This document shows, piece after piece, positions 1-64,000 of a DNA stretch of 64,000 nt; the stretch's first letter is position 1, and every line of letters begins with the position of its first letter. Under the pieces are notes generated by a model. That model was not told the origin of the DNA and did no database searches. It saw only the letters and a program-made list of their open reading frames with translations. The DNA comes from Rufibacter sp. LB8. GTDB taxonomy: Bacteria; Bacteroidota; Bacteroidia; Cytophagales; Hymenobacteraceae. Both the position numbers and the translations under genes were made by a program. Location: contig NZ_JADALJ010000001.1 in NCBI RefSeq assembly GCF_014876185.1, positions 3,205,501 to 3,269,500 on the forward strand, in the 5' to 3' direction.

Positions 1-1275
1 CATGCGGTAAGGCTCGTTGGTACCTTTGTTTACTAAATCATCAATCAATACACCAATGTAAGCCTCTGACCTTTTTAGAACGAACGGTTCTTTGTTATAC
101 ACCTTATTATGGGCATTGATTCCGGCCATAAGGCCTTGGCAAGCGGCTTCTTCATAACCGGTGGTACCGTTAATTTGCCCCGCGAAGTAGAGGTTTTCCA
201 CTAATTTGGTTTCCAGTGTCAAGCTTAACTGAGTTGGTGGGAAGAAGTCATACTCAATGGCATAGCCTGGACGGAACATCTTGGCGTTCTCAAATCCTTG
301 TATCTCCCGAAGTGCTTTTAACTGCACATCTTCTGGAAGAGAGCTAGAGAAACCGTTCACATAAACTTCCACCGTATTCCAGCCTTCTGGCTCCACAAAA
401 ATCTGATGACGGTCACGCTCTGCGAAACGGTTGATCTTATCTTCAATAGACGGACAATAACGTGGACCTAATCCTTGGATTCTTCCTTGAAACATAGGAG
501 ATTTCTCAAACCCAGTTTTCAGGATTTCATGAACCTTGGTATTTGTATAAGTAATGTAGCAGCTTCTTTGTTTAGCAAGAGATGGTGTATCTGTATAGGA
601 GAACTTAGATGGGTTTTCATCTCCTTTCTGTTCTTCCATTACATCATAGTTCAAGCTACGGCCATCTACACGAGGCGGAGTGCCGGTTTTCATGCGTCCA
701 GCCTCAAAACCTAGGGTCACTAGTTGCTCCGTTATTCCTTTAGCTGATTTCTCTGCCGCTCTGCCGCCTCCTAATTTTTTCTCACCTATATGAATGATTC
801 CATTTAGAAAGGTGCCGTTGGTTAAGATGACAGACTTGGCTTTAATATCAATTCCTAAGCTTGTTTTTACGCCTACCGCCTTGCCATCTTCCACTAAAAT
901 CTCTGACACCATTTCTTGCCAGAAATCTACGTTTGGAGTTTGTTCTAAGGCTAATCTCCATTCCTCGGCAAAGAGCATCCGGTCGCTTTGCGCGCGTGGG
1001 CTCCACATAGCAGGGCCTTTAGACATGTTTAGCATTCTAAACTGAATCATGGTTTTGTCTGTGATGATTCCAGACATGCCACCCAAGGCATCTACTTCCC
1101 GTACTATCTGCCCTTTGGCCACGCCGCCCATAGCTGGGTTGCAAGACATTTGGGCAATGGTATTCATGTTCATGGTTACGAGCAATACCTTCGACCCCAT
1201 AGTGGCGGCTGCATGTGCGGCTTCACAGCCTGCGTGTCCCGCCCCAACTACAATAACATCATAACTTGTGAACAT
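1..1275 (-). CDS. mnmG: MnmG (GidA), tRNA uridine-5-carboxymethylaminomethyl modification enzyme, partial
   Basis: FAD-dependent enzyme that, with MnmE, installs the carboxymethylaminomethyl group on U34 of certain tRNAs. The gene starts with ATG at 1275 and runs off the left edge, so 425 codons of an expected 620 or so are present; the C-terminal MnmE- and tRNA-binding part is missing. The N-terminus reads MFTSYDVIVVGAGHAGCEAA, the GxGxxG-type FAD fold typical of the family. Further on are CNPAMGGVAKGQ and, near the edge, GQINGTTGYEEAA, both diagnostic of MnmG. In many bacteria this gene lies near the chromosome origin, which fits the parS-like site 17 bp upstream of the start. Identification is secure; the true end is outside the window. 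Confidence 0.97.
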   Translation of the reverse strand, partial: MFTSYDVIVVGAGHAGCEAAHAAATMGSKVLLVTMNMNTIAQMSCNPAMGGVAKGQIVREVDALGGMSGIITDKTMIQFRMLNMSKGPAMWSPRAQSDRMLFAEEWRLALEQTPNVDFWQEMVSEILVEDGKAVGVKTSLGIDIKAKSVILTNGTFLNGIIHIGEKKLGGGRAAEKSAKGITEQLVTLGFEAGRMKTGTPPRVDGRSLNYDVMEEQKGDENPSKFSYTDTPSLAKQRSCYITYTNTKVHEILKTGFEKSPMFQGRIQGLGPRYCPSIEDKINRFAERDRHQIFVEPEGWNTVEVYVNGFSSSLPEDVQLKALREIQGFENAKMFRPGYAIEYDFFPPTQLSLTLETKLVENLYFAGQINGTTGYEEAACQGLMAGINAHNKVYNKEPFVLKRSEAYIGVLIDDLVNKGTNEPYRM

Positions 1276-1292
1276 GGTGTGGATTAGTGTGA

Positions 1293-1308
1293 TGTTTCAC
1301 GTGAAACA
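1293..1308. promoter_or_regulatory. parS-type ParB binding site
   Basis: A perfect 16-bp palindrome, TGTTTCACGTGAAACA, lies between mnmG and ybeY and extends to 18 bp with flanking A and T. It is identical to the well-known parS consensus bound by ParB (Spo0J) in chromosome segregation. I saw only this one full copy in the window. parS sites cluster near the replication origin, so this argues that the window is origin-proximal. Binding by ParB is inferred from sequence identity alone. Confidence 0.88.
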
Positions 1309-1344
1309 TTGTTGATAACTGAGGAAAACTTGATGTAAACCTGT

Positions 1345-1782
1345 TTACAAGTTTAATAGATGTAAACACTCTTCTTCTTTGGAACGCATTAAAATCTGCA
1401 TTTCTGCGGTTTTATCTTCATATCCAAGCAGGTGAAGCAGGCCATGGGCCATTACTCGGTAAAGTTCTTGCTCTACAGAAATGTGGAAAGTAGAAGCATT
1501 ATCCACAACCCTATCTATACTAATGAAAACATCACCTTCAATAACTCCTTCTATATCGGAGTTATCAAAGGTGATGACATCAGTTAGCGTATCATGTTCT
1601 AAGTACTCTACATTCATCTGATAAAGATATTCATCGGAACAAAAAATGTAGTTCAAAGATTCTAGTTCGAAGGAGTTTTTAGAAATTATTTCTGAAAGCC
1701 ACGCTTTGACCTTTTCTTCGTTCTTTACTTCAAAGTCAATCTCCTCAGTGAAGAACTCAATTGCCAATTCCTGCATTCTCAA
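1345..1782 (-). CDS. ybeY: YbeY, rRNA maturation endoribonuclease
   Basis: Single-strand-specific metal-dependent RNase needed for 16S rRNA 3' maturation and ribosome quality control. The 145-residue product carries the metal motif HGLLHLLGYEDK: His113 and His117 are present, while the third ligand position (123) is Asp instead of the His of the E. coli enzyme; as I recall this Asp form is common in Bacteroidota. The start ATG at 1782 overlaps the 3' end of the upstream ATPase gene by 26 bases, so the two are probably translationally coupled. An alternative start two codons downstream would change little. Length fits the family. Confidence 0.92.
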   Translation of the reverse strand: MRMQELAIEFFTEEIDFEVKNEEKVKAWLSEIISKNSFELESLNYIFCSDEYLYQMNVEYLEHDTLTDVITFDNSDIEGVIEGDVFISIDRVVDNASTFHISVEQELYRVMAHGLLHLLGYEDKTAEMQILMRSKEEECLHLLNL

Positions 1783-2176
1783 TTTTGAAGGTTAAAGAAA
1801 CCGTGCGGCCGTCATTGCTGAAAGAAACATCATCGCAGAGGTTACGCATTAAGAAGATACCGCGGCCACCTGGGTTCTCTAGGTTCTCTGGGGCAGTAGG
1901 GTCAGATAAGGTCTCAGGGTCAAAGCCGTTTCCTTCGTCTTGTATCTCAAACCGCAATTGGTTTGGCTCTACAAAAAGAGAGAGATAAACGTTCTTGTCT
2001 TTATCAAATTTATTGCCGTGTCTGATTGCGTTGTTCACAGATTCCGTCACGGCCACCATAATGTTACCGTAGATATCATCCTCAATCTGGAATTTCTCAC
2101 GGGAGTTGTCAATAAAGCTCTCCACAATACGGATATTCTCAATGATAGAAGGAATCTGAATTTTTACTTGATTCAT
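1757..2176 (-). CDS. ATP-binding protein, anti-sigma factor (RsbW/SpoIIAB-like HATPase)
   Basis: A 139-residue stand-alone HATPase_c domain of the serine kinase/anti-sigma type. The N box is ESVNNAIRHGNK (residues 45-56), the G1 box DEGNGFDP (80-87) and the G2 box GGRGIFLM (103-110). There is no sensor or dimerisation domain, so it is not a histidine kinase. By family it would bind or phosphorylate an STAS-type antagonist or hold a sigma factor, but neither partner gene lies nearby. It overlaps ybeY downstream and follows the large DUF4175 gene by about 30 bp, so the three may form one operon. The partner is unknown. Confidence 0.85.
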   Translation of the reverse strand: MNQVKIQIPSIIENIRIVESFIDNSREKFQIEDDIYGNIMVAVTESVNNAIRHGNKFDKDKNVYLSLFVEPNQLRFEIQDEGNGFDPETLSDPTAPENLENPGGRGIFLMRNLCDDVSFSNDGRTVSLTFKIENAGIGN

Positions 2177-2209
2177 AATATGTTCACTATATCTGAAATG
2201 TCTGCAAAT

Positions 2210-5200
2210 CTAATAACCTAATCTTTTAAAATAAGCATCTACCTGTTTTTTATAATAAGGAGTTAACGCAGGTAGGTTCTGACGGAGGGTTTCTGTCTGC
2301 TGTTTTTGCCGTTCCTGGTACTTCTGAAGTGACGGTGGAATGCGAGCAGGCAGTTCCTTGGCGGTATTAGCCTCCCGTTTTTCATCTAGGTCACGTTCAT
2401 TGGCAGCCTTCTCAGCTTGCAGCATACGCGTCAAAATTTCTTTCTGCCGGTTAACAGTAGCCTCCGTAAGACGTTTATTAACGAGTTCAGTCTCGGTTTG
2501 TTCCATAAGCTTGGTCAAATCACTAAGATTCTGTCCGCCGTCTTTGCCACCGGGTTGCCCTTGCGCCGGCCCAATCTCTTTCATGGCATTGCGTAGGCGT
2601 TCCTGTTGTGCTGCTAAGCGGGCCAAAGATTCTGACAATGCTTTGCCGCTCTGGCCACTTTTTTGTAGCTGTTGAATCTGTTCATTGAGCTGCTGTTGCA
2701 TTTGTCCCAAAGCACCCGGTTGGTTTTTGCCTTGTCCCTTGCCTTTGCCTTTCTTCTTGCCGGGTCCACTCTGCTGCGCGGCCATCATGGCCTGTTGCAT
2801 CTGTTTCTGAACGTCACTCAGCATTAACGCTAGGTTATTCATAGACGTCATAGCTAATTGCTGGTGCGTGCCGGTCTTGGAGAGGTTACGGTCTTTAATA
2901 GACTCTGAGCTTTTGTCCATGTTTTCTTCCATCTCCCCTACTTCACGGGTCACGAAGGATTGAATCTGTACCACGCGCTTGGCCAGGGAAAGCAAACTGT
3001 CTTCAATGATTTTGGCGTCATCAGAGAGTTTGATCTGCTGCTGGGCCATGGCGATGAACCTGGGGTCTGTCTGTTGCACGCTTCTGAAGTCTTTCATCAG
3101 TTTTTCCTGGTCAAAGGAAAGCTTGAGTAGGTTCTCCAGAATATCACGCAGGTGGTCTAGGTTTTCCTGCATCTGCTGCATGTCACTTTCAGATTCCTGG
3201 CTTTGCATCTGCTGGGCCATCTCCTTCATTTTCTGTGCAGCAGATTTCTGCTGTTGGCTGGCTTTCTTGTTCTGGCCTTTGTCCATGGACTTTTGGGCAT
3301 TCTCCTGCTCCTGCTCTATCTGTTCTTCCAACTCGTCAGTCTTAGGCATGTCCTCTGGATTCTCCAGTTGCTTGTTCAGTTCTTCGGCTTCTTTCAGGTC
3401 TTTTTGCATTTCCTTGAATTCTTCCTGAAGGTTCTTTTGCTCCTGTTGTAGGTTCTGGTCAGCCTTTTCTTTCTGGTCTGCGGTTTTATTGGCCAGGTCT
3501 TCCTGCTTTTTGGACATCTCGTCCAGCTTCTGCATAGCGTTGTCCAGTTTCTGCTCTACTTGCAGTTGCTTAAACATCTCCAGCATGCGGTCTAACTCTT
3601 TCTGCAGGTTCTCTTCTTTGTTGTTGAGTTTGTCTAGCAGCGGCTGAATCTGGGCGGGGTTTGGTTGCTTCTGTTGCAGGAGTTTCTCCAGTTCCTCGTA
3701 GAGTTTCTTGGTTTCATCGTCCAATAACTGGTCCATCATCTTTTTGAGCTGGTCGCGTTTTTCGGCTAGTTTCTCGTTTTGAGGCGAAAAACGCTCCTGC
3801 TGCTGGTTCAGCTGGTCGTTCATCTTCTGGAGTTCGGCCAGTTCTTCTTGCAGGGCTTTCTTTTTCTCGGCTAATTCTTGCAGCGCTTTCTTGTCCTGGA
3901 AAGAGAGTTCCTTCTTGAGTTTGGTCTTTTCTTCGTTCTGCTCCAAAGATTTCTGCAGTTCCTCGGCCTTGGTCATGGAAGATTTCATCTGCGAAGCCAC
4001 TTGGTCAGCAGATTCGTCAATGGACTTTCTAAGCTCAGCCGGATCTGGGTATTTAAAAATGAACGTTGAGGTGCGGACGCTCTTAGGATTTGGCACCTGG
4101 TCATTGTCTGTGACCTGCACATAGTATTCCAACTTGTCGCCGGGTTGCAGGTTAAACGGTTTCAGATTGAGTTGATGGAAGTACGATTGCGTGGCCAACG
4201 AGCCGCTGTAAGGAATGCTGACAGCTTTGTAACCACTTGCGCTATTGTTGCCCTTTAAAACGCGGTAATGCAGCGCCAAACGGCTAAAACCATAATCATC
4301 TGAGATGGTGCCACCCACCACCAAATAGGAATACAATACAGAATCTCTGAATTGTTCCAGCGTAATCTCCGGCGCGCGGTCTGGAATCACGATCACCTGG
4401 TGCGAAATCTGTTCTTTGTTCTCTGAATAGCGGTTCTTGAGGTGCATGCTATAAGCCTGGCTCTGCACGAAGGTTTTCTTCACCACGTATTCTTCGCCTT
4501 GCTCCTGTGCTTTTACCGTTTGTCTGGGCGCATCAAACTGGAGCCAGAGGGAATCTGCGTCATCAGCGGCCAGGCGCCAGGTTACTTGGGTGCCTTCTGG
4601 AATAGAAAGGTCGCCGGTGTTATCTAACGTTTCAGCGGGTTTGCCGGTATAGGCTGGGTATTTCAATTCGGCGCGCAGTTGCTTGAGCATGGGCCGTGCC
4701 ACCACGTTCAGGCGGTTGGGACTGGAGTAAAAGCCGGCACCGGTCACCTGGAAGTCCACGCTCTCCTGCACTTGCTCAAATTCATACGCGTAGGTCTGGC
4801 CTTTCAGCTTTTTGAGCGGAATTTCGCGGCCATTTAATACTAGCGCTACTTCTTCCGGAATTTTATCGCCTTCAATAGTCACCAACAGCTGGAAATTTTC
4901 GCCTTTAAACGCCTGCAGGGCTTTGTTCTGAATCACAAACTCAAATGGTGCCTTGGGCGCGTAATGCGTCTTGAAATTGAGGATACGCTCGGTGCCCTGC
5001 ACAAACAGCGCCGGATAAATGAACGCCAGCACCAAGACCAAGGCCAGCGGCAACAGCAGAAACTTGAAGTATGACTTGTTTTGGGTAATCTTTACCCGCT
5101 CCGGAAACTTATAGCCCACCAACTCCTCTGACCGTTGTTCCACGCTGGCCGCTACCAAATCATTGTTCAAAGCCAAGTTCTTGAGCTGAAGCAAATTCAA

Positions 5201-5533
5201 CAGCCGGTCTTGAATCTCTGGGAAATAGTTGGCCACCTGCTGGGCGGCCTGTTCATCTGACAGCAGTTTTTTGAGATTGGCCAAGGCCATCAGCGGAGTC
5301 CAAAGCCATTTAATCACGGCAAAGGCACTCAAGCCCAGAAAAGAGAACAGCAGAAATGCACGCACCTCTGGCTGGAAGTAAAAAAAATACTCCAGCAGCG
5401 TAATCAACAAAAACGAAGACAGCAGCAAGCCCAAGGCCAGCAGCGCCCCTTTCACCAAGAGGTTAAGATAAAACTTGCGCTTGAACGCCTGAAGCTGCTG
5501 TAAGACAGTATGTAACGAATTGGCGGCGCGCAT
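2210..5533 (-). CDS. DUF4175 family large coiled-coil membrane protein
   Basis: A 1107-residue protein of the DUF4175 family, common in Bacteroidota and of unknown function. Two hydrophobic segments near residues 23-50 and 55-75 and a third near 155-172 anchor the N-terminus. A beta-rich ectodomain-like region follows to about 500. From about 500 to 860 the sequence is extremely rich in Q, K and E with heptad-like spacing, predicting long coiled coils, and a GK-rich linker lies near 920-935. It resembles a membrane-tethered scaffold or tether. It lies upstream of the HATPase and ybeY on the same strand, 33 bp from the former. The family assignment is by pattern and recall; the role is open. 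Confidence 0.8.
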   Translation of the reverse strand: MRAANSLHTVLQQLQAFKRKFYLNLLVKGALLALGLLLSSFLLITLLEYFFYFQPEVRAFLLFSFLGLSAFAVIKWLWTPLMALANLKKLLSDEQAAQQVANYFPEIQDRLLNLLQLKNLALNNDLVAASVEQRSEELVGYKFPERVKITQNKSYFKFLLLPLALVLVLAFIYPALFVQGTERILNFKTHYAPKAPFEFVIQNKALQAFKGENFQLLVTIEGDKIPEEVALVLNGREIPLKKLKGQTYAYEFEQVQESVDFQVTGAGFYSSPNRLNVVARPMLKQLRAELKYPAYTGKPAETLDNTGDLSIPEGTQVTWRLAADDADSLWLQFDAPRQTVKAQEQGEEYVVKKTFVQSQAYSMHLKNRYSENKEQISHQVIVIPDRAPEITLEQFRDSVLYSYLVVGGTISDDYGFSRLALHYRVLKGNNSASGYKAVSIPYSGSLATQSYFHQLNLKPFNLQPGDKLEYYVQVTDNDQVPNPKSVRTSTFIFKYPDPAELRKSIDESADQVASQMKSSMTKAEELQKSLEQNEEKTKLKKELSFQDKKALQELAEKKKALQEELAELQKMNDQLNQQQERFSPQNEKLAEKRDQLKKMMDQLLDDETKKLYEELEKLLQQKQPNPAQIQPLLDKLNNKEENLQKELDRMLEMFKQLQVEQKLDNAMQKLDEMSKKQEDLANKTADQKEKADQNLQQEQKNLQEEFKEMQKDLKEAEELNKQLENPEDMPKTDELEEQIEQEQENAQKSMDKGQNKKASQQQKSAAQKMKEMAQQMQSQESESDMQQMQENLDHLRDILENLLKLSFDQEKLMKDFRSVQQTDPRFIAMAQQQIKLSDDAKIIEDSLLSLAKRVVQIQSFVTREVGEMEENMDKSSESIKDRNLSKTGTHQQLAMTSMNNLALMLSDVQKQMQQAMMAAQQSGPGKKKGKGKGQGKNQPGALGQMQQQLNEQIQQLQKSGQSGKALSESLARLAAQQERLRNAMKEIGPAQGQPGGKDGGQNLSDLTKLMEQTETELVNKRLTEATVNRQKEILTRMLQAEKAANERDLDEKREANTAKELPARIPPSLQKYQERQKQQTETLRQNLPALTPYYKKQVDAYFKRLGY

Positions 5534-5794
5534 AAAGAAAGAGAAATTGTTAAGATATAAGCCAGAAACTGTTTACCTGAAGCCTAAGAAAAGCAAGTTT
5601 CCCAGACAACATACGTAATTGACCCGTAGAGTATTAACTCTTTTCAAGTTAAGTTTAGTATAAATTCGGCCATCCGCCAAAAAGCAGATTCCCGTTTTCG
5701 GCTTCATTTATGAAAATGGAGCTGAAAACAGGTTTAGGTATAAATTAACATTGCCTGCATAAGCTAACTTTTTAATCCTTGTTAAGGATTGGAT
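5534..5794. other. Intergenic spacer upstream of the DUF4175 gene
   Basis: About 260 bp without a gene. It holds one divergent copy of the dispersed 40-bp palindrome (5692-5732) and a small inverted repeat AATCCTT/AAGGATT at 5774-5790 just past the stop of the next minus-strand gene. That hairpin is not followed by a T run on the minus strand, so I do not call it a terminator. The DUF4175 promoter should lie near 5540-5640, but no convincing consensus was found. Confidence 0.6.
5692..5732. repeat. Dispersed 40-bp palindrome, divergent copy 1
   Basis: Arms CCGTTTTCGGCTTCATTT and AAATGGAGCTGAAAACAGG with several mismatches. It is a worn member of the family best seen at 7545 and 14504. Confidence 0.75.
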
Positions 5795-6286
5795 TTAGGA
5801 ATATCCATTTGTTCCAATTCCTAAGCGTTCGCCAGTAGTTAGATTTAATCTAATAGTGAAATAACAATTTCCACCATCAAATGCATAAATGATTTTTTTC
5901 CGCCAATCTTGGTCGAAGGCATTACAAAAACCATTTATCCAAATTTCTTTTTCTCCTTTGTTATTCAAATAAGGAACGTATTGAATATTGTAGTTATTCA
6001 AACCCTTTATTTGATACATTTTGGCATATTTTTTCTTTTCTCCGCGCTTTCTAAACCCCTCCTTTGTTGCTGAATTGAAGTCATTGATATAATCCAGTGA
6101 TGCTTTCTTCACTACATCAAACTCAGCTTCTGTCAGCTCTGTAGGCTTTGATGATTGAGGGAGAATTTTATAAAGTGATATAAGGTCCGTTATGGTAGAT
6201 TGGTCTTTCAAAACCACATAATCAGATTGTCCTCGACAGATTGCAAGGTTCAAGAGCGCATATAAAAGAAGGAAGAACTTTTTCAT
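5795..6286 (-). CDS. Hypothetical secreted protein
   Basis: A 163-residue protein not recognised. It begins MKKFFLLLYALLNLAICRGQ, a clear export signal; the Cys lacks a good lipobox (Ile at -1), so cleavage by signal peptidase I near residue 19 is more likely than lipidation. The mature part is mixed alpha/beta with many aromatic residues and no catalytic motif that I can name. The gene is visibly richer in A and T than its neighbours (many AAA, ATT and TTT codons), which hints at acquisition. It stands alone, 35 bp downstream of exonuclease III on the same strand. Confidence 0.7.
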   Translation of the reverse strand: MKKFFLLLYALLNLAICRGQSDYVVLKDQSTITDLISLYKILPQSSKPTELTEAEFDVVKKASLDYINDFNSATKEGFRKRGEKKKYAKMYQIKGLNNYNIQYVPYLNNKGEKEIWINGFCNAFDQDWRKKIIYAFDGGNCYFTIRLNLTTGERLGIGTNGYS

Positions 6287-6321
6287 AATTTAACTATTAA
6301 CTTCTATATGGCTCACAGACA

Positions 6322-7095
6322 CTAAGCTTCCACCGGGTGCATTTCCAGCAACACCGGACAATGGTCTGAATGTTTGGCCTCAGGTAAAATAGCGGCCCGT
6401 TTCATATAAGGCTTGAGGTGCTCAGATACCAGCAGATAATCAATGCGCCAGCCCAAGTTCTTCGCACGTACGTTGGCGCGGTAACTCCACCAAGTGTATT
6501 GGTGCGGCTCCTGATTGAAATGCCGGAAGGAATCTACGTAGCCGTCTTGCAGGAACGTGGAGAACCAATTGCGTTCCTCGGGCAAGAAACCGGAGCTGTT
6601 GGCGTTCGACTTCGGGTTGTGGATATCTATTGGCTGGTGGCAGATGTTGTAGTCGCCGCAGATGACCAAACCGGGCACCGTTTGCTTCAAAGTCTGCAGA
6701 TACTGTTGAAAATCGCGGAGCCATTCCATCTTGAACGCCTGCCGGTGTTCGCCGCTGGAACCCGAGGGCATGTACACGTTCAACACCGAATACCCGTCAT
6801 AGTCAGCCCTGATTACACGGCCTTCCTGGTCATAGCGTTCAATACCGCAGCCAATGCCCACACTCTTCGGTTCCAATTTAGAGAGGATAGCCACGCCGCT
6901 GTAGCCTTTCTTTACCGCCGGATGAATGTACACGTGGTAACCAAGTTCCTCAAAACAGGCTTTGTCGAACTTGGTCTCGTCGGCTTTAATTTCCTGCAAG
7001 CAGAGTACGTCTGGGTTGGCGGCGCGAACCCAATCCAGAAAGCCTTTGGAAATGGCACTTCGTATGCCGTTGACGTTATAACTAATGATTTTCAT
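6322..7095 (-). CDS. xth: Exodeoxyribonuclease III (AP endonuclease)
   Basis: DNA base-excision repair enzyme of the endonuclease/exonuclease/phosphatase fold; 257 residues, the usual size. Visible active-site elements are NVNGIRS (Asn8), LQEIKADE (Glu35), GDYNICHQPID (Asp148, Asn150) and the terminal HSDHCPV (Asp244, His245). A WRIDYLLVS motif precedes the last. The start ATG at 7095 follows directly after the TAG stop of the upstream gene without a gap, so the pair is co-transcribed and probably translationally coupled. High confidence in family; whether the main activity is AP endonuclease or 3'-5' exonuclease cannot be read from sequence. Confidence 0.95.
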   Translation of the reverse strand: MKIISYNVNGIRSAISKGFLDWVRAANPDVLCLQEIKADETKFDKACFEELGYHVYIHPAVKKGYSGVAILSKLEPKSVGIGCGIERYDQEGRVIRADYDGYSVLNVYMPSGSSGEHRQAFKMEWLRDFQQYLQTLKQTVPGLVICGDYNICHQPIDIHNPKSNANSSGFLPEERNWFSTFLQDGYVDSFRHFNQEPHQYTWWSYRANVRAKNLGWRIDYLLVSEHLKPYMKRAAILPEAKHSDHCPVLLEMHPVEA

Positions 7096-7437
7096 CTATT
7101 GCATCTCCTCAAAATATTCCAGCGCGTGCCATTTCAACATGCGTTCCTGTTCTTTCAGGTTGCAGGCGGGCAGCGGTTTAATAGATTTCCAGTGGGGCCA
7201 GCCTTCGGCGTCAACACCTTCCAGTTCATAATGCCCGGAAAGGCTGAGGAGTTTACAGGTGGCAATGTGCATTAAATCCTGCTTTTCCTCTTTGGTGAAC
7301 TCCCTGCTTCCCTGCCCCAGTTCCTGCACGCCAATCAAAAAAAGAATAGCGTTCAAATCGGGTTTTTTCCCAAACATACTCTTGATGTTCTGGCGCAACG
7401 CAGCCCAGCGCACATCAAAGTCTTCTTCGTTCTCCAT
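7096..7437 (-). CDS. Conserved hypothetical protein upstream of xth
   Basis: A 113-residue soluble, mostly helical protein not recognised by name. It begins MENEEDFDVRWAALRQN and contains LFLIGVQELGQG, which looks like a conserved core helix. There is no signal peptide or membrane segment. Its TAG stop abuts the ATG of exonuclease III, the tightest possible arrangement, so a link to DNA repair is worth considering but unproved. The start ATG at 7437 is the first in frame. Confidence 0.75.
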   Translation of the reverse strand: MENEEDFDVRWAALRQNIKSMFGKKPDLNAILFLIGVQELGQGSREFTKEEKQDLMHIATCKLLSLSGHYELEGVDAEGWPHWKSIKPLPACNLKEQERMLKWHALEYFEEMQ

Positions 7438-7544
7438 AGATGTTGTGTGTGGATATCTGTGGAATTTCGTCAGTGTGAAGCAAAATTTTTATTTCACTTC
7501 TGATTTATCAACAGACCTTTCCAATTATTAAAGTGGCAAATTTT

Positions 7545-7584
7545 CCGTTTTCGGGCTCATTTTCAGAAATGAGCCCGAAAACGG
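7545..7584. repeat. Dispersed 40-bp palindrome, canonical copy 2
   Basis: A near-perfect inverted repeat with arms CCGTTTTCGGGCTCATTT and AAATGAGCCCGAAAACGG around a TCAG loop. It ends 8 bp downstream of the stop of the AhpD-like gene (minus strand), where a transcript would end. Confidence 0.92.
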
Positions 7585-7591
7585 AATGTTA

Positions 7592-7942
7592 TTAACCTTG
7601 TTGCTCGGTCTTTAGTTCTTCCCAATATTCCACGGCTCTCCGGAAGTGCGGAATCACAATGGAACCACCAATTAAGTTGGCGATGGAGAAGACTTCATAG
7701 ATTTCCTCATCGGTTAATCCGCACTCAAAGCATTTGCCCAGGTGGTATTTGATACAGTCATCGCAGCGTAAGACCATGGAGCAGGCCAGGCCCAGCATTT
7801 CCTTGGTTTTTACGTCCACGGCACCCTCAGCGTACGCGTTGGTGTCTAGGTTGAAGAAGCGCTTGATTACTTTATTATCCGCGGCCATGATCTTTTCGTT
7901 CATGCGGGTGCGGTAGTCGTTGAATTCTTTTACTTGGCTCAT
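7592..7942 (-). CDS. Carboxymuconolactone decarboxylase (AhpD-like) family protein
   Basis: A 116-residue single-domain member of the CMD/AhpD superfamily. The redox motif LRCDDCIKYHLGKC (Cys60, Cys63, His67, Cys71) matches the CxxC-x3-H signature of AhpD-like peroxidase partners. No peroxiredoxin gene is adjacent, so the substrate is unknown. A thiol-based antioxidant role is inferred from the CxxC pair. It is transcribed alone, with a canonical palindrome right after its stop. Confidence 0.88.
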   Translation of the reverse strand: MSQVKEFNDYRTRMNEKIMAADNKVIKRFFNLDTNAYAEGAVDVKTKEMLGLACSMVLRCDDCIKYHLGKCFECGLTDEEIYEVFSIANLIGGSIVIPHFRRAVEYWEELKTEQQG

Positions 7943-8000
7943 TGTTGTGCGTGCTAATTAGGGCAGAATTGCCTCTAATGTAAAGTTACATCAAAACTGC

Positions 8001-8723
8001 ATGAATTCTATGGCGCAGCTATCTTTGGGAGTCAAGACCTTGGTGCAGGATTTTCTGGCACTCATTTATCCTGAGGAATGCCGTGGCTGCGGTGGTGCCT
8101 TGGCGGTAAGCGAAGAAGTGATTTGCAGCCACTGCCGCATTAAACTGCCGTATACCGGCTTCCATCTCTCCCCCACTGACAACGCCCTGCACAAAGTTTT
8201 CTGGGGACGCGTGCCCGTGCAACTGGCCGTGGCCTATCTGCTGTACCAGGAGAAAAGCCGCGTGCAACGCCTGCTGCACCAACTCAAATACCGCGGCCAG
8301 GAAGAAATTGGCGAAGTCCTGGGCAAATGGATGGGGAACAGCCTTCAAGAAAACGCAGCATTCATTGACATTGACGTGGTAGTGCCCGTGCCACTGCATA
8401 AAAGCAAACTCTCTCAGCGCGGCTATAACCAGGTCACAGAATTCTCCAACGCCCTGGCAAATGCCTTACAGGTAGTAGTAGCCGAAACCGCGCTCCAGAA
8501 AAACAAAGCCGTGGGTACCCAGACCAAGAAAAACCGGAAAGACCGTTGGGAAGCCATGCGCCAACTCTACGCCATCAGAAATGCGGAAGCCATCAAAGGC
8601 AAACACGTTTTGCTGGTAGACGATGTGGTGACCACCGGCGCCACTTTAGAAGCCTGCGCTGATCTGCTATTGAAGAATGGTGCCCGTGCCGTGAGTGTGG
8701 CGGCCATTGCCTATACCTTGTAG
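8001..8723 (+). CDS. ComF family phosphoribosyltransferase-like protein
   Basis: A 240-residue ComF-type protein. The N-terminus has a zinc-ribbon-like CRGC (Cys27, Cys30) and CSHC (Cys42, Cys45). The C-terminal half is a type I phosphoribosyltransferase fold with the PRPP loop VLLVDDVVTTGATL near residues 206-219. ComF homologues take part in DNA uptake in naturally competent species (with helicase-like ComFA in Gram-positives), but many bacteria keep it as an orphan and its reaction is undefined. It is divergent from the AhpD-like gene. The first ATG at 8001 is used; a second at 8010 is possible. Confidence 0.9.
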   Translation: MNSMAQLSLGVKTLVQDFLALIYPEECRGCGGALAVSEEVICSHCRIKLPYTGFHLSPTDNALHKVFWGRVPVQLAVAYLLYQEKSRVQRLLHQLKYRGQEEIGEVLGKWMGNSLQENAAFIDIDVVVPVPLHKSKLSQRGYNQVTEFSNALANALQVVVAETALQKNKAVGTQTKKNRKDRWEAMRQLYAIRNAEAIKGKHVLLVDDVVTTGATLEACADLLLKNGARAVSVAAIAYTL

Positions 8724-8728
8724 AAATT

Positions 8729-8768
8729 CCGTTTTAGGGCTCGTTTTCAGAAATGAGGCCGAAAACGT
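8729..8768. repeat. Dispersed 40-bp palindrome, copy 3
   Basis: Left arm CCGTTTTAGGGCTCGTTTT, right arm AAATGAGGCCGAAAACG. It begins 6 bp past the comF stop codon. A few G:T-type mismatches. Confidence 0.85.
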
Positions 8769-8927
8769 AAAGTCTTAGCACAGACGTGGGCTTACGCAGC
8801 AGAAACGTCTCCAATTAGAAGACCCCTTTTTCTCAGCTTTGCCCTGGTTTTAAGATTGTTCTGATTTAAGTGGTTCATGCTGCATGGAACACATTATGGC
8901 AGCTACACCATCTTACAGGTGAGAAAG

Positions 8928-8967
8928 GCGTTTTTGGCTCCATTTCCAGAAATGAAGCCGAAAACGG
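8928..8967. repeat. Dispersed 40-bp palindrome, copy 4
   Basis: Left arm GCGTTTTTGGCTCCATTT, right arm AAATGAAGCCGAAAACGG. Here the left arm is the degenerate one, so copies occur in both orientations. Confidence 0.85.
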
Positions 8968-9020
8968 AAACTGATGAATATGGCCAGTCAAAATTTTGGA
9001 CCCAATAAAAAAGGCATAAA

Positions 9021-9046
9021 AAAAGGGACCCATACAGGTCCCTTTT
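9021..9046 (-). terminator. Rho-independent terminator of gldJ
   Basis: Perfect 10-bp stem AAAAGGGACC/GGTCCCTTTT with a 6-nt loop, 22 bp past the gldJ stop. On the minus strand the stem runs into a T-rich stretch, as expected for an intrinsic terminator. Confidence 0.88.
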
Positions 9047-9067
9047 CTATTAATAGGTTGGTTCAGC

Positions 9068-10255
9068 TTATTTGTTGGAACCAGTGTTGATCATAGCGCA
9101 ACGGAAACCGATGGTAGAGGTAGCAGAATCCTGTTCCATAAATCTACGCGTTCCCGGGGATAACCAGTAGGCTACGTCTTTCCAGGAACCGCCTTTGTAC
9201 ACACGCACAGTGTTGGTGATCAGAGACTGGAAACCAGCCACATCATATAACGAAGAGTCATCTTGTACGCCGTTTCTTCTAACCGGGTTCAAGTCTTCCA
9301 CATCCTGGAATGAAAGCGGACGGTACACATCTTGCACCCACTCGTTCACGTTACCGGCCATATTGTACAGACCAAAATCATTTGGTGGGTACGCATACAC
9401 ATACTCCGTGATCATAGCACCATCATTCAAAGAACCAGCAATACCGGCATAGTCACCACGGCCACGCTTGAAGTTAGCCAAAAACTGTCCTTGACCTTTA
9501 CCATACGGGTTACGCACCTGGTGGCCGTCCCATGGGTAGATACGCTTGTTCTGCTGGTTTTCTTCCTCGTCTAACTGGGTTCCAATAAGGGCCTGGGCAG
9601 CATATTCCCACTCAGCCTCTGTGGGGAGACGGTAGTTGGGCAGAATGGCGCCAGACTCAATGGGAGGCGTAGCACCTTCGGCTAAATCACCGTCATACTG
9701 GGCAGCCAGGCCTTTGTTCACCATGGCGGTACGCCACACGCAGTAATCCTGGGCTTGCTGCCAGCTCACACCTACTACCGGGTAGTATCTGAAGCCAGGG
9801 TACCGCAGGTAATAATTCACGTACGGGTCATTGAACGAAAGCTCACGCTCCCACACCGTGGTGTCTGGCAAGGCTTTGGTGTACACTTCCTCAGAAGAGT
9901 CTTTGCGCACATAGTGCAGGTACTCTAACCAGTGCAGGTTGGCTACTTCAGCCTCATCCATGTAAAAAGAAGCAACAGTAACGGTACGCTCAATGTTGTC
10001 ACGGGTCATGGCCACATCTTCCTCAGAAGAACCAAGCGTGGTTCTTCCGCCTTCAATGAACACCAAGCCTGGGCCTTCTGGCACGTCACTGTAGTCTGCC
10101 ACGGCAAACCCGCCCTCCTCATCATCATACTCAATTCCAGTGGCGGTACTTACATCACCGGGGTTCCGGCTGGTAGGTCTGCTATCCCTTGAACAGGAGG
10201 TAAAGACAAGTGCGCCTGCCACTACCACGTACGTTAGTTGTTTAGATAGTCTCAT
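9068..10255 (-). CDS. gldJ: Gliding motility / type IX secretion lipoprotein GldJ
   Basis: A 395-residue lipoprotein with a lipobox-like ALVFTSC (Cys21) and a formylglycine-generating-enzyme (SUMF1) fold. Typical FGE stretches are FYMDEAEVANLHWLEYLHYV, PVVGVSWQQAQDYC, LPTEAEWEYAA, NMAGNVNEWVQD and GGSWKD. The FYMDE(T/A)EVAN and YNEPYV-like pattern fits GldJ better than its paralogue GldK. In flavobacteria GldJ forms a ring-like outer-membrane-associated component required for T9SS function and gliding. It is catalytically inactive by family. It is followed on the same strand by no other T9SS gene; a PorP/SprF-like gene lies upstream, 92 bp away. GldK remains the alternative. Confidence 0.83.
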   Translation of the reverse strand: MRLSKQLTYVVVAGALVFTSCSRDSRPTSRNPGDVSTATGIEYDDEEGGFAVADYSDVPEGPGLVFIEGGRTTLGSSEEDVAMTRDNIERTVTVASFYMDEAEVANLHWLEYLHYVRKDSSEEVYTKALPDTTVWERELSFNDPYVNYYLRYPGFRYYPVVGVSWQQAQDYCVWRTAMVNKGLAAQYDGDLAEGATPPIESGAILPNYRLPTEAEWEYAAQALIGTQLDEEENQQNKRIYPWDGHQVRNPYGKGQGQFLANFKRGRGDYAGIAGSLNDGAMITEYVYAYPPNDFGLYNMAGNVNEWVQDVYRPLSFQDVEDLNPVRRNGVQDDSSLYDVAGFQSLITNTVRVYKGGSWKDVAYWLSPGTRRFMEQDSATSTIGFRCAMINTGSNK

Positions 10256-10347
10256 AAATTTGGTCTGAACCAGGTAAAATTGTATTCTAAATAATAATTG
10301 TACTTTAAATAATAGTAAAGCCTATCAACACGCAATAATATAGAAAA

Positions 10348-11421
10348 TTAGAACGCAGGGCAAGCAATCCGATTGTAATTTTTATCGGAACCGGATTTTT
10401 TAAAGATTTTCAGATAGTCCACTTTCTCAAAAGAAACCGTGATTTCATGGGTTGGCCCCAATGAAACCGGTGACCCCGCCAATGACTGCCGGTACCCGTA
10501 GCCCAGTTTGAAACCCTTATGCATAACGCCAGCCAGTGCACTTATGGTACTTGTGGAAGCTAAATTATTTGCGCCAGGCAGCACCGTATAATAAACGCCC
10601 GCGGTAAACGGTGTCATGATGGCATAAAAAGCCGCATCTAAGCGTTTAAACGCACGTTGCTGCGTATACGAAAAAACCGGAAGAAAGCTGAGCTCCTGAA
10701 AAGAATTCTGCGCGAAATAGTTCTTTACATAGAATTTGTACCCGGTGTTCATTTGAAAAGTGGCGGGCAAGGAATTGTCAGATGCTGTTCCTAATGTGGG
10801 TTGGTTTAAACCATGGCCTGCCAGACTTACCCAGAACTGGTCTGTGAACAGCAGTAAACCAGTGCCCACGGTGAGGTAAGTAGCCCGCTCAAATATGGCG
10901 GTTTCTGCCGTGGGTTGTTGTACTTGCCCGGTAGGGCCCAGCTGGTCCTCAAAAATTAGGGAAGCAGAACCCGGGCTTTGCGAGCCGACTCCTAGGGTAA
11001 GACCAGCGCTCAAATTCAGGTTATCACGTAAGCGGGTGTGGTGCGCATACGTAGCGCCGGCCTGCACCGTTTGCAAACCGCCCCCCATGGCTTTGTCATT
11101 CAGGAAAGTGGCCCCGGCGGCATTTTTGCTATCCTTGAACCGGTATTCGCCGCTGCCCCACTGGGTACCGTAGCCCTGGTTAATGCCCCGCCACTGTGAC
11201 CGGTGTCCTAAGGTAACGCTGTAATCAGACAATAAACCAGTGAAGGCGGGGTTAAGGAAAAGCCGGTGGGCAAAGGGCAACGTGGGCGAAAGGTCCTGCG
11301 CGGTGGCCATTTGGCTTAATAGAAGAAAGGTGCCCAGCAGAAAGAACTCGCGCAGCTGGTGGCCCCACCCCGTAAGGAGGCACGTATCTTGCAGGTAATT
11401 CTTCTTTAGGCAGAAATTCAT
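10348..11421 (-). CDS. PorP/SprF family type IX secretion outer membrane protein
   Basis: A 357-residue outer membrane beta-barrel of the PorP/SprF family. A signal-like stretch LREFFLLGTFLLLSQMATAQ ends at AQ, followed by HRLFLNPAFTGLLSDYSVTL, the family hallmark (N-P-A-x-x-G). Many alternating beta segments follow, ending in a Phe-containing tail. In T9SS these proteins work with a specific adhesin or with PorK/L/M/N. The first 22 residues before the signal are unusual, but no later ATG precedes the signal; the start at 11421 is therefore kept with some doubt. It lies upstream of gldJ and may be co-transcribed. Confidence 0.82.
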   Translation of the reverse strand: MNFCLKKNYLQDTCLLTGWGHQLREFFLLGTFLLLSQMATAQDLSPTLPFAHRLFLNPAFTGLLSDYSVTLGHRSQWRGINQGYGTQWGSGEYRFKDSKNAAGATFLNDKAMGGGLQTVQAGATYAHHTRLRDNLNLSAGLTLGVGSQSPGSASLIFEDQLGPTGQVQQPTAETAIFERATYLTVGTGLLLFTDQFWVSLAGHGLNQPTLGTASDNSLPATFQMNTGYKFYVKNYFAQNSFQELSFLPVFSYTQQRAFKRLDAAFYAIMTPFTAGVYYTVLPGANNLASTSTISALAGVMHKGFKLGYGYRQSLAGSPVSLGPTHEITVSFEKVDYLKIFKKSGSDKNYNRIACPAF

Positions 11422-11466
11422 TTAGAATTAAGTAAACTTACAAGCTGAAATAACAGCAATGACACT

Positions 11467-14400
11467 ATGAGAAAAGTATTTATTGGCCTGGCCGTTTTCT
11501 TAGTGGTGCTGGTGGCCGCCGCGGCCTTGGTACCCATTTTGTTCAAAGATAAAATCAAAGCGCGGTTAGATAAAGAAATAGCCCGTAATATCAATGCCCA
11601 GGTGCTATACGAGACAGATAACGTAAGTCTGTCGGTTTTCCGCACATTTCCAGATTTGGGTTTGTCTATTAGAGACCTCACCATTGTGGGCAAAGACTCT
11701 TTTGCCCGTGACACGCTGGCCCATCTGCCAGATTTCGCGCTGGGCCTGGATATTATGAGTGTGATCTCCAGCGATGAAATAGAAATCAAATCAGTGAACC
11801 TGGTGGACCCGCGCATTAAACTGCTAGTGCTCAAAAGCGGAAAAGCCAACTGGGACATCTTCATTCCAGACTCAGCCGCCACCCAGGAAACAGACACCGC
11901 CGACTTTAAGATGGGCATTGACAACTGGACCATCAAGAACGGGCAGTTGGTGTACCAAGACCTGAGCATTCCCTTCGGTGTGGCCGCTTATAATGTGGAG
12001 CATACCGGCAGCGGCGATTTAGCCAAAGACATTTTTGACATGAAAACCAACACGCAGGCTGAGCGCTTTACCGTAACTTACGGCGGCATGAACTACCTGG
12101 AGAACAAGAAACTGGATGCTGACGTGACCCTGGCCATGGATTTAGCCAACAGCAAATACACCTTCAAAGACAATACTTTCAAGCTCAATGATTTTGTGAT
12201 GGGCATGGCCGGTTCTATTGCCATGCCAACCCAAGACATTGCCCTGGACCTCACCTTCAAAGCCCTGGAAACTGATTTCAAAAACATTTTCTCCCTGGTG
12301 CCCGGCGTGTTCACAGACAAATTCAAAGACGTGAAGACCGATGGCAAAGTGGCGTTCAACGGTTACGTGAAAGGCATTTTCAATGAAACCACCATGCCAG
12401 GCTTCGGGGTAGATTTAAATATTACCGAAGGCACGTTCCAATACCCAGATCTGCCGCAGGCCGCCAAAAACATCAACGTGGCCATGTCTATCAAAAACGC
12501 TGATGGTAACATTGACCACACCCAAATCAACATCAAGAAACTACATCTTGACTTAGGCAAGAACCCCATTGACGGCCAGGTGCTGATTGACGGCTTCTCG
12601 CCCATGACTGTAGATGGTAACCTGAAAGCTAAGATTGACTTGGCGGAAATCACTAAAGTATTCCCCGTGGAAGGAACTACGCTGCGCGGTTTGTTGGATG
12701 TGAATGCCCAGGCCAAAGGCGTGTACTTTGAGAAACACATGCCCGTCATGACCGCTACCTTGAACCTGAGCAACGGCTACGTGAAATCCACGTCGTTCCC
12801 GGCGCCGCTGGAGCAGGTGAACCTTTCTTCTACCGTAGTCAACCGCACCGGCAACGCCGCCGACACAGATATCAACATCTCCAGGTTCAAAATGCTGCTG
12901 GACAAAGAACCTTTGGAAGGCAGAGCAGCTATCAAGAACCTGGCGCAGCCGCAGTTTGACGTAGTGGTGAACGGCGTGCTGGATTTGACAAAACTGACCA
13001 AGATTTTCCCGCTGGAGGGCACCACGCTCAGCGGAAGAATCACCGGCAACATAGCTGCCAAAGGCAAAATGACCGATGTGGATGCTGGTCGCTACGGCAA
13101 CGTAATCGCTAGTGGTGCTATGAAGGTGCAACAGCTTGCCTACAAAAGCACAGACTTGCCGCAGGGCATGCGCATCACCAATGCGGCTGCCACGTTCAAC
13201 AATGATAAGATTGCCCTGCAAAGCATGAACGGGTTCTTGGGGGCCAGTGACGTGCAGATGGATGGTACCATCACCAATTACATGGGCTACATGTTCTCTG
13301 AGAATCAGCCGTTGCGCGGGAATTTCAACCTACGCTCCTCTAATTTCAACGTGAACGAATGGATGGTAGATGAACACACCGGCGCCGCGGTCCCCGTTTC
13401 TACCAAAGAGGCGCAGGGTGTGGTGCAGATTCCGGCCAACCTGGAAGTTGTGTTGAATACCAAAGCCGGAACGGTGGTGTATGACAACATGAAACTGCAG
13501 AACCTGGCCGGCCGCGTGACCTTAAAAGACCAGATTGCCAAGCTGGAAGATGTGTCGTTCAATACCTTGGGCGGGCAGTTTTCCACCACGGGCAGCTATG
13601 ACTCCAGAGACCTTATTCACCCTAAATTCTCGTTTGGGCTGGATATCAAGAACCTTGATTTTCAGAATTCCTTCAACACGTTCAACACCATTCAGAACCT
13701 GGCGCCTATTGCCAAGCTGTTGAAAGGGCAGTTTTCCACCAAGTTCAACATTACCGGTGAACTGGGCGCCGACATGATGCCTGTGATGAGCACCGTAACC
13801 GGAAAAGGTGTGATTGAGGTGGTAGAGGCGTTGGTGAGCAACATTCCGGCCCTGGCCAAAATCAGCCAAGTGACCAACCTCAAAGACGTGCAGAACTTCA
13901 CTATCAAGAACCGGAACTTCGCGGCGGAAATTCTGAGCGGAAACCTGGTGGTGAAACCGTTTGACTTTAGCGTAGGCGATATCAAAATGACCGTGGGCGG
14001 TACCAATAACCTGAGCGGCAAGATTGACTACGTGGTGGCCATGGATGTACCTTCTGGCAAAGTGGGCAATGCGCTGGCCACCAAACTCACCAGCTTGTCT
14101 GGGGTGCAGAACATCAACAGCCTGGAGCGCGTGACCTTGCAACTAGGCGTGACCGGGGCATACAACAGCCCGGCGGTAGCACTCAAAGGCAGCAGTTTAA
14201 AGGCTGAGGCCAGTTCTCTGGTGAAACAGGTGGTAACCAGCAAGCTGGAAGGCGTGAAAGACAAACTCAAGATCAACGCGCCCACCAATACAGACAGCCT
14301 CAAAGCCGAAGCCCTCAAAAAGCAGCAGGAACTAGAGCTCAAGGCCCGTCAGGAACTGGAGAAAAAACGCCAGGAGGCTGAACAGAAACTGCGCGACGGT

Positions 14401-14484
14401 GCTAAAAACCAACTGGACAAACTCTTCAACAAAAAGAAACCAGCCGCACCTGTCACGCCGCCAGACACTACCAAGCAGCAGTAA
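11467..14484 (+). CDS. AsmA-like family protein
   Basis: A 1005-residue AsmA-family protein. One N-terminal membrane anchor (residues 4-24, VFIGLAVFLVVLVAAAALVP) is followed by a very long periplasmic repetitive beta region, the AsmA repeat fold seen in bridge-like lipid-transport proteins of the VPS13/TamB/AsmA clan, and an AsmA C-terminal module near 780-900. The tail from about 930 is a charged coiled coil (KKQQELELKARQELEKKRQE) ending in Pro/Thr-rich residues. It probably bridges inner and outer membrane in phospholipid traffic; this is from family knowledge. It is divergent from porP and ends in a canonical palindrome. Confidence 0.88.
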   Translation: MRKVFIGLAVFLVVLVAAAALVPILFKDKIKARLDKEIARNINAQVLYETDNVSLSVFRTFPDLGLSIRDLTIVGKDSFARDTLAHLPDFALGLDIMSVISSDEIEIKSVNLVDPRIKLLVLKSGKANWDIFIPDSAATQETDTADFKMGIDNWTIKNGQLVYQDLSIPFGVAAYNVEHTGSGDLAKDIFDMKTNTQAERFTVTYGGMNYLENKKLDADVTLAMDLANSKYTFKDNTFKLNDFVMGMAGSIAMPTQDIALDLTFKALETDFKNIFSLVPGVFTDKFKDVKTDGKVAFNGYVKGIFNETTMPGFGVDLNITEGTFQYPDLPQAAKNINVAMSIKNADGNIDHTQINIKKLHLDLGKNPIDGQVLIDGFSPMTVDGNLKAKIDLAEITKVFPVEGTTLRGLLDVNAQAKGVYFEKHMPVMTATLNLSNGYVKSTSFPAPLEQVNLSSTVVNRTGNAADTDINISRFKMLLDKEPLEGRAAIKNLAQPQFDVVVNGVLDLTKLTKIFPLEGTTLSGRITGNIAAKGKMTDVDAGRYGNVIASGAMKVQQLAYKSTDLPQGMRITNAAATFNNDKIALQSMNGFLGASDVQMDGTITNYMGYMFSENQPLRGNFNLRSSNFNVNEWMVDEHTGAAVPVSTKEAQGVVQIPANLEVVLNTKAGTVVYDNMKLQNLAGRVTLKDQIAKLEDVSFNTLGGQFSTTGSYDSRDLIHPKFSFGLDIKNLDFQNSFNTFNTIQNLAPIAKLLKGQFSTKFNITGELGADMMPVMSTVTGKGVIEVVEALVSNIPALAKISQVTNLKDVQNFTIKNRNFAAEILSGNLVVKPFDFSVGDIKMTVGGTNNLSGKIDYVVAMDVPSGKVGNALATKLTSLSGVQNINSLERVTLQLGVTGAYNSPAVALKGSSLKAEASSLVKQVVTSKLEGVKDKLKINAPTNTDSLKAEALKKQQELELKARQELEKKRQEAEQKLRDGAKNQLDKLFNKKKPAAPVTPPDTTKQQ

Positions 14485-14503
14485 AAGCTTGATTCCCTTT
14501 GTC

Positions 14504-14553
14504 AAAAGCCGTTTTCGGGCTCATTTTCAGAAATGAGCCCGAAAACGGCTTTT
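14504..14553. repeat. Dispersed 40-bp palindrome, extended canonical copy 5
   Basis: An almost perfect 50-bp inverted repeat: core arms CCGTTTTCGGGCTCATTT and AAATGAGCCCGAAAACGG, extended by AAAAG and CTTTT. It starts 20 bp past the AsmA stop. The outer A/T arms make it look like a bidirectional intrinsic terminator. Confidence 0.92.
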
Positions 14554-14642
14554 AAGTTTTCCACAAGTCTGGCACAAAATTTATAGGCATCGTATAAGAC
14601 CTGCCGCCCAGAAAGCGGTTTTTTCACTTAAACCAAGCCTGT

Positions 14643-15437
14643 ATGAAAAAGAAAGTATGGTGGGGAATGTGCCTGGTGGCCACCTTGGGATTTGCCTCCT
14701 GTTCAGATGCTGACAAAGAAGAAACCGGCGCCGCCCGCCTGGAAGTAAGAATGACCGATGCCCCCGGCGACTATGACGAAGTGAACGTGGACATCAGGTC
14801 AGTGCAGATTCACCGCGAGGCCAATGACAACGGCTCCGGCTGGACCACCCTGGAAACCATTCACCCCGGTGTGTATAACTTGCTGGACTTCGCCAATGGC
14901 CGCGACACGCTGTTGGCCTCTGCCAATTTACCGGCGGGCCGTATCTCGCAGATCAGACTTATTCTGGGCGAAAACAACACCTTGAAACTGAAAGGTGATC
15001 CCACCCGCCGCCCGTTGACCACGCCCAGCGGGCAGACCTCGGGCATTAAGCTACAGATCAACGCAGACCTGCAGCCAGACGTGACATATGCCCTGCTCCT
15101 GGACTTTGACGCCGCCAAATCTGTGGTGTCCCGCGGTAACAGCGGCGCTTATAACTTAAAACCCGTGATCAGAACGCTAACCCAAGCTCTGGCCGGCGGC
15201 ATTAGAGGAACCGTCACGCCTGCCGCCGCCAAACCCGGTATTCTGGTGATTTCGGCGGCTAATGACACCATTGGCGGCTTTGCCGATGATGCCGGTAAGT
15301 TTCTGATCAAAGGCGTGCCTGCCGGAACCTACAAAGTGCAGTTTTCCACCTCAGCCCCTTACGTGAACAAAGAAGTGACCAACGTGGTGGTGACCAATGA
15401 CCGCATCACAGAGATTCCTGCGGTGACGCTAAACTAA
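14643..15437 (+). CDS. DUF4382 domain lipoprotein
   Basis: A 264-residue lipoprotein; lipobox LGFASC with Cys20. Residues 30-175 are a DUF4382 domain, starting LEVRMTDAPGDYDEVNVDI, a characteristic opening. Residues 185-264 form a carboxypeptidase-regulatory-like beta sandwich (GGIRGTVTPAAAKPGILVIS ... AGTYKVQF). Both modules are common in surface lipoproteins of Bacteroidota and their ligands are unknown. It is preceded by a canonical palindrome and transcribed alone; a weak hairpin follows the stop. Confidence 0.85.
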   Translation: MKKKVWWGMCLVATLGFASCSDADKEETGAARLEVRMTDAPGDYDEVNVDIRSVQIHREANDNGSGWTTLETIHPGVYNLLDFANGRDTLLASANLPAGRISQIRLILGENNTLKLKGDPTRRPLTTPSGQTSGIKLQINADLQPDVTYALLLDFDAAKSVVSRGNSGAYNLKPVIRTLTQALAGGIRGTVTPAAAKPGILVISAANDTIGGFADDAGKFLIKGVPAGTYKVQFSTSAPYVNKEVTNVVVTNDRITEIPAVTLN

Positions 15438-15459
15438 AGTCTACAAGTACCTATAAAAA

Positions 15460-15496
15460 GAGAAAGGGAGCCCGCGTTGGGCCCCCCTTGTCTTTT
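15460..15496 (+). terminator. Probable terminator of the DUF4382 gene
   Basis: An imperfect GC-rich stem, GGGAGCCC against GGGCCCCCC, flanked by an A/G run on the left and TTGTCTTTT on the right, about 25 bp past the stop. Weaker than the other terminators here. Confidence 0.5.
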
Positions 15497-15536
15497 CCGT
15501 TTTCGGGCTCAATTCTGGAAACGAAGCCAAAAACGC
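15497..15536. repeat. Dispersed 40-bp palindrome, copy 6
   Basis: Left arm CCGTTTTCGGGCTCAATT, right arm AAACGAAGCCAAAAACGC, with mismatches. It sits between two convergent genes, 5 bp from the dinB-family stop. Confidence 0.85.
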
Positions 15537-15541
15537 AAATT

Positions 15542-16027
15542 TTACAGCTCCATGTCTTGCCCGTACCGAATGCGCACGAAGGTCACGTAGTCTGAGTTGA
15601 TAGGCTCATGGCCGGCCAGCCGCAACTCTCTGGCAACTTGCCCGCGGTGGTAGGTGGCGTGGTTAATGGCGTGGGTAAGAATGTCGCGCACCTTGGTGGA
15701 GTACTGCTTGCCTTGGGTGTTGGTGTAGTCAATGGTGCGGTCCAGCTCGGTCTGGTCTGCGTTGGCGTACAATTCAATCAGTTTAGGCGAAGTCTGGGCG
15801 TGCAGTTGGTGCAGTTCTGGCAGGCTGTGTTTCTGCAAAACGGTCACGGGGCTTTTGGTGCCGGTGATGCGGGCAATCCAGATGGCCTGGGCGTTGAGCA
15901 GGTGGCTGAACATAAGCGTGGCGTAATCTGGCAGGTCACCGGCAATGCGGTCCAGGCTTTTCAAGATGCGGCCGTTGGCCCAGGCGTTATATTCTGTGAG
16001 GTTTTGCAATACGTCTGTTGAGGTCAT
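15542..16027 (-). CDS. DinB family protein
   Basis: A 161-residue member of the DinB/YfiT four-helix metalloenzyme-like superfamily. The three metal-ligand histidines are visible as FSHLLNAQ near residue 42 and HAINHATYHRGQ near 138. Such proteins include bacillithiol transferases and damage-induced proteins; the substrate is unknown. It is a minus-strand gene convergent with the DUF4382 lipoprotein and separated by 63 bp from the diacylglycerol kinase gene upstream. Confidence 0.87.
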   Translation of the reverse strand: MTSTDVLQNLTEYNAWANGRILKSLDRIAGDLPDYATLMFSHLLNAQAIWIARITGTKSPVTVLQKHSLPELHQLHAQTSPKLIELYANADQTELDRTIDYTNTQGKQYSTKVRDILTHAINHATYHRGQVARELRLAGHEPINSDYVTFVRIRYGQDMEL

Positions 16028-16090
16028 GTCTGTGTGCTTGGTAAAAACGCTGGTTGGTCAAACAGCGGGCAAAAGTAGTAAACGCAGGCG

Positions 16091-16495
16091 TCAGAAAGAA
16101 TGTTTATCCCAGTTTTCAATGAAATGCACGGCATACGGCCAGAAAACCAGCAGTCCCACCGTCGCCGCCGTGACCGCCGCCATGAGCACCGCCGCCGCCG
16201 CAATGTCTTTGGCTTTGCCCGCCAGCGGGTGTCTCTCCGGCGAAACCAAATTCACTACCACTTCCAGGGCCGTGTTGAAAAGTTCGGCCATCCAGACCAA
16301 ACCAATGGCGCCGGCAATGGCCACCCACTCCCATCGGTTTAACCCAACATAAAACCCCAAGGCCACTGCCAGCCCCGCCGACAACACGTGCCACCGAAAG
16401 TTGACCTCAGACTGGAACGCCGCCGCCAAACCCTGCCCCGCATACCCGAAGCTGTTGAGTCTTTGCCTGAGAAACGTGGGTTTTCTGGGTTGCAT
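16091..16495 (-). CDS. Diacylglycerol kinase family (DgkA) membrane protein
   Basis: A 134-residue integral membrane kinase of the DgkA/undecaprenol kinase type. Three membrane helices are visible at about 38-58, 60-80 and 102-125. The catalytic signature AELFNTALEVVVNLVSPE is present, followed by HPLAGKAKDIAAAAVL. It phosphorylates diacylglycerol or undecaprenol for lipid recycling; which one cannot be told from sequence. Transcribed on the minus strand together with or just upstream of the DinB gene. Confidence 0.9.
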   Translation of the reverse strand: MQPRKPTFLRQRLNSFGYAGQGLAAAFQSEVNFRWHVLSAGLAVALGFYVGLNRWEWVAIAGAIGLVWMAELFNTALEVVVNLVSPERHPLAGKAKDIAAAAVLMAAVTAATVGLLVFWPYAVHFIENWDKHSF

Positions 16496-16695
16496 GTAGA
16501 GAATTGGGTGTATGGTGAAGGTCAGTGATTGTCTTTAACAAAACAAGCTGAATTCTCGCTTTCAAGCTGCTCAGGGTAGCAATGCTGTGCACTATTTATT
16601 TTACAGCTGAACCCCACCAGGCCTAGACGTCAACGGTTTGACCTCTTTAACGCCATCACCAGAGAAAAAGCTGCTCTTTAGATAAAGAAGGATTT

Positions 16696-16735
16696 CCGTT
16701 TTCGGGCTCATTTCTGAAAAAGAGCCCGAAAACGG
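16696..16735. repeat. Dispersed 40-bp palindrome, canonical copy 7
   Basis: Arms CCGTTTTCGGGCTCATTT and AAAGAGCCCGAAAACGG, flanked by TTT and AAA that extend the pairing. It lies about 58 bp downstream of the acyltransferase stop (minus strand). Confidence 0.9.
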
Positions 16736-16792
16736 AAATATGAATGGGCTTTTAGGTTTATACTGATGGCTTGGCTGTTTTGGGTTCAGCGG

Positions 16793-17956
16793 TTACACTT
16801 TTATGATGATGTTCTTGCGGTACATTATATAGAGTATGAGCATCCAGAAGAGAATCCAGGTGAGGGCCCAGGCCAGTGATGCGTTGTACGGCGACAGCCA
16901 CGTGGTATAAAACGATTCATAGAGCCAGGTTTTGCTGTCCACTTCGCCAGCTGGCGTGCTTACCTTGATCATGCCCATGATTCTAGGGATAAGGCCCGAG
17001 AGAAAGAACACCGTGATGGCATTTACGCCATACACCAGAAACGGCGTGGTGAACCGGCGGTAGCCTTTCACGTCAATCAGCCAATAGCAGAGCCCCAGGC
17101 CCAGCATGGCCAACCCGCCGGTGTACAACACATATGAGCTGGTCCAAAGGCTTTTATTGATAGGGAAATGCAGGTCCCACACCAAGCCGGCCATTGTTAA
17201 GAGTACGCCCCAGACCATGAGCCAGGCAATTTTGTTTCCCGGTTCGTCTTTCCGCTTGAGCCATTGGCCTACCAGCACCCCTATCATGGCACTCACTACC
17301 GCGGGCAACGTGCTCAAAATGCCTTCGGGGTCCCAGACTTTAGCGTATTTCCAGAGGTGACCCGGCAGCAAGGCGTTGTCTACCCAGGCCGCCAGATTGG
17401 TAGTAGGCTGCAGGTTGGCCTGCCCTATGCCCGGCACCGGGGCAAACATGAGCAGCAGCCAATAGCCTACCAGAAACACCGCGCCCAGAATGATTTGTGT
17501 TCTACGTGTTGTTTTCAGGAAGATGGCCGCCGCTATGATAAACACTACCCCAATACGCTGGAGCACGCCCGGTATGCGCACGGTCTCAAAGTCAAACGTG
17601 GGGAACAAGGCCAGAAACAAACCCAGGGCAAACAAGGTGAGGCCCCGGCGCACAATCCGGAGCAAGGTCTTAGAATGCGAAGCCGGGTCCAGTTTCTTGC
17701 CAGACAAGGCATAGGCAATGGAAACTCCTACTATAAAAAGGAAAAACGGAAAAACCAGGTCAGTGGGCGTGCACCCATGCCAGGCCGCGTGTTTGAGCGG
17801 CGCATAGATTTTGCCCCAGTTGCCCGGGTTGTTCACCAAGATCATGGCCAGCACCGTGATACCCCTGAACACATCCAAAGATAACAGACGGGAGGCGGCA
17901 GCAGGTGCCGGTAAAGGAGGACTAGGATTGGTAGTTGAGTCAGGAGGAGATTGCAC
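16793..17956 (-). CDS. NagX-like membrane acyltransferase (heparan-alpha-glucosaminide N-acetyltransferase family)
   Basis: A 387-residue protein with about ten membrane helices. The start region RLLSLDVFRGITVLAMILVN and the PFFLFIVGVSIAYAL helix are typical of the DUF5009/DUF1624 acyltransferase family, related to lysosomal HGSNAT and bacterial NagX. Members are thought to acetylate amino sugars at the membrane. The catalytic His seen in HGSNAT may be in KHAAWHGCTPTD near residue 57. It is divergent from susC with a shared 541-bp regulatory region, which suggests, but does not prove, a joint role in amino-sugar use. Confidence 0.85.
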   Translation of the reverse strand: MQSPPDSTTNPSPPLPAPAAASRLLSLDVFRGITVLAMILVNNPGNWGKIYAPLKHAAWHGCTPTDLVFPFFLFIVGVSIAYALSGKKLDPASHSKTLLRIVRRGLTLFALGLFLALFPTFDFETVRIPGVLQRIGVVFIIAAAIFLKTTRRTQIILGAVFLVGYWLLLMFAPVPGIGQANLQPTTNLAAWVDNALLPGHLWKYAKVWDPEGILSTLPAVVSAMIGVLVGQWLKRKDEPGNKIAWLMVWGVLLTMAGLVWDLHFPINKSLWTSSYVLYTGGLAMLGLGLCYWLIDVKGYRRFTTPFLVYGVNAITVFFLSGLIPRIMGMIKVSTPAGEVDSKTWLYESFYTTWLSPYNASLAWALTWILFWMLILYIMYRKNIIIKV

Positions 17957-18497
17957 AGTTGAAAACTAAAAGATGGAAAAAGTGAGGGTCTAAAACTTTG
18001 ATAAATGATAATTGGGCGAAAACATGCCTGTTGGGCCTAAATTCAAAATCTTGAAGAAAACGCCCTATTGCGTTAGCAAACTATAAAAATTTGTTATGAT
18101 TCCGTAGTTAAAAAAAAAATTTCAAAAGTTTTCTTGCTTTGGAGGAGGACTCTCTCTATATTTTCAACAAATAAGAAAACTGTCTGTAATGCCAGCCAAG
18201 CCACCCTTGAAGAATACTATTTCCTTGGGTCTTAACAAAGGTTATTAAAATAGCAAACTATAAGGCAGATAGGTTTTAAAATTGAAATATTTACTTTTAA
18301 CAAGGGTTTTTTTGATAAATGTATATTTTTTCATTGTCACAAGACATTAAATTGCTTTAACTTGCGGAAATTTTTGTGTAGATTTCATTTGCCTGCTTGC
18401 TAAGGTTGGCGCATGAGATTGACACCCGGCTCTATTGTATTGTTTCACCTTGCTCACCACCTAAAAACCAACAAATTCAGTTTCTAAATTCTTACCT
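17957..18497. other. Divergent regulatory region between the acyltransferase and susC
   Basis: 541 bp, strongly AT-rich with a run of nine or more A near 18110, and no ORF. It must carry promoters for both flanking genes. A TAGATTTC element about 20 bp after TTGC near 18361-18385 loosely resembles the Bacteroidota TANNTTTG promoter, but not well enough to call. No palindrome of the dispersed family lies here. Confidence 0.5.
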
Positions 18498-21400
18498 ATG
18501 AAAGTAGTATTACGGTTAATGTTGTTTGCCATGAGCTTCTTGATAGCTCAGGCAGGTTTTGCCCAAAGCAAGACCATTACGGGGCGGGTGACCTCCGCTG
18601 AAGACGGCTCTGCCCTGCCCGGCGTAAGCGTGGTAGTAAAGGGGACCACTATTGGTTCTTCTACAGACGGAGACGGTCGCTTCTCTATTGATGCCCCGGT
18701 TGAGGGAACGTTGGTGTTCTCTTTTATTGGCATGTTGCCCCAAGAGGTAAAGGTGGGTGCTGCCAGCTCCATTAACATTGTGCTCAGGTCAGATGCCAAG
18801 GTGATGGATGAAGTGGTGGTGGTAGGGTACGGTACTCAGATGAAGAGTAATGTAACTGGTGCCATTTCTACCGTTGACACTAAGGTATTAGAGTCAAGAC
18901 CCATTGCCGACGTTGCCCGTGGCTTACAGGGAACCGTGCCAGGTCTTACCATCACTACCCCCAGCGGTCAGATTGGTTCAGCGCCTGTTATTAAATTAAG
19001 AGGAAACTCTGGTACCCTTGTTGGGAATGGAGGAGCACAGCCGCTTATCTTGGTAGACAACGTTGAGGTTCCAGATTTACAATTAGTAAACCCAGATGAT
19101 ATTGAAACCATCTCTGTCCTGAAAGATGCGGCTTCGGCTTCAATCTATGGTTCCAGAGCGGCTTGGGGTGTTATCTTGATTACTACCAAAGGTGGTAAAA
19201 GAGGTGCGCCTAACAGAGTGACCTACTCCAATAACTTCTCTTGGAGCACGCCTACCCAAGTGCCAGAATTGGCCCCGGCTCCTGAGGCCGCTGAAATGGC
19301 CTTTGGTGCCAGAAGAAGAGTAGACCCATCTGCTGCGTTGATCAGTGCCGCCGGTGTGCGCATTGACTTAACGGCCATTGAGAAATTGCATGAATACCGC
19401 AGACTATATGGTGACGGTAGCCAGTTCAGCATGGAGATGGTGGAAGGCCGTGACTATGAGATCAGAGATGGTGGCGTTTATTTCTACCGCCCTTGGGATG
19501 TGAATGAACTGTTCATGGAGAAATGGGCTCCCCAGCAAACGCACAACCTTTCAGTTTCTGGCGGCAGCGAGAAAACCAATTACAACCTTAGCGCTAGTTA
19601 TTTAGACCAAGGCGGTATCTATAAAGTAAACCCAGATGATTTCAAGCGCTACACCATTAACATGGGCGTTAGCACAGAAGTAAACAAATGGTTAGACATT
19701 AGAGGTAAGTTCTTGTACTCAAATACAAAGTTGACTGCCCCTTTCATGTTCTCCTCTGCTACGTATGACCCATGGTTCTATCTGTACAGATGGCCTTCTA
19801 TTGCTCCTTACGGTACCATCAATGGCCAGCCTTTTAGAAACTCTATTACAGAAACAGCTCAGGCTAAACTGAACGAGACAAATAAAGGATTTACCAGAGT
19901 AAACGTAGGTGCCACCTTCAAACCTGTAAAAGGATTGACTGTAGATGTGGACTATACTTATGGTAGAACAAATGATGACTACAAAGAAGTAGGTGGTAAT
20001 ATTGCGGCACTTGACCACTGGAGTGGTATTGACCAAAGCAACAAAATTCCTTACCGTGTATATACTACCTCTTCTTTTGATAGAGTGGGCTACCAGACTT
20101 GGTGGTCAAACAGACATACTGTAAAAGGGTTTGCCACTTACAACCTTGACATTAACCAGCACTCAGTGAAGTTCATTGCCGGTGGTGATATTGAAGAACT
20201 TGAAAACTGGTCTTTGCTGGCTAGAAACACAGGCTTAATGGACCCTAACGCCGGTGAGCTTAACTTAACTAGTGGGTTATTGCCTACTATAGGTGGTTCC
20301 CACGGTGGGTTTGCTACAGCGGGTGTGTTTGGTCGTATCAACTATGCCTTTAATAACAAATACCTATTGGAGATAAATGCCCGCTATGATGGTTCCTCCA
20401 GATTATCTCCTACCACCAGATGGGGCTTCTTCTCCTCTGCTTCTGCCGGTTATGTAGTTACCGAGGAAGCATTCATGGAGTTTGCCAGACCAGTGCTGTC
20501 TTTCTTGAAACTTAGAGCTTCTTATGGTTCAGTAGGAAGTGAAAACCTGCCAATAGGTTTAATTTACCCTACCATGCCTAGATCAAACTCTGGTTGGCTT
20601 GTAGGTGGTGTAAACATGCCAACAGCTGGTTCTCCTGGCGCGGTAGGTGATAAACTTACCTGGGAAACCGTTTCTACCTTAGACTTTGGGGTAGATGCTA
20701 GATTCTTAAATGACAGATTTGGTTTCACCTTTGACTGGTTCAGAAGAAGCACAATTGACTTGTTAGGACCTGGAGCTACCTTGCCAGTTACTTTTGGTAC
20801 TGGTGCACCGCAGGTAAACTTTGGTGAAGTACGCGCAGATGGTTGGGAACTTGGTATTGATTTCAAGCATTCCTTCAACAATGGCCTTAACATCAACGCC
20901 ATGGTTGCCCTTTCAGATGTAGTGGAAAAAATCCATGAATACAGAGATGGATCTAGCGGCAGAATTATTTCAGCCAACTACCAAGGCAGAACACTTGGTG
21001 AAATCTGGGGCTATGAAACAGACAGATTCTTTACCGAAGACGATTTCAAGAGAGATCCTGCAACCGGTCAACTGCTGATGGAAAGAGGCGCTTACGTGTA
21101 CCAAGATGGCGTACCTGTTCAGACATTCTTAGAATATGCTGGTTTGAGATTTGGGCCTGGTGACATCAAATACAAAGACTTGAATGGTGACGGTAAAATT
21201 GACCGTGGAGACAACTCTGTAGAGAACCCAGGTGACCAGAAAGTGATTGGTAACACCACGCCAAGATATCAGTATAGCTTGCGTTTAGGAGCAGACTGGA
21301 AAGGCGTTGATGTGAGCATGTATCTGCAAGGCGTTGCAAGCCGTGACTATTGGGCTACGGGTCAAATGTACATCCCAGGCTGGAGAGCGCACGAAGCATG

Positions 21401-21773
21401 GTACGCCCATCAGTTAGACTATTGGACTCCTGAGAACCCCAATGCATTCTACCCTAGGTTGACCCAAATTGGCGAAGCCAGCGTTTTCAACTTCCAGCCA
21501 CAGAGCAAGTACTTGTTAGACCTGTCTTACCTGCGTGTGAAAAACGTGCAGATTGGCTATACCATCCCTAAAGCCATTTCCCAGAAAGTGAAGATTGAAC
21601 GCTTGAGAGTGTATGGTAGCGGGGAGAACCTCTTTACGTTTGACAACCTGAACGGTGTTCCTATTGACCCAGAAGTAAACGTGACTCCAGGAAACCAAGG
21701 CGATGCCACCGGTGTTGGCCGTGTGTACCCATACCGTACGTCTTTCTCAGTTGGTGTACAGATCACCCTTTAA
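18498..21773 (+). CDS. SusC/RagA family TonB-linked outer membrane transporter
   Basis: A 1091-residue TonB-dependent transporter. A signal peptide (to AGFAQ, about residue 23) precedes a carboxypeptidase-like regulatory domain (residues 25-100, TITGRVTSAEDGSALPGVSV), the conserved DEVVVVGYGTQ TonB-box-like motif, the plug domain (about 115-235) and a long beta-barrel ending in the aromatic-rich tail RTSFSVGVQITL. It partners with the SusD-like lipoprotein 18 bp downstream to import large ligands, often glycans or peptides. No sensor, sigma/anti-sigma pair or glycosidase is directly adjacent, so the substrate is unknown. Confidence 0.96.
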   Translation: MKVVLRLMLFAMSFLIAQAGFAQSKTITGRVTSAEDGSALPGVSVVVKGTTIGSSTDGDGRFSIDAPVEGTLVFSFIGMLPQEVKVGAASSINIVLRSDAKVMDEVVVVGYGTQMKSNVTGAISTVDTKVLESRPIADVARGLQGTVPGLTITTPSGQIGSAPVIKLRGNSGTLVGNGGAQPLILVDNVEVPDLQLVNPDDIETISVLKDAASASIYGSRAAWGVILITTKGGKRGAPNRVTYSNNFSWSTPTQVPELAPAPEAAEMAFGARRRVDPSAALISAAGVRIDLTAIEKLHEYRRLYGDGSQFSMEMVEGRDYEIRDGGVYFYRPWDVNELFMEKWAPQQTHNLSVSGGSEKTNYNLSASYLDQGGIYKVNPDDFKRYTINMGVSTEVNKWLDIRGKFLYSNTKLTAPFMFSSATYDPWFYLYRWPSIAPYGTINGQPFRNSITETAQAKLNETNKGFTRVNVGATFKPVKGLTVDVDYTYGRTNDDYKEVGGNIAALDHWSGIDQSNKIPYRVYTTSSFDRVGYQTWWSNRHTVKGFATYNLDINQHSVKFIAGGDIEELENWSLLARNTGLMDPNAGELNLTSGLLPTIGGSHGGFATAGVFGRINYAFNNKYLLEINARYDGSSRLSPTTRWGFFSSASAGYVVTEEAFMEFARPVLSFLKLRASYGSVGSENLPIGLIYPTMPRSNSGWLVGGVNMPTAGSPGAVGDKLTWETVSTLDFGVDARFLNDRFGFTFDWFRRSTIDLLGPGATLPVTFGTGAPQVNFGEVRADGWELGIDFKHSFNNGLNINAMVALSDVVEKIHEYRDGSSGRIISANYQGRTLGEIWGYETDRFFTEDDFKRDPATGQLLMERGAYVYQDGVPVQTFLEYAGLRFGPGDIKYKDLNGDGKIDRGDNSVENPGDQKVIGNTTPRYQYSLRLGADWKGVDVSMYLQGVASRDYWATGQMYIPGWRAHEAWYAHQLDYWTPENPNAFYPRLTQIGEASVFNFQPQSKYLLDLSYLRVKNVQIGYTIPKAISQKVKIERLRVYGSGENLFTFDNLNGVPIDPEVNVTPGNQGDATGVGRVYPYRTSFSVGVQITL

Positions 21774-21791
21774 TTTCTAAATTGAATCAAG

Positions 21792-23576
21792 ATGAAAAAT
21801 AGATTATTTGCTTTCCTATTCATAGCCATGACTGCGGTTAGCTGTGATGATGATTTATTAGAGAAACCACCCTTAGATGCCTTGACTGACAATACCTTCT
21901 GGTCAAGTGAAGCCAATGTGAGAACTTTCTCCTATGGGTTCTACACCGCTTATTTCTCAGGCTATGGTACCAGTGCCGCTGCCCAGGGAACCCATTGGTC
22001 TGGTAACAACCAGGTGTTAAGTGATGACAGAGCGCCCAGCGCGCCAGTTCTGTTCACTTTAAACCCGCCAGCCTCTGGTGGTGGCTGGGACTTCTCTTGG
22101 GTGAGAAGATCCAACATCTTAATTGACCGTGTAGCTAACGCCCCTGCTTTATCTACGGATGCCAAAGCCCATTGGGGTGGTGTAGGCCGCTTCTTTCGTG
22201 GTCTGGAATACCATGACCTGGTAAGAAGATTTGGTGATGTCCCTTACTATGATTACGTGCCTGGTGATTCAGACATTGCTAGTCTTTACAAGGCGCGAGA
22301 TTCCCGTACGTTTGTTATGGATAAGGTTTTGGAAGACTTCAAATTTGCCGCTGAGAATGTAAGAACTCCTGCCGCAGAAGGTACTGCCGGCGGTACAAAA
22401 GGGCTCACCATCAACAAGCAAGTAGTGTTGGCCTATATGTCACGGGTTTTCTTGTTTGAAGGTACGTGGCAGAAATACCACATGAACAACCCAGCCAAAG
22501 CCAAAGAATACTTAGAAGCTGCTAAATGGGCCGCTGACCAGGTAATGACTACGGGTGGTTATAGCTTAGGTAGATACAGAGAAACATTCACATCTTTTGA
22601 CTTGGCTAACAACCCAGAAGTTATTCTGTACCGCCAGTATGTAGATGGTATTCAGATGCACGCTACCATGAGCTACAACAACAAAGAAGCTCAGTCTGGT
22701 GCCTCCAAAGACATGATTAATTCTTATGTCACTAAGAACGGTCTGCCTATCAAGCAAGCAGGCAATACGCAGTACCAGGGCGATAAAGGAATTAAGAATG
22801 TAATGGCCAATAGAGACCCACGCATTACAGAGACTTTTGTTGACTCCATACGTTTACTGGGCATGCGGTATAACAACAAAGCCGTATACAATTACTCCAC
22901 TTCTGGCTATGTATCGCATAAATACTTAGAAGAAACCACCAAAACTCTTCCAGCAGGTAACGGTCAGGTAAACGTAACAGATGCTCCTATCATTAGATAC
23001 GGCGAAGTCTTGATCAACTACGCAGAAGCAGCCGCTGAATTGGCTACTGTGGGCGGAGCAGCTCTCTCGCAATCTGACATTGACAGATCAGTGAACGTGT
23101 TAAGAAACAGACCAGGTATTGGTGTAGCACCGCTTCAGGTTTCTGGTGACCAGGCACTCGTAGCTGGAACACCTATAGAAGACCCAGATAGAGATGGCTC
23201 AGTTAGCCCAATTCTGTGGGAAATCAGAAGAGAGCGCCGCGTAGAGCTTATCTTTGAAGGCTTTAGATATGATGACCTGAGACGTTGGAAAAAGCTTATT
23301 TACGCTGACACGCAGGTGAATGGTGATATCAACAGAGGTGCCTGGGTATCTAAAGACAACCCGGAGTACACCCTTGGTACCGTTCGTTTAGCCGTAGGCG
23401 ATAATGACGCACCAAGCACCACCTTAAGAGAAGGCTACGTAGTGCCTTCTTTCAATGCCACTGGTGTGCGCATCTTTGACAACGACAAACATTACTTGGC
23501 ACCATTGCCTCTTAACCAAATCAACTTATATAAAGCAAATGGTTTTGTGTTAACGCAGAACCCAGGCTGGGAATAA
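21792..23576 (+). CDS. SusD/RagB family nutrient-binding lipoprotein
   Basis: A 594-residue outer membrane lipoprotein. The lipobox is TAVSC with Cys18, followed by DDDLLEKPPLDALTDNTFW, the usual SusD opening. TPR-like helices and the C-terminal RRERRVELIFEGFRYDDLRRW motif confirm RagB/SusD. It caps the SusC barrel and captures the ligand. It begins 18 bp after susC and is followed by a strong terminator, so the operon consists of just these two genes. Confidence 0.96.
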   Translation: MKNRLFAFLFIAMTAVSCDDDLLEKPPLDALTDNTFWSSEANVRTFSYGFYTAYFSGYGTSAAAQGTHWSGNNQVLSDDRAPSAPVLFTLNPPASGGGWDFSWVRRSNILIDRVANAPALSTDAKAHWGGVGRFFRGLEYHDLVRRFGDVPYYDYVPGDSDIASLYKARDSRTFVMDKVLEDFKFAAENVRTPAAEGTAGGTKGLTINKQVVLAYMSRVFLFEGTWQKYHMNNPAKAKEYLEAAKWAADQVMTTGGYSLGRYRETFTSFDLANNPEVILYRQYVDGIQMHATMSYNNKEAQSGASKDMINSYVTKNGLPIKQAGNTQYQGDKGIKNVMANRDPRITETFVDSIRLLGMRYNNKAVYNYSTSGYVSHKYLEETTKTLPAGNGQVNVTDAPIIRYGEVLINYAEAAAELATVGGAALSQSDIDRSVNVLRNRPGIGVAPLQVSGDQALVAGTPIEDPDRDGSVSPILWEIRRERRVELIFEGFRYDDLRRWKKLIYADTQVNGDINRGAWVSKDNPEYTLGTVRLAVGDNDAPSTTLREGYVVPSFNATGVRIFDNDKHYLAPLPLNQINLYKANGFVLTQNPGWE

Positions 23577-23593
23577 TTGATTTAGTTTCTATA

Positions 23594-23627
23594 AAAAGGC
23601 CGCTGATGGAAACATCAGCGGCCTTTT
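23594..23627 (+). terminator. Rho-independent terminator of susCD
   Basis: Perfect stem AAAAGGCCGCTGATG/CATCAGCGGCCTTTT with a GAAA tetraloop, about 17 bp past the susD stop. Very strong. Confidence 0.93.
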
Positions 23628-23770
23628 GTTTTGTAGCCACCTGACCAGCAGAAGAACCAGCAAGCATTTGAGATACCGGCCTGAATTCGCTAAGCTATAG
23701 GCAGATTTTAAAGGGAAGCAAAGTCAAGTGGTATTGGCTACTCCCAAAGGAACAGACACAAGAAAGCCCT

Positions 23771-23810
23771 GCGTTTTCGGGCTCATTTCTGGGAATGAGG
23801 CCTAAAACAG
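23771..23810. repeat. Dispersed 40-bp palindrome, copy 8
   Basis: Left arm GCGTTTTCGGGCTCATTT, right arm AATGAGGCCTAAAACAG. It directly abuts the fumC terminator (23811), between convergent operons. Confidence 0.85.
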
Positions 23811-23841
23811 AAAACCCGCTGCATTAGGTGCAGCGGGTTTT
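23811..23841 (-). terminator. Rho-independent terminator of fumC
   Basis: 13-bp stem AAAACCCGCTGCA/TGCAGCGGGTTTT with a 5-nt loop, 30 bp past the fumC stop. T-rich on the minus strand after the stem. Confidence 0.9.
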
Positions 23842-23870
23842 CTGTTTTCTATACTACGTTCAGGATATGC

Positions 23871-25268
23871 TTAGCCTTTCAAGCTGCCAATCATGTCTTC
23901 TGGTTTCACCCATTCAGTGAATTGTTCATCGGTGAGTAAACCTAAATCAAGAGCCGCTTGCCGAAGAGTAGTTCCTTCTTTGTGCGCTTTCTTGGCAATC
24001 TTGGCGGCGTTGTCATAGCCCACGTGCGGGTTCAAAGCTGTTACCAGCATCAAAGAGTTTTCCAGCTGGCGTTTGATTACCTCATAATTAGGTTCAATGC
24101 CCACAGCGCAATGTTTGTCGAAGGAGTCACAGGCATCGGCTATTAAACGGGCGCTCATAAGTAGGTTGAAAATCATGACCGGCTTGAACACATTCAACTC
24201 GAAGTGACCGTTCATCCCTCCTACTGAGATAGCCACGTCATTTCCCATTACCTGGGCGCAGACCATGGTCATGGCCTCTGCTTGCGTGGGGTTCACTTTG
24301 CCGGGCATGATGGAGGAACCAGGTTCGTTTTCCGGTATGATGATTTCACCGATACCAGAACGCGGACCCGAGGCCAACAGTCTTATATCATTTGCAATCT
24401 TCATCAAGCTCACGGCCAGTTGCTTCAAGGCACCGTGCGTTTCTACCATGGCGTCATGCGCGGCCAGAGACTCAAACTTGTTTTCGGCGGTTTTCAACGG
24501 CAAGCCAGAGAATTCAGAGATTTTCTGCGCCACCAATTCGGCGTAGCCATTAGGCGTGTTCAACCCAGTACCAACCGCAGAGCCGCCCAATGCCAACTCG
24601 CTCAAATGGTCTAAGGTGTTTCTCAATGCGCGCATGCCATGATCTAACTGCGACACATAGCCAGACAATTCCTGACCCAGCGTAAGCGGCGTGGCGTCCA
24701 TTAAGTGCGTGCGGCCAATCTTCACCACGTGCATAAATTCCTGAGATTTGGCGTGCAGCGTATCTCTCAGCTTCTGCACCATGGGCAGCGTGTTCTGCGT
24801 CACGGCTTTATAAGCCGCAATGTGCATGGCCGTGGGGAACGTGTCATTGGAAGACTGCGACTTGTTCACATCATCGTTCGGGTGGATCTTCTTTTTCTCG
24901 TCCATCAGGTCGCCGCCCAGCAAAACGTGCGCGCGGTTAGCCACCACTTCGTTCACGTTCATGTTGCTCTGCGTGCCAGAACCAGTCTGCCACACCACCA
25001 GCGGAAATTGGTCAGCCAGGTCACCAGCCAAGATTTCGTCACACACCCGACCAATGATTTCGGCTTTGTCTTGCGCCAGTACGCCCAGCTCCGCGTTGGT
25101 GTAAGCGGCGGCTTTCTTCAAAATGGCGAAGGCGTCAATCACCTCTACCGGCATCAATTGTCCGCCAATGGTGAAGTTCTCTTTGGACCGTTGGGTCTGG
25201 GCGCCCCAGTATTTATCGGCGGGCACCTCTACGGGCCCCATGGTGTCTTTCTCTATGCGTATGCTCAT
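23871..25268 (-). CDS. fumC: Fumarate hydratase class II
   Basis: TCA-cycle enzyme converting fumarate and malate; iron-independent class II. I chose the ATG at 25268, giving [20 protein letters not shown] and 465 residues, the family length; a longer in-frame start at 25352 would add 28 residues that look non-coding. Active-site elements are SGTQSNMN (97-104), THLMDATP with His188, and the superfamily signature [11 protein letters not shown] (317-327) with Ser318. Transcribed alone with its own terminator. Class II members are close to aspartase, but the HPNDDVN and [12 protein letters not shown] stretches fit fumarase. Confidence 0.96.
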
Positions 25269-25326
25269 GTCTGTTAGAAAATGGTTTATACTTGGTAGAA
25301 GGCCCAAAATTACGCAATTATTCATA

Positions 25327-25360
25327 AAAAACGGGTGCCCCAAAGAGAGCACCCGTTTTT
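25327..25360. terminator. Terminator-like hairpin upstream of fumC
   Basis: Stem AAAAACGGGTGC/GCACCCGTTTTT with a 10-nt loop. It looks like a bidirectional terminator, but sits 59 bp upstream of the fumC start with no gene ending nearby on the right for 600 bp. It may stop read-through from the GHL10 transcript. Confidence 0.7.
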
Positions 25361-25392
25361 GCCTTCGTTTCTGGAAATGAGCCCGAAAACGG
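25353..25392. repeat. Dispersed 40-bp palindrome, copy 9
   Basis: Left arm CCGTTTTTGCCTTCGTTT, right arm AAATGAGCCCGAAAACGG. Its left arm overlaps the 3' arm of the hairpin at 25327-25360, so the two structures cannot form together. Confidence 0.85.
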
Positions 25393-25487
25393 ATATCTTT
25401 TTTCTGCTTTGAGTTTTCAATTCGAAGTAAAATCTTACTGTTGGGTAACTTATTGTTGTAGAAATCGCTGTTCGGGGGAATCGCTGT

Positions 25488-25828
25488 TCGGGATTTCTAA
25501 TCCTGAACCACTCTGTCAGGGATTTCCTAATCCCTGTTGCTGCCAGTTGGTAAGCGCGTACGGGGATTGATAAATCCCCAACAGAGTACTTTCGGATTGA
25601 TAAATCCGAAAGAGCGAGAAAGACTAACCTACCACTAAACCTGCTTCAAGTTTTCAACTTGGAGCCACCCATTGAGCAAGTTTATCAACTTGCGTATTTT
25701 GCTATTAGAAAAATAAGGCCCACTATGGCGCGGAAGTAACTTCCGCGCCATAGTGGGGTAAAGAATGTATTTAAAGTATAAGGAAGTTTATAAACTTCCA
25801 GCGTGGATAGCCACAAGTTTAAAACTTG
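25488..25828. repeat. Cluster of nine short palindromes
   Basis: Nine different inverted repeats in 340 bp: near 25488-25507, 25517-25537, 25562-25579 (GGGGATT/AATCCCC), 25591-25610 (TTCGGATT/AATCCGAA), 25646-25662, 25676-25693 (GCAAGTT/AACTTGC), 25719-25757, 25782-25799 (GGAAGTTTATAAACTTCC) and 25814-25828. Two motif groups are evident, GGATT..AATCC and AAGTT..AACTT. Spacing is irregular and sequences differ, so this is not CRISPR. Confidence 0.8.
25719..25757. repeat. 39-bp perfect palindrome
   Basis: Two 19-bp perfectly complementary arms, starting CCCACTATGGCGCGGAAGT, around a single A. It is the largest member of the palindrome cluster and much more GC-rich than its surroundings. Confidence 0.9.
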
Positions 25829-25851
25829 CGGCAGCAAAAGTAGTAGCGGTT

Positions 25852-25891
25852 CCGTTTTCGGCTTCATTTCTGAAAACGAGCCTGAAAACAG
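25852..25891. repeat. Dispersed 40-bp palindrome, copy 10
   Basis: Left arm CCGTTTTCGGCTTCATTT, right arm AAACGAGCCTGAAAACAG. About 80 bp downstream of the GHL10 stop. Confidence 0.82.
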
Positions 25892-25897
25892 AAATCA

Positions 25898-25972
25898 TCT
25901 CCACATTCTCACAACTCCAAATTTCCACATTACAACTAGCACATCAGCACATTGAAAAATTAGCACATTAAC
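25898..25972. repeat. Phased CACATT/AGCACAT degenerate repeats
   Basis: A run of short words such as CCACATT, AGCACATCAGCACATTG and AGCACATT at 7-10 bp spacing. Similar stretches, on the other strand (GTGCTGATGTGCTAAT), lie at 50171, 51357 and 62210. They look like decayed short tandem repeats. Confidence 0.6.
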
Positions 25973-27520
25973 CTACTTCCGTTTGGCATTCACTTTCCCC
26001 GACAGGCCGCTTTCATTGTGCAGGCGGTCTACGGCGGTCACGGCGTAGGTGTAGCGCTCGCCGGGCTTAGCGGTTTTGTCTGTGTACGTGGTCCCTGTGT
26101 GCTGCAGTGCTAGCAGATGCGCCGGGTTCTCTGGATTGATGGTCTGGCCTTGCAACACGCGGTACACCACATAATACCTGGCTAAATCCCCGTCTGAAGC
26201 TTTGGCAGGCGCGTTCCAGGTCAAGGAAATACCATCTGTGTTGTTTTTAACTTTCAAGTCAGTGGGAACCAAGGGCGCCACGGCGTCTTTCCAGGGCATG
26301 GCGGGGATTAACGCGGGATGGCGGTAGTAGTTGGCGCGAAGCGTGTCTTGTACGCCAAGCGGGTTGCTCATGACAGATTTAGAGCTGAAGAACACGCTGC
26401 CGTGTACGCCGGGGTTGGCGCGGTTGAGGCGCATCTGTCGGCCGCTTTCCAGTGGGTCATGCCATTCCTTGAAACGGGCGTCAGAAGCTACGCGGTAGGT
26501 GCCCAGGCCAATGTAATTGTGCTTCCCGAAGCTGTTCTTCGCCCACCAGTCCAGCATTTTGGCGTAGTCTGCCACGGGATAGCCAATGTGGAAATACAGT
26601 TGCGGTACGTTGTAGTCAATCCAGCCTTTCTCCAGCCATTTGTACACATCGGCGTACAGGTGGTCATAATTGGTGAGGCCGCCTTTGGTGTCTGAGCCAC
26701 GCGGGTCTTGGGTCACGTTTCGCCAGATGGCAAAGGGGCTAATCCCGAATTTCACGTACGGCTTGGTGGCTTTGATGCTGTCAGACAAGACCCTGATGAC
26801 CTCGTCTACATTGTTCCTGCGCCAGTCATCTTTGTTAGTGAAACCAGCGCCGTATTTCTTAAAATCGTCTTCATCTGGGAAGGGGGCAGACGTTGGGTAC
26901 GGGTAGAAATAATCATCGAAATGCACGGCGTCAAGGTCATAGCGGCGCACCACGTCCATGATCACGTCAATAATGTAGGTCCGTACTTCAGGAAGGCCGG
27001 GCTTGAAGTATTTCTTGCCGCCATAGGTCACAAACCACTCAGGCTTGGTCTTGGTGATGTGGTCTTTGGAGATGTTGGCGCTGATAGTGTCATGGGTGGC
27101 GCGGTACGGGTTAAACCACGCGTGGAATTCCATGCCGCGCTTGTGTGCCTCTTCAATCTGAAAGGCCAGCGGGTCATACGGCGGATTAGGCGCTTGCCCC
27201 TGCTTGCCAGAAAGCCAATGTGACCACAATTCTTTGGAACTCCTATACAACGCATCTGTGGTAGGCCGCACCTGCACAATCAAGGCATTGATGCCGTTTT
27301 TCTGATGTTCATCCAGAATATACCTGAACTCCTCCATCTGCGTCACTGGTGAAAGCCCTTGTTGGCTGGGCCAGTCAATATTCCCCACCGTGGCAATCCA
27401 GACGCCCCTGAACTCGCGTTTGGGCGAGGCCGAAGGTGTTTGGGCCTGCGCGGAGAAGGAGAAAAGGCAAAGCAGCGCAACTGCCAATCTGCTAAAGGGT
27501 GAGAGAAACCAGCTTTTCAT
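25973..27520 (-). CDS. GHL10-type glycoside hydrolase (YngK-like) with C-terminal FnIII domain
   Basis: A 515-residue secreted protein with signal peptide MKSWFLSPFSRLAVALLCLF to SAQAQ (about residue 26). Residues 34-390 form the DUF187/GHL10 TIM-barrel, starting REFRGVWIATVGNIDWPS and containing VDAVHFDDYFYP-like LDAVHFDDYFYPYP, where Asp and the following acidic residues are likely catalytic. Residues 415-510 are a fibronectin type III-like beta sandwich. Family members are linked to cell-wall or peptidoglycan glycan cleavage, but the substrate is not settled. The dipeptidase gene lies upstream on the same strand (124 bp apart), which hints at peptidoglycan turnover. Confidence 0.88.
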   Translation of the reverse strand: MKSWFLSPFSRLAVALLCLFSFSAQAQTPSASPKREFRGVWIATVGNIDWPSQQGLSPVTQMEEFRYILDEHQKNGINALIVQVRPTTDALYRSSKELWSHWLSGKQGQAPNPPYDPLAFQIEEAHKRGMEFHAWFNPYRATHDTISANISKDHITKTKPEWFVTYGGKKYFKPGLPEVRTYIIDVIMDVVRRYDLDAVHFDDYFYPYPTSAPFPDEDDFKKYGAGFTNKDDWRRNNVDEVIRVLSDSIKATKPYVKFGISPFAIWRNVTQDPRGSDTKGGLTNYDHLYADVYKWLEKGWIDYNVPQLYFHIGYPVADYAKMLDWWAKNSFGKHNYIGLGTYRVASDARFKEWHDPLESGRQMRLNRANPGVHGSVFFSSKSVMSNPLGVQDTLRANYYRHPALIPAMPWKDAVAPLVPTDLKVKNNTDGISLTWNAPAKASDGDLARYYVVYRVLQGQTINPENPAHLLALQHTGTTYTDKTAKPGERYTYAVTAVDRLHNESGLSGKVNAKRK

Positions 27521-27601
27521 AGTTTTTAAAAATGTTTAAGAACCTGAATGGCAAATACGTTTCTTTCCCTGGCTCTTGCAACATTTACGGGCAGCTAATT
27601 T

Positions 27602-27641
27602 CCGTTTTCGGGCTCATTTCCAGAAACGAGGCCAAAAACGG
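27602..27641. repeat. Dispersed 40-bp palindrome, copy 11
   Basis: Left arm CCGTTTTCGGGCTCATTT, right arm AAACGAGGCCAAAAACGG. It ends 4 bp before the dipeptidase stop codon on the minus strand, so it is immediately 3' of that gene. Confidence 0.88.
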
Positions 27642-27644
27642 AAA

Positions 27645-28358
27645 TCACTTCCCAGTCTGCAGCACCTCAAATGGAATGTCCATCAACGGGTAATTGCGCC
27701 AATCATTGAAATCATAGTGCCACCACTCTTCAGCATAAACTTTAAACCCGTGCTTGTGCATCATCTTCTTGAGCAGTTCACGGTTCTTTTTCACGCGGCG
27801 TGGCACATTGGCATACTCCGCGTGTGACTGCGGAATGGTGGCGTCATAGGCGGTGGGCATCTCCAGTTCTTTGCCGTCTTTCAGGCGCACCAAGGTCACG
27901 TCCATGGCGCAGCCGCGGTTGTGCTTGGAGCCGTTGCGCGGCGAGGCCACATACACCGTGTCTTTGATTTTCTCATAGAAATGAACCGTGACCTGGTACG
28001 GGCGGTAGCCGTCAAAAATCTTAAGGCCCAGGCCCAGCGGTTGCAAATCTGCCTGTATCTTTTTGAGGGCATCGGCCACGGGTTTGCGGGCGAAGGCGGT
28101 GGCCGTTTTATAGACAGGCTCCCCTACCAGATTATCTGCGGTGGCATATTTAATGTCCAGCACCAGGCCCGGAATGTACATAGCTAGTTCCACCAGTTCA
28201 TGGTTGGGGTTGGCGGCCACCTGCTGCCGGTACAACTCCACTGAGGTCACAATGGGCAAGCCGTACGGGCCCTTCGGGATGGCGGGTAACGGGGTCTGCT
28301 GCGCCCAACCAAAAGAAGAAAGCAGCGCGAAAAGCAAAGTAAGGGCGAAGTGTTTCAT
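27645..28358 (-). CDS. D-alanyl-D-alanine dipeptidase (VanX/DdpX family)
   Basis: A 237-residue zinc peptidase. I chose the ATG at 28358, giving MKHFALTLLFALLSSFGWAQ, a clean signal peptide; an upstream in-frame start would add 21 unlikely residues. Zinc ligands and catalytic residues are in SKHNRGCAMDV (His146, Asp153) and EEWWHYDF (Glu211 region, His214), with the DGYRP motif (Arg119) also present. It hydrolyses D-Ala-D-Ala, here probably for cell-wall recycling in the periplasm. No vanHA-like genes are near, so it is not a vancomycin-resistance locus. The start codon overlaps the stop of a 54-residue gene upstream (ATGA). Confidence 0.92.
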   Translation of the reverse strand: MKHFALTLLFALLSSFGWAQQTPLPAIPKGPYGLPIVTSVELYRQQVAANPNHELVELAMYIPGLVLDIKYATADNLVGEPVYKTATAFARKPVADALKKIQADLQPLGLGLKIFDGYRPYQVTVHFYEKIKDTVYVASPRNGSKHNRGCAMDVTLVRLKDGKELEMPTAYDATIPQSHAEYANVPRRVKKNRELLKKMMHKHGFKVYAEEWWHYDFNDWRNYPLMDIPFEVLQTGK

Positions 28359-28519
28359 TTCTGTCTGTACACAAGGTAGGCCAAAACGCTGGATGCTAAA
28401 AAGGTGAGAAGCCGGAGCCATTCAATACGGCCCGAGGCATAGTATGTGAGTCCTAAAGCCACCAGGGCCAATAAGGCACCCAGGCTGAAAAGGAAAACGA
28501 GAAGCTTTCTGTTTTTCAT
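28355..28519 (-). CDS. Small two-helix membrane protein coupled to the dipeptidase
   Basis: A 54-residue protein beginning MKNRKLLVFLFSLGALLALV. Two hydrophobic helices (about 5-26 and 35-51) are joined by ASGRIEWLR, and the tail is YRQK. Its TGA overlaps the ATG of the dipeptidase (ATGA), the classic sign of translational coupling. An ATG two codons further upstream (28525) is also possible. I do not recognise it. Its position suggests a membrane partner of the dipeptidase, or a leader that sets its expression. Confidence 0.65.
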   Translation of the reverse strand: MKNRKLLVFLFSLGALLALVALGLTYYASGRIEWLRLLTFLASSVLAYLVYRQK

Positions 28520-28820
28520 GAACATCTTGACACCCCGCGGGGTTTTGCTGCTTTTAAATGGTAAGGTTAAGAGAAAGTTAAAGTCGGCACGCCACGTTTG
28601 GTACCCGTGGTTTTTGCTGTATTTTTAAAAACGAAGCCAAAAACGGAAAACCATCTTCGGCACGCGGGCCTGGGTAAAATCTCCCAGACGCCTAAGTGGT
28701 AAACGAAGACGATGCTACCGGCGGTAAAGAAAATCCTGTAATTTTATAGAGTTTCTTCCTACTAATAAAAGAAGGAAAACCAGCATTTCAAACCACAACC
28801 TTACCATAAGACCCTTTCCT
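28520..28820. other. Divergent spacer upstream of the M16 peptidase
   Basis: About 300 bp. It holds a GC palindrome ACCCCGCGGGGT (28532-28543), a worn dispersed palindrome (28609-28648) and an AT-rich stretch near 28735-28770 that probably carries the M16 promoter. Confidence 0.55.
28609..28648. repeat. Dispersed 40-bp palindrome, degenerate copy 12
   Basis: Only the right arm, AAACGAAGCCAAAAACGG, is well kept; the left arm has decayed to GGTTTTTGCTGTATTTTT. Confidence 0.55.
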
Positions 28821-31718
28821 ATGAATAGAAAACTGAAAATTGCGTGTCTGTCCATGCTTATAGGGAGCATGGCCTTGCCACCGGCCGCCCCGTTGTGGGC
28901 ACAGGCCAGCAAGAAACCAGTAGCCAAACCAGCCGCTAAATCGATGGCCAAACCGGCGCCAAAGGCCAGCTCAGCGGCGTCACAGTTCAACCTGCCCTAC
29001 GAGAAATACAAGCTGGCCAACGGCCTGGACGTGGTGCTGCACCAAGACAAATCTGACCCCAAAGTGGCGGTGGCCATTATGTACCACGTGGGCTCTAACC
29101 GCGAGAAACCGGGCCGCACCGGCTTTGCGCACTTCTTTGAGCACATGCTTTTCCAGAACTCAGAGAACGTGGGCAAGGGCAACTTCATTAAGGGCATCAA
29201 CGAGATTGGCGGTTCGTTCAACGGCGGTACGTTTGAAGACGGCACCGTGTATTACGAGGTAGTGCCCAAAGATGCCCTGGAGCGCGTGCTCTGGATGGAG
29301 TCTGACCGCATGGGTTTCTTCATCAACACCCTAAGTGAGTGGGGACTGGAGAACGAAAAGCAGGTAGTCAAAAACGAAAAACGCCAGCGCGTAGACAACC
29401 AGCCCTACGGCCACACAGACTACGTGATCAAGAAAAGCCTCTACCCGGCCAGTCACCCGTACAGTTGGGATGTAATCGGGTCTTTGGAAGATTTGCAGAA
29501 CGCCACCCTGGCAGATGTAAAAGAGTTTTACGACCAGTGGTACGGCGCCAGCAACGCCACCTTGGTCTTGACCGGCGACTTTGAAACCCCAGAGGCCAAG
29601 AAGCTGATTGAGAAATACTTCGGTGAACTCAAAGCCAAACCAGAGCCCAAGGCTTTGCCGCTTATGCCTGTGAAACTGGCGGCCACCAAGTCATTGTTCC
29701 ACGTGGACAATTTCGCCAACCTGCCTGAACTGACCATGGTCTACCCTACCGTGGAGCAGTACCACAAAGACTCGTATGCCTTGACCATGTTGGGCAGCCT
29801 GCTTTCTAGTGGAAAGAACTCGCCGTTTGAGAAGATTATTGTAGAGGAACGCAAACTGGCACCGGGCGCCTCTGCCGGCCAAAGCTCCAGCGAGATTGCT
29901 GGTACGTTCAGAATACGCGTGCGTGCCTTTGATAAAAAAGATTTGGACGATGTGCAGGCCGCCATTTTTGCCGCCATGGCCAAGTTTGAGAAAGACGGCG
30001 TAGACGCCAAAGAACTGGCTAGGTTGAAAATTGGTCAGGAAACCGCACTTTACAACGGCATCTCCAGCCTGCTGAACAAAGCGTTCCAGCTGGCGCAGTA
30101 CAATGAATTTGCCGGGGACCCGGGCTTCGCCAAGAAAGACATTGCCATGACCCAGGCCGTCACCGCCCAGGACATCCTAAACGTGTACAACAAATACATC
30201 AAAGGCAAACCGTACGTGGTGACCAGCTTCGTGCCGAAAGGCCAGGAAGAATTAGCCCTGAAAGGTGCTGTGAAAGCCGATGTGGTGGAAGAGAAAGTAG
30301 TGCCCGGCGCTGAAGCCGCCAACACGGCCAAAGAGTCTACCGCCTTCGTGAAAACGCCGTCTAAGATGGACCGGAGCAAGATGCCCGCGCTGAGCAATAA
30401 CTTCAAGTTCAACGCGCCCGCCATCTGGACCAGCCAGCTTAAAAACGGCATGAAAGTGTACGGCATTGAGCAGAATGAATTGCCCCTGGTGCAGTTCAGC
30501 ATTCAGATTAAAGGCGGCATGCAGCTAGATGACCCCAAGAAGATTGGCACCGCCGCGCTGGTAGACGCCATGCTCATGGAAGGCACCAAAAACAAAACGC
30601 CGCAGCAGCTGGAAGAAGCCATTGGCCAATTGGGCGCGTTCATCACCGTCAATTCCTCCTCAGAAGATATTACGCTTTCAGGCAATACCTTGGCCCGTAA
30701 CTTCCCCCAGGTTTTGAAACTAGCCGAGGAAATCTTACTGGAGCCACGTTGGGATGAAGCCGAATTTGCCAAAGCCAAGCAGGCCGCTTTAACCCGCATC
30801 AGACAAAACCAGGCCAACCCGAACTCGGTGGCGTCACTGGCCTTCAACAAAGTGCTCTACGGCGAAAACAGTCGGTTTGCGTTCCCTACCTCCGGCACCC
30901 AGGAAACCGTGGAAAGTATTACCCTGCAAGACCTGAAAGACTACTACCAGAAGAATTTCTCGCCCAGCGTGGCTAGTTTCCATGTGGCCGGCGCCATCAA
31001 GCAAACCGATGTCACCAAAGCCCTGGCCAACCTGGAGCAGAAATGGACCGCCAAAAACGTGGCCTTGCCTTCTCCGGTGACTGCCACCGCCAAACCTGCC
31101 GCCCGTCTCTATTTCATTGACCAGCCAGATGCCAAGCAGAGCGTGATTTACGCCGGTTACCTGGCTGTGCCCGCCAACGCGTCAGATTTTGCCGCCTTAC
31201 AGGCCATTAACTACAAACTGGGTTCGGGCTCCGCTTCTACTTTGTTCAACGTGCTGCGTCTGCAGAAAGGCTACACGTACGGCGCCTTCTCGGCGTTTTC
31301 GCGCAAACCAACGGCCCCCGGCGCGTTCTTCGCGTCTAGCAGCGTGCGCACCAACGTGACCAAGGAATCTTTGCAGACCCTAGATGAAATCCTGAAAAAC
31401 TACGGCACCAGCTACACGGAGCAAGACCTGGCCACCACCAAAAACGCCCTGGTGCGCGAAACCGCTCTGGGCTATGAAACCCTGGGAAGTCTGGTAAGCC
31501 TGCTGGAAACCATTAACACCTACAACCTGCCCCTGGACTATCTCAAGAAAAACGAGCAGGCCGTGCAGACCTTGAGCTATGACCAGGCCAGATCCATGAT
31601 TACCAACTACCTGGACCCATCTAAAATGGTCTACTTGGTGGTAGGCGATGCCAAAACCCAGCTGGCCAACCTGAAAGACCTAGGTCTAGGCGAACCGGTA
31701 ATTTTGCCGAACAAATAG
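28821..31718 (+). CDS. M16 family zinc metallopeptidase (two-domain, insulinase-like)
   Basis: A 965-residue secreted peptidase. Signal peptide to about LWAQA (residue 28), then an Ala/Lys/Pro-rich linker. The first M16 unit has the inverted zinc motif HFFEH (His104, Glu107, His108) and a distal acidic helix NEKQVVKNEKRQ. The second unit (from about 530) lacks HxxEH (it reads ALVDAMLMEG at the same place), so it is the inactive half that completes the chamber, as usual for the family. It degrades peptides in the periplasm. Transcribed alone and followed by a strong terminator. Confidence 0.94.
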   Translation: MNRKLKIACLSMLIGSMALPPAAPLWAQASKKPVAKPAAKSMAKPAPKASSAASQFNLPYEKYKLANGLDVVLHQDKSDPKVAVAIMYHVGSNREKPGRTGFAHFFEHMLFQNSENVGKGNFIKGINEIGGSFNGGTFEDGTVYYEVVPKDALERVLWMESDRMGFFINTLSEWGLENEKQVVKNEKRQRVDNQPYGHTDYVIKKSLYPASHPYSWDVIGSLEDLQNATLADVKEFYDQWYGASNATLVLTGDFETPEAKKLIEKYFGELKAKPEPKALPLMPVKLAATKSLFHVDNFANLPELTMVYPTVEQYHKDSYALTMLGSLLSSGKNSPFEKIIVEERKLAPGASAGQSSSEIAGTFRIRVRAFDKKDLDDVQAAIFAAMAKFEKDGVDAKELARLKIGQETALYNGISSLLNKAFQLAQYNEFAGDPGFAKKDIAMTQAVTAQDILNVYNKYIKGKPYVVTSFVPKGQEELALKGAVKADVVEEKVVPGAEAANTAKESTAFVKTPSKMDRSKMPALSNNFKFNAPAIWTSQLKNGMKVYGIEQNELPLVQFSIQIKGGMQLDDPKKIGTAALVDAMLMEGTKNKTPQQLEEAIGQLGAFITVNSSSEDITLSGNTLARNFPQVLKLAEEILLEPRWDEAEFAKAKQAALTRIRQNQANPNSVASLAFNKVLYGENSRFAFPTSGTQETVESITLQDLKDYYQKNFSPSVASFHVAGAIKQTDVTKALANLEQKWTAKNVALPSPVTATAKPAARLYFIDQPDAKQSVIYAGYLAVPANASDFAALQAINYKLGSGSASTLFNVLRLQKGYTYGAFSAFSRKPTAPGAFFASSSVRTNVTKESLQTLDEILKNYGTSYTEQDLATTKNALVRETALGYETLGSLVSLLETINTYNLPLDYLKKNEQAVQTLSYDQARSMITNYLDPSKMVYLVVGDAKTQLANLKDLGLGEPVILPNK

Positions 31719-31736
31719 ATTTTTTTAACTCGATGC

Positions 31737-31768
31737 AAAAGCCCGCCACTTCAACGTAGCGGGCTTTT
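31737..31768 (+). terminator. Rho-independent terminator of the M16 gene
   Basis: Stem AAAAGCCCGC/GCGGGCTTTT with a 12-nt loop and trailing CTTTTT, about 20 bp past the stop. Confidence 0.88.
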
Positions 31769-31774
31769 CTTTTT

Positions 31775-31814
31775 CCGTTTTCGGGCTCATTTTCAGAAAC
31801 GGGGCCAAAAACGC
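31775..31814. repeat. Dispersed 40-bp palindrome, copy 13
   Basis: Left arm CCGTTTTCGGGCTCATTTT, right arm AAACGGGGCCAAAAACGC. It follows the M16 terminator directly. Confidence 0.85.
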
Positions 31815-31902
31815 GAAGCCGCGACTGGTTATTGATTATTGCGGGCGTTGCCCCATCTTTGCAAGAAAAACAAACCCGTTGCGTTTACAGTTTACTAAGA
31901 CC

Positions 31903-32610
31903 ATGGCGAAAGGAAATCTATTTTGGATGCTGCTGGCGGGCTTCTGCGCCCTGGCCAGTGCCTGTGAACCCGAGAAGCTGGAACGCGGCAAGGAGATGGC
32001 CGTGGAGGCCGAACGCCACAAGGTCAAGCGCATCACCCAGGAAGACACGGAGAAACAAGCCCTGCTGGCTGGGGACACCATCATTGGCATGGTGGAAGGC
32101 GCGTTCCTGCAGCTCGCCGAAGCCCAGCCCAAAGAGCAGGCCCTGTTCGTGTCCCATCCCGACAAACTCCCCACTGTGCAGGCCATCCTGCGCCGCTACA
32201 ACGCCCGTTTAGTCAGAAAACAATTCGCCACTGAGCAGGAAATGGACGCCTATTTAAAGAAACATTTCCTGAAGGCCGAAAAAGACAACCTCCAAGCCAA
32301 TGCCCACCTCAACGTAGCCAGCCAAGAAGTCCTGTTCCAGCGGCCCATCATTGTGCGCCGCCGCAACTGCGCCAGCTGTGACGAACCCAGCCTCCTTGAT
32401 TTCACGGCCACCGAGTTAGACAACCTGCGCGTGTTCTCGGCACAAGGCAAACCCAACGGATTTCAGGAAGGCCAGGTGCGGGGCGTGTGGCAGGTGGTTT
32501 TCCCTCGGCAGAAAGTTATTGAGCAAATCACCCTCAAGACCAAACCCTCCCGCCGTGGCCGCGGTGGTTTCTTTGGAAGTAAGCCAGATACCGTGAACGC
32601 TACCCGCTGA
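31903..32610 (+). CDS. DUF3365-like lipoprotein with a degenerate heme site
   Basis: A 235-residue lipoprotein; I chose the ATG at 31903 (MAKGNLFWMLLAGFCALASA) because the earlier in-frame start at 31879 is TTG and spoils the signal. The lipobox Cys is residue 21. The C-terminal part, QRPIIVRRRNCASCDEPS followed later by GFQEGQVRGVWQVVF, resembles the DUF3365 (Tll0287-like) sensor-domain pattern, in which a CxxCH binds heme. Here the His is replaced by Asp160 (C156-x2-C159-D), so c-type heme attachment looks lost. The family call is tentative; it could also be an unrelated lipoprotein. Confidence 0.6.
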   Translation: MAKGNLFWMLLAGFCALASACEPEKLERGKEMAVEAERHKVKRITQEDTEKQALLAGDTIIGMVEGAFLQLAEAQPKEQALFVSHPDKLPTVQAILRRYNARLVRKQFATEQEMDAYLKKHFLKAEKDNLQANAHLNVASQEVLFQRPIIVRRRNCASCDEPSLLDFTATELDNLRVFSAQGKPNGFQEGQVRGVWQVVFPRQKVIEQITLKTKPSRRGRGGFFGSKPDTVNATR

Positions 32611-32631
32611 TTTACACAAAAAACAAGGCTT

Positions 32632-32671
32632 CCTGTTTTCAGGCTCATTTCCAGAAATGAAGCCGAAAACG
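32632..32671. repeat. Dispersed 40-bp palindrome, copy 14
   Basis: Left arm CCTGTTTTCAGGCTCATTT, right arm AAATGAAGCCGAAAACG. 22 bp past the lipoprotein stop, between convergent genes. Confidence 0.85.
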
Positions 32672-32723
32672 AAAACCGTAGAGACCAGGCACTGCCTTGT
32701 CTTCTGCGCATTCCAAAAAAGCT

Positions 32724-32755
32724 CCCCTCCTGTTCTAGGAGGGGTTGGGGGTGGT
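32724..32755 (-). terminator. CT-rich hairpin with G-rich tail; terminator of the MG2 gene
   Basis: Stem CCCCTCCT/AGGAGGGG with a 5-nt loop, followed on the plus strand by TTGGGGGTGG. On the minus strand the stem runs into AGCTTTTTT, a good intrinsic terminator for the gene ending at 32778. The same hairpin-plus-tail layout recurs at 53778, 54090 and 54232. Confidence 0.75.
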
Positions 32756-32777
32756 ACACATTCCTTCCCTTAAAAGC

Positions 32778-35486
32778 CTACTTCACCACAAAAGTACTAC
32801 TAACAGTCCCTGGTTTCCCGGTGGGGGTCATGCCTTCCAGCACGGTGCGGTAGGTAGCGCGTTGGTCAGCGGTGTAGAAGGAGACTTCGGCTTTGCCGCT
32901 GTCATCTGTCTGTATCTTGGGGTTCCAATAGAGCGTGGTACGAAGGTCAGGCATGACCACGTTGCTGGTTTCGGGTTTGTCATAGGCCGGCAGGTAGAAC
33001 TCGCGCGCCTTCTGGAAGAACAAGCCTTGGTACGTGGCTAGTCCGGGTGGTTTGCTGTTCTTGTTGTCATTGCTGCCGCCGCCTTTCTTGAGCGTGACGG
33101 CAATAACGCCGTTGTAGCCCTGCGGACCGTAAACCGCCGAAGAAGCGCCCGGTTTCAGGATTTCCACGGCTTCTACATCACTGACAATCACAGATTGTAT
33201 GAAGGAGGCATCTACCGGCGAGCCGTTCAACAAGAATAGCGGCGGGCCGGCGTTGCGCATGCTGATCTGGCCGTCTTTGATTTGCAGCCCGGCCACGCGG
33301 CCTTGCAGGGCTTGCAAAACGTCCATGCTTCTGGGTAGGTCTGACCCCATGATCACGCGGTCGGCGGTGGTGTGGCGGCTGCCGGCGGGTGGTTTGAATT
33401 CTTCACGTTTCTTGCCGCGCACTTCCACTTGTTGCAATAGAATGCCGCTGCGGCCGGTGAACTGGTCTAGTTTCAGCTGTTCGCGGTTGCGTTGCAGATA
33501 AGCCCACACTTCATTGGAGTACAGCGAAGGCACCAGGTTGAACGGAGGCCGAGGGAAGGCCTGAATCTGCGGCAAGTTGCTGTCTAAGGTAAGGAACGCC
33601 GCCGTCACCCCGCGGCCCGATTGCACCGTGAGGCTGGACGTGTCTGGGAAACTGGCCAGCGTGAACTTAAACTTACCGCGGTCATCAGTCTGGAGTTTGA
33701 TGGTGCTCTCCACTTTGTTGTGGTTCATGACCAACACATCTGAGTAAGCGTCTGGCTGCCCGGTAACTTTCATAACAGAGCCGCTCAGGTAGATATCGCG
33801 CTCCGCGGGGAAATTGATTTCCGGGGACTTGTCCTGCAGCACGTCTTTCCAGACAAAGCGGCGCCAGCCTTGCGTGAGCAGCAGATTGTCCAGGGCCTGG
33901 GCTACTTCTGGGGTGGCTGCACTGAAATAATAAGACGGGTCTTCAATGTGGCCTTTGAGGTCTGAGCTCAGCAAAAGGTAAGACACCAGGTTGGCGGCGT
34001 GCGGAGCCGGAGTCACGGCTTTCTGGTCTGTGATAGCCATGGAGAAATGCCCGGCCACGGGCGCGCCGGTTTCGTCTTTGGCTTGTATCTGCAGGGTCAC
34101 TTTCTCGCGGGGTTTGTAGGCGGGTTTGTCTGGGGTGACGGTGAGTTGCACTTGCGGGGAGTGGTTGACAAATACCAGGCGCTCGGCCAGGGGTTCACCG
34201 GCCTCAGAGAACACCGTGAACTGCACCAAGCCCGATGGGAATTTGTTCTTTGGCACGTCTACCTGAAAAACCGCCTGTGCGCTGGGGCTGGAAGCCGCAT
34301 ACAAGACTTCGCCGCGCACTTGCGCCACCAGATGCAGTGCCTTTGGTTTGCCTACGCTGTCCTGGTCAAAGCCAAGGCTGTAGAATTTAACCCTGATGTT
34401 GGCAGGCTGCTTGCTGTCTACGCTCAGGATAAAGCCTTTTTTCTGGGGCACGGGCAAGGCAAATTCTTGGGCAGCGCCTTTGCCTGCCGTGATTTTGGCG
34501 GTGTATTTTTTGTTGGCGGCTGGTATAAAACCGGTTCTACCCATGCCATATTTCTGGGTCTTCAAATCGGCTACTTTCTGGCCCTGGTTGTCATAGATGG
34601 CGCCCTGCACGTCTTTGCCCAGGCCGTTGCCGTCAATGGCTTTAAAGCCCACGGTGTTCCAGAGCCCGCTGACCAGGTTGCCGCCCTCCGGGAAGAACTG
34701 CACATCCAGCTTTTCCTGGGGCCTGGGCACGGCTATGGTGTGGTTGAGGTTGCCGTTGGCCTGCTCCAGCGTAAGGAAGATTTTAGGGCTTTGGGCTTCG
34801 TTCTTGTCCATGAAAAACCGCAGCGTAGATTTGCCGTCTGCCGAGGCAGTGGTTTTCCTGGTGCCGGCTTTCTGGTCAAAATTGGTGGAGTATGAAAAAA
34901 CGGCCTGCGCCAGCGGTTTGGCCTGGTAATTCATCAGCCGCAGGTTTACCAGCACAGAGTCACCGGTGGGCTGGGGTTTGAACGTGAAAACCGGGGCTGT
35001 CACCAAATCATTCTTGCGGGGGCTCCAGATGGTGATGTTCTGGTGAAAGAAATGGTCTTCGTCAAAGTTCTGCATCCAGCTGGTGAAGGCGCGCAGGCGG
35101 TAGTTTCCCTCGGGCAGGTCGTCGGGGAGCCTGATGTCGCCGTGGCCTTTGCCTTTGTCCAGGCGCACCACGGTGGTGCTGTGGAAGGTGTTCTCTGGCG
35201 TGATGAGCTCCACGTACAACACGCGGCTCTGGGTGCTGGGCGCGTGGCTGTGGGCGTTGACCAGGTAGGCTTTGAACCAGATATCATCGCCGGCGGCGTA
35301 ATACGGTTTGTCTAGGTGCAGGTACACTTTCTCCTGCGGAAACTTGAGGTTGAGCGCCGTGAGTTTGGTGACCAGCCGGTTGATGACATCAGTTTGCTGC
35401 CAGGCCGGCGGCGTAAAGGCCAGAAACAGACCGGCCATGGCCAAAAACAAAAACAAATAACGCTTTGGGAAGTTGTGGAAAGACAT
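32778..35486 (-). CDS. Macroglobulin-like (MG2) protein with a TonB plug domain but no barrel
   Basis: A 902-residue exported protein with an N-terminal signal/anchor (YLFLFLAMAGLFLAFTPPA). Residues 45-150 read FPQEKVYLHLDKPYYAAGDD, the MG2 opening of alpha-2-macroglobulin-like proteins, followed by several Ig-like beta domains. Residues 690-805 are a TonB-receptor plug-like domain (SMDVLQALQGRVAGLQI, PLFLLNGSPVDASFI, GPQGYNGVIAVTLKKG). The tail (about 850-902) is again macroglobulin-like. There is no room for a 22-strand barrel, so it is not a transporter. Such fusions occur in Bacteroidota but their role is undefined. Transcribed alone, divergent from thioredoxin. Confidence 0.82.
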   Translation of the reverse strand: MSFHNFPKRYLFLFLAMAGLFLAFTPPAWQQTDVINRLVTKLTALNLKFPQEKVYLHLDKPYYAAGDDIWFKAYLVNAHSHAPSTQSRVLYVELITPENTFHSTTVVRLDKGKGHGDIRLPDDLPEGNYRLRAFTSWMQNFDEDHFFHQNITIWSPRKNDLVTAPVFTFKPQPTGDSVLVNLRLMNYQAKPLAQAVFSYSTNFDQKAGTRKTTASADGKSTLRFFMDKNEAQSPKIFLTLEQANGNLNHTIAVPRPQEKLDVQFFPEGGNLVSGLWNTVGFKAIDGNGLGKDVQGAIYDNQGQKVADLKTQKYGMGRTGFIPAANKKYTAKITAGKGAAQEFALPVPQKKGFILSVDSKQPANIRVKFYSLGFDQDSVGKPKALHLVAQVRGEVLYAASSPSAQAVFQVDVPKNKFPSGLVQFTVFSEAGEPLAERLVFVNHSPQVQLTVTPDKPAYKPREKVTLQIQAKDETGAPVAGHFSMAITDQKAVTPAPHAANLVSYLLLSSDLKGHIEDPSYYFSAATPEVAQALDNLLLTQGWRRFVWKDVLQDKSPEINFPAERDIYLSGSVMKVTGQPDAYSDVLVMNHNKVESTIKLQTDDRGKFKFTLASFPDTSSLTVQSGRGVTAAFLTLDSNLPQIQAFPRPPFNLVPSLYSNEVWAYLQRNREQLKLDQFTGRSGILLQQVEVRGKKREEFKPPAGSRHTTADRVIMGSDLPRSMDVLQALQGRVAGLQIKDGQISMRNAGPPLFLLNGSPVDASFIQSVIVSDVEAVEILKPGASSAVYGPQGYNGVIAVTLKKGGGSNDNKNSKPPGLATYQGLFFQKAREFYLPAYDKPETSNVVMPDLRTTLYWNPKIQTDDSGKAEVSFYTADQRATYRTVLEGMTPTGKPGTVSSTFVVK

Positions 35487-35594
35487 GCAGATGAATTAAT
35501 ACAGCGCCAGGCACGGCACAAAGCCCTGCGCCCAACGTACTTTCAAGAGAGAACGTAATTTACAGCAGTCTCTTTCATTAAAAAAACGATTCCT

Positions 35595-35634
35595 GCGTTT
35601 TTGGCCTCATTTCTGGAAATGAGGCCAAAAACGG
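35595..35634. repeat. Dispersed 40-bp palindrome, perfect variant copy 15
   Basis: A perfect palindrome with a shifted sequence: arms GCGTTTTTGGCCTCATTT and AAATGAGGCCAAAAACG. Both arms carry the GGCCTC/GAGGCC change relative to the canonical copy. It lies in a divergent promoter region, 38 bp upstream of the thioredoxin start, unlike most copies. Confidence 0.9.
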
Positions 35635-35671
35635 TTAATTTTGCACCCAAATAATTCAAACAGATAATTCT

Positions 35672-35989
35672 ATGGCTATTATACAGGCAACAGACACAGA
35701 TTTCCAGCAGGTGCTGGAGAGCAATGAGCGCGTGGTAGTGAAGTATTTTGCAGACTGGTGCGGCAACTGCCGGTTGTTTTCGCCTAAGTTCAAGCGCATG
35801 GAAGCCAATGAGGAGTTTGCCGGCGTGGCCTTTGTGGACGTGAACGCCGAGACCAGCCCTGAGGCCCGCAAACTGGCCGGCGTGACCAGCCTTCCGTTTT
35901 TTGCCGTGTTCAAGAACGGGCAACTGGTAGAAGGAACCGCCACCAGCAAAGAAGATGTTGTGTTGGAGTTAATCAGAAAAACCGCTTAA
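35672..35989 (+). CDS. Thioredoxin family protein
   Basis: A 105-residue cytoplasmic thioredoxin-fold protein. The active site is FADWCGNCRLFSP with Cys30 and Cys33 (WCGNC rather than WCGPC), and the cis-Pro is in VTSLPFFAVF. No signal peptide. Replacement of Pro by Asn between the cysteines probably shifts the redox potential. It is followed 5 bp later by the DUF6952 gene, a pairing that I recall from other Bacteroidota. Confidence 0.92.
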   Translation: MAIIQATDTDFQQVLESNERVVVKYFADWCGNCRLFSPKFKRMEANEEFAGVAFVDVNAETSPEARKLAGVTSLPFFAVFKNGQLVEGTATSKEDVVLELIRKTA

Positions 35990-35994
35990 TCCGC

Positions 35995-36237
35995 ATGAAA
36001 ATACCCGCTATCAAAAAACTGGTGGAGACGCAGACCATAGACAGCCTGCGCGAAGCCGAGGAACAATTGATCAACGAAGAACCCACCGCCTTTGAGATTG
36101 AGGGCGAAGACGAGGGCGAGAAACTGACCCACGTGTTTGGCGCCATCTGGATCCTGAACCACATGGGTGACCACAACACAGACTTCAAAACCGCCCTGCG
36201 CGAATTCACCCAGAAAGTACGCGTTTCTATCAATTAA
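35995..36237 (+). CDS. DUF6952 family protein
   Basis: An 80-residue acidic protein starting MKIPAIKKLVETQTIDSLRE and containing EIEGEDEGEKLTHVFGAIWI, which matches the DUF6952 pattern as I recall it. No cysteine and no membrane segment. It begins 5 bp after the thioredoxin stop, so the two are certainly co-transcribed and probably work together in thiol or peroxide handling (inference). Confidence 0.8.
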   Translation: MKIPAIKKLVETQTIDSLREAEEQLINEEPTAFEIEGEDEGEKLTHVFGAIWILNHMGDHNTDFKTALREFTQKVRVSIN

Positions 36238-36260
36238 GTACGGGCTCTGCCTGGCACAAA

Positions 36261-36292
36261 GAAGGGCCGCTCTTGTGAGAGAGCGGCCCTTC
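36261..36292. terminator. Bidirectional terminator between DUF6952 and tetR
   Basis: 12-bp stem GAAGGGCCGCTC/GAGCGGCCCTTC with an 8-nt loop, between convergent genes; trailing CTGCTTTTA on the plus strand. Confidence 0.88.
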
Positions 36293-36315
36293 TGCTTTTA
36301 CGTTTGCCGGAATGG

Positions 36316-36927
36316 TTACTTGGTGTTAGAGAAGAATCTATCGGCTTGTTTCATGCCTTCATCGGTGCAGAGACCTCTTATGTAGTAGAGAAACACGCTC
36401 CTGAAGACTTCGGCCACGTTGTAATGCTCGGGGGAGAAAACGGCGGGGTTCACCACCAGGGCCAACTGCTCCAGCATGATCTTGGTCACCAGCTGAATGT
36501 TGATGTCATGCCGCAATTCTTTTTTCAGCACGCCATCGTTCAGAAGTTCATGCACCAGGTGGTTGGTGTAGGTGTTAGAACCTTCCCAGTACACCGCCCA
36601 GGCCTTGGGGTAACCCTCCATGATCTCCTGCAGCACGGTGGGCACGGAGGCGCGCAGTTGCTCCAACCCAAACTGCACCACCAAGAGCAACCGCTCCAAG
36701 GGGCTGTCTACCCCTTCAAAAAGCGCGTCATGGTCCTGCTGGCGGGTTTCCAGATCAAACTCTACCACCTGCATCACCAAATCTTCCATGCCGCCCGGAA
36801 AAAATTCATTGAACGTAGCCGATGAGATGTCTACCCGCGAGAGAATGCTGGCCTCTGTCTGCTGAGAAAGCCCTTCCTGCCTGAACAGGTTCTGCGCTTC
36901 CTGCAACACCGTTTTCTTAAATGTCAT
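36316..36927 (-). CDS. TetR family transcriptional regulator (copy A)
   Basis: A 203-residue TetR-type repressor. I chose the ATG at 36927 (MTFKKTVLQEAQNLFRQEGL); the longer in-frame start at 36951 is TTG. The HTH lies at about residues 20-45 (QTEASILSRVDISSATFNEFF) but is less typical than usual. The C-terminal ligand domain shares the pattern MLEQLALVVNPAVFSPEHYN...EVFRSVFLYYIRGL with the next gene upstream, so the two are paralogues. The target and ligand are unknown; no efflux pump lies nearby. Confidence 0.85.
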   Translation of the reverse strand: MTFKKTVLQEAQNLFRQEGLSQQTEASILSRVDISSATFNEFFPGGMEDLVMQVVEFDLETRQQDHDALFEGVDSPLERLLLVVQFGLEQLRASVPTVLQEIMEGYPKAWAVYWEGSNTYTNHLVHELLNDGVLKKELRHDINIQLVTKIMLEQLALVVNPAVFSPEHYNVAEVFRSVFLYYIRGLCTDEGMKQADRFFSNTK

Positions 36928-37013
36928 TGATGCTGTGTTATGGTTCACCAAAGGTGTTCTGTGCGTGTGGCCGTGCCTACCTTTTAAGCGAAAACAGAAA
37001 CGTGCCTGGTAGC

Positions 37014-37634
37014 TTAAAGGGAAAAATCACTGAAAAAGTTCTCCAACTCCTTGTTGCCTTTCTCTGTGGAAATGCCTTTGAGGTAATATAGAAAAATGCC
37101 CCTGAACACTTCAGACAGGTTGTAGCGCTGCGGCGGAAACAAAGCCTGGTTTAGCACCACGTTGATCTGTTCCAGCAGCACCTTGGTCACAATTTCAATA
37201 TTTAGGTCCTGCCGGTACAACCGTTGCTGCACGCCTTTGTTCAAAAGTTCATAGAACAGGTAATAGGAGTGCATTTGAATGTGGCGCAGGTACAGGGTCC
37301 AGATGCGGGGGTAAAGGTACTGAATCTGCACAAAGAACTTGGGATTTATAGTGAGCAGTTGCGAGGTGTGGTGCCGCAGGATAAGCAAAAGTTGGCCAAT
37401 GGGGTGGTCTGCCTGCTCCAGCAAGCCCAACTGCGCTGTTTTCTGCTCCTCCAGAAACAACTCCACCGCCTGCCGCAGAAAATCTTCTTTGCCAGAGAAA
37501 CGGGCATTGAAATCTTCTGCTGGCAGGCCATGCTCCTCCATGATTTTCCGCTCCGTCAGGTCTTTGATTCCTTTGGCGCAGAAGGCCTCCATGGCGTTTC
37601 GTAGAAGCTCTTTCCTGTTTAACGTCTTTTCCAT
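37014..37634 (-). CDS. TetR family transcriptional regulator (copy B)
   Basis: A 206-residue TetR-type regulator, starting at the ATG at 37634 (MEKTLNRKELLRNAMEAFCA). An earlier ATG at 37667 would add MLFLLTLVDVQ, which is unlike a TetR N-terminus, though a GGAGG lies 11 bp before it. The HTH is DLTERKIMEEHGLPAEDFNARF. Its C-terminal domain (LLEQINVVLNQALFPPQRYNLSEVFRGIFLYYLKGI) closely parallels copy A, pointing to tandem duplication followed by divergence. The genes are 87 bp apart and on the same strand. Confidence 0.87.
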   Translation of the reverse strand: MEKTLNRKELLRNAMEAFCAKGIKDLTERKIMEEHGLPAEDFNARFSGKEDFLRQAVELFLEEQKTAQLGLLEQADHPIGQLLLILRHHTSQLLTINPKFFVQIQYLYPRIWTLYLRHIQMHSYYLFYELLNKGVQQRLYRQDLNIEIVTKVLLEQINVVLNQALFPPQRYNLSEVFRGIFLYYLKGISTEKGNKELENFFSDFSL

Positions 37635-37865
37635 CTGTACATCCACAAGCGTTAACAAAAATAGCATTTTTTGGGAGACCTCCTATTTTCTCTTTGGCTA
37701 CATGAAATATTTCATAGTAATTCATCGTTCAGGCTTGCTACAAGTGCGTTAGCAGCCAATTTCTCTAAAGTTCAGGAACTCAGAAGTGGGTATTAACGCT
37801 AAGCCAACCATGTGTTGAAACTATAGAAAATAGGAATGTTGGCAGAGTGGCCAAGAGAGAACAGC

Positions 37866-37905
37866 CCGTTTTGGGGCTCATTCCCAGAAACGAGCCCGAA
37901 AACGG
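37866..37905. repeat. Dispersed 40-bp palindrome, copy 16
   Basis: Left arm CCGTTTTGGGGCTCATTCC, right arm AAACGAGCCCGAAAACGG. 27 bp downstream of the GT-C gene stop (minus strand). Confidence 0.88.
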
Positions 37906-37932
37906 AAAATAGCCTGCCTCAGCTATGAAGAA

Positions 37933-39348
37933 CTATTTCTTGGTGTACAGCCGGAAGAAGACCTGACCTTGCTTTACCTCCTTCACCAACCGCCAGTGGT
38001 TCTCCAGGGCCAGCAGTTCCTGGTCTGTGAAACCGTTGAACACGTTGGAATGCAGCATGTAGCGTTGGCTGGCAAAATCCTTCGGGGCGAAGGCGCGCTG
38101 GTCATGGCTCAGGTCTGTGAACGCAGGGGCGGCCAAATTAGGGAAATCAGAGCCTACCTCCTGCCACGCAATCTGCTCCTGGTCCAGGTAAGTCATCATC
38201 TGTTTTCTGATGGAGAAATACGGCAGATACGCCAAAGACGCATCCCAGCCCTTGGCCACCGTGGCCGGATACTGCCAGAAATGCCCGCTCAGCAAAGACA
38301 AAACCGCCACGGCAATCGCCGCTTTTCGTGCAAATGCCCTTGTGTGGTACGCCAGCAGAGAAGCCGAAAGAATTCCCAGAAATACGTACACCACCAGGTA
38401 ATACCGGTGCCCGATGGGGTTGGTAAACCACACCAAAACCAGGCTCAGCGTCACCAGCGGCACCAGCATAAGCACCAGCAGTTCCTTGGTTTTGGTGGAA
38501 AGAAATTGTCTGCTTTGCCACAACAAGACCGCCACCAGCAACCACAAGCCCACCCGCCCGAAGTCCAATAGCCGCCACGCCATCAGCCCCAGGTTCCGGA
38601 GGAATTCCTTACCAGATATAAAGTGGGAATAAGCACCCCAGTCTGAGGAACGGTTGTAGCCAATCCACCCAAAATGCCGGTAATGCAGCCACAGCCAGCC
38701 TAAGAGCAACAGGCCTGCCGGCACATAGGGCAACATGATTTTACAGACTTCCAGGCCCCTGAACTGTTTGGAATGTAGCCACCAAAATAGAACCTCTGTG
38801 AGGAAAACAGCCGGAATCAAAAGTTGACTCCTGGGGCTCAGCACCGCCATAAACAGCAGCGCCAAAACCTGTAGCCCTCTTTTTTCCTGCAGGAAACTGT
38901 TCACCGCCAGCAGGTACAAGAAAAGCAAGAGAATATCGGGGGCTACCAGGGTACTCTGCGCCAGCCAGGTGGGGTCCAGCAGTGCCAGGAGCAAGCCCAG
39001 CCACACCCAGCCCAGTGGTAGATAGCGCCTGGAAAGCAAATACACCTGCCAGACAATGCCCAGCAGAAAGGGCAGCATGAGAAAATGGCTTACCGGCACC
39101 GTCTTCCCGAACATATGCCAGCCCGCGGCCAGGTACAAGCCAAACAACGGTGGGTAACCAGCCATTTCCTGCGGCACAAACAGCGTGCTGAAGTTAGTCT
39201 GGTAATACCATTGCCCGTATTTAGACGCCAGCAGAATACTGTCCCAGAAAAACCCGTTATGCCGCACGTACCAGGTGAGCAGCAGCAGACCCAGCATAAA
39301 TGGCGTGAACAAGGGCCACGCTTTCCGGAACGAGGTGAAAAAGGACAT
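37933..39348 (-). CDS. GT-C type membrane glycosyltransferase-like protein
   Basis: A 471-residue protein with about ten membrane helices. Between the first two helices is RHNGFFWDSILLASKYGQWY, where the Asp in a WDS context takes the place of the catalytic Asp of the GT-C/ArnT/PMT class. A soluble C-terminal part of about 90 residues follows (QRAFAPKDFASQRYML). These enzymes transfer sugars from polyprenyl-phosphate donors. It lies 30 bp after cruF on the same strand, so it may belong to the carotenoid operon and glycosylate a pigment or another lipid; that is inference only. Confidence 0.75.
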   Translation of the reverse strand: MSFFTSFRKAWPLFTPFMLGLLLLTWYVRHNGFFWDSILLASKYGQWYYQTNFSTLFVPQEMAGYPPLFGLYLAAGWHMFGKTVPVSHFLMLPFLLGIVWQVYLLSRRYLPLGWVWLGLLLALLDPTWLAQSTLVAPDILLLFLYLLAVNSFLQEKRGLQVLALLFMAVLSPRSQLLIPAVFLTEVLFWWLHSKQFRGLEVCKIMLPYVPAGLLLLGWLWLHYRHFGWIGYNRSSDWGAYSHFISGKEFLRNLGLMAWRLLDFGRVGLWLLVAVLLWQSRQFLSTKTKELLVLMLVPLVTLSLVLVWFTNPIGHRYYLVVYVFLGILSASLLAYHTRAFARKAAIAVAVLSLLSGHFWQYPATVAKGWDASLAYLPYFSIRKQMMTYLDQEQIAWQEVGSDFPNLAAPAFTDLSHDQRAFAPKDFASQRYMLHSNVFNGFTDQELLALENHWRLVKEVKQGQVFFRLYTKK

Positions 39349-39378
39349 ACAATTCAGGCGCTGCCAAGAGATGGGTGC

Positions 39379-40041
39379 TTACAACACCGCGTACAGCCCT
39401 ACAAAGAACAGCATTTGCACCAGAAAAACCCACGGAGCCATGGGGTTATCTTTGGGGAAAGTCGCCCGCTGGAAATAGATGTTCAAGGCCAGCGCCACCG
39501 CAAACCAGCCCACAAAATTAGATACCGGAATCACGTTGCCCGCCCAACTCCAGAAGTCAAACGCCACGGCCACCGGTTCAATAAAGAAATCCAGCAACAC
39601 CATGAGCCCCGCCCCCAGCACCGACCGTACCAACCAGTGACTTCCTAATTTCTGTGCCACGTGCCCCACGCTATACACCAGCATAAGCCAGTTCACGCCA
39701 ATAAGCAAAGGGATCTCCCAGAACTTAGTGCCCAGCGTAGGCCCGTACGCATAATTCCCGAAAAGAACACCCGTGTGCACGCCCAACCATTCGGCCCAGA
39801 AACCCACCAGCCAGACCACCGCCGCAAACAGAAAAAAAGACCGTTGCCAGCCCCTGTGAAACGCAAACAGCAGGAAATTGGTGAGCAGCAGATTGAACGG
39901 CACCAACGCCTTGAACCAATCCAGGTGTTGGCTGAAACCCAGGCCCCAGAAACCCACCGCGTAGAAAATAAACAGCACGGCCACGGCCACCGGCAACAAA
40001 CGGTTTCTACTTAACGGGGAATTGACAAAGTTTAGATTCAT
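39379..40041 (-). CDS. cruF: Carotenoid 1,2-hydratase CruF-like membrane protein
   Basis: A 220-residue membrane protein with about seven helices. The stretches WAEWLGVHTGVLFGNYAYGP and LGTKFWEIPLLIGVNWLMLV are characteristic of the CruF/bisanhydrobacterioruberin hydratase family (DUF422). CruF adds water to the terminal psi end of acyclic carotenoids, giving a 1-hydroxy group. Its ATG overlaps the crtD stop by 4 bases (ATGA), so it is translationally coupled to the desaturase, which normally acts next on 1-hydroxy carotenoids. Confidence 0.88.
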   Translation of the reverse strand: MNLNFVNSPLSRNRLLPVAVAVLFIFYAVGFWGLGFSQHLDWFKALVPFNLLLTNFLLFAFHRGWQRSFFLFAAVVWLVGFWAEWLGVHTGVLFGNYAYGPTLGTKFWEIPLLIGVNWLMLVYSVGHVAQKLGSHWLVRSVLGAGLMVLLDFFIEPVAVAFDFWSWAGNVIPVSNFVGWFAVALALNIYFQRATFPKDNPMAPWVFLVQMLFFVGLYAVL

Positions 40042-41525
40042 GCGGAAACAGAAGCGATGGAGGCCGGCACCAGGTCGCCGGCTATTTTAGCGGACAGCAA
40101 GCACAGCGGAATGCCGCCGCCCGGGTGTACGCTGCCGCCCACAAAGTAAAGGCCTTTCAGCTTGGAAGTGAAATTTGGGTGCCGCAGAAACGCCGCCATT
40201 CTGTTGTTGGAGCTGCTGCCGTACAAGGCGCCGCCAAAAGAGGACGTGTCCTGCTCTATGCCCCTGGGGTCCCAGATGCGCTCAGCGGCAATCAATGGCT
40301 CCAGGTCCACGCCCAAGGCGGCACTCAGTTTTTTCAACACGCTTTTTCTGGTCTGCTGAATAAGCTGGTCCCAGTCCTGGCCCTCATTGTGCGGCACGTT
40401 CACCATCACAAACCAATTCTCATGCCCGGCGGGCGCATCTTTCGGCGAATACTTAGACGTAATGTTCACATACACCGTGGGGTCTTCAGAAACGGTTTTC
40501 TTCTGGAAGATGTGCTCAAATTCCTTCTGGTAGTCTTGGCTGAAGAAGATGTTGTGCAAATCCAGCTTCGGGAATTCCTGTGAGATGCCCCAGTAGTAAA
40601 TCAGCGCCGAACTGCTGCGCGGCTGGGCCAGGGTCTTCTCGGGGGCTGGTTGGTTGGGCAGTAATTTTCTGTAAGTAGGCACCACATCCATGTTGCTCAC
40701 CACCACGTCCACCAAATATTTATCCAGGGCCGTGCGCACGCCTGTGGCTTTGTTGCCATTGGTCAAGATTTCCAGTACGGGTTCCCGGTAATAGAACTGC
40801 ACGCCTAGTTCCTCTGCCAGCTGCACCAAACTGTGGGCAATTGCAAAAATGCCGCCCTCTGGGTAGAAAGCACCAATGTTGAACTCCAGGTGCGGAATAA
40901 GGTTGAGTGTGCCGGGCGCCTGGTATGGGTCTGAGCCGTTGTAGGTGGCGTAGCGGTCCAGCAGCTGCACCAGGCGCGGGTCTTTGAAGGCTCGGGCGTT
41001 GGCGGCGTGCATGGTGGTGGCCAGGCCCAGTTCCGGCAAGGCAGGCAGGGTCTTCAGCACATCGGGGCTCAGGTAGGTGTCCAGGCGGTGCAGTGATTTG
41101 TGCAGGAACGTGTCGGCGGTGGCGTGGTACAGCCGGGCTACTTTCTGCAGGTGCTTTAACAGGTCTTTCTGGGGCACGCCCAGCTTTTTTTCGGCCTCCT
41201 GGGCAAATTTCTGGGGGTCTGCGTGGGCGGTGAGGTGCGTGCCGTCTGGCCAGAAATATTCGGTGACCACGGGCAGACGCTGGTAATTGAAATAGTCTTT
41301 GGGGTTTCTGCCGGCCAGCGTGAACAGCTCATCTACCAGGTGCGGCAGTGTGAACAGGGAGGGGCCGGCATCAAAGCGGTAACCGCCGGGTAGGGTAAAC
41401 TGGGTCATCTTTCCGCCAAACGAAGTATTGGCTTCAAACACTGTTACGCGGTAGCCTTTCACAGCCAGCCTGATTGCCGCCGCAATGCCCCCAATGCCTG
41501 ACCCTATGACTGCTGCTGTTGCCAT
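40038..41525 (-). CDS. crtD: CrtI-family carotenoid desaturase, probably CrtD (3,4-desaturase)
   Basis: A 495-residue flavoprotein. The FAD-binding N-terminus is AVIGSGIGGIAAAIRLAVKG followed by VTVFEANTSFGGKMTQF. The C-terminal GLYFVGGSVHPGGGIPLCLL is the CrtI-family signature. Adjacent cruF favours 1-hydroxycarotenoid 3,4-desaturase (CrtD) over phytoene desaturase (CrtI); no crtB, crtW or crtZ is in the window. Together CruF and CrtD make the psi end of myxol-, saproxanthin- or flexixanthin-type red pigments common in Cytophagales. Confidence 0.88.
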   Translation of the reverse strand: MATAAVIGSGIGGIAAAIRLAVKGYRVTVFEANTSFGGKMTQFTLPGGYRFDAGPSLFTLPHLVDELFTLAGRNPKDYFNYQRLPVVTEYFWPDGTHLTAHADPQKFAQEAEKKLGVPQKDLLKHLQKVARLYHATADTFLHKSLHRLDTYLSPDVLKTLPALPELGLATTMHAANARAFKDPRLVQLLDRYATYNGSDPYQAPGTLNLIPHLEFNIGAFYPEGGIFAIAHSLVQLAEELGVQFYYREPVLEILTNGNKATGVRTALDKYLVDVVVSNMDVVPTYRKLLPNQPAPEKTLAQPRSSSALIYYWGISQEFPKLDLHNIFFSQDYQKEFEHIFQKKTVSEDPTVYVNITSKYSPKDAPAGHENWFVMVNVPHNEGQDWDQLIQQTRKSVLKKLSAALGVDLEPLIAAERIWDPRGIEQDTSSFGGALYGSSSNNRMAAFLRHPNFTSKLKGLYFVGGSVHPGGGIPLCLLSAKIAGDLVPASIASVSA

Positions 41526-41597
41526 GCTCCAATCTACGCTTTTCCTGGTTTCTGTGGAAATAACCCCGCTTTTTAGAAAATGTTTCTTCCTGTGTTT

Positions 41598-41637
41598 CCG
41601 TTTTAGGCCCCGTTTTCAGAAATGAGCCCGAAAACGG
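41598..41637. repeat. Dispersed 40-bp palindrome, copy 17
   Basis: Left arm CCGTTTTAGGCCCCGTTTT, right arm AAATGAGCCCGAAAACGG. It begins 4 bp past the SRPBCC stop and separates that gene from crtD. Confidence 0.87.
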
Positions 41638-41640
41638 AGA

Positions 41641-42090
41641 TTAAGATTTTACAACGTGGCCAAACACGCGCCGGTAAATGGGGGCCCGTTGTTTAAACTG
41701 AAAATACAGCACAGGGTACACCAGCAAATCCAGCAGCCTGGCGCCGGTTTTGAACTCAATGATGTCATGAATGCAGCTGTGGCCCTGCTCTTTGGTGACC
41801 AGGTGTTGGTGTCGCCAGAAGCGTAGCGGCGGGGGCAGTTCCTGGCCTTGGTCTGTAAACCAGGCGGCTTGGTCAGTGACCTGCCTTTCCGTGATGAGGC
41901 TGGTCCAGCGTTGCCGCAGGGGGCCTGCCTGCAGTTCTATTTCCACTCGGTCACCCGGCATGCTGCCGTCAAACCTGATAATTTTTAGCCGGGGGAATAG
42001 GGGTGACAGGGCCTTAAACAGGTCTCTATCAAAACCTTCCAGAATGGCTATGTAGTTCTGGGCCACCGCCGTCTTTAAATGGAGAATCAT
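41641..42090 (-). CDS. SRPBCC family ligand-binding protein
   Basis: A 149-residue START/Bet v 1-like protein with a large hydrophobic pocket fold (MILHLKTAVAQNYIAILEGF ... IHDIIEFKTGARLLD). No signal peptide. In several Bacteroidota a protein of this type lies within the carotenoid gene cluster, and it may bind a pigment or an intermediate. A dispersed palindrome separates it from crtD, so it may have its own transcript. Confidence 0.8.
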   Translation of the reverse strand: MILHLKTAVAQNYIAILEGFDRDLFKALSPLFPRLKIIRFDGSMPGDRVEIELQAGPLRQRWTSLITERQVTDQAAWFTDQGQELPPPLRFWRHQHLVTKEQGHSCIHDIIEFKTGARLLDLLVYPVLYFQFKQRAPIYRRVFGHVVKS

Positions 42091-42195
42091 GGAGCTGAAA
42101 TAAGGAATACCTCAAAGGCTTTAACCCCCGGCGGGCCACAAGGTTTTACTTGGAGGCAATAACCTATACTAGATACCTTAAATTTTTTACCAGAG

Positions 42196-42879
42196 ATGAA
42201 TTTCACGCGTGCGCTTTTGTTTGGTTTGGTGCTCTTCCTGTTCATGGCAAGCTGCAACCCCGCCACCCGAAACATTTATACCAGCCAGTCTTTTTCTACC
42301 GCTGCCCGCCAGCACAAAACCATTGCTATTCTGCCCTTTGACGTGAAAGTGGGCCTCAGGCCAAGCCAGATGAAACGCATGACCCCCGAAAAACTCTATG
42401 ATTTGGAGCTCAAGCACGGGCGGGCGGTGCAGAGCACGCTGCAGATGTATTTCATGAAGTACATCAACCACCAGCGGGAGGTTATTGCGGTGCAGGATGT
42501 GCGCGAAACCAACCGCATTCTGCAGGAGAAGGACATTCAGCCGGAGCAACTCCATGCTATTCCGCCTACTGAGCTGGCCGCCATGTTGGGCGTAGATGCC
42601 GTGATGACGGGACGCCTGACCACTGAAAAACCCTATTCCAACGCGTTTGCCATGGCCCTGGCCGCCTACACGTTCCTGTACACCACAGAAGTTTCCAACG
42701 GCGGTCCCACCAATATGGGCACGGCCACCATTCAGATACATGACGGGGCCACCGGCAACCTACTCTGGAACTATGACAAAATGCTGGCCCGTAGCCTGGG
42801 CAGTGACACCCACACCATTGTAAAGGCCATTTCCCGCAAAGCCAGCAAAAAGATACCGTACGCCCGCCTGCGAGGTTGA
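42196..42879 (+). CDS. Lipoprotein with a CsgG/TolB-N-like fold
   Basis: A 227-residue lipoprotein; lipobox LFMASC with Cys19. The mature start KTIAILPFDVKV and the later LGVDAVMTGRLTTE resemble proteins with the CsgG/LpoB/TolB-N alpha-beta fold, where the AVLPF strand and the (A)DAVxxGxL motif are conserved. The GNLLWNYDKM segment near residue 193 fits too. Such lipoproteins help build outer membrane pores or activate cell-wall enzymes. The exact family is not identified. It is divergent from the SRPBCC gene. Confidence 0.65.
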   Translation: MNFTRALLFGLVLFLFMASCNPATRNIYTSQSFSTAARQHKTIAILPFDVKVGLRPSQMKRMTPEKLYDLELKHGRAVQSTLQMYFMKYINHQREVIAVQDVRETNRILQEKDIQPEQLHAIPPTELAAMLGVDAVMTGRLTTEKPYSNAFAMALAAYTFLYTTEVSNGGPTNMGTATIQIHDGATGNLLWNYDKMLARSLGSDTHTIVKAISRKASKKIPYARLRG

Positions 42880-42984
42880 TTTTCAACAGCCTCTTTCCGG
42901 TTTAATTCAAATTCAGAAGTTTTCTCTATCTTTCAAGAACCATGGGGCACACGCTCCAGTCTAACCTTTACGTGAGAAAACAGC

Positions 42985-43596
42985 ATGAAAAAGATTTTTC
43001 TTCTGATAGTGGTAGTGGCCATTGCCGCCGGTGGGTATTGGTTTTACAACCGTGCCAAGACTGGCCCAGAGGCCTCCATCCTGCACATTAAAACTGCTCT
43101 GGAAGCCAATGACATGCAGGCCCTGGAAAAATACGTGGACTTGAAACGCACTTCGCAGAGTTTGGTGGACGGTAGCAAGAACATGGTCATGGACCAACTG
43201 CCCGAAGGCCTGCGCGGCGCGGCCACCTTGCTGGGCAAAGGCCTGGCGCTGAAACGTGACCTGAATGGTGCCGTGCGCAACCAACTAAAACAAACCCTGG
43301 AAAGCGCCTCTGGCCAGAAAGTACCCGACATGACGGATGTGATCAAAGTCCTGCCCTTCGGGAAGCTCCTCAACAAGAACATGTTGCCCAAGCTGGAATT
43401 TCAGGACATTGACTACGTGAACCGCGAGGATTCTATTGCTGTGGTGGGCTTGAAAGTGCGGCCCGTGAACCAGACCGAATCCATGGTCATTGAACTCCTC
43501 ATGGAAGACCGCGGCGATTATTGGCAGGTGGTGGGTATTCCCAACTTCAGCACAGTGCTGCCTCAGTTGATCACCATCGGCAGAAAGAAAGAGTAA
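42985..43596 (+). CDS. DUF2939 family membrane-anchored protein
   Basis: A 203-residue protein with one N-terminal anchor (FLLIVVVAIAAGGYWFY) and a periplasmic domain starting ASILHIKTALEANDMQALEKY, the DUF2939 pattern (ligand-like fold with a conserved YVDL). Residues LVDGSKNMVMDQLPEGL follow. The function is unknown. It follows the CsgG-like lipoprotein at 105 bp and ends in a perfect palindrome shared with the convergent rpiB. Confidence 0.75.
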   Translation: MKKIFLLIVVVAIAAGGYWFYNRAKTGPEASILHIKTALEANDMQALEKYVDLKRTSQSLVDGSKNMVMDQLPEGLRGAATLLGKGLALKRDLNGAVRNQLKQTLESASGQKVPDMTDVIKVLPFGKLLNKNMLPKLEFQDIDYVNREDSIAVVGLKVRPVNQTESMVIELLMEDRGDYWQVVGIPNFSTVLPQLITIGRKKE

Positions 43597-43598
43597 GT

Positions 43599-43650
43599 AA
43601 CTTCCTGTTTTCGGGCTCATTTCTGAAAATGAGCCCGAAAACAGGAAGTT
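43599..43650. repeat. Dispersed 40-bp palindrome, extended perfect copy 18
   Basis: A near-perfect 52-bp inverted repeat with outer extension AACTTCCTG/CAGGAAGTT around the canonical core TTTTCGGGCTCATTT. Relative to the CCG/CGG ends it has CCTG/CAGG in both arms, a compensated change. It sits between convergent genes, 3 bp past one stop and 18 bp past the other. Confidence 0.93.
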
Positions 43651-43667
43651 TTCAAATACTAAAAAAC

Positions 43668-44099
43668 TTATGAGCAGGCAATCTTGCTCACCCGGTTCTG
43701 GTGCCGTCCGCCTTCAAACGCGGTGGTCAGAAACGCAGACATCATTTCCTTGGCCATGGCCGTGGAGACAAACCTGGCCGGAATGCAGAGCACGTTGGCG
43801 TTGTTGTGGGACCGTGCCAGTTGGGCCAGTTCCTCGTTCCAGCAAAGCGCCGCGCGTATGCCCGCGTGCTTGTTTGCTGTCATGGCTACCCCGTTGCCAC
43901 TTCCGCAGATAAGAATTCCCAAGTCAGCTTCGCCCTTTTCTACGGCGGTGGCCAGCGGGTGCACAAAATCTGGGTAATCCACAGAATCCTCTGAGTGCGG
44001 CCCAAAATCATGGAACTCATGGCCCAACTCGGTGAGGTGCGTTTTCAGGAATTCTTTGTACTGGTATCCGGCGTGGTCGCCGCCTAAGGCAATTTTCAT
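43668..44099 (-). CDS. rpiB: Ribose 5-phosphate isomerase B
   Basis: Pentose-phosphate enzyme that interconverts ribose 5-phosphate and ribulose 5-phosphate; 143 residues. Active-site features: GGDHAGYQYK (Asp8, His9), LICGSGNGVAM (Cys65 and the anion hole) and the ARSHNNANVLCIPARF segment with a conserved His. The family also includes allose 6-phosphate isomerases, but length and context favour RpiB. It lies 12 bp after tatC on the same strand, probably co-transcribed. Confidence 0.95.
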   Translation of the reverse strand: MKIALGGDHAGYQYKEFLKTHLTELGHEFHDFGPHSEDSVDYPDFVHPLATAVEKGEADLGILICGSGNGVAMTANKHAGIRAALCWNEELAQLARSHNNANVLCIPARFVSTAMAKEMMSAFLTTAFEGGRHQNRVSKIACS

Positions 44100-44111
44100 A
44101 GAAGGTGGGGT

Positions 44112-44966
44112 TTAGGAGACAGAGGCTTCGCGGTTCAGGCGGGCAATGTCTTGGCGCCGCACCATCCACGAGATATGGATACTCACTTCATACAGCAACA
44201 GCAGCGGAATGCCCATTAAGGTCATGCTCAACACATCTGGCGGTGACAAGATGGCCGCCACAAAGGCAATAACCACAATGGCATGTCTTCGGTACAGTTT
44301 CATCAATTCAGGCGTGACAATACCGGCGCGTGACAAGAAGAACACAATCATGGGCAGCTCAAACATAATGCCGCAGGAAAGCACCAAGGTCACCAGCGTG
44401 CCCACGTAAGAGGCCAGGTCAAACTCATTGGCAATGCTGGGATCCACCTGGTAAGAAGCCAGAAAGTTGATGGACAGCGGCGACACAATAAAGTACCCGA
44501 ACAGCGCGCCCAGCAAGAACAGGAAAGACACAAAAAACACCGCCCCGCGCGAATTCTTCTGCTCATTGGGGTACAGACCGGGCTTAATGAAGCGCCAGAT
44601 TTCCCAGAACAGGTACGGGAAGCCCAGAATCAAGCCAATCACGGCAGAACTGGTCAAGTGCATGGTAAACTGCGAGGCCAGTTCCCGGCTTTGGAGCGTG
44701 AAATCCAGCTTGTCTATGCACAGGCCGCTGGAATTGATGGCCGCGCCAATCTCACACAACTTACGGTACGTGAAAAAATCTGTGCGTGACGGCCCCAGAA
44801 TAATGTCATGGAAGACAATCTCCTTGTTGGCCATGGCCAGAATGGTGAACACCACAATGGCAATAGCCGACCTTAGAATGTGCCACCGGAGTATCTCCAG
44901 GTGATCCAAAAAGGTCATCTCATGCTCTTCTCCCCGTGCGGTCACCTCTTCGGAACGTTGTGCCAT
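44112..44966 (-). CDS. tatC: Sec-independent protein translocase TatC
   Basis: A 284-residue inner membrane protein, core receptor of the twin-arginine export system. The N-terminus EMTFLDHLEILRWHILRSAI is the signature cytoplasmic region that binds the twin-arginine signal. Six membrane helices are present; GFPYLFWEIWRFIKPGLYPNE is a TatC hallmark. A 50-residue insertion between helix 1 and 2 (the FTYRKLCEIGAAINSSGLCI part) is normal for Bacteroidota. Upstream is glyA with its own terminator; downstream is rpiB. Confidence 0.96.
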   Translation of the reverse strand: MAQRSEEVTARGEEHEMTFLDHLEILRWHILRSAIAIVVFTILAMANKEIVFHDIILGPSRTDFFTYRKLCEIGAAINSSGLCIDKLDFTLQSRELASQFTMHLTSSAVIGLILGFPYLFWEIWRFIKPGLYPNEQKNSRGAVFFVSFLFLLGALFGYFIVSPLSINFLASYQVDPSIANEFDLASYVGTLVTLVLSCGIMFELPMIVFFLSRAGIVTPELMKLYRRHAIVVIAFVAAILSPPDVLSMTLMGIPLLLLYEVSIHISWMVRRQDIARLNREASVS

Positions 44967-44994
44967 GTACTAAATGTGGTTGTGTCTAGCAAAA

Positions 44995-45062
44995 AAGCAG
45001 GGCATTTGCCCACGCCCCGCTCTGGTAAGAGAATACGGCAGCGGTGGCAGAATGCCTTGCTT
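44995..45062 (-). terminator. Probable terminator of glyA
   Basis: A long imperfect hairpin with outer stem AAGCAGGGCATT/AATGCCTTGCTT and inner GCCC-CGCT/AGCG-GGC pairing; on the minus strand it is followed by CTTTTTTGC. It separates glyA from tatC. Confidence 0.6.
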
Positions 45063-45075
45063 CTGGTCATTCAAA

Positions 45076-46350
45076 TTAATAGCTGAACAGCGGGAATTGC
45101 TCCATCCAGGCGTTGATCTCACTTCTGGTCTGGCCAATGATGGTGTCATTGTCATGGTTCATGAGCACGCGGTCAATGTAGTCCACAATGCGGTCCATGT
45201 CCTGCTCCTTCAGCCCGCGGGTAGTTACGGCGGCGGAGCCAATCCGGATTCCGGAAGTCACAAACGGCGACTTGTCATCAAACGGCACCATGTTCTTGTT
45301 GATGGTGATGTCTGCCTTGATCAAGGTGTTTTCGGCCAGTTTACCGGTCAGGTTTTTAGACCGAAGGTCAATCAGCATCAAATGGTTGTCGGTGCCCGAA
45401 GAAATAAGCTTATAGCCGCGGTCTACCAAAGATTTGGCCAAGGCCTGCGCGTTTTTCTGCACCTGCAGCGTGTATTCTTTGTAAGATGGCGTCAGGGCTT
45501 CAAAGAACGCCACCGCTTTGGCCGCAATCACGTGCTCCAGCGGCCCGCCCTGCGTACCCGGGAACACACCGCTGTCCAGCAACGCCGACATCATGCGGGT
45601 TTCGCCCTTCGGAGTTTTCAGGCCCCAGGGGTTTTCAAAGTCCTTGCGCATCATGATCATCCCGCCTCTTGGCCCGCGCAGGGTTTTGTGGGTGGTAGTG
45701 GTCACAATGTGGCAATGGTCAAACGGATCGTTCAGCAAACCGGTGGCAATTAAACCGGCCGGGTGTGAAATATCAGCTAACAGCAGAGCGCCTACGGCAT
45801 CAGCGGCTTCGCGCAGGGCTTGATAGTCCCAGTCACGGGAGTAGGCAGAGGCACCGCAGATGATCAGTTTCGGTTTTTCGCGCTCAGCTACCTCTCTAAT
45901 TTTAGAAAAATCAATCTCGCCGGTCTCGGGCTCCACGCCGTAAAACACCGGCTGGTACAATTTACCCGAGAAGTTCACCGGTGACCCGTGCGTTAAGTGT
46001 CCGCCATGCGACAAGTCGAAACCCAGGATTTTATCACCGGCGTTCAAAATGGCCAGCATCACGGCGGCATTGGCTTGCGCACCAGAGTGCGGCTGTACGT
46101 TCACCCATTCTACCTTAAACAGTTCTTTGGCGCGGTCAATGGCCAATTGCTCAGACTGGTCTACAATCTCACAGCCGCCGTAATAGCGCTTGCCAGGTAG
46201 GCCCTCGGCGTATTTGTTGGTCATCACGCTGCCCATGGCCTGCATCACCTGCTCAGAAACGAAGTTCTCAGAGGCTATGAGTTCTAAACCGTGCAGCTGG
46301 CGCTGGTGCTCTTTCTGGATAAGGTCGAAGATGTGGGAATCGCGTTGCAT
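45076..46350 (-). CDS. glyA: Serine hydroxymethyltransferase
   Basis: PLP enzyme converting serine and tetrahydrofolate to glycine and methylene-THF. The ATG at 46350 gives [20 protein letters not shown], the normal start, and 424 residues; the longer in-frame start is TTG. Family signatures: LELIASENF (23-31), [22 protein letters not shown], and the PLP lysine in [14 protein letters not shown] (Lys222). Transcribed alone. Confidence 0.97.
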
Positions 46351-46504
46351 TCTTGTGTTGTTAGTGGGTGCCCAAAAGTACAGCCAATGTGGCAAATAAC
46401 CAATGCTTTCTACTAGCTGTGCCCTGGCAAAAAGGCAAACCTGTAGAAAGCGTACTTTTTTATGATTACAGGTTGGTCAGGTGCATTTACCATTGTCTGA
46501 ATTT

Positions 46505-46544
46505 CCGTTTTCGAGCTCATTTTCAGAAATGGGGCCAAAAACGG
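46505..46544. repeat. Dispersed 40-bp palindrome, copy 19
   Basis: Left arm CCGTTTTCGAGCTCATTTT, right arm AAATGGGGCCAAAAACGG, flanked by ATTT/AAAT. Confidence 0.86.
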
Positions 46545-46611
46545 AAATACGGCAATGCGCCCAGACTTTGAAAGTAGCTGCGAACCCCTGAGCGCCGCCC
46601 TGGCTAAAAGC

Positions 46612-46644
46612 AAAGAAGCCCAAAGCATGGGCTCTGGGCTTCTT
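46612..46644 (-). terminator. Rho-independent terminator of the T9SS cargo gene
   Basis: Stem AAAGAAGCCCA/TGGGCTTCTTT with a loop of 11 nt, 21 bp past the stop, T-rich on both sides. Confidence 0.85.
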
Positions 46645-46664
46645 TTTAATTGAGAAGGAATTAC

Positions 46665-49046
46665 CTATTGGCGTACAATGCGCGTGCGCTCAATTTGGCC
46701 GTTTAGGTCAGTGAGCAAGATATACATGCCGGCCTTCACTTTAGGCCCTACCTGTACCTCATATTCGCCGCTGCCTTTGTTCACCTTTATCTTTTTCTCC
46801 AGAACGGTTTCACCGTATTCGTTCACCAGTTTTACCACCATGTCACCCGCCTTCTCAGCAGAGACGGACACTTTAAGCCTGTCTGTGAATGGGTTAGGAG
46901 AAACCTGTGGCGAAGTGGATTTGTTTTCTACCGCAATGGTTTGGCTATAGGTGAAAGAGCCATCTGTTTTCACGCGCTTCAGACGGTAGTAGGTGGCGGC
47001 ACCAGCAGCGGGGCTGAAGTCTTCAGCGTCATACACGGCCACGGCGGCCTTGCTGCTGTTTTTCTGCTGCACGCTTTCCACTAAGGTAAACTCTTTGGCA
47101 TCTGCGCTGGCGGCGGCTTCCACATCAAAGTGCGCCGTGGTGGCATCTGCGGCAGTTTTCCATTTCAACTTCACGGTTTTGGCATTTCTGTGACCGGTGA
47201 AATCTATCTGCTCCAGTACAATAGGTGCTTCTTCTTTAGGAGGTTCAGGCGCTATCACAGGAACAGATGCTACAAAGTCCATGGCAACGGTACCTGTGTG
47301 CAGGTAAAACTCACCCAGGCGGGTTAGGCCAGTCAATTCAGCCGAGAAGTAAGTGCCCGCTTGGTAAAAGGTAAGGCCATTGGCCAGTAATTGGCTGCCT
47401 AGTGAATCTGTGTTGTCTTCAAACTGGCAGTTGCCGGTAGTAGCACCCAAATAGTTGGTAAAGACCAGGTCTGTCAAGCTGGTTGGCGTAGAAACAGCTG
47501 CCAAAAACGCATCTAACTCAGAGGTAGCGCCAAAGAACTTTACGTTGACAGGCATGTCTGGGCTGGGCGCCACCGCGGAGGTAACATTCCAGTGGCGGGG
47601 CATTAAGAACGCCTGGCTGCTGTCTGTGCCAAAGATGGAACGGGTCTGTGGGTCAATGGAAAACTGAATGGTCACCTCGCCCAGGGCATTGCCTCCGTCT
47701 TGAATGGCGCCAATAAGTTTGTTGTTGTAGTAGATTTCCTGCCATTTGTTTTCGCCGGAAGAGATGATGGTGGTAGAGGCCAGGCAGGCGCCGGTCTGAG
47801 CGTCTTTGCTAGACAAGACATCTACCGCGCAGCTGATAAAGTTCCAGCCCGATGTAGCCCCAGCTCTGATGGAATTGGAACCGGCAAAGTAAGCTTGCTG
47901 GCGGGCAGCTTTAATGTCTACAATCTCCAGGTAGTCTGAGCAGAAAGTACCGCTCGGGATGTTTAGAATGGCTACTTCATTGGGTACTGAAGACCGGATG
48001 GTAGTGTACGGCTCTTGGCCAGGGGTTACCAGTTCTGTGATGGTCTGGGTTTCAGAAGCTGGCAGTTGCAGGGTGCTTATTCCTTCTAAGGCAACTTTCT
48101 GGAACGTGTTGGCGCCTGTGATGTCAGTGGTGGTGCCCGTTACAAACCGTACCTGGTTGTAAGACAAGCCCGCGCCGTTGAAAACATGGGAAGCAGTAGG
48201 ACCATTGAACACTAGCAGCGAATTGCCAGCCTCCAGGGTTAAGGAAGCGTTGGCATCCCATCTAGACAGTCCGCTGAATGTGGTAGTGCCCAGGCGCAGG
48301 GTTTTCTCGAAAGTATCAACCGCCAAAAATTTATCAGCCACTACTGCATACCCGTTGGTGTTCCAAGAGCCGGCTATTAACGTGATGGTGAGTCCTTTGG
48401 CGTTCAAGCCGTTTTGCAAGGTCCAGCTTCCGCCCACCCCGTTAAAGGTAATAGATGAACCCGCCATAAATGACTTGTTCTCAAAGTTGATGGTTTGGTT
48501 TGGCGTGGTGGCTTTGAAATTGAGGAGTATTTTTGACCCTCTGGTGCCTGAGAATGAAACGTTGGCATGAGCACTCAAAGACCCGTACACGTCCAGTGTC
48601 TTGGCATTTCCGTTGAAGTTGGTGGGCCTCACATTCACCCAGGAAATGTTCTTGACAGGTGAAACCGCCGCAGAAAGCCATACCGTCTGGCCATCTGCCG
48701 TGAAGGAGTTTTCATCAAACACCACATCATCTTCTGCCGTGGGGGCAGTGGTGTGCTTAACGTCACCGCCGCTGGTAGTGGCCCAGTTGCTGGCAATAGA
48801 CCAGTCTCCGCCGCTTCCTACCCAGTAATAGGTCTTACCGGTAAACCGGAAGTTAGAAGCCGCTGCCATTTTCTTAGAGGCCGAAAGGGTGGCCAGACTA
48901 GCCGTGGCGGATTTTGCCGTAGCTGATGTGACAGAAACCCGTTTGCCGCTAGCGGCGAAGGCCTTGCCCTGCATCCCCATGCAAGCGACAAGTAGAATTG
49001 CCCCAAAGAGCAACAGCCTTGATAGTTGAGTAAAAGTTTTTGTCAT
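46665..49046 (-). CDS. Large secreted protein with T9SS type A sorting domain
   Basis: A 793-residue surface or secreted protein. Signal peptide to about AFAASG (residue 31). Residues 66-400 are beta-helix-like, with strands such as GKTYYWVGSGGDWSIASNWA, common in Bacteroidota adhesin-like proteins. Residues 625-705 form an Ig/FnIII-like unit (NAKTVKLKWKTAADATTAHF). The C-terminal 80 residues (VSPNPFTDRLKVSVSAEKAG ... AGMYILLTDLNGQ) are a T9SS type A sorting signal, recognised by PorU/PorV and removed on export. Together with gldJ and porP this shows that the cell has an active T9SS. Confidence 0.9.
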   Translation of the reverse strand: MTKTFTQLSRLLLFGAILLVACMGMQGKAFAASGKRVSVTSATAKSATASLATLSASKKMAAASNFRFTGKTYYWVGSGGDWSIASNWATTSGGDVKHTTAPTAEDDVVFDENSFTADGQTVWLSAAVSPVKNISWVNVRPTNFNGNAKTLDVYGSLSAHANVSFSGTRGSKILLNFKATTPNQTINFENKSFMAGSSITFNGVGGSWTLQNGLNAKGLTITLIAGSWNTNGYAVVADKFLAVDTFEKTLRLGTTTFSGLSRWDANASLTLEAGNSLLVFNGPTASHVFNGAGLSYNQVRFVTGTTTDITGANTFQKVALEGISTLQLPASETQTITELVTPGQEPYTTIRSSVPNEVAILNIPSGTFCSDYLEIVDIKAARQQAYFAGSNSIRAGATSGWNFISCAVDVLSSKDAQTGACLASTTIISSGENKWQEIYYNNKLIGAIQDGGNALGEVTIQFSIDPQTRSIFGTDSSQAFLMPRHWNVTSAVAPSPDMPVNVKFFGATSELDAFLAAVSTPTSLTDLVFTNYLGATTGNCQFEDNTDSLGSQLLANGLTFYQAGTYFSAELTGLTRLGEFYLHTGTVAMDFVASVPVIAPEPPKEEAPIVLEQIDFTGHRNAKTVKLKWKTAADATTAHFDVEAAASADAKEFTLVESVQQKNSSKAAVAVYDAEDFSPAAGAATYYRLKRVKTDGSFTYSQTIAVENKSTSPQVSPNPFTDRLKVSVSAEKAGDMVVKLVNEYGETVLEKKIKVNKGSGEYEVQVGPKVKAGMYILLTDLNGQIERTRIVRQ

Positions 49047-49473
49047 AAGTACTGGTAGTAAGAGTTGTTGTTTAAATTATAGTTGGTTGTCTGCTATTTC
49101 GCGTTGACCCTGTTTGCTGTTCCTTTAATAGGATTATAATTATTAAAAATATAACATTAAAATAATCATATGGAAATATTAGAATCAGTCTAGAATTGTT
49201 TAAATACTGCTAGTTGCCTAGATTTATAGCTCAAAGTATATCCAAGAAAATTACACTTCAAAACATAATTCTGTTAAATTTTCAATATCCTTGAAACTTT
49301 ATATATATAGTTTTTCAAGTGCCAAAATTTAGGGTATAAGCGTCTGTACAGGGAATTGCCAAGGCGCAAGCAGAAGCTAGTGAGTGCTTTGCTCTTCAAC
49401 TACTTGAGAAGGGAAAAAAAGTGCAGGCTAGAATTGCCTGCAACTAGAGAGGTCAGCTTCACTTAAGGCAGCG
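49047..49473. other. AT-rich upstream region of the T9SS cargo gene
   Basis: 427 bp, very AT-rich, no ORF and no dispersed palindrome. A TATAATTT lies about 29 bp upstream of the T9SS gene start on the minus strand, but I cannot assign a promoter with confidence. Confidence 0.5.
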
Positions 49474-50172
49474 TCAATCTTTCACTTTAATGGCATACGG
49501 CGCATCTTGGTTGGGCAGCCAGTGCAGTTCTCTGGTATCTAGGTTCAAAGCGCACAGTTTGCCGAATTCTTCATTCTTGTAGTACACGCAGCCGGCATCT
49601 AGGTTGATGGCGCCTTTGGGTTTGTGGCATAGGCGTTCAATGGTTTTCTGCGGAACCGGCAAATGGCCGTGCACCAATAATCTATGGCCCATTTTGGCGG
49701 CGGTAGGCTGCTGGCGCTTGGTGTTCATTAAAGTGTGGTTGTCGGTGGCGAGCAGGTTGGGGCGGGAGAAATTAAGCCCGGCGTGTACCAGTACATAATC
49801 CTCCAACACCACCAGCAAAGGTAGGTTCTGCACAAACGTGCGGTACAACTCCGGAATTTCAGCAAAAGAGGTAACCCCGAAGTTCTCCAGGGTTTTGGCT
49901 TTGTCCTCGCCGGAAAGCCAGACGGCCTGCTCTCCTTTAGAAACAGCGTCTAGCAGCAGTTGGTCATGGTTGCCGCGCAGGCAGGTGAGTTGGAAACCGT
50001 TACGTTGCAGTTCAAAGATATACTCCAGCACGCCTTTGCTGTCTGGGCCTTTGTTGATGTAGTCGCCTAATAAATAGAGATGGTCTGTGGGTTGCAGGCG
50101 CAGCACATCTTGCAACATGGTTTTAAAGGTTTTCAGGCAGCCATGGATGTCGGTGAGGGCGTAACGGGCCAT
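49474..50172 (-). CDS. Serine/threonine-type metallophosphatase
   Basis: A 232-residue calcineurin-like phosphoesterase. Metal motifs: LTDIHG (Asp8, His10), LLGDYINKG (Asp37), LRGNHD (Asn68, His69), and later HAGL and VHGHLP. This order is that of the bacterial PrpA/PrpB and Ap4A hydrolase-like group, with IN in place of the usual VDRG. The substrate could be a phosphoprotein or a dinucleotide; not decided. Transcribed alone. Confidence 0.9.
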   Translation of the reverse strand: MARYALTDIHGCLKTFKTMLQDVLRLQPTDHLYLLGDYINKGPDSKGVLEYIFELQRNGFQLTCLRGNHDQLLLDAVSKGEQAVWLSGEDKAKTLENFGVTSFAEIPELYRTFVQNLPLLVVLEDYVLVHAGLNFSRPNLLATDNHTLMNTKRQQPTAAKMGHRLLVHGHLPVPQKTIERLCHKPKGAINLDAGCVYYKNEEFGKLCALNLDTRELHWLPNQDAPYAIKVKD

Positions 50173-50215
50173 TTAATGTGCTGATTTAAGCAGTTATTTA
50201 GCAAGTGGGCACATT
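50171..50215. repeat. Degenerate GTGCTGAT-type repeat stretch
   Basis: Reads ATTTAATGTGCTGATTTAAG and continues with further related words. It resembles the stretches at 51357 and 62210. Confidence 0.45.
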
Positions 50216-50231
50216 TAAAAACCGATTCTGA

Positions 50232-50585
50232 ATGAGTTACGATTTAATGGTTTTTCAGAAAAATGCCGCTCCACTAAAAAAGAAAGAATTTTTGGAGTGG
50301 TATGAAAATCAAACCGAATGGTCAGAAGACCACAGTTATGATGACCCTGCAAACGCTTCTGATGATTTACGGAATTGGTATGTAGAAATGCAAGCATTCT
50401 TCCCTGATTTAAATGGTCCTGACACAGGTGATGATGCTGTGAATTCGAATGAAACGGACTATAGTATCGGAAGAAATGTGATTTATGCGGCATTTAACTG
50501 GTCCCAAGCAGAAACAGCTTTTCAAAAAACGATAGAATTAGCCGCAAAACACAATGTTGGTTTGGTAGTGGTTTACAATGTATGA
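50232..50585 (+). CDS. Hypothetical protein truncated by an IS1-family element
   Basis: A 117-residue reading frame, MSYDLMVFQKNAAPLKKKEF onwards, with ETDYSIGRNVIYAAFNWSQA in the middle. I recall longer relatives in other bacteria; their function is unknown. Codons for residues up to 110 are native; from 50564 the frame runs into the IS element and stops at TGA 50583-50585, so the last six residues come from the IS end. The missing 3' part does not appear on the other side of the element. The gene is more AT-rich than its neighbours, a sign of late arrival. Probably non-functional. Confidence 0.7.
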   Translation: MSYDLMVFQKNAAPLKKKEFLEWYENQTEWSEDHSYDDPANASDDLRNWYVEMQAFFPDLNGPDTGDDAVNSNETDYSIGRNVIYAAFNWSQAETAFQKTIELAAKHNVGLVVVYNV

Positions 50586-51350
50586 TGCTTTGATTTTTGG
50601 TTGTTTCGGTAGTTGAACATTAGGTTTAAGCTCGCATCATGGTTCTCCTTTTTCTTGGAGAAGCAGGTCGTTTTCCTGACCAGCCTCCTGTTCCTGGCCC
50701 TGAGGCAGGTATTTACCCCTTCTATATTTTTTGTGTAAGCCTTGCCCACCTTGTGTTTCTCTGTAGGTATCACCTGGGCGAAGGCTCTCCAATGGTCGGT
50801 GCAGTATTCTCCAATGTGTGCTTTCTCCAGCTTCTTGAGCAGCTTCCTCACAGTTGCTGCGCTCCTGGGGCCGCAACTGTAAGCCAAAACCTCATCCGTC
50901 TCGGGGCAGTAGGCATACAAAAGCCAGTACTTCCCTTTCCTGCGCCTGCCCACGTAGCTCCAGACCTCGTCTATCTGCACCGACTCGTAGCAGCGCCGCG
51001 CCGGTGCGATGCTGAGTCGGCTGCCTTGCCGGCACAGGTTGTCCAGTATGCACTTGCGGCTCACCCCCAGCAGCGCCTCTATGTCGCGGATGCCGTTGTT
51101 GCGCTCCAAAAGCCGCACCATTAGCTGCTTTGTGGCCGGATCGGCGCCTTTGTACTGGTACGTGGCCTGGAACTGCTTTCTGCAGCTGTGGCATAGCAGG
51201 TTCTGGGCACCGTTCTTTTTCTTTCCGTTTTTTACTACCTTACTGCTCTGGCAGTGGGGACAGTTTATTTTGATGAGGACTTCGAACATTCCATCATCTT
51301 AAACAACTCACTGTCAGCTTTTATCCCATCATACTTTCTAAACCACTACC
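50564..51350 (-). mobile_element. IS1-family insertion sequence, 787 bp
   Basis: Bounded by 24-bp imperfect inverted repeats: left GGTAGTGGTTTACAATGTAT (continuing GATG) and right, read inward, GGTAGTGGTTTAGAAAGTAT (continuing GATG), 22 of 24 matching. One intact transposase gene fills it. The flanks TGTTGGTTT (left) and GATTTTTTA (right) do not match, so there is no target duplication. This points to a deletion next to the element after insertion, which also explains the missing end of the 50232 gene. Confidence 0.9.
50573..51289 (-). CDS. IS1-family transposase
   Basis: A 238-residue transposase in a single frame, unlike classical IS1 which needs a frameshift between InsA and InsB. An N-terminal zinc finger (Cys10, Cys13, Cys33, Cys36) and HTH (LLGVSRKCILDNLCRQG, 73-89) precede the DDE core: Asp107 in QIDEVWSYV, Asp165 in YCTDHWRAF and Glu190 in IEGVNTCLRARNRRL. 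All catalytic residues are present, so it may be active. The stop codon lies inside the left inverted repeat. Confidence 0.95.
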   Translation of the reverse strand: MFEVLIKINCPHCQSSKVVKNGKKKNGAQNLLCHSCRKQFQATYQYKGADPATKQLMVRLLERNNGIRDIEALLGVSRKCILDNLCRQGSRLSIAPARRCYESVQIDEVWSYVGRRRKGKYWLLYAYCPETDEVLAYSCGPRSAATVRKLLKKLEKAHIGEYCTDHWRAFAQVIPTEKHKVGKAYTKNIEGVNTCLRARNRRLVRKTTCFSKKKENHDASLNLMFNYRNNQKSKHHTL

Positions 51351-51356
51351 GATTTT

Positions 51357-51394
51357 TTAATGTGCTGATGTGCTAATTTTTTGAAGTGCTAATT
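51357..51394. repeat. Phased GTGCTAAT degenerate repeats
   Basis: TTTAATGTGCTGATGTGCTA and further GTGCTAAT words at about 8-14 bp steps; see also 25898, 50171 and 62205. Confidence 0.55.
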
Positions 51395-51395
51395 T

Positions 51396-51435
51396 CTGTT
51401 TTTGCCCTCGTTTTCAGAAACGAGGCCGAAAACGC
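51396..51435. repeat. Dispersed 40-bp palindrome, copy 20
   Basis: Left arm CTGTTTTTGCCCTCGTTTT, right arm AAACGAGGCCGAAAACG. Left of the MITE-like element. Confidence 0.85.
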
Positions 51436-51447
51436 ATTTCTGAAAAA

Positions 51448-51608
51448 TGTAGCGTAATAGTACCAACACGACGTGTGGCCATGAAACGTGAACGTTTCTT
51501 CCCGCAACCAACCTTCTCAAGCCAGAGCAAAAGTTGCCAATAAACATTCTTCTATTGGCGCTTCTATTGCTGCGTTGAACCACGCAGTGTTGGTACCACC
51601 ACGCTACA
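51448..51608. mobile_element. MITE-like 161-bp element with inverted ends
   Basis: The ends, read inward, are TGTAGCGTAATAGTACCAAC and TGTAGCGTGGTGGTACCAAC, both followed by AC; 19 of 22 match and all three differences are A/G. Inside are a small palindrome AAACGTGAACGTTT and a GCCAATA/TATTGGC hairpin. No ORF. No clear target duplication. I do not recognise it; it could be a non-autonomous transposon or a structured RNA. It is flanked on both sides by dispersed palindromes. Confidence 0.65.
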
Positions 51609-51633
51609 AGCCTGTGAATGGTTGGGTCAATTT

Positions 51634-51673
51634 CCGTTTTCGGGCTCATTTCTGGAAACGTGGCCGAAAACGG
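51634..51673. repeat. Dispersed 40-bp palindrome, copy 21
   Basis: Left arm CCGTTTTCGGGCTCATTT, right arm AAACGTGGCCGAAAACGG. It abuts the terminator at 51675. Confidence 0.87.
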
Positions 51674-51674
51674 G

Positions 51675-51716
51675 ACATAAAAAAACACCTTCCTTTAAGA
51701 AGGTGTTTTTTTATGT
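51675..51716 (-). terminator. Rho-independent terminator of the 51729 gene
   Basis: 17-bp stem ACATAAAAAAACACCTT/AAGGTGTTTTTTTATGT with a short loop, 13 bp past the stop; T-rich on both strands. Confidence 0.9.
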
Positions 51717-51728
51717 CTGAGACAGATA

Positions 51729-51974
51729 TTAATGGCCGCCGCCGTAGCTGGGCTTGTCTACCTCAGGCTTGTCTGTGTTGCGGTTGGGGTGCGTGACCGC
51801 GTCTGGGTGCGGACGCTCGCCTTCATCCACGTGCTTGGCCACAATATCCTCGGCGCGCTGAATGTCTTCTGGGCTACCAGTGGTTTTAATGCCGGCTTTG
51901 TCAGTGCCGCGGTTGGCTGGGCTTCCGTGGTTTTCACTGCTTTGTTGGTTGGTGTTATTGCTTTTATAGGGCAT
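51729..51974 (-). CDS. Small disordered hydrophilic protein A
   Basis: An 81-residue, very polar protein (MPYKSNNTNQQSSENHGSPA ... DKPSYGGGH) with almost no hydrophobic core apart from EDIQRAEDIVAKHVDEG. It is predicted to be disordered except for one helix, and rich in N, P, H, G and D, as in hydrophilins. Not recognised. It lies next to a second disordered protein and a stress-type SDR on the same strand, suggesting an osmotic or desiccation module (inference). Confidence 0.7.
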   Translation of the reverse strand: MPYKSNNTNQQSSENHGSPANRGTDKAGIKTTGSPEDIQRAEDIVAKHVDEGERPHPDAVTHPNRNTDKPEVDKPSYGGGH

Positions 51975-52028
51975 GATTTCCTCCTTTTCTAGTTTAGTGA
52001 AACATTGATTGATTTCTGGCGATGGGCA

Positions 52029-52316
52029 TCAGGTGCCGCGGCCTTCGTCTTCGGTGCGCATGTTGTCAGCGGGATGCTCGGGGCTGTCAGCGTCTTCGTT
52101 CACGCTCACCGCACTTGGGCCGTCTGAGCTGTCTGAACCGTAGCCTTCCTTGCCGTCACGGTTCCCGAAACCGCCGCGCTGGGCCTCGTTCTTCGGCGGA
52201 TCTGCGCCCGGGATAATGTGCCCCGCCATCATGTCTTCCATGTTGGTAGACGTGTCATCTATCACGCGCACCGGACGGTCATGGCCGTTGGGGTGCTCTT
52301 TATTGTCAGTTGCCAT
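52029..52316 (-). CDS. Small disordered acidic protein B
   Basis: A 95-residue protein starting at the ATG at 52316 (MATDNKEHPNGHDRPVRVID); an upstream in-frame start would add 21 residues unlike the rest. It is acidic, Gly/Asp/Ser/Glu-rich and predicted disordered, with one short helix around NMEDMMAGHI. Not recognised. It is the middle of three same-strand genes with protein A and the SDR. Confidence 0.65.
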   Translation of the reverse strand: MATDNKEHPNGHDRPVRVIDDTSTNMEDMMAGHIIPGADPPKNEAQRGGFGNRDGKEGYGSDSSDGPSAVSVNEDADSPEHPADNMRTEDEGRGT

Positions 52317-52421
52317 ACGCTTGTTGTTAGGTTGGGTAAGGGGATGAAAGGGCAGCTTTACAAGGATGAACCTTGGCAACCTGCCCTCTCTTTTTACTCC
52401 TTTCTATTCTGAAAGGTTGAC

Positions 52422-53282
52422 CTAGCCGTTGATCATTTCGCCGCCATTGATATGAATAACCTGGCCGGTAATGTAAGAGGCATCTTCGCACGCCAGAAAC
52501 ACGTAGGCGGGCGCTACTTCAGACGGCTGGCCCAAACGGCCCATGGGTTGGTCTTTCCCAAATTCGCCTACTTCCTCCAGCGTGGCCGGAATCAGGGGCG
52601 TCCAGATAGGGCCGGGCGCCACGGCGTTCACGCGTATGCCGTCCTTGGCCAAATTCTGCGACAAAGACCGCGTAAACGTGGTGATAGCGCCCTTGGTGGC
52701 CGAATAATCCATTAAATGCTCAGACCCGCGGTAAGACGTGATGGACGTGGTGTTTATGATGGTATCGCCGTTCTGCAAATGGTTGAGCGCCTCTTGGGCC
52801 ACGTAGAAGTATGCGAAGATGTTGGTTTTGAACGTCTTCTCCAGTTGCTCCGCGGTAATTTCTCTTAGGTCTTGCTTCTCATGCTGTTCGGCGGCGTTGT
52901 TCACCAGAATGTTAAGTCCGCCCAATTCTTTCACGGCCTTCTTCACGGCGTCTCGGCAGAATTTCTCTTCGCGTAGGTCACCCGCAATCAGCACGCATTT
53001 TTGGCCTTCCTGTTCCACCATTTTCTGGGTGTCTTTGGCGTCTTTTTCTTCGTTGAGGTAGACAATGGCCACATCGGCGCCTTCGCGGGCAAAATGCACC
53101 GCCACCGCTCTGCCAATGCCGCTGTCGCCGCCCGTAATCAAAGCTTTTTTGCCTTCCAGCTTTCCGCTGCCTTTGTAGTTGTCTCTGATCACAATGGGCT
53201 CCGGGGTCATTTTGTGCTCGTCGCCGGGTTGTTTGGCCTGGTGCTGGTCTGGCACTTTCTTGGGGTTCTTTTCTTTCGCCAT
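52422..53282 (-). CDS. SDR family oxidoreductase, general-stress type
   Basis: A 286-residue short-chain dehydrogenase. The NAD(P) motif is TGGDSGIG (50-57), NNAAEQ follows, and the catalytic residues are Ser180 region and YSATK (Tyr193, Lys197). The first 40 residues are a polar disordered extension (KNPKKVPDQHQAKQPGDEHK), the mark of the YhdF/YghA/YdaD group; in Bacillus such SDRs belong to the general stress regulon. The substrate is unknown. It lies upstream of two disordered proteins on the same strand. Confidence 0.88.
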   Translation of the reverse strand: MAKEKNPKKVPDQHQAKQPGDEHKMTPEPIVIRDNYKGSGKLEGKKALITGGDSGIGRAVAVHFAREGADVAIVYLNEEKDAKDTQKMVEQEGQKCVLIAGDLREEKFCRDAVKKAVKELGGLNILVNNAAEQHEKQDLREITAEQLEKTFKTNIFAYFYVAQEALNHLQNGDTIINTTSITSYRGSEHLMDYSATKGAITTFTRSLSQNLAKDGIRVNAVAPGPIWTPLIPATLEEVGEFGKDQPMGRLGQPSEVAPAYVFLACEDASYITGQVIHINGGEMING

Positions 53283-53378
53283 TTTATGAATTGTTAATTG
53301 CTGGTGGTTGATTGTTTTTTAAGTCGATGCCATGCGTACACCGGACTAAAGAATACGAACCTAGCAGAAAGAGGTGTT

Positions 53379-53418
53379 GCGTTTTTGGCTTCATTTTCAG
53401 AAACGAGGATAAATACGG
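53379..53418. repeat. Dispersed 40-bp palindrome, degenerate copy 22
   Basis: Left arm GCGTTTTTGGCTTCATTTT, right arm AAACGAGGATAAATACGG. It lies in the divergent region upstream of the pterin dehydratase. Confidence 0.75.
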
Positions 53419-53477
53419 AGGCCGATCAACAGGCTTTCCTATCTTGCCTTCGGTTCAAAATTTTATTCCAGAAAACT

Positions 53478-53723
53478 ATGTGGCAGGAGAAAGACAACCT
53501 GTTGGTGCGGCAGTTCACGTTCCAGAATTTTAAAGAGGCTTTCGCGTTTATGACCGAGGTGGCCGCTATTGCTGAAGAATTGGACCATCACCCGTGGTGG
53601 AGCAACGTCTACCAGAAAGTGGAAATCAGGCTCACAACTTATGACGCCGGTCGAACCGTAACTCAGAAAGACCATGACTTGGCGCAGCGCATTGATGAGG
53701 TGGCGGGGAAATTCAGTGTCTAA
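53478..53723 (+). CDS. Pterin-4a-carbinolamine dehydratase-like protein
   Basis: An 81-residue member of the PCD/DCoH family that dehydrates 4a-hydroxy-tetrahydrobiopterin. I chose the ATG at 53478 (MWQEKDNLLVRQFTFQNFKE); a longer in-frame reading runs back through the dispersed palindrome and is not credible. The signature ELDHHPWWSNVYQKVEIRLT with the later T(V)TQKDHDLAQ is typical; the active-site HH (residues 37-38 or so) is present. No phenylalanine hydroxylase is in the window, so it may act in another pterin pathway. Confidence 0.9.
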   Translation: MWQEKDNLLVRQFTFQNFKEAFAFMTEVAAIAEELDHHPWWSNVYQKVEIRLTTYDAGRTVTQKDHDLAQRIDEVAGKFSV

Positions 53724-53724
53724 T

Positions 53725-53764
53725 TCCGTTTTAGTGCTCATTTCTGAAAACGAAGCCAAAAACG
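53725..53764. repeat. Dispersed 40-bp palindrome, copy 23
   Basis: Left arm CCGTTTTAGTGCTCATTT, right arm AAACGAAGCCAAAAACGG. It begins 2 bp past the stop of the pterin dehydratase. Confidence 0.86.
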
Positions 53765-53777
53765 GAACCTAAGAAAA

Positions 53778-53816
53778 GTCCCCTCTCCCCCTGGGAGAGG
53801 GTTAGGGTGAGGGAGC
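53778..53816. repeat. CT-rich hairpin with GGGTTAGGGTGAGGG tail, copy 2
   Basis: Stem CCCTCTCCC/GGGAGAGGG followed by TTAGGGTGAGGGAG. Same layout as 32724 and 54232. Confidence 0.75.
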
Positions 53817-53899
53817 ATTTCCAAAACCAAAGTTTTCAGGCTCAGAGCAATTAACTTTCCTCTCACTTTCCTTCTAAAGGTTGTCTTGAAAAACCAATG

Positions 53900-54021
53900 A
53901 ATAGGCCCTAGCTTCAGCCAGGGTACACCAGAAAAAACGGTTTCGGCTTTAGCCAAAGACTATTTTGGCTAAAGCCGAAATTTCTCCCGTAAGCAAACCC
54001 TGGCTGAAGCCAGGGCCTATT
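53900..54021. repeat. Nested 122-bp palindrome
   Basis: Outer arms of 25 bp (53900-53924, starting AATAGGCCCTAGCTTCAGCC, and 53997-54021), 24 of 25 complementary, enclose an inner palindrome of two perfect 17-bp arms, TTTCGGCTTTAGCCAAA and TTTGGCTAAAGCCGAAA (53941-53980). It could form a cruciform or a long RNA hairpin with a side stem. No ORF. Not recognised. Confidence 0.85.
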
Positions 54022-54089
54022 GAGCCCTTTAATACCAGACTATTCTGATAAATAAACCTCACGTTTTCACCCAGCTACCGTTTTCCCCT

Positions 54090-54121
54090 CATCCTACCCT
54101 TCTCCCTTAGGGAGAAGGAAC
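54090..54121. repeat. CT-rich hairpin with G-rich tail, reverse copy 3
   Basis: On the minus strand it reads TTCTCCC-TAA-GGGAGAA then GGGTAGGATGAGGGG, the same layout in the opposite orientation. Confidence 0.65.
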
Positions 54122-54180
54122 TGCGCTTTTCTGGTTGGAAATTGGTTGTTTTCATAGCGTAGGCAGCGCCAGCGTTCCTA

Positions 54181-54216
54181 CTTTTTGCTTCATTTCCCAA
54201 AACGAGCCCGAAAACG
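54181..54216. repeat. Dispersed 40-bp palindrome, partial copy 24
   Basis: Right arm AAACGAGCCCGAAAACGC is intact; the left arm is reduced to TTTTTGCTTCATTTCCC. Confidence 0.65.
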
Positions 54217-54231
54217 CATCCTTCAAAAAAG

Positions 54232-54263
54232 CCCTCTCCGTTGGGGAGGGGTTGGGGTGGGGC
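54232..54263. repeat. CT-rich hairpin with G-rich tail, copy 4
   Basis: Stem CCCTCTCC-GTT-GGGGAGGGG followed by TTGGGGTGGGG, 23 bp upstream of the rsmI start. Confidence 0.65.
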
Positions 54264-54285
54264 CATTTTTCCTTATCTTTGAACT

Positions 54286-54978
54286 ATGGCTGAACCCATA
54301 GAAGAGACCGTTCTGTATTTAGTGCCCACGCCCATCGGGAACCTGGAGGATATTACCCTGCGGGCCATCCGGATTTTGAAGGAAGTGGACGTGGTGCTGG
54401 CCGAGGACACGCGTACCTCCGGCAAGCTGCTGCACCATCTGGGCATTGACAAACGCATGCACAGCCACCATCTGCACAACGAGCACAGAGCCGTGGCGCA
54501 CCTGGTGGAACGCCTGAAGAAAGGCGAGAAAATGGCCATGGTCTCAGACGCGGGCACGCCCGGTATCTCTGACCCCGGTTTTCTGCTGGTGCGCGAATGC
54601 GTGAAGGAAGGCATCAAGATTGAATGTCTGCCCGGCCCCACCGCTTTTGTGCCCGCCCTGGTCAAATCTGGGTTCAGCACAGATAGGTTTACGTTTGAAG
54701 GGTTTCTGCCCGTGAAGAAAGGCCGGCAGACGCGCCTGAAAAGTTTGCAAGACGAGGAACGGACCATGATTTTCTACGAATCGCCGCACCGGGTACTCAA
54801 GACGCTAGAGCAGTTCAAAGAGTACTTTGGGGCAGACCGGCAAGCCTCGGTGAGCCGCGAAATCAGCAAAATGTTTGAGGAGACCCTGAACGGAACCTTA
54901 GAAGAGTTAGTCACTATTTTTACCACCAAAGCCATTAAGGGCGAATTTGTCTTGGTTGTCAATGGGAAGAAATCATAA
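54286..54978 (+). CDS. rsmI: RsmI, 16S rRNA (cytidine-1402-2'-O)-methyltransferase
   Basis: SAM-dependent enzyme of the tetrapyrrole methylase fold that 2'-O-methylates C1402 of 16S rRNA in the decoding centre. 230 residues. Motifs: VPTPIGNLEDITLRAI (N-terminal signature), LAEDTRTSGKLL, VSDAGTPGISDPG (the SAM-binding loop) and ESPHRVLKTL. Its 3' end overlaps lnt by 17 bases, so the genes are coupled. The length is slightly short of the common 280 as the C-terminal extension is missing, as seen in Bacteroidota. Confidence 0.95.
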   Translation: MAEPIEETVLYLVPTPIGNLEDITLRAIRILKEVDVVLAEDTRTSGKLLHHLGIDKRMHSHHLHNEHRAVAHLVERLKKGEKMAMVSDAGTPGISDPGFLLVRECVKEGIKIECLPGPTAFVPALVKSGFSTDRFTFEGFLPVKKGRQTRLKSLQDEERTMIFYESPHRVLKTLEQFKEYFGADRQASVSREISKMFEETLNGTLEELVTIFTTKAIKGEFVLVVNGKKS

Positions 54979-56584
54979 ATACTATTTGCCGCTGCTGGCA
55001 TTTTTGAGTGCGTTTTTGCTGTGGTTGGGCTGGCCGGTGAAGCCGCTGGCGTTTGTGCTGTTTGTGGGTTTCGTGCCGTTTCTGTATTTGGAGCAGGCCA
55101 TCTCCCGCAAAGACAAACCCAAACGTGGCCGCACCTTCTTTAAGTACTCTTATCTCACTTTCCTGCTCTGGAACGCTTTCACTACCTATTGGGTGAGTTA
55201 TTCCACCATCTTCGGCGGCGTGGCGGCGGTTTTGACCAACTCTCTATTAATGTGTTTGCCCATGCTGGCCTTTTTCTGGACCAAGCGCGCCGCCGGCAAG
55301 GTGCTGGGGTATCTGAGTTTGCCCGTGTTCTGGATTGCGTTTGAACAATTTCACCTGAACTGGGATTTAAGCTGGCCCTGGCTTACGCTGGGCAATGGTT
55401 TTGCCGCGGTGCCCGGTTGGGTGCAGTGGTATGAATATACCGGCTTCCTGGGCGGTTCTGTTTGGGTGTGGGCGGTGAATCTGCTCGTTTTCTGGGCGAT
55501 GACCAGCAAGACCAAAAGGTGGCACAAAGCGCAACTAGCCGTTTGGATGGTGACGGTCCCCTTGGTCTGGTCTTTCTACATCGGCAATAACTACCAGGAG
55601 CAAGGCGAGGCTGCCGAAGTGGTGGTGGTGCAGCCCAACGTGGACCCTTATAAAGAAAAATTTGAAGGCGCCGAAGGCCACATTCCGTTTGAGCAGCAGC
55701 TGGCCCGGTTGATAAAATTGTCTGAACAGCAGATTACGCCCAACACCAAATTCGTGTTGTGGCCGGAGACGTCTATTAGCAATGGGCTGAACTGGGAAGA
55801 AGGTTTTGCCGGAAGTCCGTTGCGCTATACGTTGCAGGATTTCCTGAACCGTCACCCGGGCGTAGAATTGGTGTCAGGCATCACCTCGGGCCAGATGTAC
55901 GTTGATTCTACCAAGAAAAGCGTGACGGCCCGGTATCATCCGCAGGTGGGCTATTATGACGTGTTCAACGCGGCGCTCCACCTTCCGCAGAGCGGCAACG
56001 CGGCCTTCTACCATAAATCTAAACTGGTGCCCGGCGTGGAGAAAATGCCTTACCCTGCGTTCTTCAGTTTTCTGGGTGGCCTGGCCATTGACCTGGGCGG
56101 AAGCGTAGGCAGTTACGGTTTACAGGAAGAGCGCTCCGTTTTCCGGCACGCACAGAAACCAGAGTTGGCGGGCGCGCCGGTCATCTGCTATGAATCTATC
56201 TACGGCGAATACGTGAGCGATTACGTGCGCGCCGGAGCCAGCGCCATTTTCATCATCACCAATGACGCCTGGTGGAGCGACAGCCCCGGCTACAAACAGC
56301 ATTTGCAGTACGCCAGCCTTCGGGCTATTGAGACGCGCCGCGCCGTGGCCCGGTCGGCCAATACGGGTATCTCGGGCTTCATCAATCAGAAAGGCGAGCT
56401 GGGGCAGAAGTCAGATTGGTGGGTGCAGGCGGCGCTCAGAGATACCATTCTGTTCAACCAGTCCCAGACGTTTTACACACGTTACGGCGAGTTTATTGGC
56501 CACGGAAGCCAGTGGCTGGCCCTCGGGTTTCTGGTGGCCGCCGTGGTGCTGGGTATTGGCAACCGCCGGAAAAGTACGTATTAA
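54962..56584 (+). CDS. lnt: Apolipoprotein N-acyltransferase
   Basis: Inner membrane enzyme that adds the third acyl chain to lipoproteins; 540 residues. I chose the ATG at 54962 (MGRNHKYYLPLLAFLSAFLL); the longer in-frame start is TTG. About seven membrane helices in the first 205 residues precede the periplasmic nitrilase domain with the triad Glu269 (LWPETS), Lys352 (YHKSKLVPG) and Cys409 (VICYES). VPGVEKMPY stands where VPFGEYVP is usual. Overlaps rsmI by 17 bases; 39 bp before suhB. Many lipoproteins in the window are its potential substrates. Confidence 0.95.
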   Translation: MGRNHKYYLPLLAFLSAFLLWLGWPVKPLAFVLFVGFVPFLYLEQAISRKDKPKRGRTFFKYSYLTFLLWNAFTTYWVSYSTIFGGVAAVLTNSLLMCLPMLAFFWTKRAAGKVLGYLSLPVFWIAFEQFHLNWDLSWPWLTLGNGFAAVPGWVQWYEYTGFLGGSVWVWAVNLLVFWAMTSKTKRWHKAQLAVWMVTVPLVWSFYIGNNYQEQGEAAEVVVVQPNVDPYKEKFEGAEGHIPFEQQLARLIKLSEQQITPNTKFVLWPETSISNGLNWEEGFAGSPLRYTLQDFLNRHPGVELVSGITSGQMYVDSTKKSVTARYHPQVGYYDVFNAALHLPQSGNAAFYHKSKLVPGVEKMPYPAFFSFLGGLAIDLGGSVGSYGLQEERSVFRHAQKPELAGAPVICYESIYGEYVSDYVRAGASAIFIITNDAWWSDSPGYKQHLQYASLRAIETRRAVARSANTGISGFINQKGELGQKSDWWVQAALRDTILFNQSQTFYTRYGEFIGHGSQWLALGFLVAAVVLGIGNRRKSTY

Positions 56585-56623
56585 CTTGCAGCGCTTCGCG
56601 CGAAAGCCATTTCCCCTATTCCC

Positions 56624-57427
56624 ATGGAAAACTTATCAGATTTACGCGACCAGGTAGTGCAACTCACCAAGAAAGTTGGTCAGTTCATTCAGACCGAGGC
56701 CGCCTCTTTTGACATTCAGAAACTGGAGCACAAAGGCCTCAACGACCTAGTTTCCTACGTGGACAAAGAAGCCGAAAAGCAACTGGTGGCTAAACTGAGA
56801 GAATTGCTGCCCCAGGCCGGTTTCATCACCGAGGAAGGCACCGAGGGCGCGGTTCGCAAAGACGAATACAACTGGATTATTGACCCGCTGGACGGCACAA
56901 CCAACTTCATTCACGGCCTGCCCATCTACGCGGTGAGCATCGCGCTCATGCACCACCAGGAACTGGTCTTGGGCGTGGTCTATGACATCTGCCGTGACGA
57001 ATGTTTCCATGCCATTAAAGGCGGCGGCGCGTTCTGCAACCAAAACCGTATCTCGGTATCCAAAGCGCCCGCGCTCAAAGACGGCCTCATTGCCACCGGT
57101 TTCCCTTTCTACAGCTTTGATTTGCTGCAGAAATACCTGCAAATGATGGGCGCGTTCATGCAAAATTGCCACGGTCTGCGCCGCCTGGGCTCCGCCGCGC
57201 TGGACTTGGCCTACGTGGCTTGCGGCCGATTTGAAGGCTATTTTGAGTACAACATCAACTCCTATGACGTGGCCGGCGGCGCTATCATTGTGCAGGAAGC
57301 CGGCGGTCAGGTCACCGATTTCAAAGGTGGCCAAGACTACGTGTTCGGGCGCGAAATCTGCGTAAGCAACAGCCCCGCCGTGCAGCAGGAAATGCTGGCC
57401 TTGATTGAGCCTTTCTGGAAGGAATAG
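56624..57427 (+). CDS. Inositol monophosphatase family protein
   Basis: A 267-residue Mg-dependent phosphatase (IMPase/SuhB family). Metal-binding motifs: ITEEGTEG (Glu70, Glu71), DPLDGTTNFIHG (87-98, with Asp87 and Asp90) and near the C-terminus YDVAGGAIIVQEAGG with the third Asp. Substrates in the family include inositol phosphates, 3'-phosphoadenosine 5'-phosphate and others. It follows lnt by 39 bp and probably belongs to that operon; a palindrome closes it. Confidence 0.93.
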   Translation: MENLSDLRDQVVQLTKKVGQFIQTEAASFDIQKLEHKGLNDLVSYVDKEAEKQLVAKLRELLPQAGFITEEGTEGAVRKDEYNWIIDPLDGTTNFIHGLPIYAVSIALMHHQELVLGVVYDICRDECFHAIKGGGAFCNQNRISVSKAPALKDGLIATGFPFYSFDLLQKYLQMMGAFMQNCHGLRRLGSAALDLAYVACGRFEGYFEYNINSYDVAGGAIIVQEAGGQVTDFKGGQDYVFGREICVSNSPAVQQEMLALIEPFWKE

Positions 57428-57433
57428 AAGTTT

Positions 57434-57473
57434 CCGTTTTCGGCTTCATTTCCGGAAACGGAACCAAAAACGG
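57434..57473. repeat. Dispersed 40-bp palindrome, copy 25
   Basis: Left arm CCGTTTTCGGCTTCATTT, right arm AAACGGAACCAAAAACGG. 6 bp past the phosphatase stop. Confidence 0.86.
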
Positions 57474-57506
57474 GTAGAATAACACATTCAATTCATTACA
57501 TCCAAC

Positions 57507-58640
57507 ATGGGCGAAACGATCTTCCTGCTAAGTGAAAATGGGAAACTGGTGGAGTTGAACGAGGCCAACTACATTTCAGAAGACTTATTGCAGTCTTTAC
57601 TGGCAAATTACCCCAGCCTTATCTCTGGAAGCCAAATCAACAAAGAGAATCCTAGGCGCTGGCTTTTAGTCTCAAGGGAATTTGGCGTTCCAGACGATGC
57701 CAATGCAGGCAACCGCTGGTCCCTGGACCATCTGTTCATTGACCAAGACGGTATTCCTACGTTGGTGGAAGTGAAACGCAGCACAGACTCCAGAATCAGG
57801 CGCGAAGTGATTGGCCAAATCTTAGACTATGCCGCTAACGCCGTCACCTATTGGTCTATAGAAGAAATCCAACACAGGTTTGAGTTGCAATGCAAAGCGA
57901 AAGGAAGTGACCAAGAATTGATATTGGGGGATTTTCTGCAAGGCGAAATGGAACCGGAGCAATTCTGGGAACTGACCAAAACTAACCTCAGGGCAGGCAA
58001 AGTCAGAATGCTGATCATCGCAGATAAAATCCCGAAGGAATTGCAGCGCATCATTGAGTTTCTGAACGAACAAATGCAAACCGCTGAGATTCTGGGTCTG
58101 GAGATAAAGCAGTTCATTGGCCAAGACAACCTGAAAACACTGGTGCCAAGAGTGATTGGCCAAACCACGGTGGCGGAAGATTTAAAAAGTATCTCAAAAG
58201 GGCGGGCAGAGCAATGGACGCAAGAGACTTTTTTTGCGGAGCTTACCAAACTGTGCGGCACCCATGAAGCTTCTATAGCAAAACGATTACTGGAATTTGT
58301 AGAACCTAAAGTCACCAGAATTAGGTATGGCCGAGGCCACCAACTAGGTTCTTACCAACCCGTTTACCATAGAAACGGCCATGATTACCGCCTATTTGGA
58401 ATCTGGACAAGCGGTTACATAGAAACGTACTTCCAGTATTACAAAGACCAACCTGCCTTTAAAGAAGAAAGCAAGCGGTTAGAGTTCTTGGAGCGCTTGA
58501 ACCAGATTGAAGGGGTAAATATTTCCAGAGACAAGATTGCGCTCCGGCCAAGTTTCAAGTTGAACCTTTTGGCTGATGAATCGCAATTGCAGAAATTTAT
58601 GCAAGTAGTGGATTGGCTTTTAGAGGAAATTAAAAAATAA
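57507..58640 (+). CDS. Stand-alone PD-(D/E)XK nuclease-fold protein
   Basis: A 377-residue protein. The nuclease motif is DHLFIDQDGIPTLVEVKRST: Asp74, then Glu88-Val-Lys90, followed by RREVIGQILDYAANAVTYW with the conserved Gln of the helix. This is the RecB/NucS-like arrangement of a metal-dependent DNase. Residues 115-250 are a helical region and 270-377 another domain starting TRIRYGRGHQLGSYQPVY, not recognised. No helicase, methylase or toxin partner is adjacent, so its role (repair, defence or other) is open. It is bracketed by dispersed palindromes on both sides. Confidence 0.82.
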   Translation: MGETIFLLSENGKLVELNEANYISEDLLQSLLANYPSLISGSQINKENPRRWLLVSREFGVPDDANAGNRWSLDHLFIDQDGIPTLVEVKRSTDSRIRREVIGQILDYAANAVTYWSIEEIQHRFELQCKAKGSDQELILGDFLQGEMEPEQFWELTKTNLRAGKVRMLIIADKIPKELQRIIEFLNEQMQTAEILGLEIKQFIGQDNLKTLVPRVIGQTTVAEDLKSISKGRAEQWTQETFFAELTKLCGTHEASIAKRLLEFVEPKVTRIRYGRGHQLGSYQPVYHRNGHDYRLFGIWTSGYIETYFQYYKDQPAFKEESKRLEFLERLNQIEGVNISRDKIALRPSFKLNLLADESQLQKFMQVVDWLLEEIKK

Positions 58641-58696
58641 AGAACTCCCCGTTTTGGGGCTCATTTCTGGAAATGAGCCCCAAAACGGGGAGTTCT
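58641..58696. repeat. Dispersed 40-bp palindrome, extended perfect variant copy 26
   Basis: A 56-bp inverted repeat, starting AGAACTCCCCGTTTTGGGGC on the left and ending in the exact complement on the right. Relative to the canonical copy both arms carry compensated changes (CGGGGC to GGGGC, CCCG to CCCC). It begins 1 bp past one stop and lies 19 bp from the convergent stop. Confidence 0.94.
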
Positions 58697-58714
58697 GTTT
58701 AAAGCACTTTGGAG

Positions 58715-58978
58715 TTAGTCAAACAACTCGCTCAGGAAAGATTTTTTCTTGTAAGGCTTGTTGTGGTGTTGGTCATGATGGCGTTGGTCGCCGTAGCCGT
58801 ATTTCTTGTAGTCAGAATCATAGTTTTCTTTCTTGGAGTAGTGCTCGCCGGAGCGCTCAATGATTTTCTCCAGTTCACCGCGGTCCAGCCAAATGCCGCG
58901 GCATTTGGGGCAGTAGTCAATCTCAATTCCGTTTTTATCGCTCATTAAAAGCGTTTCTTGGCAGGCGGGGCATTTCAT
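58715..58978 (-). CDS. Zinc-ribbon (zf-TFIIB) domain protein
   Basis: An 87-residue protein starting at the ATG at 58978 (MKCPACQETLLMSDKNGIEI); an earlier in-frame start would add 21 residues outside the domain. Zinc ligands: CPAC (Cys3, Cys6) and CPKC (Cys23, Cys26), then GIWLDRGELEKII, the zf-TFIIB hallmark. The C-terminus is rich in His, Tyr, Lys and Asp (HHDQHHNKPYKKK), a possible metal-binding tail. Function unknown. Confidence 0.87.
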   Translation of the reverse strand: MKCPACQETLLMSDKNGIEIDYCPKCRGIWLDRGELEKIIERSGEHYSKKENYDSDYKKYGYGDQRHHDQHHNKPYKKKSFLSELFD

Positions 58979-59153
58979 AGGCGTTGGGTTAGATGCTGGT
59001 GACACATTGGGTTCCTTTCTAGAACGCCCCGCGCAAGGCACTTAGTATGGCTGGGGAAGAGCGGCCCGCGCAGTAAAACGCGTAAAGCAGGTGAAATTCC
59101 CGGTTATCGTTCCCAAAGCCGCTTTCAGGGAGGTGAATTCATTTCCGGTATTT

Positions 59154-59193
59154 CCGTTTTCGGGCTCATTTCTGGAAACGAAGCCAAAAACGG
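59154..59193. repeat. Dispersed 40-bp palindrome, copy 27
   Basis: Left arm CCGTTTTCGGGCTCATTT, right arm AAACGAAGCCAAAAACGG. It lies between divergent genes, about 84 bp upstream of the 59277 start. Confidence 0.86.
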
Positions 59194-59276
59194 ACGTGCG
59201 CCCTGCGCAAAATTTCCACCATTTCGGGGCCAACCCTTAAACTATTTGTACCTTTGTGGGCGTTAAGGGAAGTGAC

Positions 59277-59462
59277 ATGGTACAGGAACTCATCATCTTT
59301 ATGGTATTTGCGCTGGCGGCGGGCTACATGCTGCGGCTAGGCTATCAATCGTTTTTCTCCAAAGACGCGGGTTGCGCCAAAGGCTGCGGAAGCGCGTGCT
59401 CTACCATTGACCTCAAGAAAATAGAGGAGCAGATGCGGGCCAAACAGGCGCAGGCTAAATAA
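59277..59462 (+). CDS. FeoB-associated Cys-rich membrane protein
   Basis: A 61-residue protein starting at the ATG at 59277 (MVQELIIFMVFALAAGYMLR); the earlier in-frame start is GTG and adds seven polar residues. One membrane helix (4-20) is followed by a Cys cluster CAKGCGSACS (four Cys) and a charged helix. This is the FeoB-associated Cys-rich family, usually next to feoB; no feoB lies here, so iron transport is only a guess. Confidence 0.82.
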   Translation: MVQELIIFMVFALAAGYMLRLGYQSFFSKDAGCAKGCGSACSTIDLKKIEEQMRAKQAQAK

Positions 59463-59489
59463 CTCAGCCATTCTATTGAAAGTGCCGCT

Positions 59490-59520
59490 AGCCATTCCTC
59501 TGGAGTGGCTTTTTCTTTTT
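59490..59520 (+). terminator. Rho-independent terminator of the Cys-rich gene
   Basis: Stem AGCCATTCC/GGAGTGGCT (one wobble) with a 3-nt loop and trailing TTTTCTTTTT, about 28 bp past the stop. Confidence 0.78.
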
Positions 59521-59531
59521 GCGGGGCATTT

Positions 59532-59571
59532 CCGTTTTCGGGCTCATTTCTAGAAACGGAGCCAAAAACGC
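59532..59571. repeat. Dispersed 40-bp palindrome, copy 28
   Basis: Left arm CCGTTTTCGGGCTCATTT, right arm AAACGGAGCCAAAAACGC. It follows the terminator of the Cys-rich gene. Confidence 0.86.
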
Positions 59572-59691
59572 GGGTCAGCCAGGCACGGCGTTTCTAAATA
59601 TATTTTTCCTTGAATATGGCTGGCAACCCGCGGCGGGTTTTACGTATAGTGGGAGTGTAGCAAAGATCCAACTACCTTAACATACTGAACC

Positions 59692-60030
59692 ATGCAAGAC
59701 AAGGAAGAAGAAAGAAGCCTGATCAACGTAGAGCACCGCCTGCACAAAGAAGGGTATACCGCCGATTTTAGGGTGAGCGAAGACAACCAATTGCTGAGCC
59801 TCAAAGACAACAAAAGCTACGGCGTGACTGATGTGAAAATTGTGGATTTCTACCGTTTTGAAGGCGAAACCAACCCAGATGACATGTCTATTCTGTACGC
59901 CATTGAATGCAATGACGGCACCAAAGGCACCATCTCCAACTCCTACGGCCCGTACGCCGACCAAGGCGTGGACGCGTTCCTGAAACAAGTGGAAGACCTA
60001 GGCAAAAATCTGGACAAAGCCAGCAAGTAA
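59692..60030 (+). CDS. Conserved hypothetical protein (YRFEG family)
   Basis: A 112-residue soluble protein. The segments EGYTADFRVSEDNQLLSLKD and VDFYRFEGETNPDDMSILYA followed by ECNDGTKGTI are typical of a small Bacteroidota family that is often misnamed a phosphoribosylpyrophosphate synthetase; none of the PRPP synthetase motifs are present. No function known. It stands alone between a palindrome and a strong hairpin. Confidence 0.75.
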   Translation: MQDKEEERSLINVEHRLHKEGYTADFRVSEDNQLLSLKDNKSYGVTDVKIVDFYRFEGETNPDDMSILYAIECNDGTKGTISNSYGPYADQGVDAFLKQVEDLGKNLDKASK

Positions 60031-60051
60031 CCCTAATTCCAACTTCTATTG

Positions 60052-60097
60052 AAAGCAGAAGCGGCAGGAGAATCTCTCTCCTGCCGCTTCTGCTTTT
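60052..60097. terminator. Bidirectional terminator between the YRFEG gene and mscS
   Basis: About 20-bp stem AAAGCAGAAGCGGCAGGAG/CTCCTGCCGCTTCTGCTTT with a short loop; TTTTTC follows on the plus strand. It ends directly at the mscS stop, between convergent genes. Confidence 0.9.
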
Positions 60098-61060
60098 TCA
60101 GCTTTCCTGGTCTGGGTTGTCTTCCTGCGGTTCCTGGTCAGTGGGTGGTTTGGTCTTGCCCAAAAGCGCGGGCATGGCCTCTTTGAGCTCAATAGACAGG
60201 TCTTTGCCGCCTTTAATCCCGAAGTTGAGCGTGGTGATAGGGAACGGAATCTCAATCTTGTGTTCGTCAAAGGCTTTCTTTATTCTGATGATGGCCTCGC
60301 TCTTGGCGTACACAAAATCGGTCTGGCGTTTGTACTGAATCCAGTAGCGCACCAAAAAATTGATGCTGCTGGCCCCAAACTCTTCGTAGACCACCTCTAC
60401 TTCCTTGCCCTCAATCTGGTTAGGAATGCCCACCATGGCCGCAATCACCACCTCGCGCACGCGTTCCAGGTCTTCGGCATAAGACACGCCCACTTTGAGG
60501 TCAATGCGCCTGATGCCGTAGTGCGTGAAATTGATAAGCGCCGATTCAAAGACCTTGCGGTTGGGCATTTTCACCAATTCGCCGGTCTGCCTTCTAATGT
60601 CAATGGTGCGCAGGTTGATGCGCTCAATCGTCCCGAAGTGCTCGTTGGTGTCAATCACGTCTCCCACCACAAACGGTTTCCGGACGGCAATAATCACCCC
60701 GGAAATAAAGTTGGCGGCAATGTCCTGAAACGCGAAACCCAGGGCCAGACCTATGATACCCGCACCCGCCAATAACGTGGTAACCGTTTTATCTAGTTTA
60801 AGGATGCTCAAGGCGAAGAAGATGCCCAGTGTGAGGGCGGCTACATAGACCGTGGTGCCTACCAGGTTGTTGAGCGCGCTGCTGTGCGTGAACCTAATCA
60901 AGAGTTTCTCTGAGGTTTTGCGCAGCAGGCGGGCCGTCACAAAAGACAGCACTATGACCAATGTGGCCAGAAAAAGCTCTGGCAGCATGAGCACCAACTG
61001 TTTAAACCAGCGCTCCAGTTTGCCCCATAAAAGATGAAAGGCTTCGTTTATTTCAACCAC
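60098..61060 (-). CDS. MscS family mechanosensitive channel
   Basis: A 320-residue small-conductance mechanosensitive channel. Three membrane helices lie in residues 20-130, the third being the pore-lining TM3 (GAGIIGLALGFAFQDIAANF, 98-117), with the Gly/Ala packing of MscS. The beta domain follows (RKPFVVGDVIDTNEHFGTIE ... PNRKVFESALINFTH). A Gln/Asp/Glu/Pro-rich tail ends the protein. It releases solutes at hypo-osmotic shock. Transcribed alone. Confidence 0.93.
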   Translation of the reverse strand: MVEINEAFHLLWGKLERWFKQLVLMLPELFLATLVIVLSFVTARLLRKTSEKLLIRFTHSSALNNLVGTTVYVAALTLGIFFALSILKLDKTVTTLLAGAGIIGLALGFAFQDIAANFISGVIIAVRKPFVVGDVIDTNEHFGTIERINLRTIDIRRQTGELVKMPNRKVFESALINFTHYGIRRIDLKVGVSYAEDLERVREVVIAAMVGIPNQIEGKEVEVVYEEFGASSINFLVRYWIQYKRQTDFVYAKSEAIIRIKKAFDEHKIEIPFPITTLNFGIKGGKDLSIELKEAMPALLGKTKPPTDQEPQEDNPDQES

Positions 61061-61169
61061 AGGTGTGTTCTTAAGGAATCAAGAAGGTAAAGAAGCGCTG
61101 CGCAGGGCAGAACATCAAAAAGCATACGAAAGATACAGGCCGCGGGGTACATAAACTAGCGCCGGCGGC

Positions 61170-62195
61170 TCAACCCCAGACTTTGGTGCCCTCAGAGCAG
61201 TTTCTACACATGTCAATCTGGCCCCGGCCCTGTAACAGAGAACCCCTGAACTTCTGGTAGGCGGCGCTTTTCCAGAGGTCTTTGAAGCTTTGCTGCTGCA
61301 GGTTGCCCAGGCGGTAATGCGCGTCTTTGTCAAAACAACAGGGTACCACCAGGCCGTCCCAGGTGATCACGCAGGAATGCCACATCTTCCAGCAGCCGTC
61401 AATCAGTTTGTTTTTGAGCGAATATTTGCCGTTGGGCTGCTGCTGGTAGCGGCTGTAATAATCAATGGTAGGAATAAGCGGCGACCCGTTTTCATGGTCA
61501 TAAATCTGCGCGGTCTTGAACCAGACATCGTCTACGCCCAGTTCCTTGGCCAGTTTTTTGGCGTCTTCCAGCTGGTGCTCATTGGGTTTTACTACCAAGA
61601 ACTGAAAGATAAGGTACGGTGTCTTTGATTTGAGCGCGCGTTTCTGCTGCACCAACCGCTTGGTCCCCTCCAGCACTTTGTCCAGCTTGCCGCCCACGCG
61701 GTACTGCTGGTACACGTCTTGGGTGGTGCCGTCCAGAGAGATAATCAATCTGTCCAAGCCAGATTCCACGGTTTTGCGGGCATTTTCCTCAGACAGATAA
61801 TGCGCATTGGTAGACGTGGCGGTATAGATGCCTTTTTTAGATGCGTACTTCACCAAGTCCAGGAACGACGGATGCAAATAGGGTTCGCCCTGGAAATAAA
61901 ACAGCAAGTACAGCAAACGGTCCTGCAACTGGTCAATGGTCTGCTTGAACAAATCATTTGACAACATGCCCGTAGGCCGCGTAAACGACCGCAGCCCGCT
62001 GGGGCACTCGGGGCAGCGCAAATTGCAAGACGTGGTAGGCTCAAACGAAATACTGACCGGGCTTCCCCAGTGGCGGGGCTTTTTGGTGAGGCGCGCCAGG
62101 GCGTAGCTGCTCACCACCTGCAGCGCGTTCCAGGCGCGCCGCGGCGTCAGTTTAGAGGCCAGATTGATTCCGTCTTGTAAAGCGCCGCGGGTCAA
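61170..62195 (-). CDS. Radical SAM / SPASM domain protein
   Basis: A 341-residue radical SAM enzyme. The 4Fe-4S cluster motif is TTSCNLRCPECPSG (Cys57, Cys61, Cys64), and the GEP-like GEPYLHPS follows. The C-terminal SPASM part has CWKMWHSCVITWDGLVVPCC and the final CRNC, enough Cys for one or two extra clusters. Relatives modify peptides or act in quinohemoprotein or sactipeptide pathways; no precursor peptide is seen nearby. The frame has no ATG before an in-frame TAG 5 codons upstream, so I chose TTG at 62195. Confidence 0.85.
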   Translation of the reverse strand: MTRGALQDGINLASKLTPRRAWNALQVVSSYALARLTKKPRHWGSPVSISFEPTTSCNLRCPECPSGLRSFTRPTGMLSNDLFKQTIDQLQDRLLYLLFYFQGEPYLHPSFLDLVKYASKKGIYTATSTNAHYLSEENARKTVESGLDRLIISLDGTTQDVYQQYRVGGKLDKVLEGTKRLVQQKRALKSKTPYLIFQFLVVKPNEHQLEDAKKLAKELGVDDVWFKTAQIYDHENGSPLIPTIDYYSRYQQQPNGKYSLKNKLIDGCWKMWHSCVITWDGLVVPCCFDKDAHYRLGNLQQQSFKDLWKSAAYQKFRGSLLQGRGQIDMCRNCSEGTKVWG

Positions 62196-62204
62196 GATTT
62201 GTGT

Positions 62205-62245
62205 AAGGTGCTAATGGTTAAATGTGCTGAGGTGCTACTAAAATA
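62205..62245. repeat. Phased GTGCTAAT degenerate repeats
   Basis: AAGGTGCTAATGGTTAAATG and GTGCTGAGGTGCTACTAAAA; same word set as 25898, 50171 and 51357. Confidence 0.5.
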
Positions 62246-62317
62246 CAAGCACCTGAAATCAGAAAGCAAAGGTACGCATAGCGCGGCAGAAGGAGACGCA
62301 ATGTTTTAGCGGAGGGT

Positions 62318-62357
62318 GCGTTTTCGGGCCCATTTCCAAAAATGAGCCCCAAAACAG
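62318..62357. repeat. Dispersed 40-bp palindrome, copy 29
   Basis: Left arm GCGTTTTCGGGCCCATTT, right arm AATGAGCCCCAAAACAGG. About 34 bp downstream of the DUF5713 gene stop. Confidence 0.83.
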
Positions 62358-62390
62358 GACAAGCGAGACGACCTTACTATAAGGAAAGCA

Positions 62391-62828
62391 TTACCAATTT
62401 CTGGGCGCAATCAGTTCTTCCACATCGGCCTCGAAACCATAGGCATTGGAAATAGCCTCAAAGTCCATGGCAATGTTTTCTCTGGCCGCTGTCTCTATTT
62501 CACTGCCGTTCTCTGAAAATTCATCTTCCAAGTCATTGAATTTCTCTGTGGCGGTATGGGTCAGTGTGTAGAGTTCGTCCAGGGTCTTGGGCTCAGCTTT
62601 CTCAATCTCCAGACACAACTGAATCAAAATGGCTTTCCCTTTGTCTACCAGAAAATCAGGGAAGTAGTCATCGGCGTACATGTCTTGCAGAAAGGAATGC
62701 TTTCTAAGGGTTTCGTTTTTGATATTGGTTTGTACAGGTTCCTGCATGGAGTTGTTTTCTTGGGTGTTTGGAGATGGTTGACAAGCTATAATGGCGAAAG
62801 TGACGAGTGTCATCAGGTACTTTTTCAT
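62391..62828 (-). CDS. DUF5713 family lipoprotein
   Basis: A 145-residue lipoprotein; lipobox FAIIAC with Cys16. The domain begins MYADDYFPDFLVDKGKAILI and includes THTATEKFNDLEDEFSENGS, the DUF5713 pattern as I recall it (mostly helical, acidic). DUF5713 proteins are more often cytosolic; the lipoprotein signal here is a variation. Function unknown. 24 bp downstream of the redoxin gene on the same strand. Confidence 0.78.
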   Translation of the reverse strand: MKKYLMTLVTFAIIACQPSPNTQENNSMQEPVQTNIKNETLRKHSFLQDMYADDYFPDFLVDKGKAILIQLCLEIEKAEPKTLDELYTLTHTATEKFNDLEDEFSENGSEIETAARENIAMDFEAISNAYGFEADVEELIAPRNW

Positions 62829-62852
62829 TTCTTATGAAAAGACATGTTCACG

Positions 62853-64000
62853 CTATTTCTTTTGGTCTGCGGTAAACTGGTCAATGAGGGCGGCAATCTC
62901 GCGGGCACCTTCGGCGTGGCCGGGGCGGCGGGCATTGGCGCTCACAAAAGTACCGTCTGGCGAGATCAGGAAATAGCTGGGGAAATTCTTGACGTCATAG
63001 TCTTTGATGACCTTGGCGCTTTGGTCGGGTACGTGAAGTTGCAGCGCAGGCAGCGGGCGTTCGGTGGCTTTCTGCTTCCAGGCACTCAGTTCTTCGCCCA
63101 CCGAGACTTGTATAAACACCACGTCTTTGGCGGCCAGCTGCTCCACAAAGTATTTGTAGGCCTGCTGGTCCACGGTGCAGATGCCGCAGGGCGTGCGCCA
63201 GAAACCCAGGTAAATCATCTTGCCCTTCAAGCTCTTGAGCGAAACACTGTCACCGGTAGAAGAGAGCAGCGTAAACTCAGGGGCCTGGCTGCCCAACCCC
63301 ACTTTCCTGAACTGCAGGTACTGGTCTTTCACATAACTCACAAACTGCGGGTTTTTGGACTGCTTCTGGAAGTCAAGGTACATAACGTCTGTGTCGGGCA
63401 CGTAGCCGAACCTTATGCTCTGGTTGATGATGCGGGCCAGCATCATGTCGCGGCCATCGCCTTGCAGTTCCTGCTTGGCCATGGCGTACATGCTGGGGTA
63501 AAAGTCGCGTTCTGGGTTGCCGCGGCGGTCACTCAAGGCCTTGTACTGGAAATAATTGTTCAGGAAGTCAAGATACACCTGGTTGCGCACCGCCCCGGGC
63601 TGGTTGAGGTTGATCTGCTTGAGAAAGTCAAAATACGTGGGGGACAGCTGCGGCGGCAGACCACCCACGCGCTTGCGTATGTCTGGGTAGGTGAGCCGGT
63701 CATTGGCGTAGCTGAACTCAATCTGGGCCTGGGCGTAGAGTTTGAAAGACTCAGACACCGGCGAAATGGCCATGAACCGCTCCAGGAAATTGCGCTGATC
63801 TGTGCGCCGTTCCTCCAGAAATTTCAGAAACTCTTTCTCGCGCTTGTGTACATTTTCCGGCAGCACTTGGTAATCGTCTTCTTCCTCAAACTTGCGCTCA
63901 AACTGAATGAGGTAATTGTTCTCACTGGCCCCTTTGCCCTTGAACTTGGCGCTGAAGATGAAATCCTCGGCGTTGGCGCGCACGTCCAGCTGGTCGCCGG
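62853..64000 (-). CDS. TlpA/ResA-like redoxin, N-terminally incomplete
   Basis: The C-terminal 380 or so residues of a protein that continues past the right edge; the frame is open to base 64000 (reading DQLDVRANAEDF at the edge), so its start is not in the window. Residues toward the C-terminus (LGSQAPEFTLLSSTGDSVSL ... FWRTPCGICTVDQQ ... FPSYFLISPDGTFVS) are a thioredoxin-like AhpC/TSA or TlpA domain with the pair CGIC. The N-terminal part is helical and resembles the DUF4369-type companion domain seen in Bacteroidota redoxins. Probably periplasmic disulfide reductase. Confidence 0.87.
   Translation of the reverse strand, partial: GDQLDVRANAEDFIFSAKFKGKGASENNYLIQFERKFEEEDDYQVLPENVHKREKEFLKFLEERRTDQRNFLERFMAISPVSESFKLYAQAQIEFSYANDRLTYPDIRKRVGGLPPQLSPTYFDFLKQINLNQPGAVRNQVYLDFLNNYFQYKALSDRRGNPERDFYPSMYAMAKQELQGDGRDMMLARIINQSIRFGYVPDTDVMYLDFQKQSKNPQFVSYVKDQYLQFRKVGLGSQAPEFTLLSSTGDSVSLKSLKGKMIYLGFWRTPCGICTVDQQAYKYFVEQLAAKDVVFIQVSVGEELSAWKQKATERPLPALQLHVPDQSAKVIKDYDVKNFPSYFLISPDGTFVSANARRPGHAEGAREIAALIDQFTADQKK

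Follow-up and report, generated by a model that had tools for sequence, protein, structure and literature searches.

Many of the palindromes scattered between the genes of Rufibacter sp. LB8 occupy orthologous sites in other species of the genus, with a spelling there that tends to be species-specific; this is the main feature of the family and lay outside the view of an earlier note on the same DNA. Our best reading is that they are untagged REP-like, non-autonomous palindromes that are vertically inherited and, in active lineages, re-copied or overwritten in place, with a preference for the 3′ ends of genes. As a whole, the explanation by a genus-wide non-autonomous REP-like hairpin family with hairpin-targeted in-place re-copying stands, in our estimate, just short of an even chance. 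Whereas REP-like repeats are usually seen as inserting and then decaying, here many sites are shared and the letters renewed in each species, a case in which concerted evolution across about 2,000 dispersed sites of a bacterium can be put to the test.

A dense, genus-restricted family with almost no lone arms

The window, i.e. the whole stretch of DNA analysed, spans 64 kb of this genome (G000 below; the other G codes denote relatives within the genus). A two-arm scan of the window yields 30 matches, of which 29 fall within 5692–62357 (Table 1), the number counted in the earlier note; the 30th, at position 3755, matches poorly and lies within a called gene. The 15-mer arm, with at most 2 mismatches, occurs 38 times in the window against 0.27 expected from shuffles. 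With our own gene caller and a tolerated overlap of up to 25 nt, none of the 29 copies lies in a called gene, in keeping with the intergenic placement claimed before, and 7 of 204 copies are flagged within genes across 424 kb. Further counts rest on pattern matching with reversed-pattern controls, copy positions being sampled from evenly spaced genome stretches. A 34-base core pattern with up to 3 mismatches recovers 933 copies genome-wide (reversed control 0). The chromosome sample holds 168 copies in 18 × 20 kb and thus indicates about 2,100 copies on the chromosome, close to the 2,000 or so extrapolated earlier; they are spread over the chromosome and not confined to the region of the window. 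The sample of contig C2 holds 0 copies in 2 × 20 kb, and a looser cut gives 476 copies in 824 kb of G000.

The unit consists of an arm of 18–21 bp, a 4-base loop, in G000 mostly CTGR or its complement, and the inverted arm. Arms paired with their own type are in excess (A/A 45 vs. 20 expected; G/G 15 vs. 1.4 expected) and no A/G pair occurs. Among arms matching at least 13 of 16 positions in 824 kb, 583 have a partner and 6 are single, all six at the 13/16 limit. As for pairing, at most 13 of 16 positions are paired in 328 of the 476 G000 copies. In 138 copies oriented by their loop, the flank is A-rich and then TTT before the stem and AAA after it, the best column outside being T at 71%, and neither GTAG nor CGTC is conserved as an unpaired tag next to the stem. 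In the broad sense of a 20–40 bp intergenic palindrome with more than 100 copies, the family qualifies as REP. Loop orientation shows a weak bias, partly tied to transcription (tandem gaps: 87 opposite, 62 same): relative to the sign of the local GC skew, CTGR was opposite in 88 and the same in 50 copies of a first sample, and a larger sample gave a split of 63/46 vs. 53/85 (Fisher p 0.003, with the skew boundary drawn by eye and the counts summed by hand).

Table 1. Palindrome copies found by the two-arm scan within 5692–62357 of the window
Copy	Positions	Remarks
1	5692..5731	
2	7545..7584	perfect A/A arms
3	8729..8768	
4	8928..8967	
5	14509..14548	perfect A/A arms; 5 further complementary bases in flanks
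6	15497..15536	
7	16696..16735	
8	23771..23810	
9	25353..25392	
10	25852..25891	
11	27602..27641	
12	28608..28646	degenerate (arms 10/18 and 14/18)
13	31775..31814	
14	32633..32672	
15	35595..35634	
16	37866..37905	orthologous gap also occupied in G048
17	41598..41637	orthologous gaps also occupied in G032 and G048
18	43605..43644	perfect arms; 6 further complementary flank bases; diverged copy at same gene end in G032, G012 and G060
19	46505..46544	same gap occupied in 5 relatives
20	51396..51435	
21	51634..51673	
22	53379..53418	divergent gap; same-site copy or relic in 14/14 relatives compared
23	53726..53765	directly after small gene; same gap occupied in 10 relatives
24	54178..54217	
25	57434..57473	orthologous perfect copy of different spelling in G060
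26	58649..58688	perfect G/G arms; 8 further complementary flank bases; same gene in G060 followed by G060's own perfect copy
27	59154..59193	A/B subfamily; same gap occupied in G032 and G037
28	59532..59571	A/B subfamily; orthologous copy in 11 other species
29	62318..62357	

A scan of related genera, as the earlier note had proposed, finds the generic pattern in all 16 Rufibacter genomes, with 94–1,697 copies each and with G000, G060, G048, G037 and G022 among the high-copy ones. In other members of the taxonomic family it occurs 1–2 times in 6 of 104 genomes (control 0); in a sample of the phylum, 2 of 394 other genomes carry 1 copy each, the reversed control matching once in each of 4 of them. 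The exact G000 spelling is nearly confined to G000, its relatives carrying the family in other spellings. A burst in a single species, suggested by the exact-pattern search of the relatives, was rejected because hairpins found de novo in them show these other spellings. In a collection of genome contigs, from which records near G000 may be missing, the exact pattern occurs only in R. glacialis, which has two copies near the G000 dialect, and copies on contig C2 of G000 are partly in other spellings; the dialects may thus help to mark horizontal transfer. Carriage by a phage or plasmid was rejected, with 0 viral contigs containing the exact pattern and no plasmid matching one copy with its flanks, in collections that may both omit records near G000. 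The earlier note knew of no published name for the family; no description was found in a literature search, and Rfam gives 0 matches in the window at gathering cut-offs and, for one copy, 30 hairpin look-alikes, all below the gathering score.

Orthologous sites and species-specific spelling

Many copies keep almost the same spacing to the orthologous gene across as many as 12 species. Between orthologous gaps with one copy each, the offset from the gene agrees within 5 nt in 124 of 196 pairs (0.63), against 0.13 for non-orthologous gaps of the same type, the set being drawn from one genomic region and its pairs not independent because they share species. Median protein identity between species in the compared region is 68–94%. 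Spelling was compared at the 10 arm positions left free by the search pattern. For 20 pairs involving G000, orthologues agree at 0.33 of these positions, non-orthologous copies from the two species at 0.30 and copies from one genome at 0.65, the last value coming mostly from G000, which supplies the larger set; low-copy species reverse this trend (21 pairs; 0.54, 0.42 and 0.42, respectively). At arm position 11, 645 of 670 arms in the G000 sample read C, as do 12 of 12 at shared sites. These letters show that high-copy species have an arm spelling of their own at shared sites, a pattern of concerted evolution. It is not obvious that any known repeat mechanism explains shared sites together with one spelling per species. 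Repeated independent insertion at hot spots is a possible source of the shared sites; we found no unoccupied site that showed a clean insertion boundary or a target duplication.

Extended stems, gene ends and alternative explanations

Among gaps of at least 60 bp, copies stand in 74 of 84 where genes converge, in 169 of 296 between tandem genes and in 33 of 89 where genes diverge. Pairing of fully paired G000 copies extends at least 6 bases into the flanks in 15 of 67 cases against 0.4 expected, and about a fifth of fully paired copies sit in stems that are distinctly longer and particular to their locus, T-tailed terminators among them. Well-paired copies of eight other species are extended in 14 of 53 cases (0.7 expected, counted from the GTTT/AAAC boundary), and flank runs are shorter than 6 in 323 of the 328 copies with at most 13 paired bases. 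A rival view, which we consider unlikely, makes the palindromes the top of intrinsic terminators or of mRNA 3′ stabilisers, with a role in RNA structure and not as mobile DNA. The preference for gene ends fits it, as does the presence of a T-tailed stem around the element in 19 of the 74 occupied convergent gaps (and in 18 of the 169 occupied tandem ones); at one gene end, the element of G000, G012, G037 and G060 stands within a complementary lower stem that differs between the species, with a T-rich tail in 3 of 4. Moreover, occupied convergent gaps have a terminator-like hairpin apart from the element less often (37/74) than empty ones have one (8/10), and GU mismatches slightly exceed AC mismatches in tandem gaps (251 vs. 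206; sign test p 0.052). However, half of the occupied convergent gaps do have such a separate hairpin, in tandem gaps it is commoner in occupied (49/169) than in empty ones (24/127), TTTTT follows within 15 nt in only 14 of 121 tandem copies, divergent gaps are occupied as well, and a structural role predicts no single spelling per species. Arm covariation, as proof of an RNA function, is absent in G000 (z −1.4); G060 and G037 alone show it clearly (z 3.1 and 3.3, respectively), and z lies between −0.9 and 1.9 in the remaining eight genomes whose copies are numerous enough. A canonical terminator for all copies was rejected, the T-tailed stem being found at a minority only. Because elements have been taken up into some terminators, there may be a link between selfish DNA and the signals at gene ends. 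Strand switching during replication, by which one arm of an otherwise old and inert repeat is re-copied from the other and on into the flanks, would agree with perfect arms coinciding with extended complementary flanks, with self-matched arm types and with the 18 of 24 fully paired copies with runs of at least 5 that are not T-tailed, but a process within sites cannot give about 2,000 separate sites one spelling, and we judge it very unlikely.

The palindromes might instead be operator-like or RNA sites of a dimeric protein with a specificity that varies by species, in which case some 2,000 sites would track its specificity through point mutation and selection, as in uptake-sequence dialects. 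Two-fold symmetry, core positions conserved in diverged copies, species-wide spelling and placement between genes speak for such sites, but lone half-sites account for 6 of 589 arms in 824 kb, self-matched types without A/G mixtures suggest lineages of copied units, and constant selection should prevent the poor pairing of many G000 copies; this seems to us rather improbable. About equally improbable is ordinary REP mobility, in which a RAYT-like or IS200-like gene of G000 moves the family. The earlier note correctly saw no RAYT in the window; elsewhere, G000 has at least seven Y1 (tyrosine-transposase) genes, six recognised by Pfam, four of which exceed the NCBI RAYT cut-off, and a seventh by homology. 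One of them (L011) starts in a copy of the family, and another (L006) is flanked by copies on both sides, at about 120 and 190 bp; with one copy per 2 kb, though, such flanking is expected by chance. At least three of the Y1 genes (L007, L010 and L011) carry unrelated REPs of their own, so that these RAYT-type genes do not simply explain the spread of the palindromes, and L006-type genes occur in just 3 of 16 genus genomes. At the 33 loci inspected among 45 Y1 matches in the genus, no consistent flanking by the family was seen, and Pfam gives no Y1 match for G017, a genome with 917 copies and only a 40%-identical RAYT-like homologue. A RAYT as simple mover is not supported for want of a consistent link, no Y1 gene of G000 being convincingly tied to the family.

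Proposed in-place re-copying and comparison with known repeats

The excess of A/A and G/G units and the near-absence of lone arms argue for copying of whole units. Extended stems around well-paired copies speak for hairpins as targets, although most copies with at most 13 paired bases lack such flanks. In the re-copying that we favour, an enzyme handling hairpin DNA would copy entire palindromes and insert them preferentially at existing hairpins, whether terminator loops or old members of the family. The current local variant would thereby re-occupy or overwrite ancestral sites, and copies would drift like ordinary orthologues once activity is lost. The leading, unproven candidate for this enzyme is a Y1/HUH-type transposase acting in trans. 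That a hairpin-targeting system rewrites about a thousand or more ancestrally fixed, dispersed 40-bp sites in place, giving each active species a uniform dialect, is a bolder proposal, which we hold to be possible but doubtful. If true, intergenic hairpins would evolve in concert genome-wide through replacement and not by new insertion only.

DNA uptake sequences of Neisseria number about 2,000 copies, form inverted pairs after genes and have species dialects. Lone half-sites are common among them and nearly absent in Rufibacter (6 vs. 583 partnered arms). A REPIN comprises two hairpins and has its own RAYT, unlike the Rufibacter unit, which is one hairpin with a 4-base loop and no linked RAYT; two REP hairpins in inverted order are not found in it. 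REPIN/RAYT systems (PMC8049555, PMC3686654) are likewise populations of short inverted repeats persisting in a lineage. For a possible MITE of a known IS, in which the arms would match the ends of a full element and a target duplication would be expected, the observations are the six lone arms in 824 kb and the lack of an empty site. In a table of the dense REP predictions by RepRanger, counts in the thousands are given for Bacteroidota genomes (Flavobacterium, Thermoflavifilum), in a column whose meaning the passage does not give; dense REP-like repeats in Bacteroidota may not be unprecedented. The main text mentions neither Rufibacter nor Hymenobacter (PMC12306157). According to the relevant part of PMC3733652, REPs of the GTAG and CGTC superfamilies are high-copy intergenic palindromes of 20–40 bp, mostly between unidirectional or convergent genes, and those of the CGTC type, which are known there from Bacteroidetes as well, reportedly lack a dedicated transposase. 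The Rufibacter palindromes resemble both in size, copy number and intergenic placement but lack their conserved unpaired tag beside the stem, and genus restriction with rewriting of orthologous sites is a Rufibacter feature not met in that part of the account (PMC3733652). The same part also names untagged REP-like families in Deinococcus, Mycobacterium, Bordetella, Brucella and Cyanobacteria, which, likened here by description only, share with the Rufibacter family a palindromic form without terminal motif (PMC3733652).

Density, anatomy and spread of the family

The palindromes of the window belong to a genus-specific, untagged REP-like family with shared orthologous sites and species dialects. 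Scanning for both arms yields 29 copies in the window, the same number as counted in the earlier note, and a poor additional match within a gene; one arm, scanned by itself with at most two mismatches, has 38 matches versus 0.27 expected. The genome of Rufibacter sp. LB8 (4.75 Mb, two contigs) contains 933 copies of the core with at most three mismatches. The expectation that the density seen in the window carries over to the chromosome also holds: 18 evenly spaced 20-kb stretches contain 168 copies, and since every one of them carries 6–13, the window is not a special region. The second contig, C2, has no copy in two sampled 20-kb stretches, and at least two elsewhere; among the matches listed one has the spelling of other species on both arms, a second on just one of its arms. 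These copies may mark DNA gained from another Rufibacter.

The consensus of the unit is (TTT)CCGTTTTCGGGCTCATTT-CTGR-AAATGAGCCCGAAAACGG(AAA), the outermost TTT/AAA being frequent, not invariant; the flanks outside the stem show no tag motif. Within 824 kb of this genome, 583 arms with up to 3 mismatches in 16 positions are partnered and 6 are single. Among 476 copies, A/A pairing was observed 45 times versus 20 expected, and the C-to-G arm variant is paired with itself 15 times versus 1.4 expected and never with an A arm; asymmetric A/B pairings are likewise in excess over expectation. The mismatch counts of the two arms are correlated (rho 0.51), as would be expected if complete units are copied and decay afterwards.

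The exact LB8 pattern is present in 8 of 119 other family genomes, with at most 3 copies each. De novo detection of hairpins in relatives reveals a shared design in different letters, for example CGTTTTTGGCCTGTTTT in G017 and G022 or CGTTTAGGGGCTGTTTTT in G048 (G numbers denote genomes of relatives). A generic pattern, in which the variable positions were set free, is found in all 16 genus genomes, from 94 copies (G006) to 1,697 (G060), including 1,612 in LB8, and in 6 of 104 other family genomes with one or two copies each; control patterns gave 0 in the same scan. In a phylum sample of 394 other genomes, three of them overlapping the family sample, two have one match each and four have one match to the control. 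A separate palindrome family, AACGCTATNCTTTT-7-AAAAGNATAGCGTT, was observed at locus L150 of G001, a genome from a sister genus that has 40 copies; G007 has 5, and the family is absent from the remaining 108 genomes scanned.

Features and their coordinates (G000, Rufibacter sp. LB8; C1, its chromosome)
Feature	Position	Observation
The window	G000:C1:3205501-3269500	
Palindrome copies	window 5692-62357	
Poor additional match	window 3755	
CrtD, 1-hydroxycarotenoid 3,4-desaturase	window 40038-41525	NCBIfam, well above cut-off
Palindrome at gap with ~10 kb difference	window 43596-43605	
Divergent gap	near window 53379	
Gene end with enclosed element	G000:C1:2931067	
Copies on second contig	G000:C2:120978-122587	
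Seventh Y1 gene	2896924	
L007, RAYT-like gene	G000:C1 ~2.71 Mb	bracketed by own repeat AGCGTAACTTGTGG, 16 matches in 824-kb sample
L010, RAYT-like gene	G000:C1 ~2.46 Mb	bracketed by own repeat CGAGGTCTTTTGAGC, 7 matches in 824-kb sample
L011, RAYT-like gene	L011:1424-2460, G000:C1 ~1.15 Mb	lies among clustered copies of a classical REP distinct from the family, GGACAGGTCGCGACCTGTCC; GTAG precedes two of four exact copies
Two copies in Rufibacter glacialis	L012:7178-7393	near LB8 dialect, one with perfect core; adjoin putative sensor kinase gene

Shared sites and species dialects

Based on a home-made hexamer gene caller applied to 824 kb of LB8 (gaps of at least 60 bp), copies occupy 74 of the 84 convergent gaps, 169 of the 296 tandem ones and 33 of the 89 divergent ones. 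In the first 424 kb, copies lie at median distances of ~60 nt from a stop codon and ~155–165 nt from a start, and 7 of 204 are flagged within called genes.

Orthologous gaps were compared in one syntenic region, consisting of the window and of one or two stretches per genome from 14 relatives, G054 not among them; as the pairs share species and a single region, p-values are only guides. Of 886 gap pairs, 231 are occupied in both species versus 144 expected by independence, 253 in one and 402 in neither. Because this expectation disregards gap type, offsets were tested: they agree within 5 nt in 124 of 196 single-copy pairs, versus a fraction of 0.13 for same-type non-orthologous gaps. One gap is occupied in 12 species, 53–74 nt from the same gene (offsets in reversed stretches were converted by hand), and the site in the divergent gap of the table is matched by a loose pattern in every relative except G032 (13 of 14), in which alignment reveals a relic. 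No insertion event was seen in these between-species comparisons. At another palindrome of the window, ~10 kb separates the flanking genes in G012, G042, G051, G054 and G006; LB8 may have lost this segment precisely at the palindrome.

Mean identity at the ten free arm positions (copies had to match a loose pattern and reach a minimum of pairing, and the resulting bias should be equal in every class; averages for LB8 pairs are weighted to LB8, source of 351 copies)
Comparison	Orthologous pairs	Orthologous	Non-orthologous, between species	Within species
All	177	0.48	0.43	0.55
With LB8	20	0.33	0.30	0.65
With G048	30	0.43	0.38	0.58
With G060	10	0.52	0.49	0.59
Sister pair G017-G022	6	0.72	0.68	0.68
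Low-copy group (G006, G027, G042, G051, G057, G063)	21	0.54	0.42	0.42

These identities therefore show homogenisation in some lineages and ordinary orthologue drift of copies in others. LB8 has C at arm position 11 in 645 of its 670 sampled arms and in 12 of 12 at shared sites; of the 118 shared-site arms of the 14 relatives, 21 have it (table sum). We infer that whole hairpins are copied and that old sites are re-occupied or overwritten. The two R. glacialis copies, the only ones within 3 mismatches of the LB8 core in that species, look like horizontal transfer.

Extended stems and Y1 loci

Complementarity runs of at least 6 in the flanks occur in 15 of 67 fully paired LB8 copies (0.4 expected), 10 of 81 with 14–15 pairs (0.4) and 5 of the remaining 328 (0.6); in eight other species, counting from the GTTT/AAAC boundary, they occur in 14 of 53 well-paired copies (0.7) and 9 of 181 others (0.3). 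At one gene end the element is enclosed by AAAAGTCTC...GAGACTTTTTTT in LB8. In G012 and G060 the enclosing stem is AAGCTTCC...GGAAGCTT, with T-rich sequence after it, and G037 has ACGAGGCTCC...GGAGCCTCGT and no T-run; G042, G027, G048, G006 and G022 have no pattern match within 200 nt of this gene end. A separate terminator-like hairpin is present in 37 of 74 occupied convergent gaps versus 8 of 10 empty ones, and hairpins reading as conserved terminators adjoin some copies. Given these separate hairpins, the palindrome is not a terminator as a rule, yet it is part of some.

Pfam identifies six Y1 (tyrosine-transposase) genes in LB8, and homology adds a seventh. Four of the six exceed the NCBI RAYT cut-off and L011 does not reach it; the score of the L006 protein places it with IS200/IS605. 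L007, L010 and L011 each lie amid their own REPs, unrelated to the 40-bp family. The L011 gene starts inside a family copy, one arm encoding its first codons, and L006 has copies on both sides, ~120 and 190 bp off; both are hints of a link to the family. Across the genus, 33 loci were inspected of 45 matches and revealed no consistent link between Y1 genes and palindromes, 13 of them having no copy within ~1.5 kb. A further short repeat, CCCCCTTTGAAGGGG, has 16 matches, both strands taken together, in the 824 kb of chromosome samples.

Relation to known repeats

A literature search, with subscription papers and preprints outside it, found no work naming Rufibacter together with repetitive extragenic palindromic sequences; two papers that name both Rufibacter and palindromes mention each once and bear titles on other subjects, and broader searches gave papers on REP elements, none with a title on Rufibacter. 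RepRanger (PMC12306157) lists other Bacteroidota; its main text does not name Rufibacter. The 40-bp family shares placement and design with REP elements, and belongs neither to the GTAG nor to the CGTC REPs.
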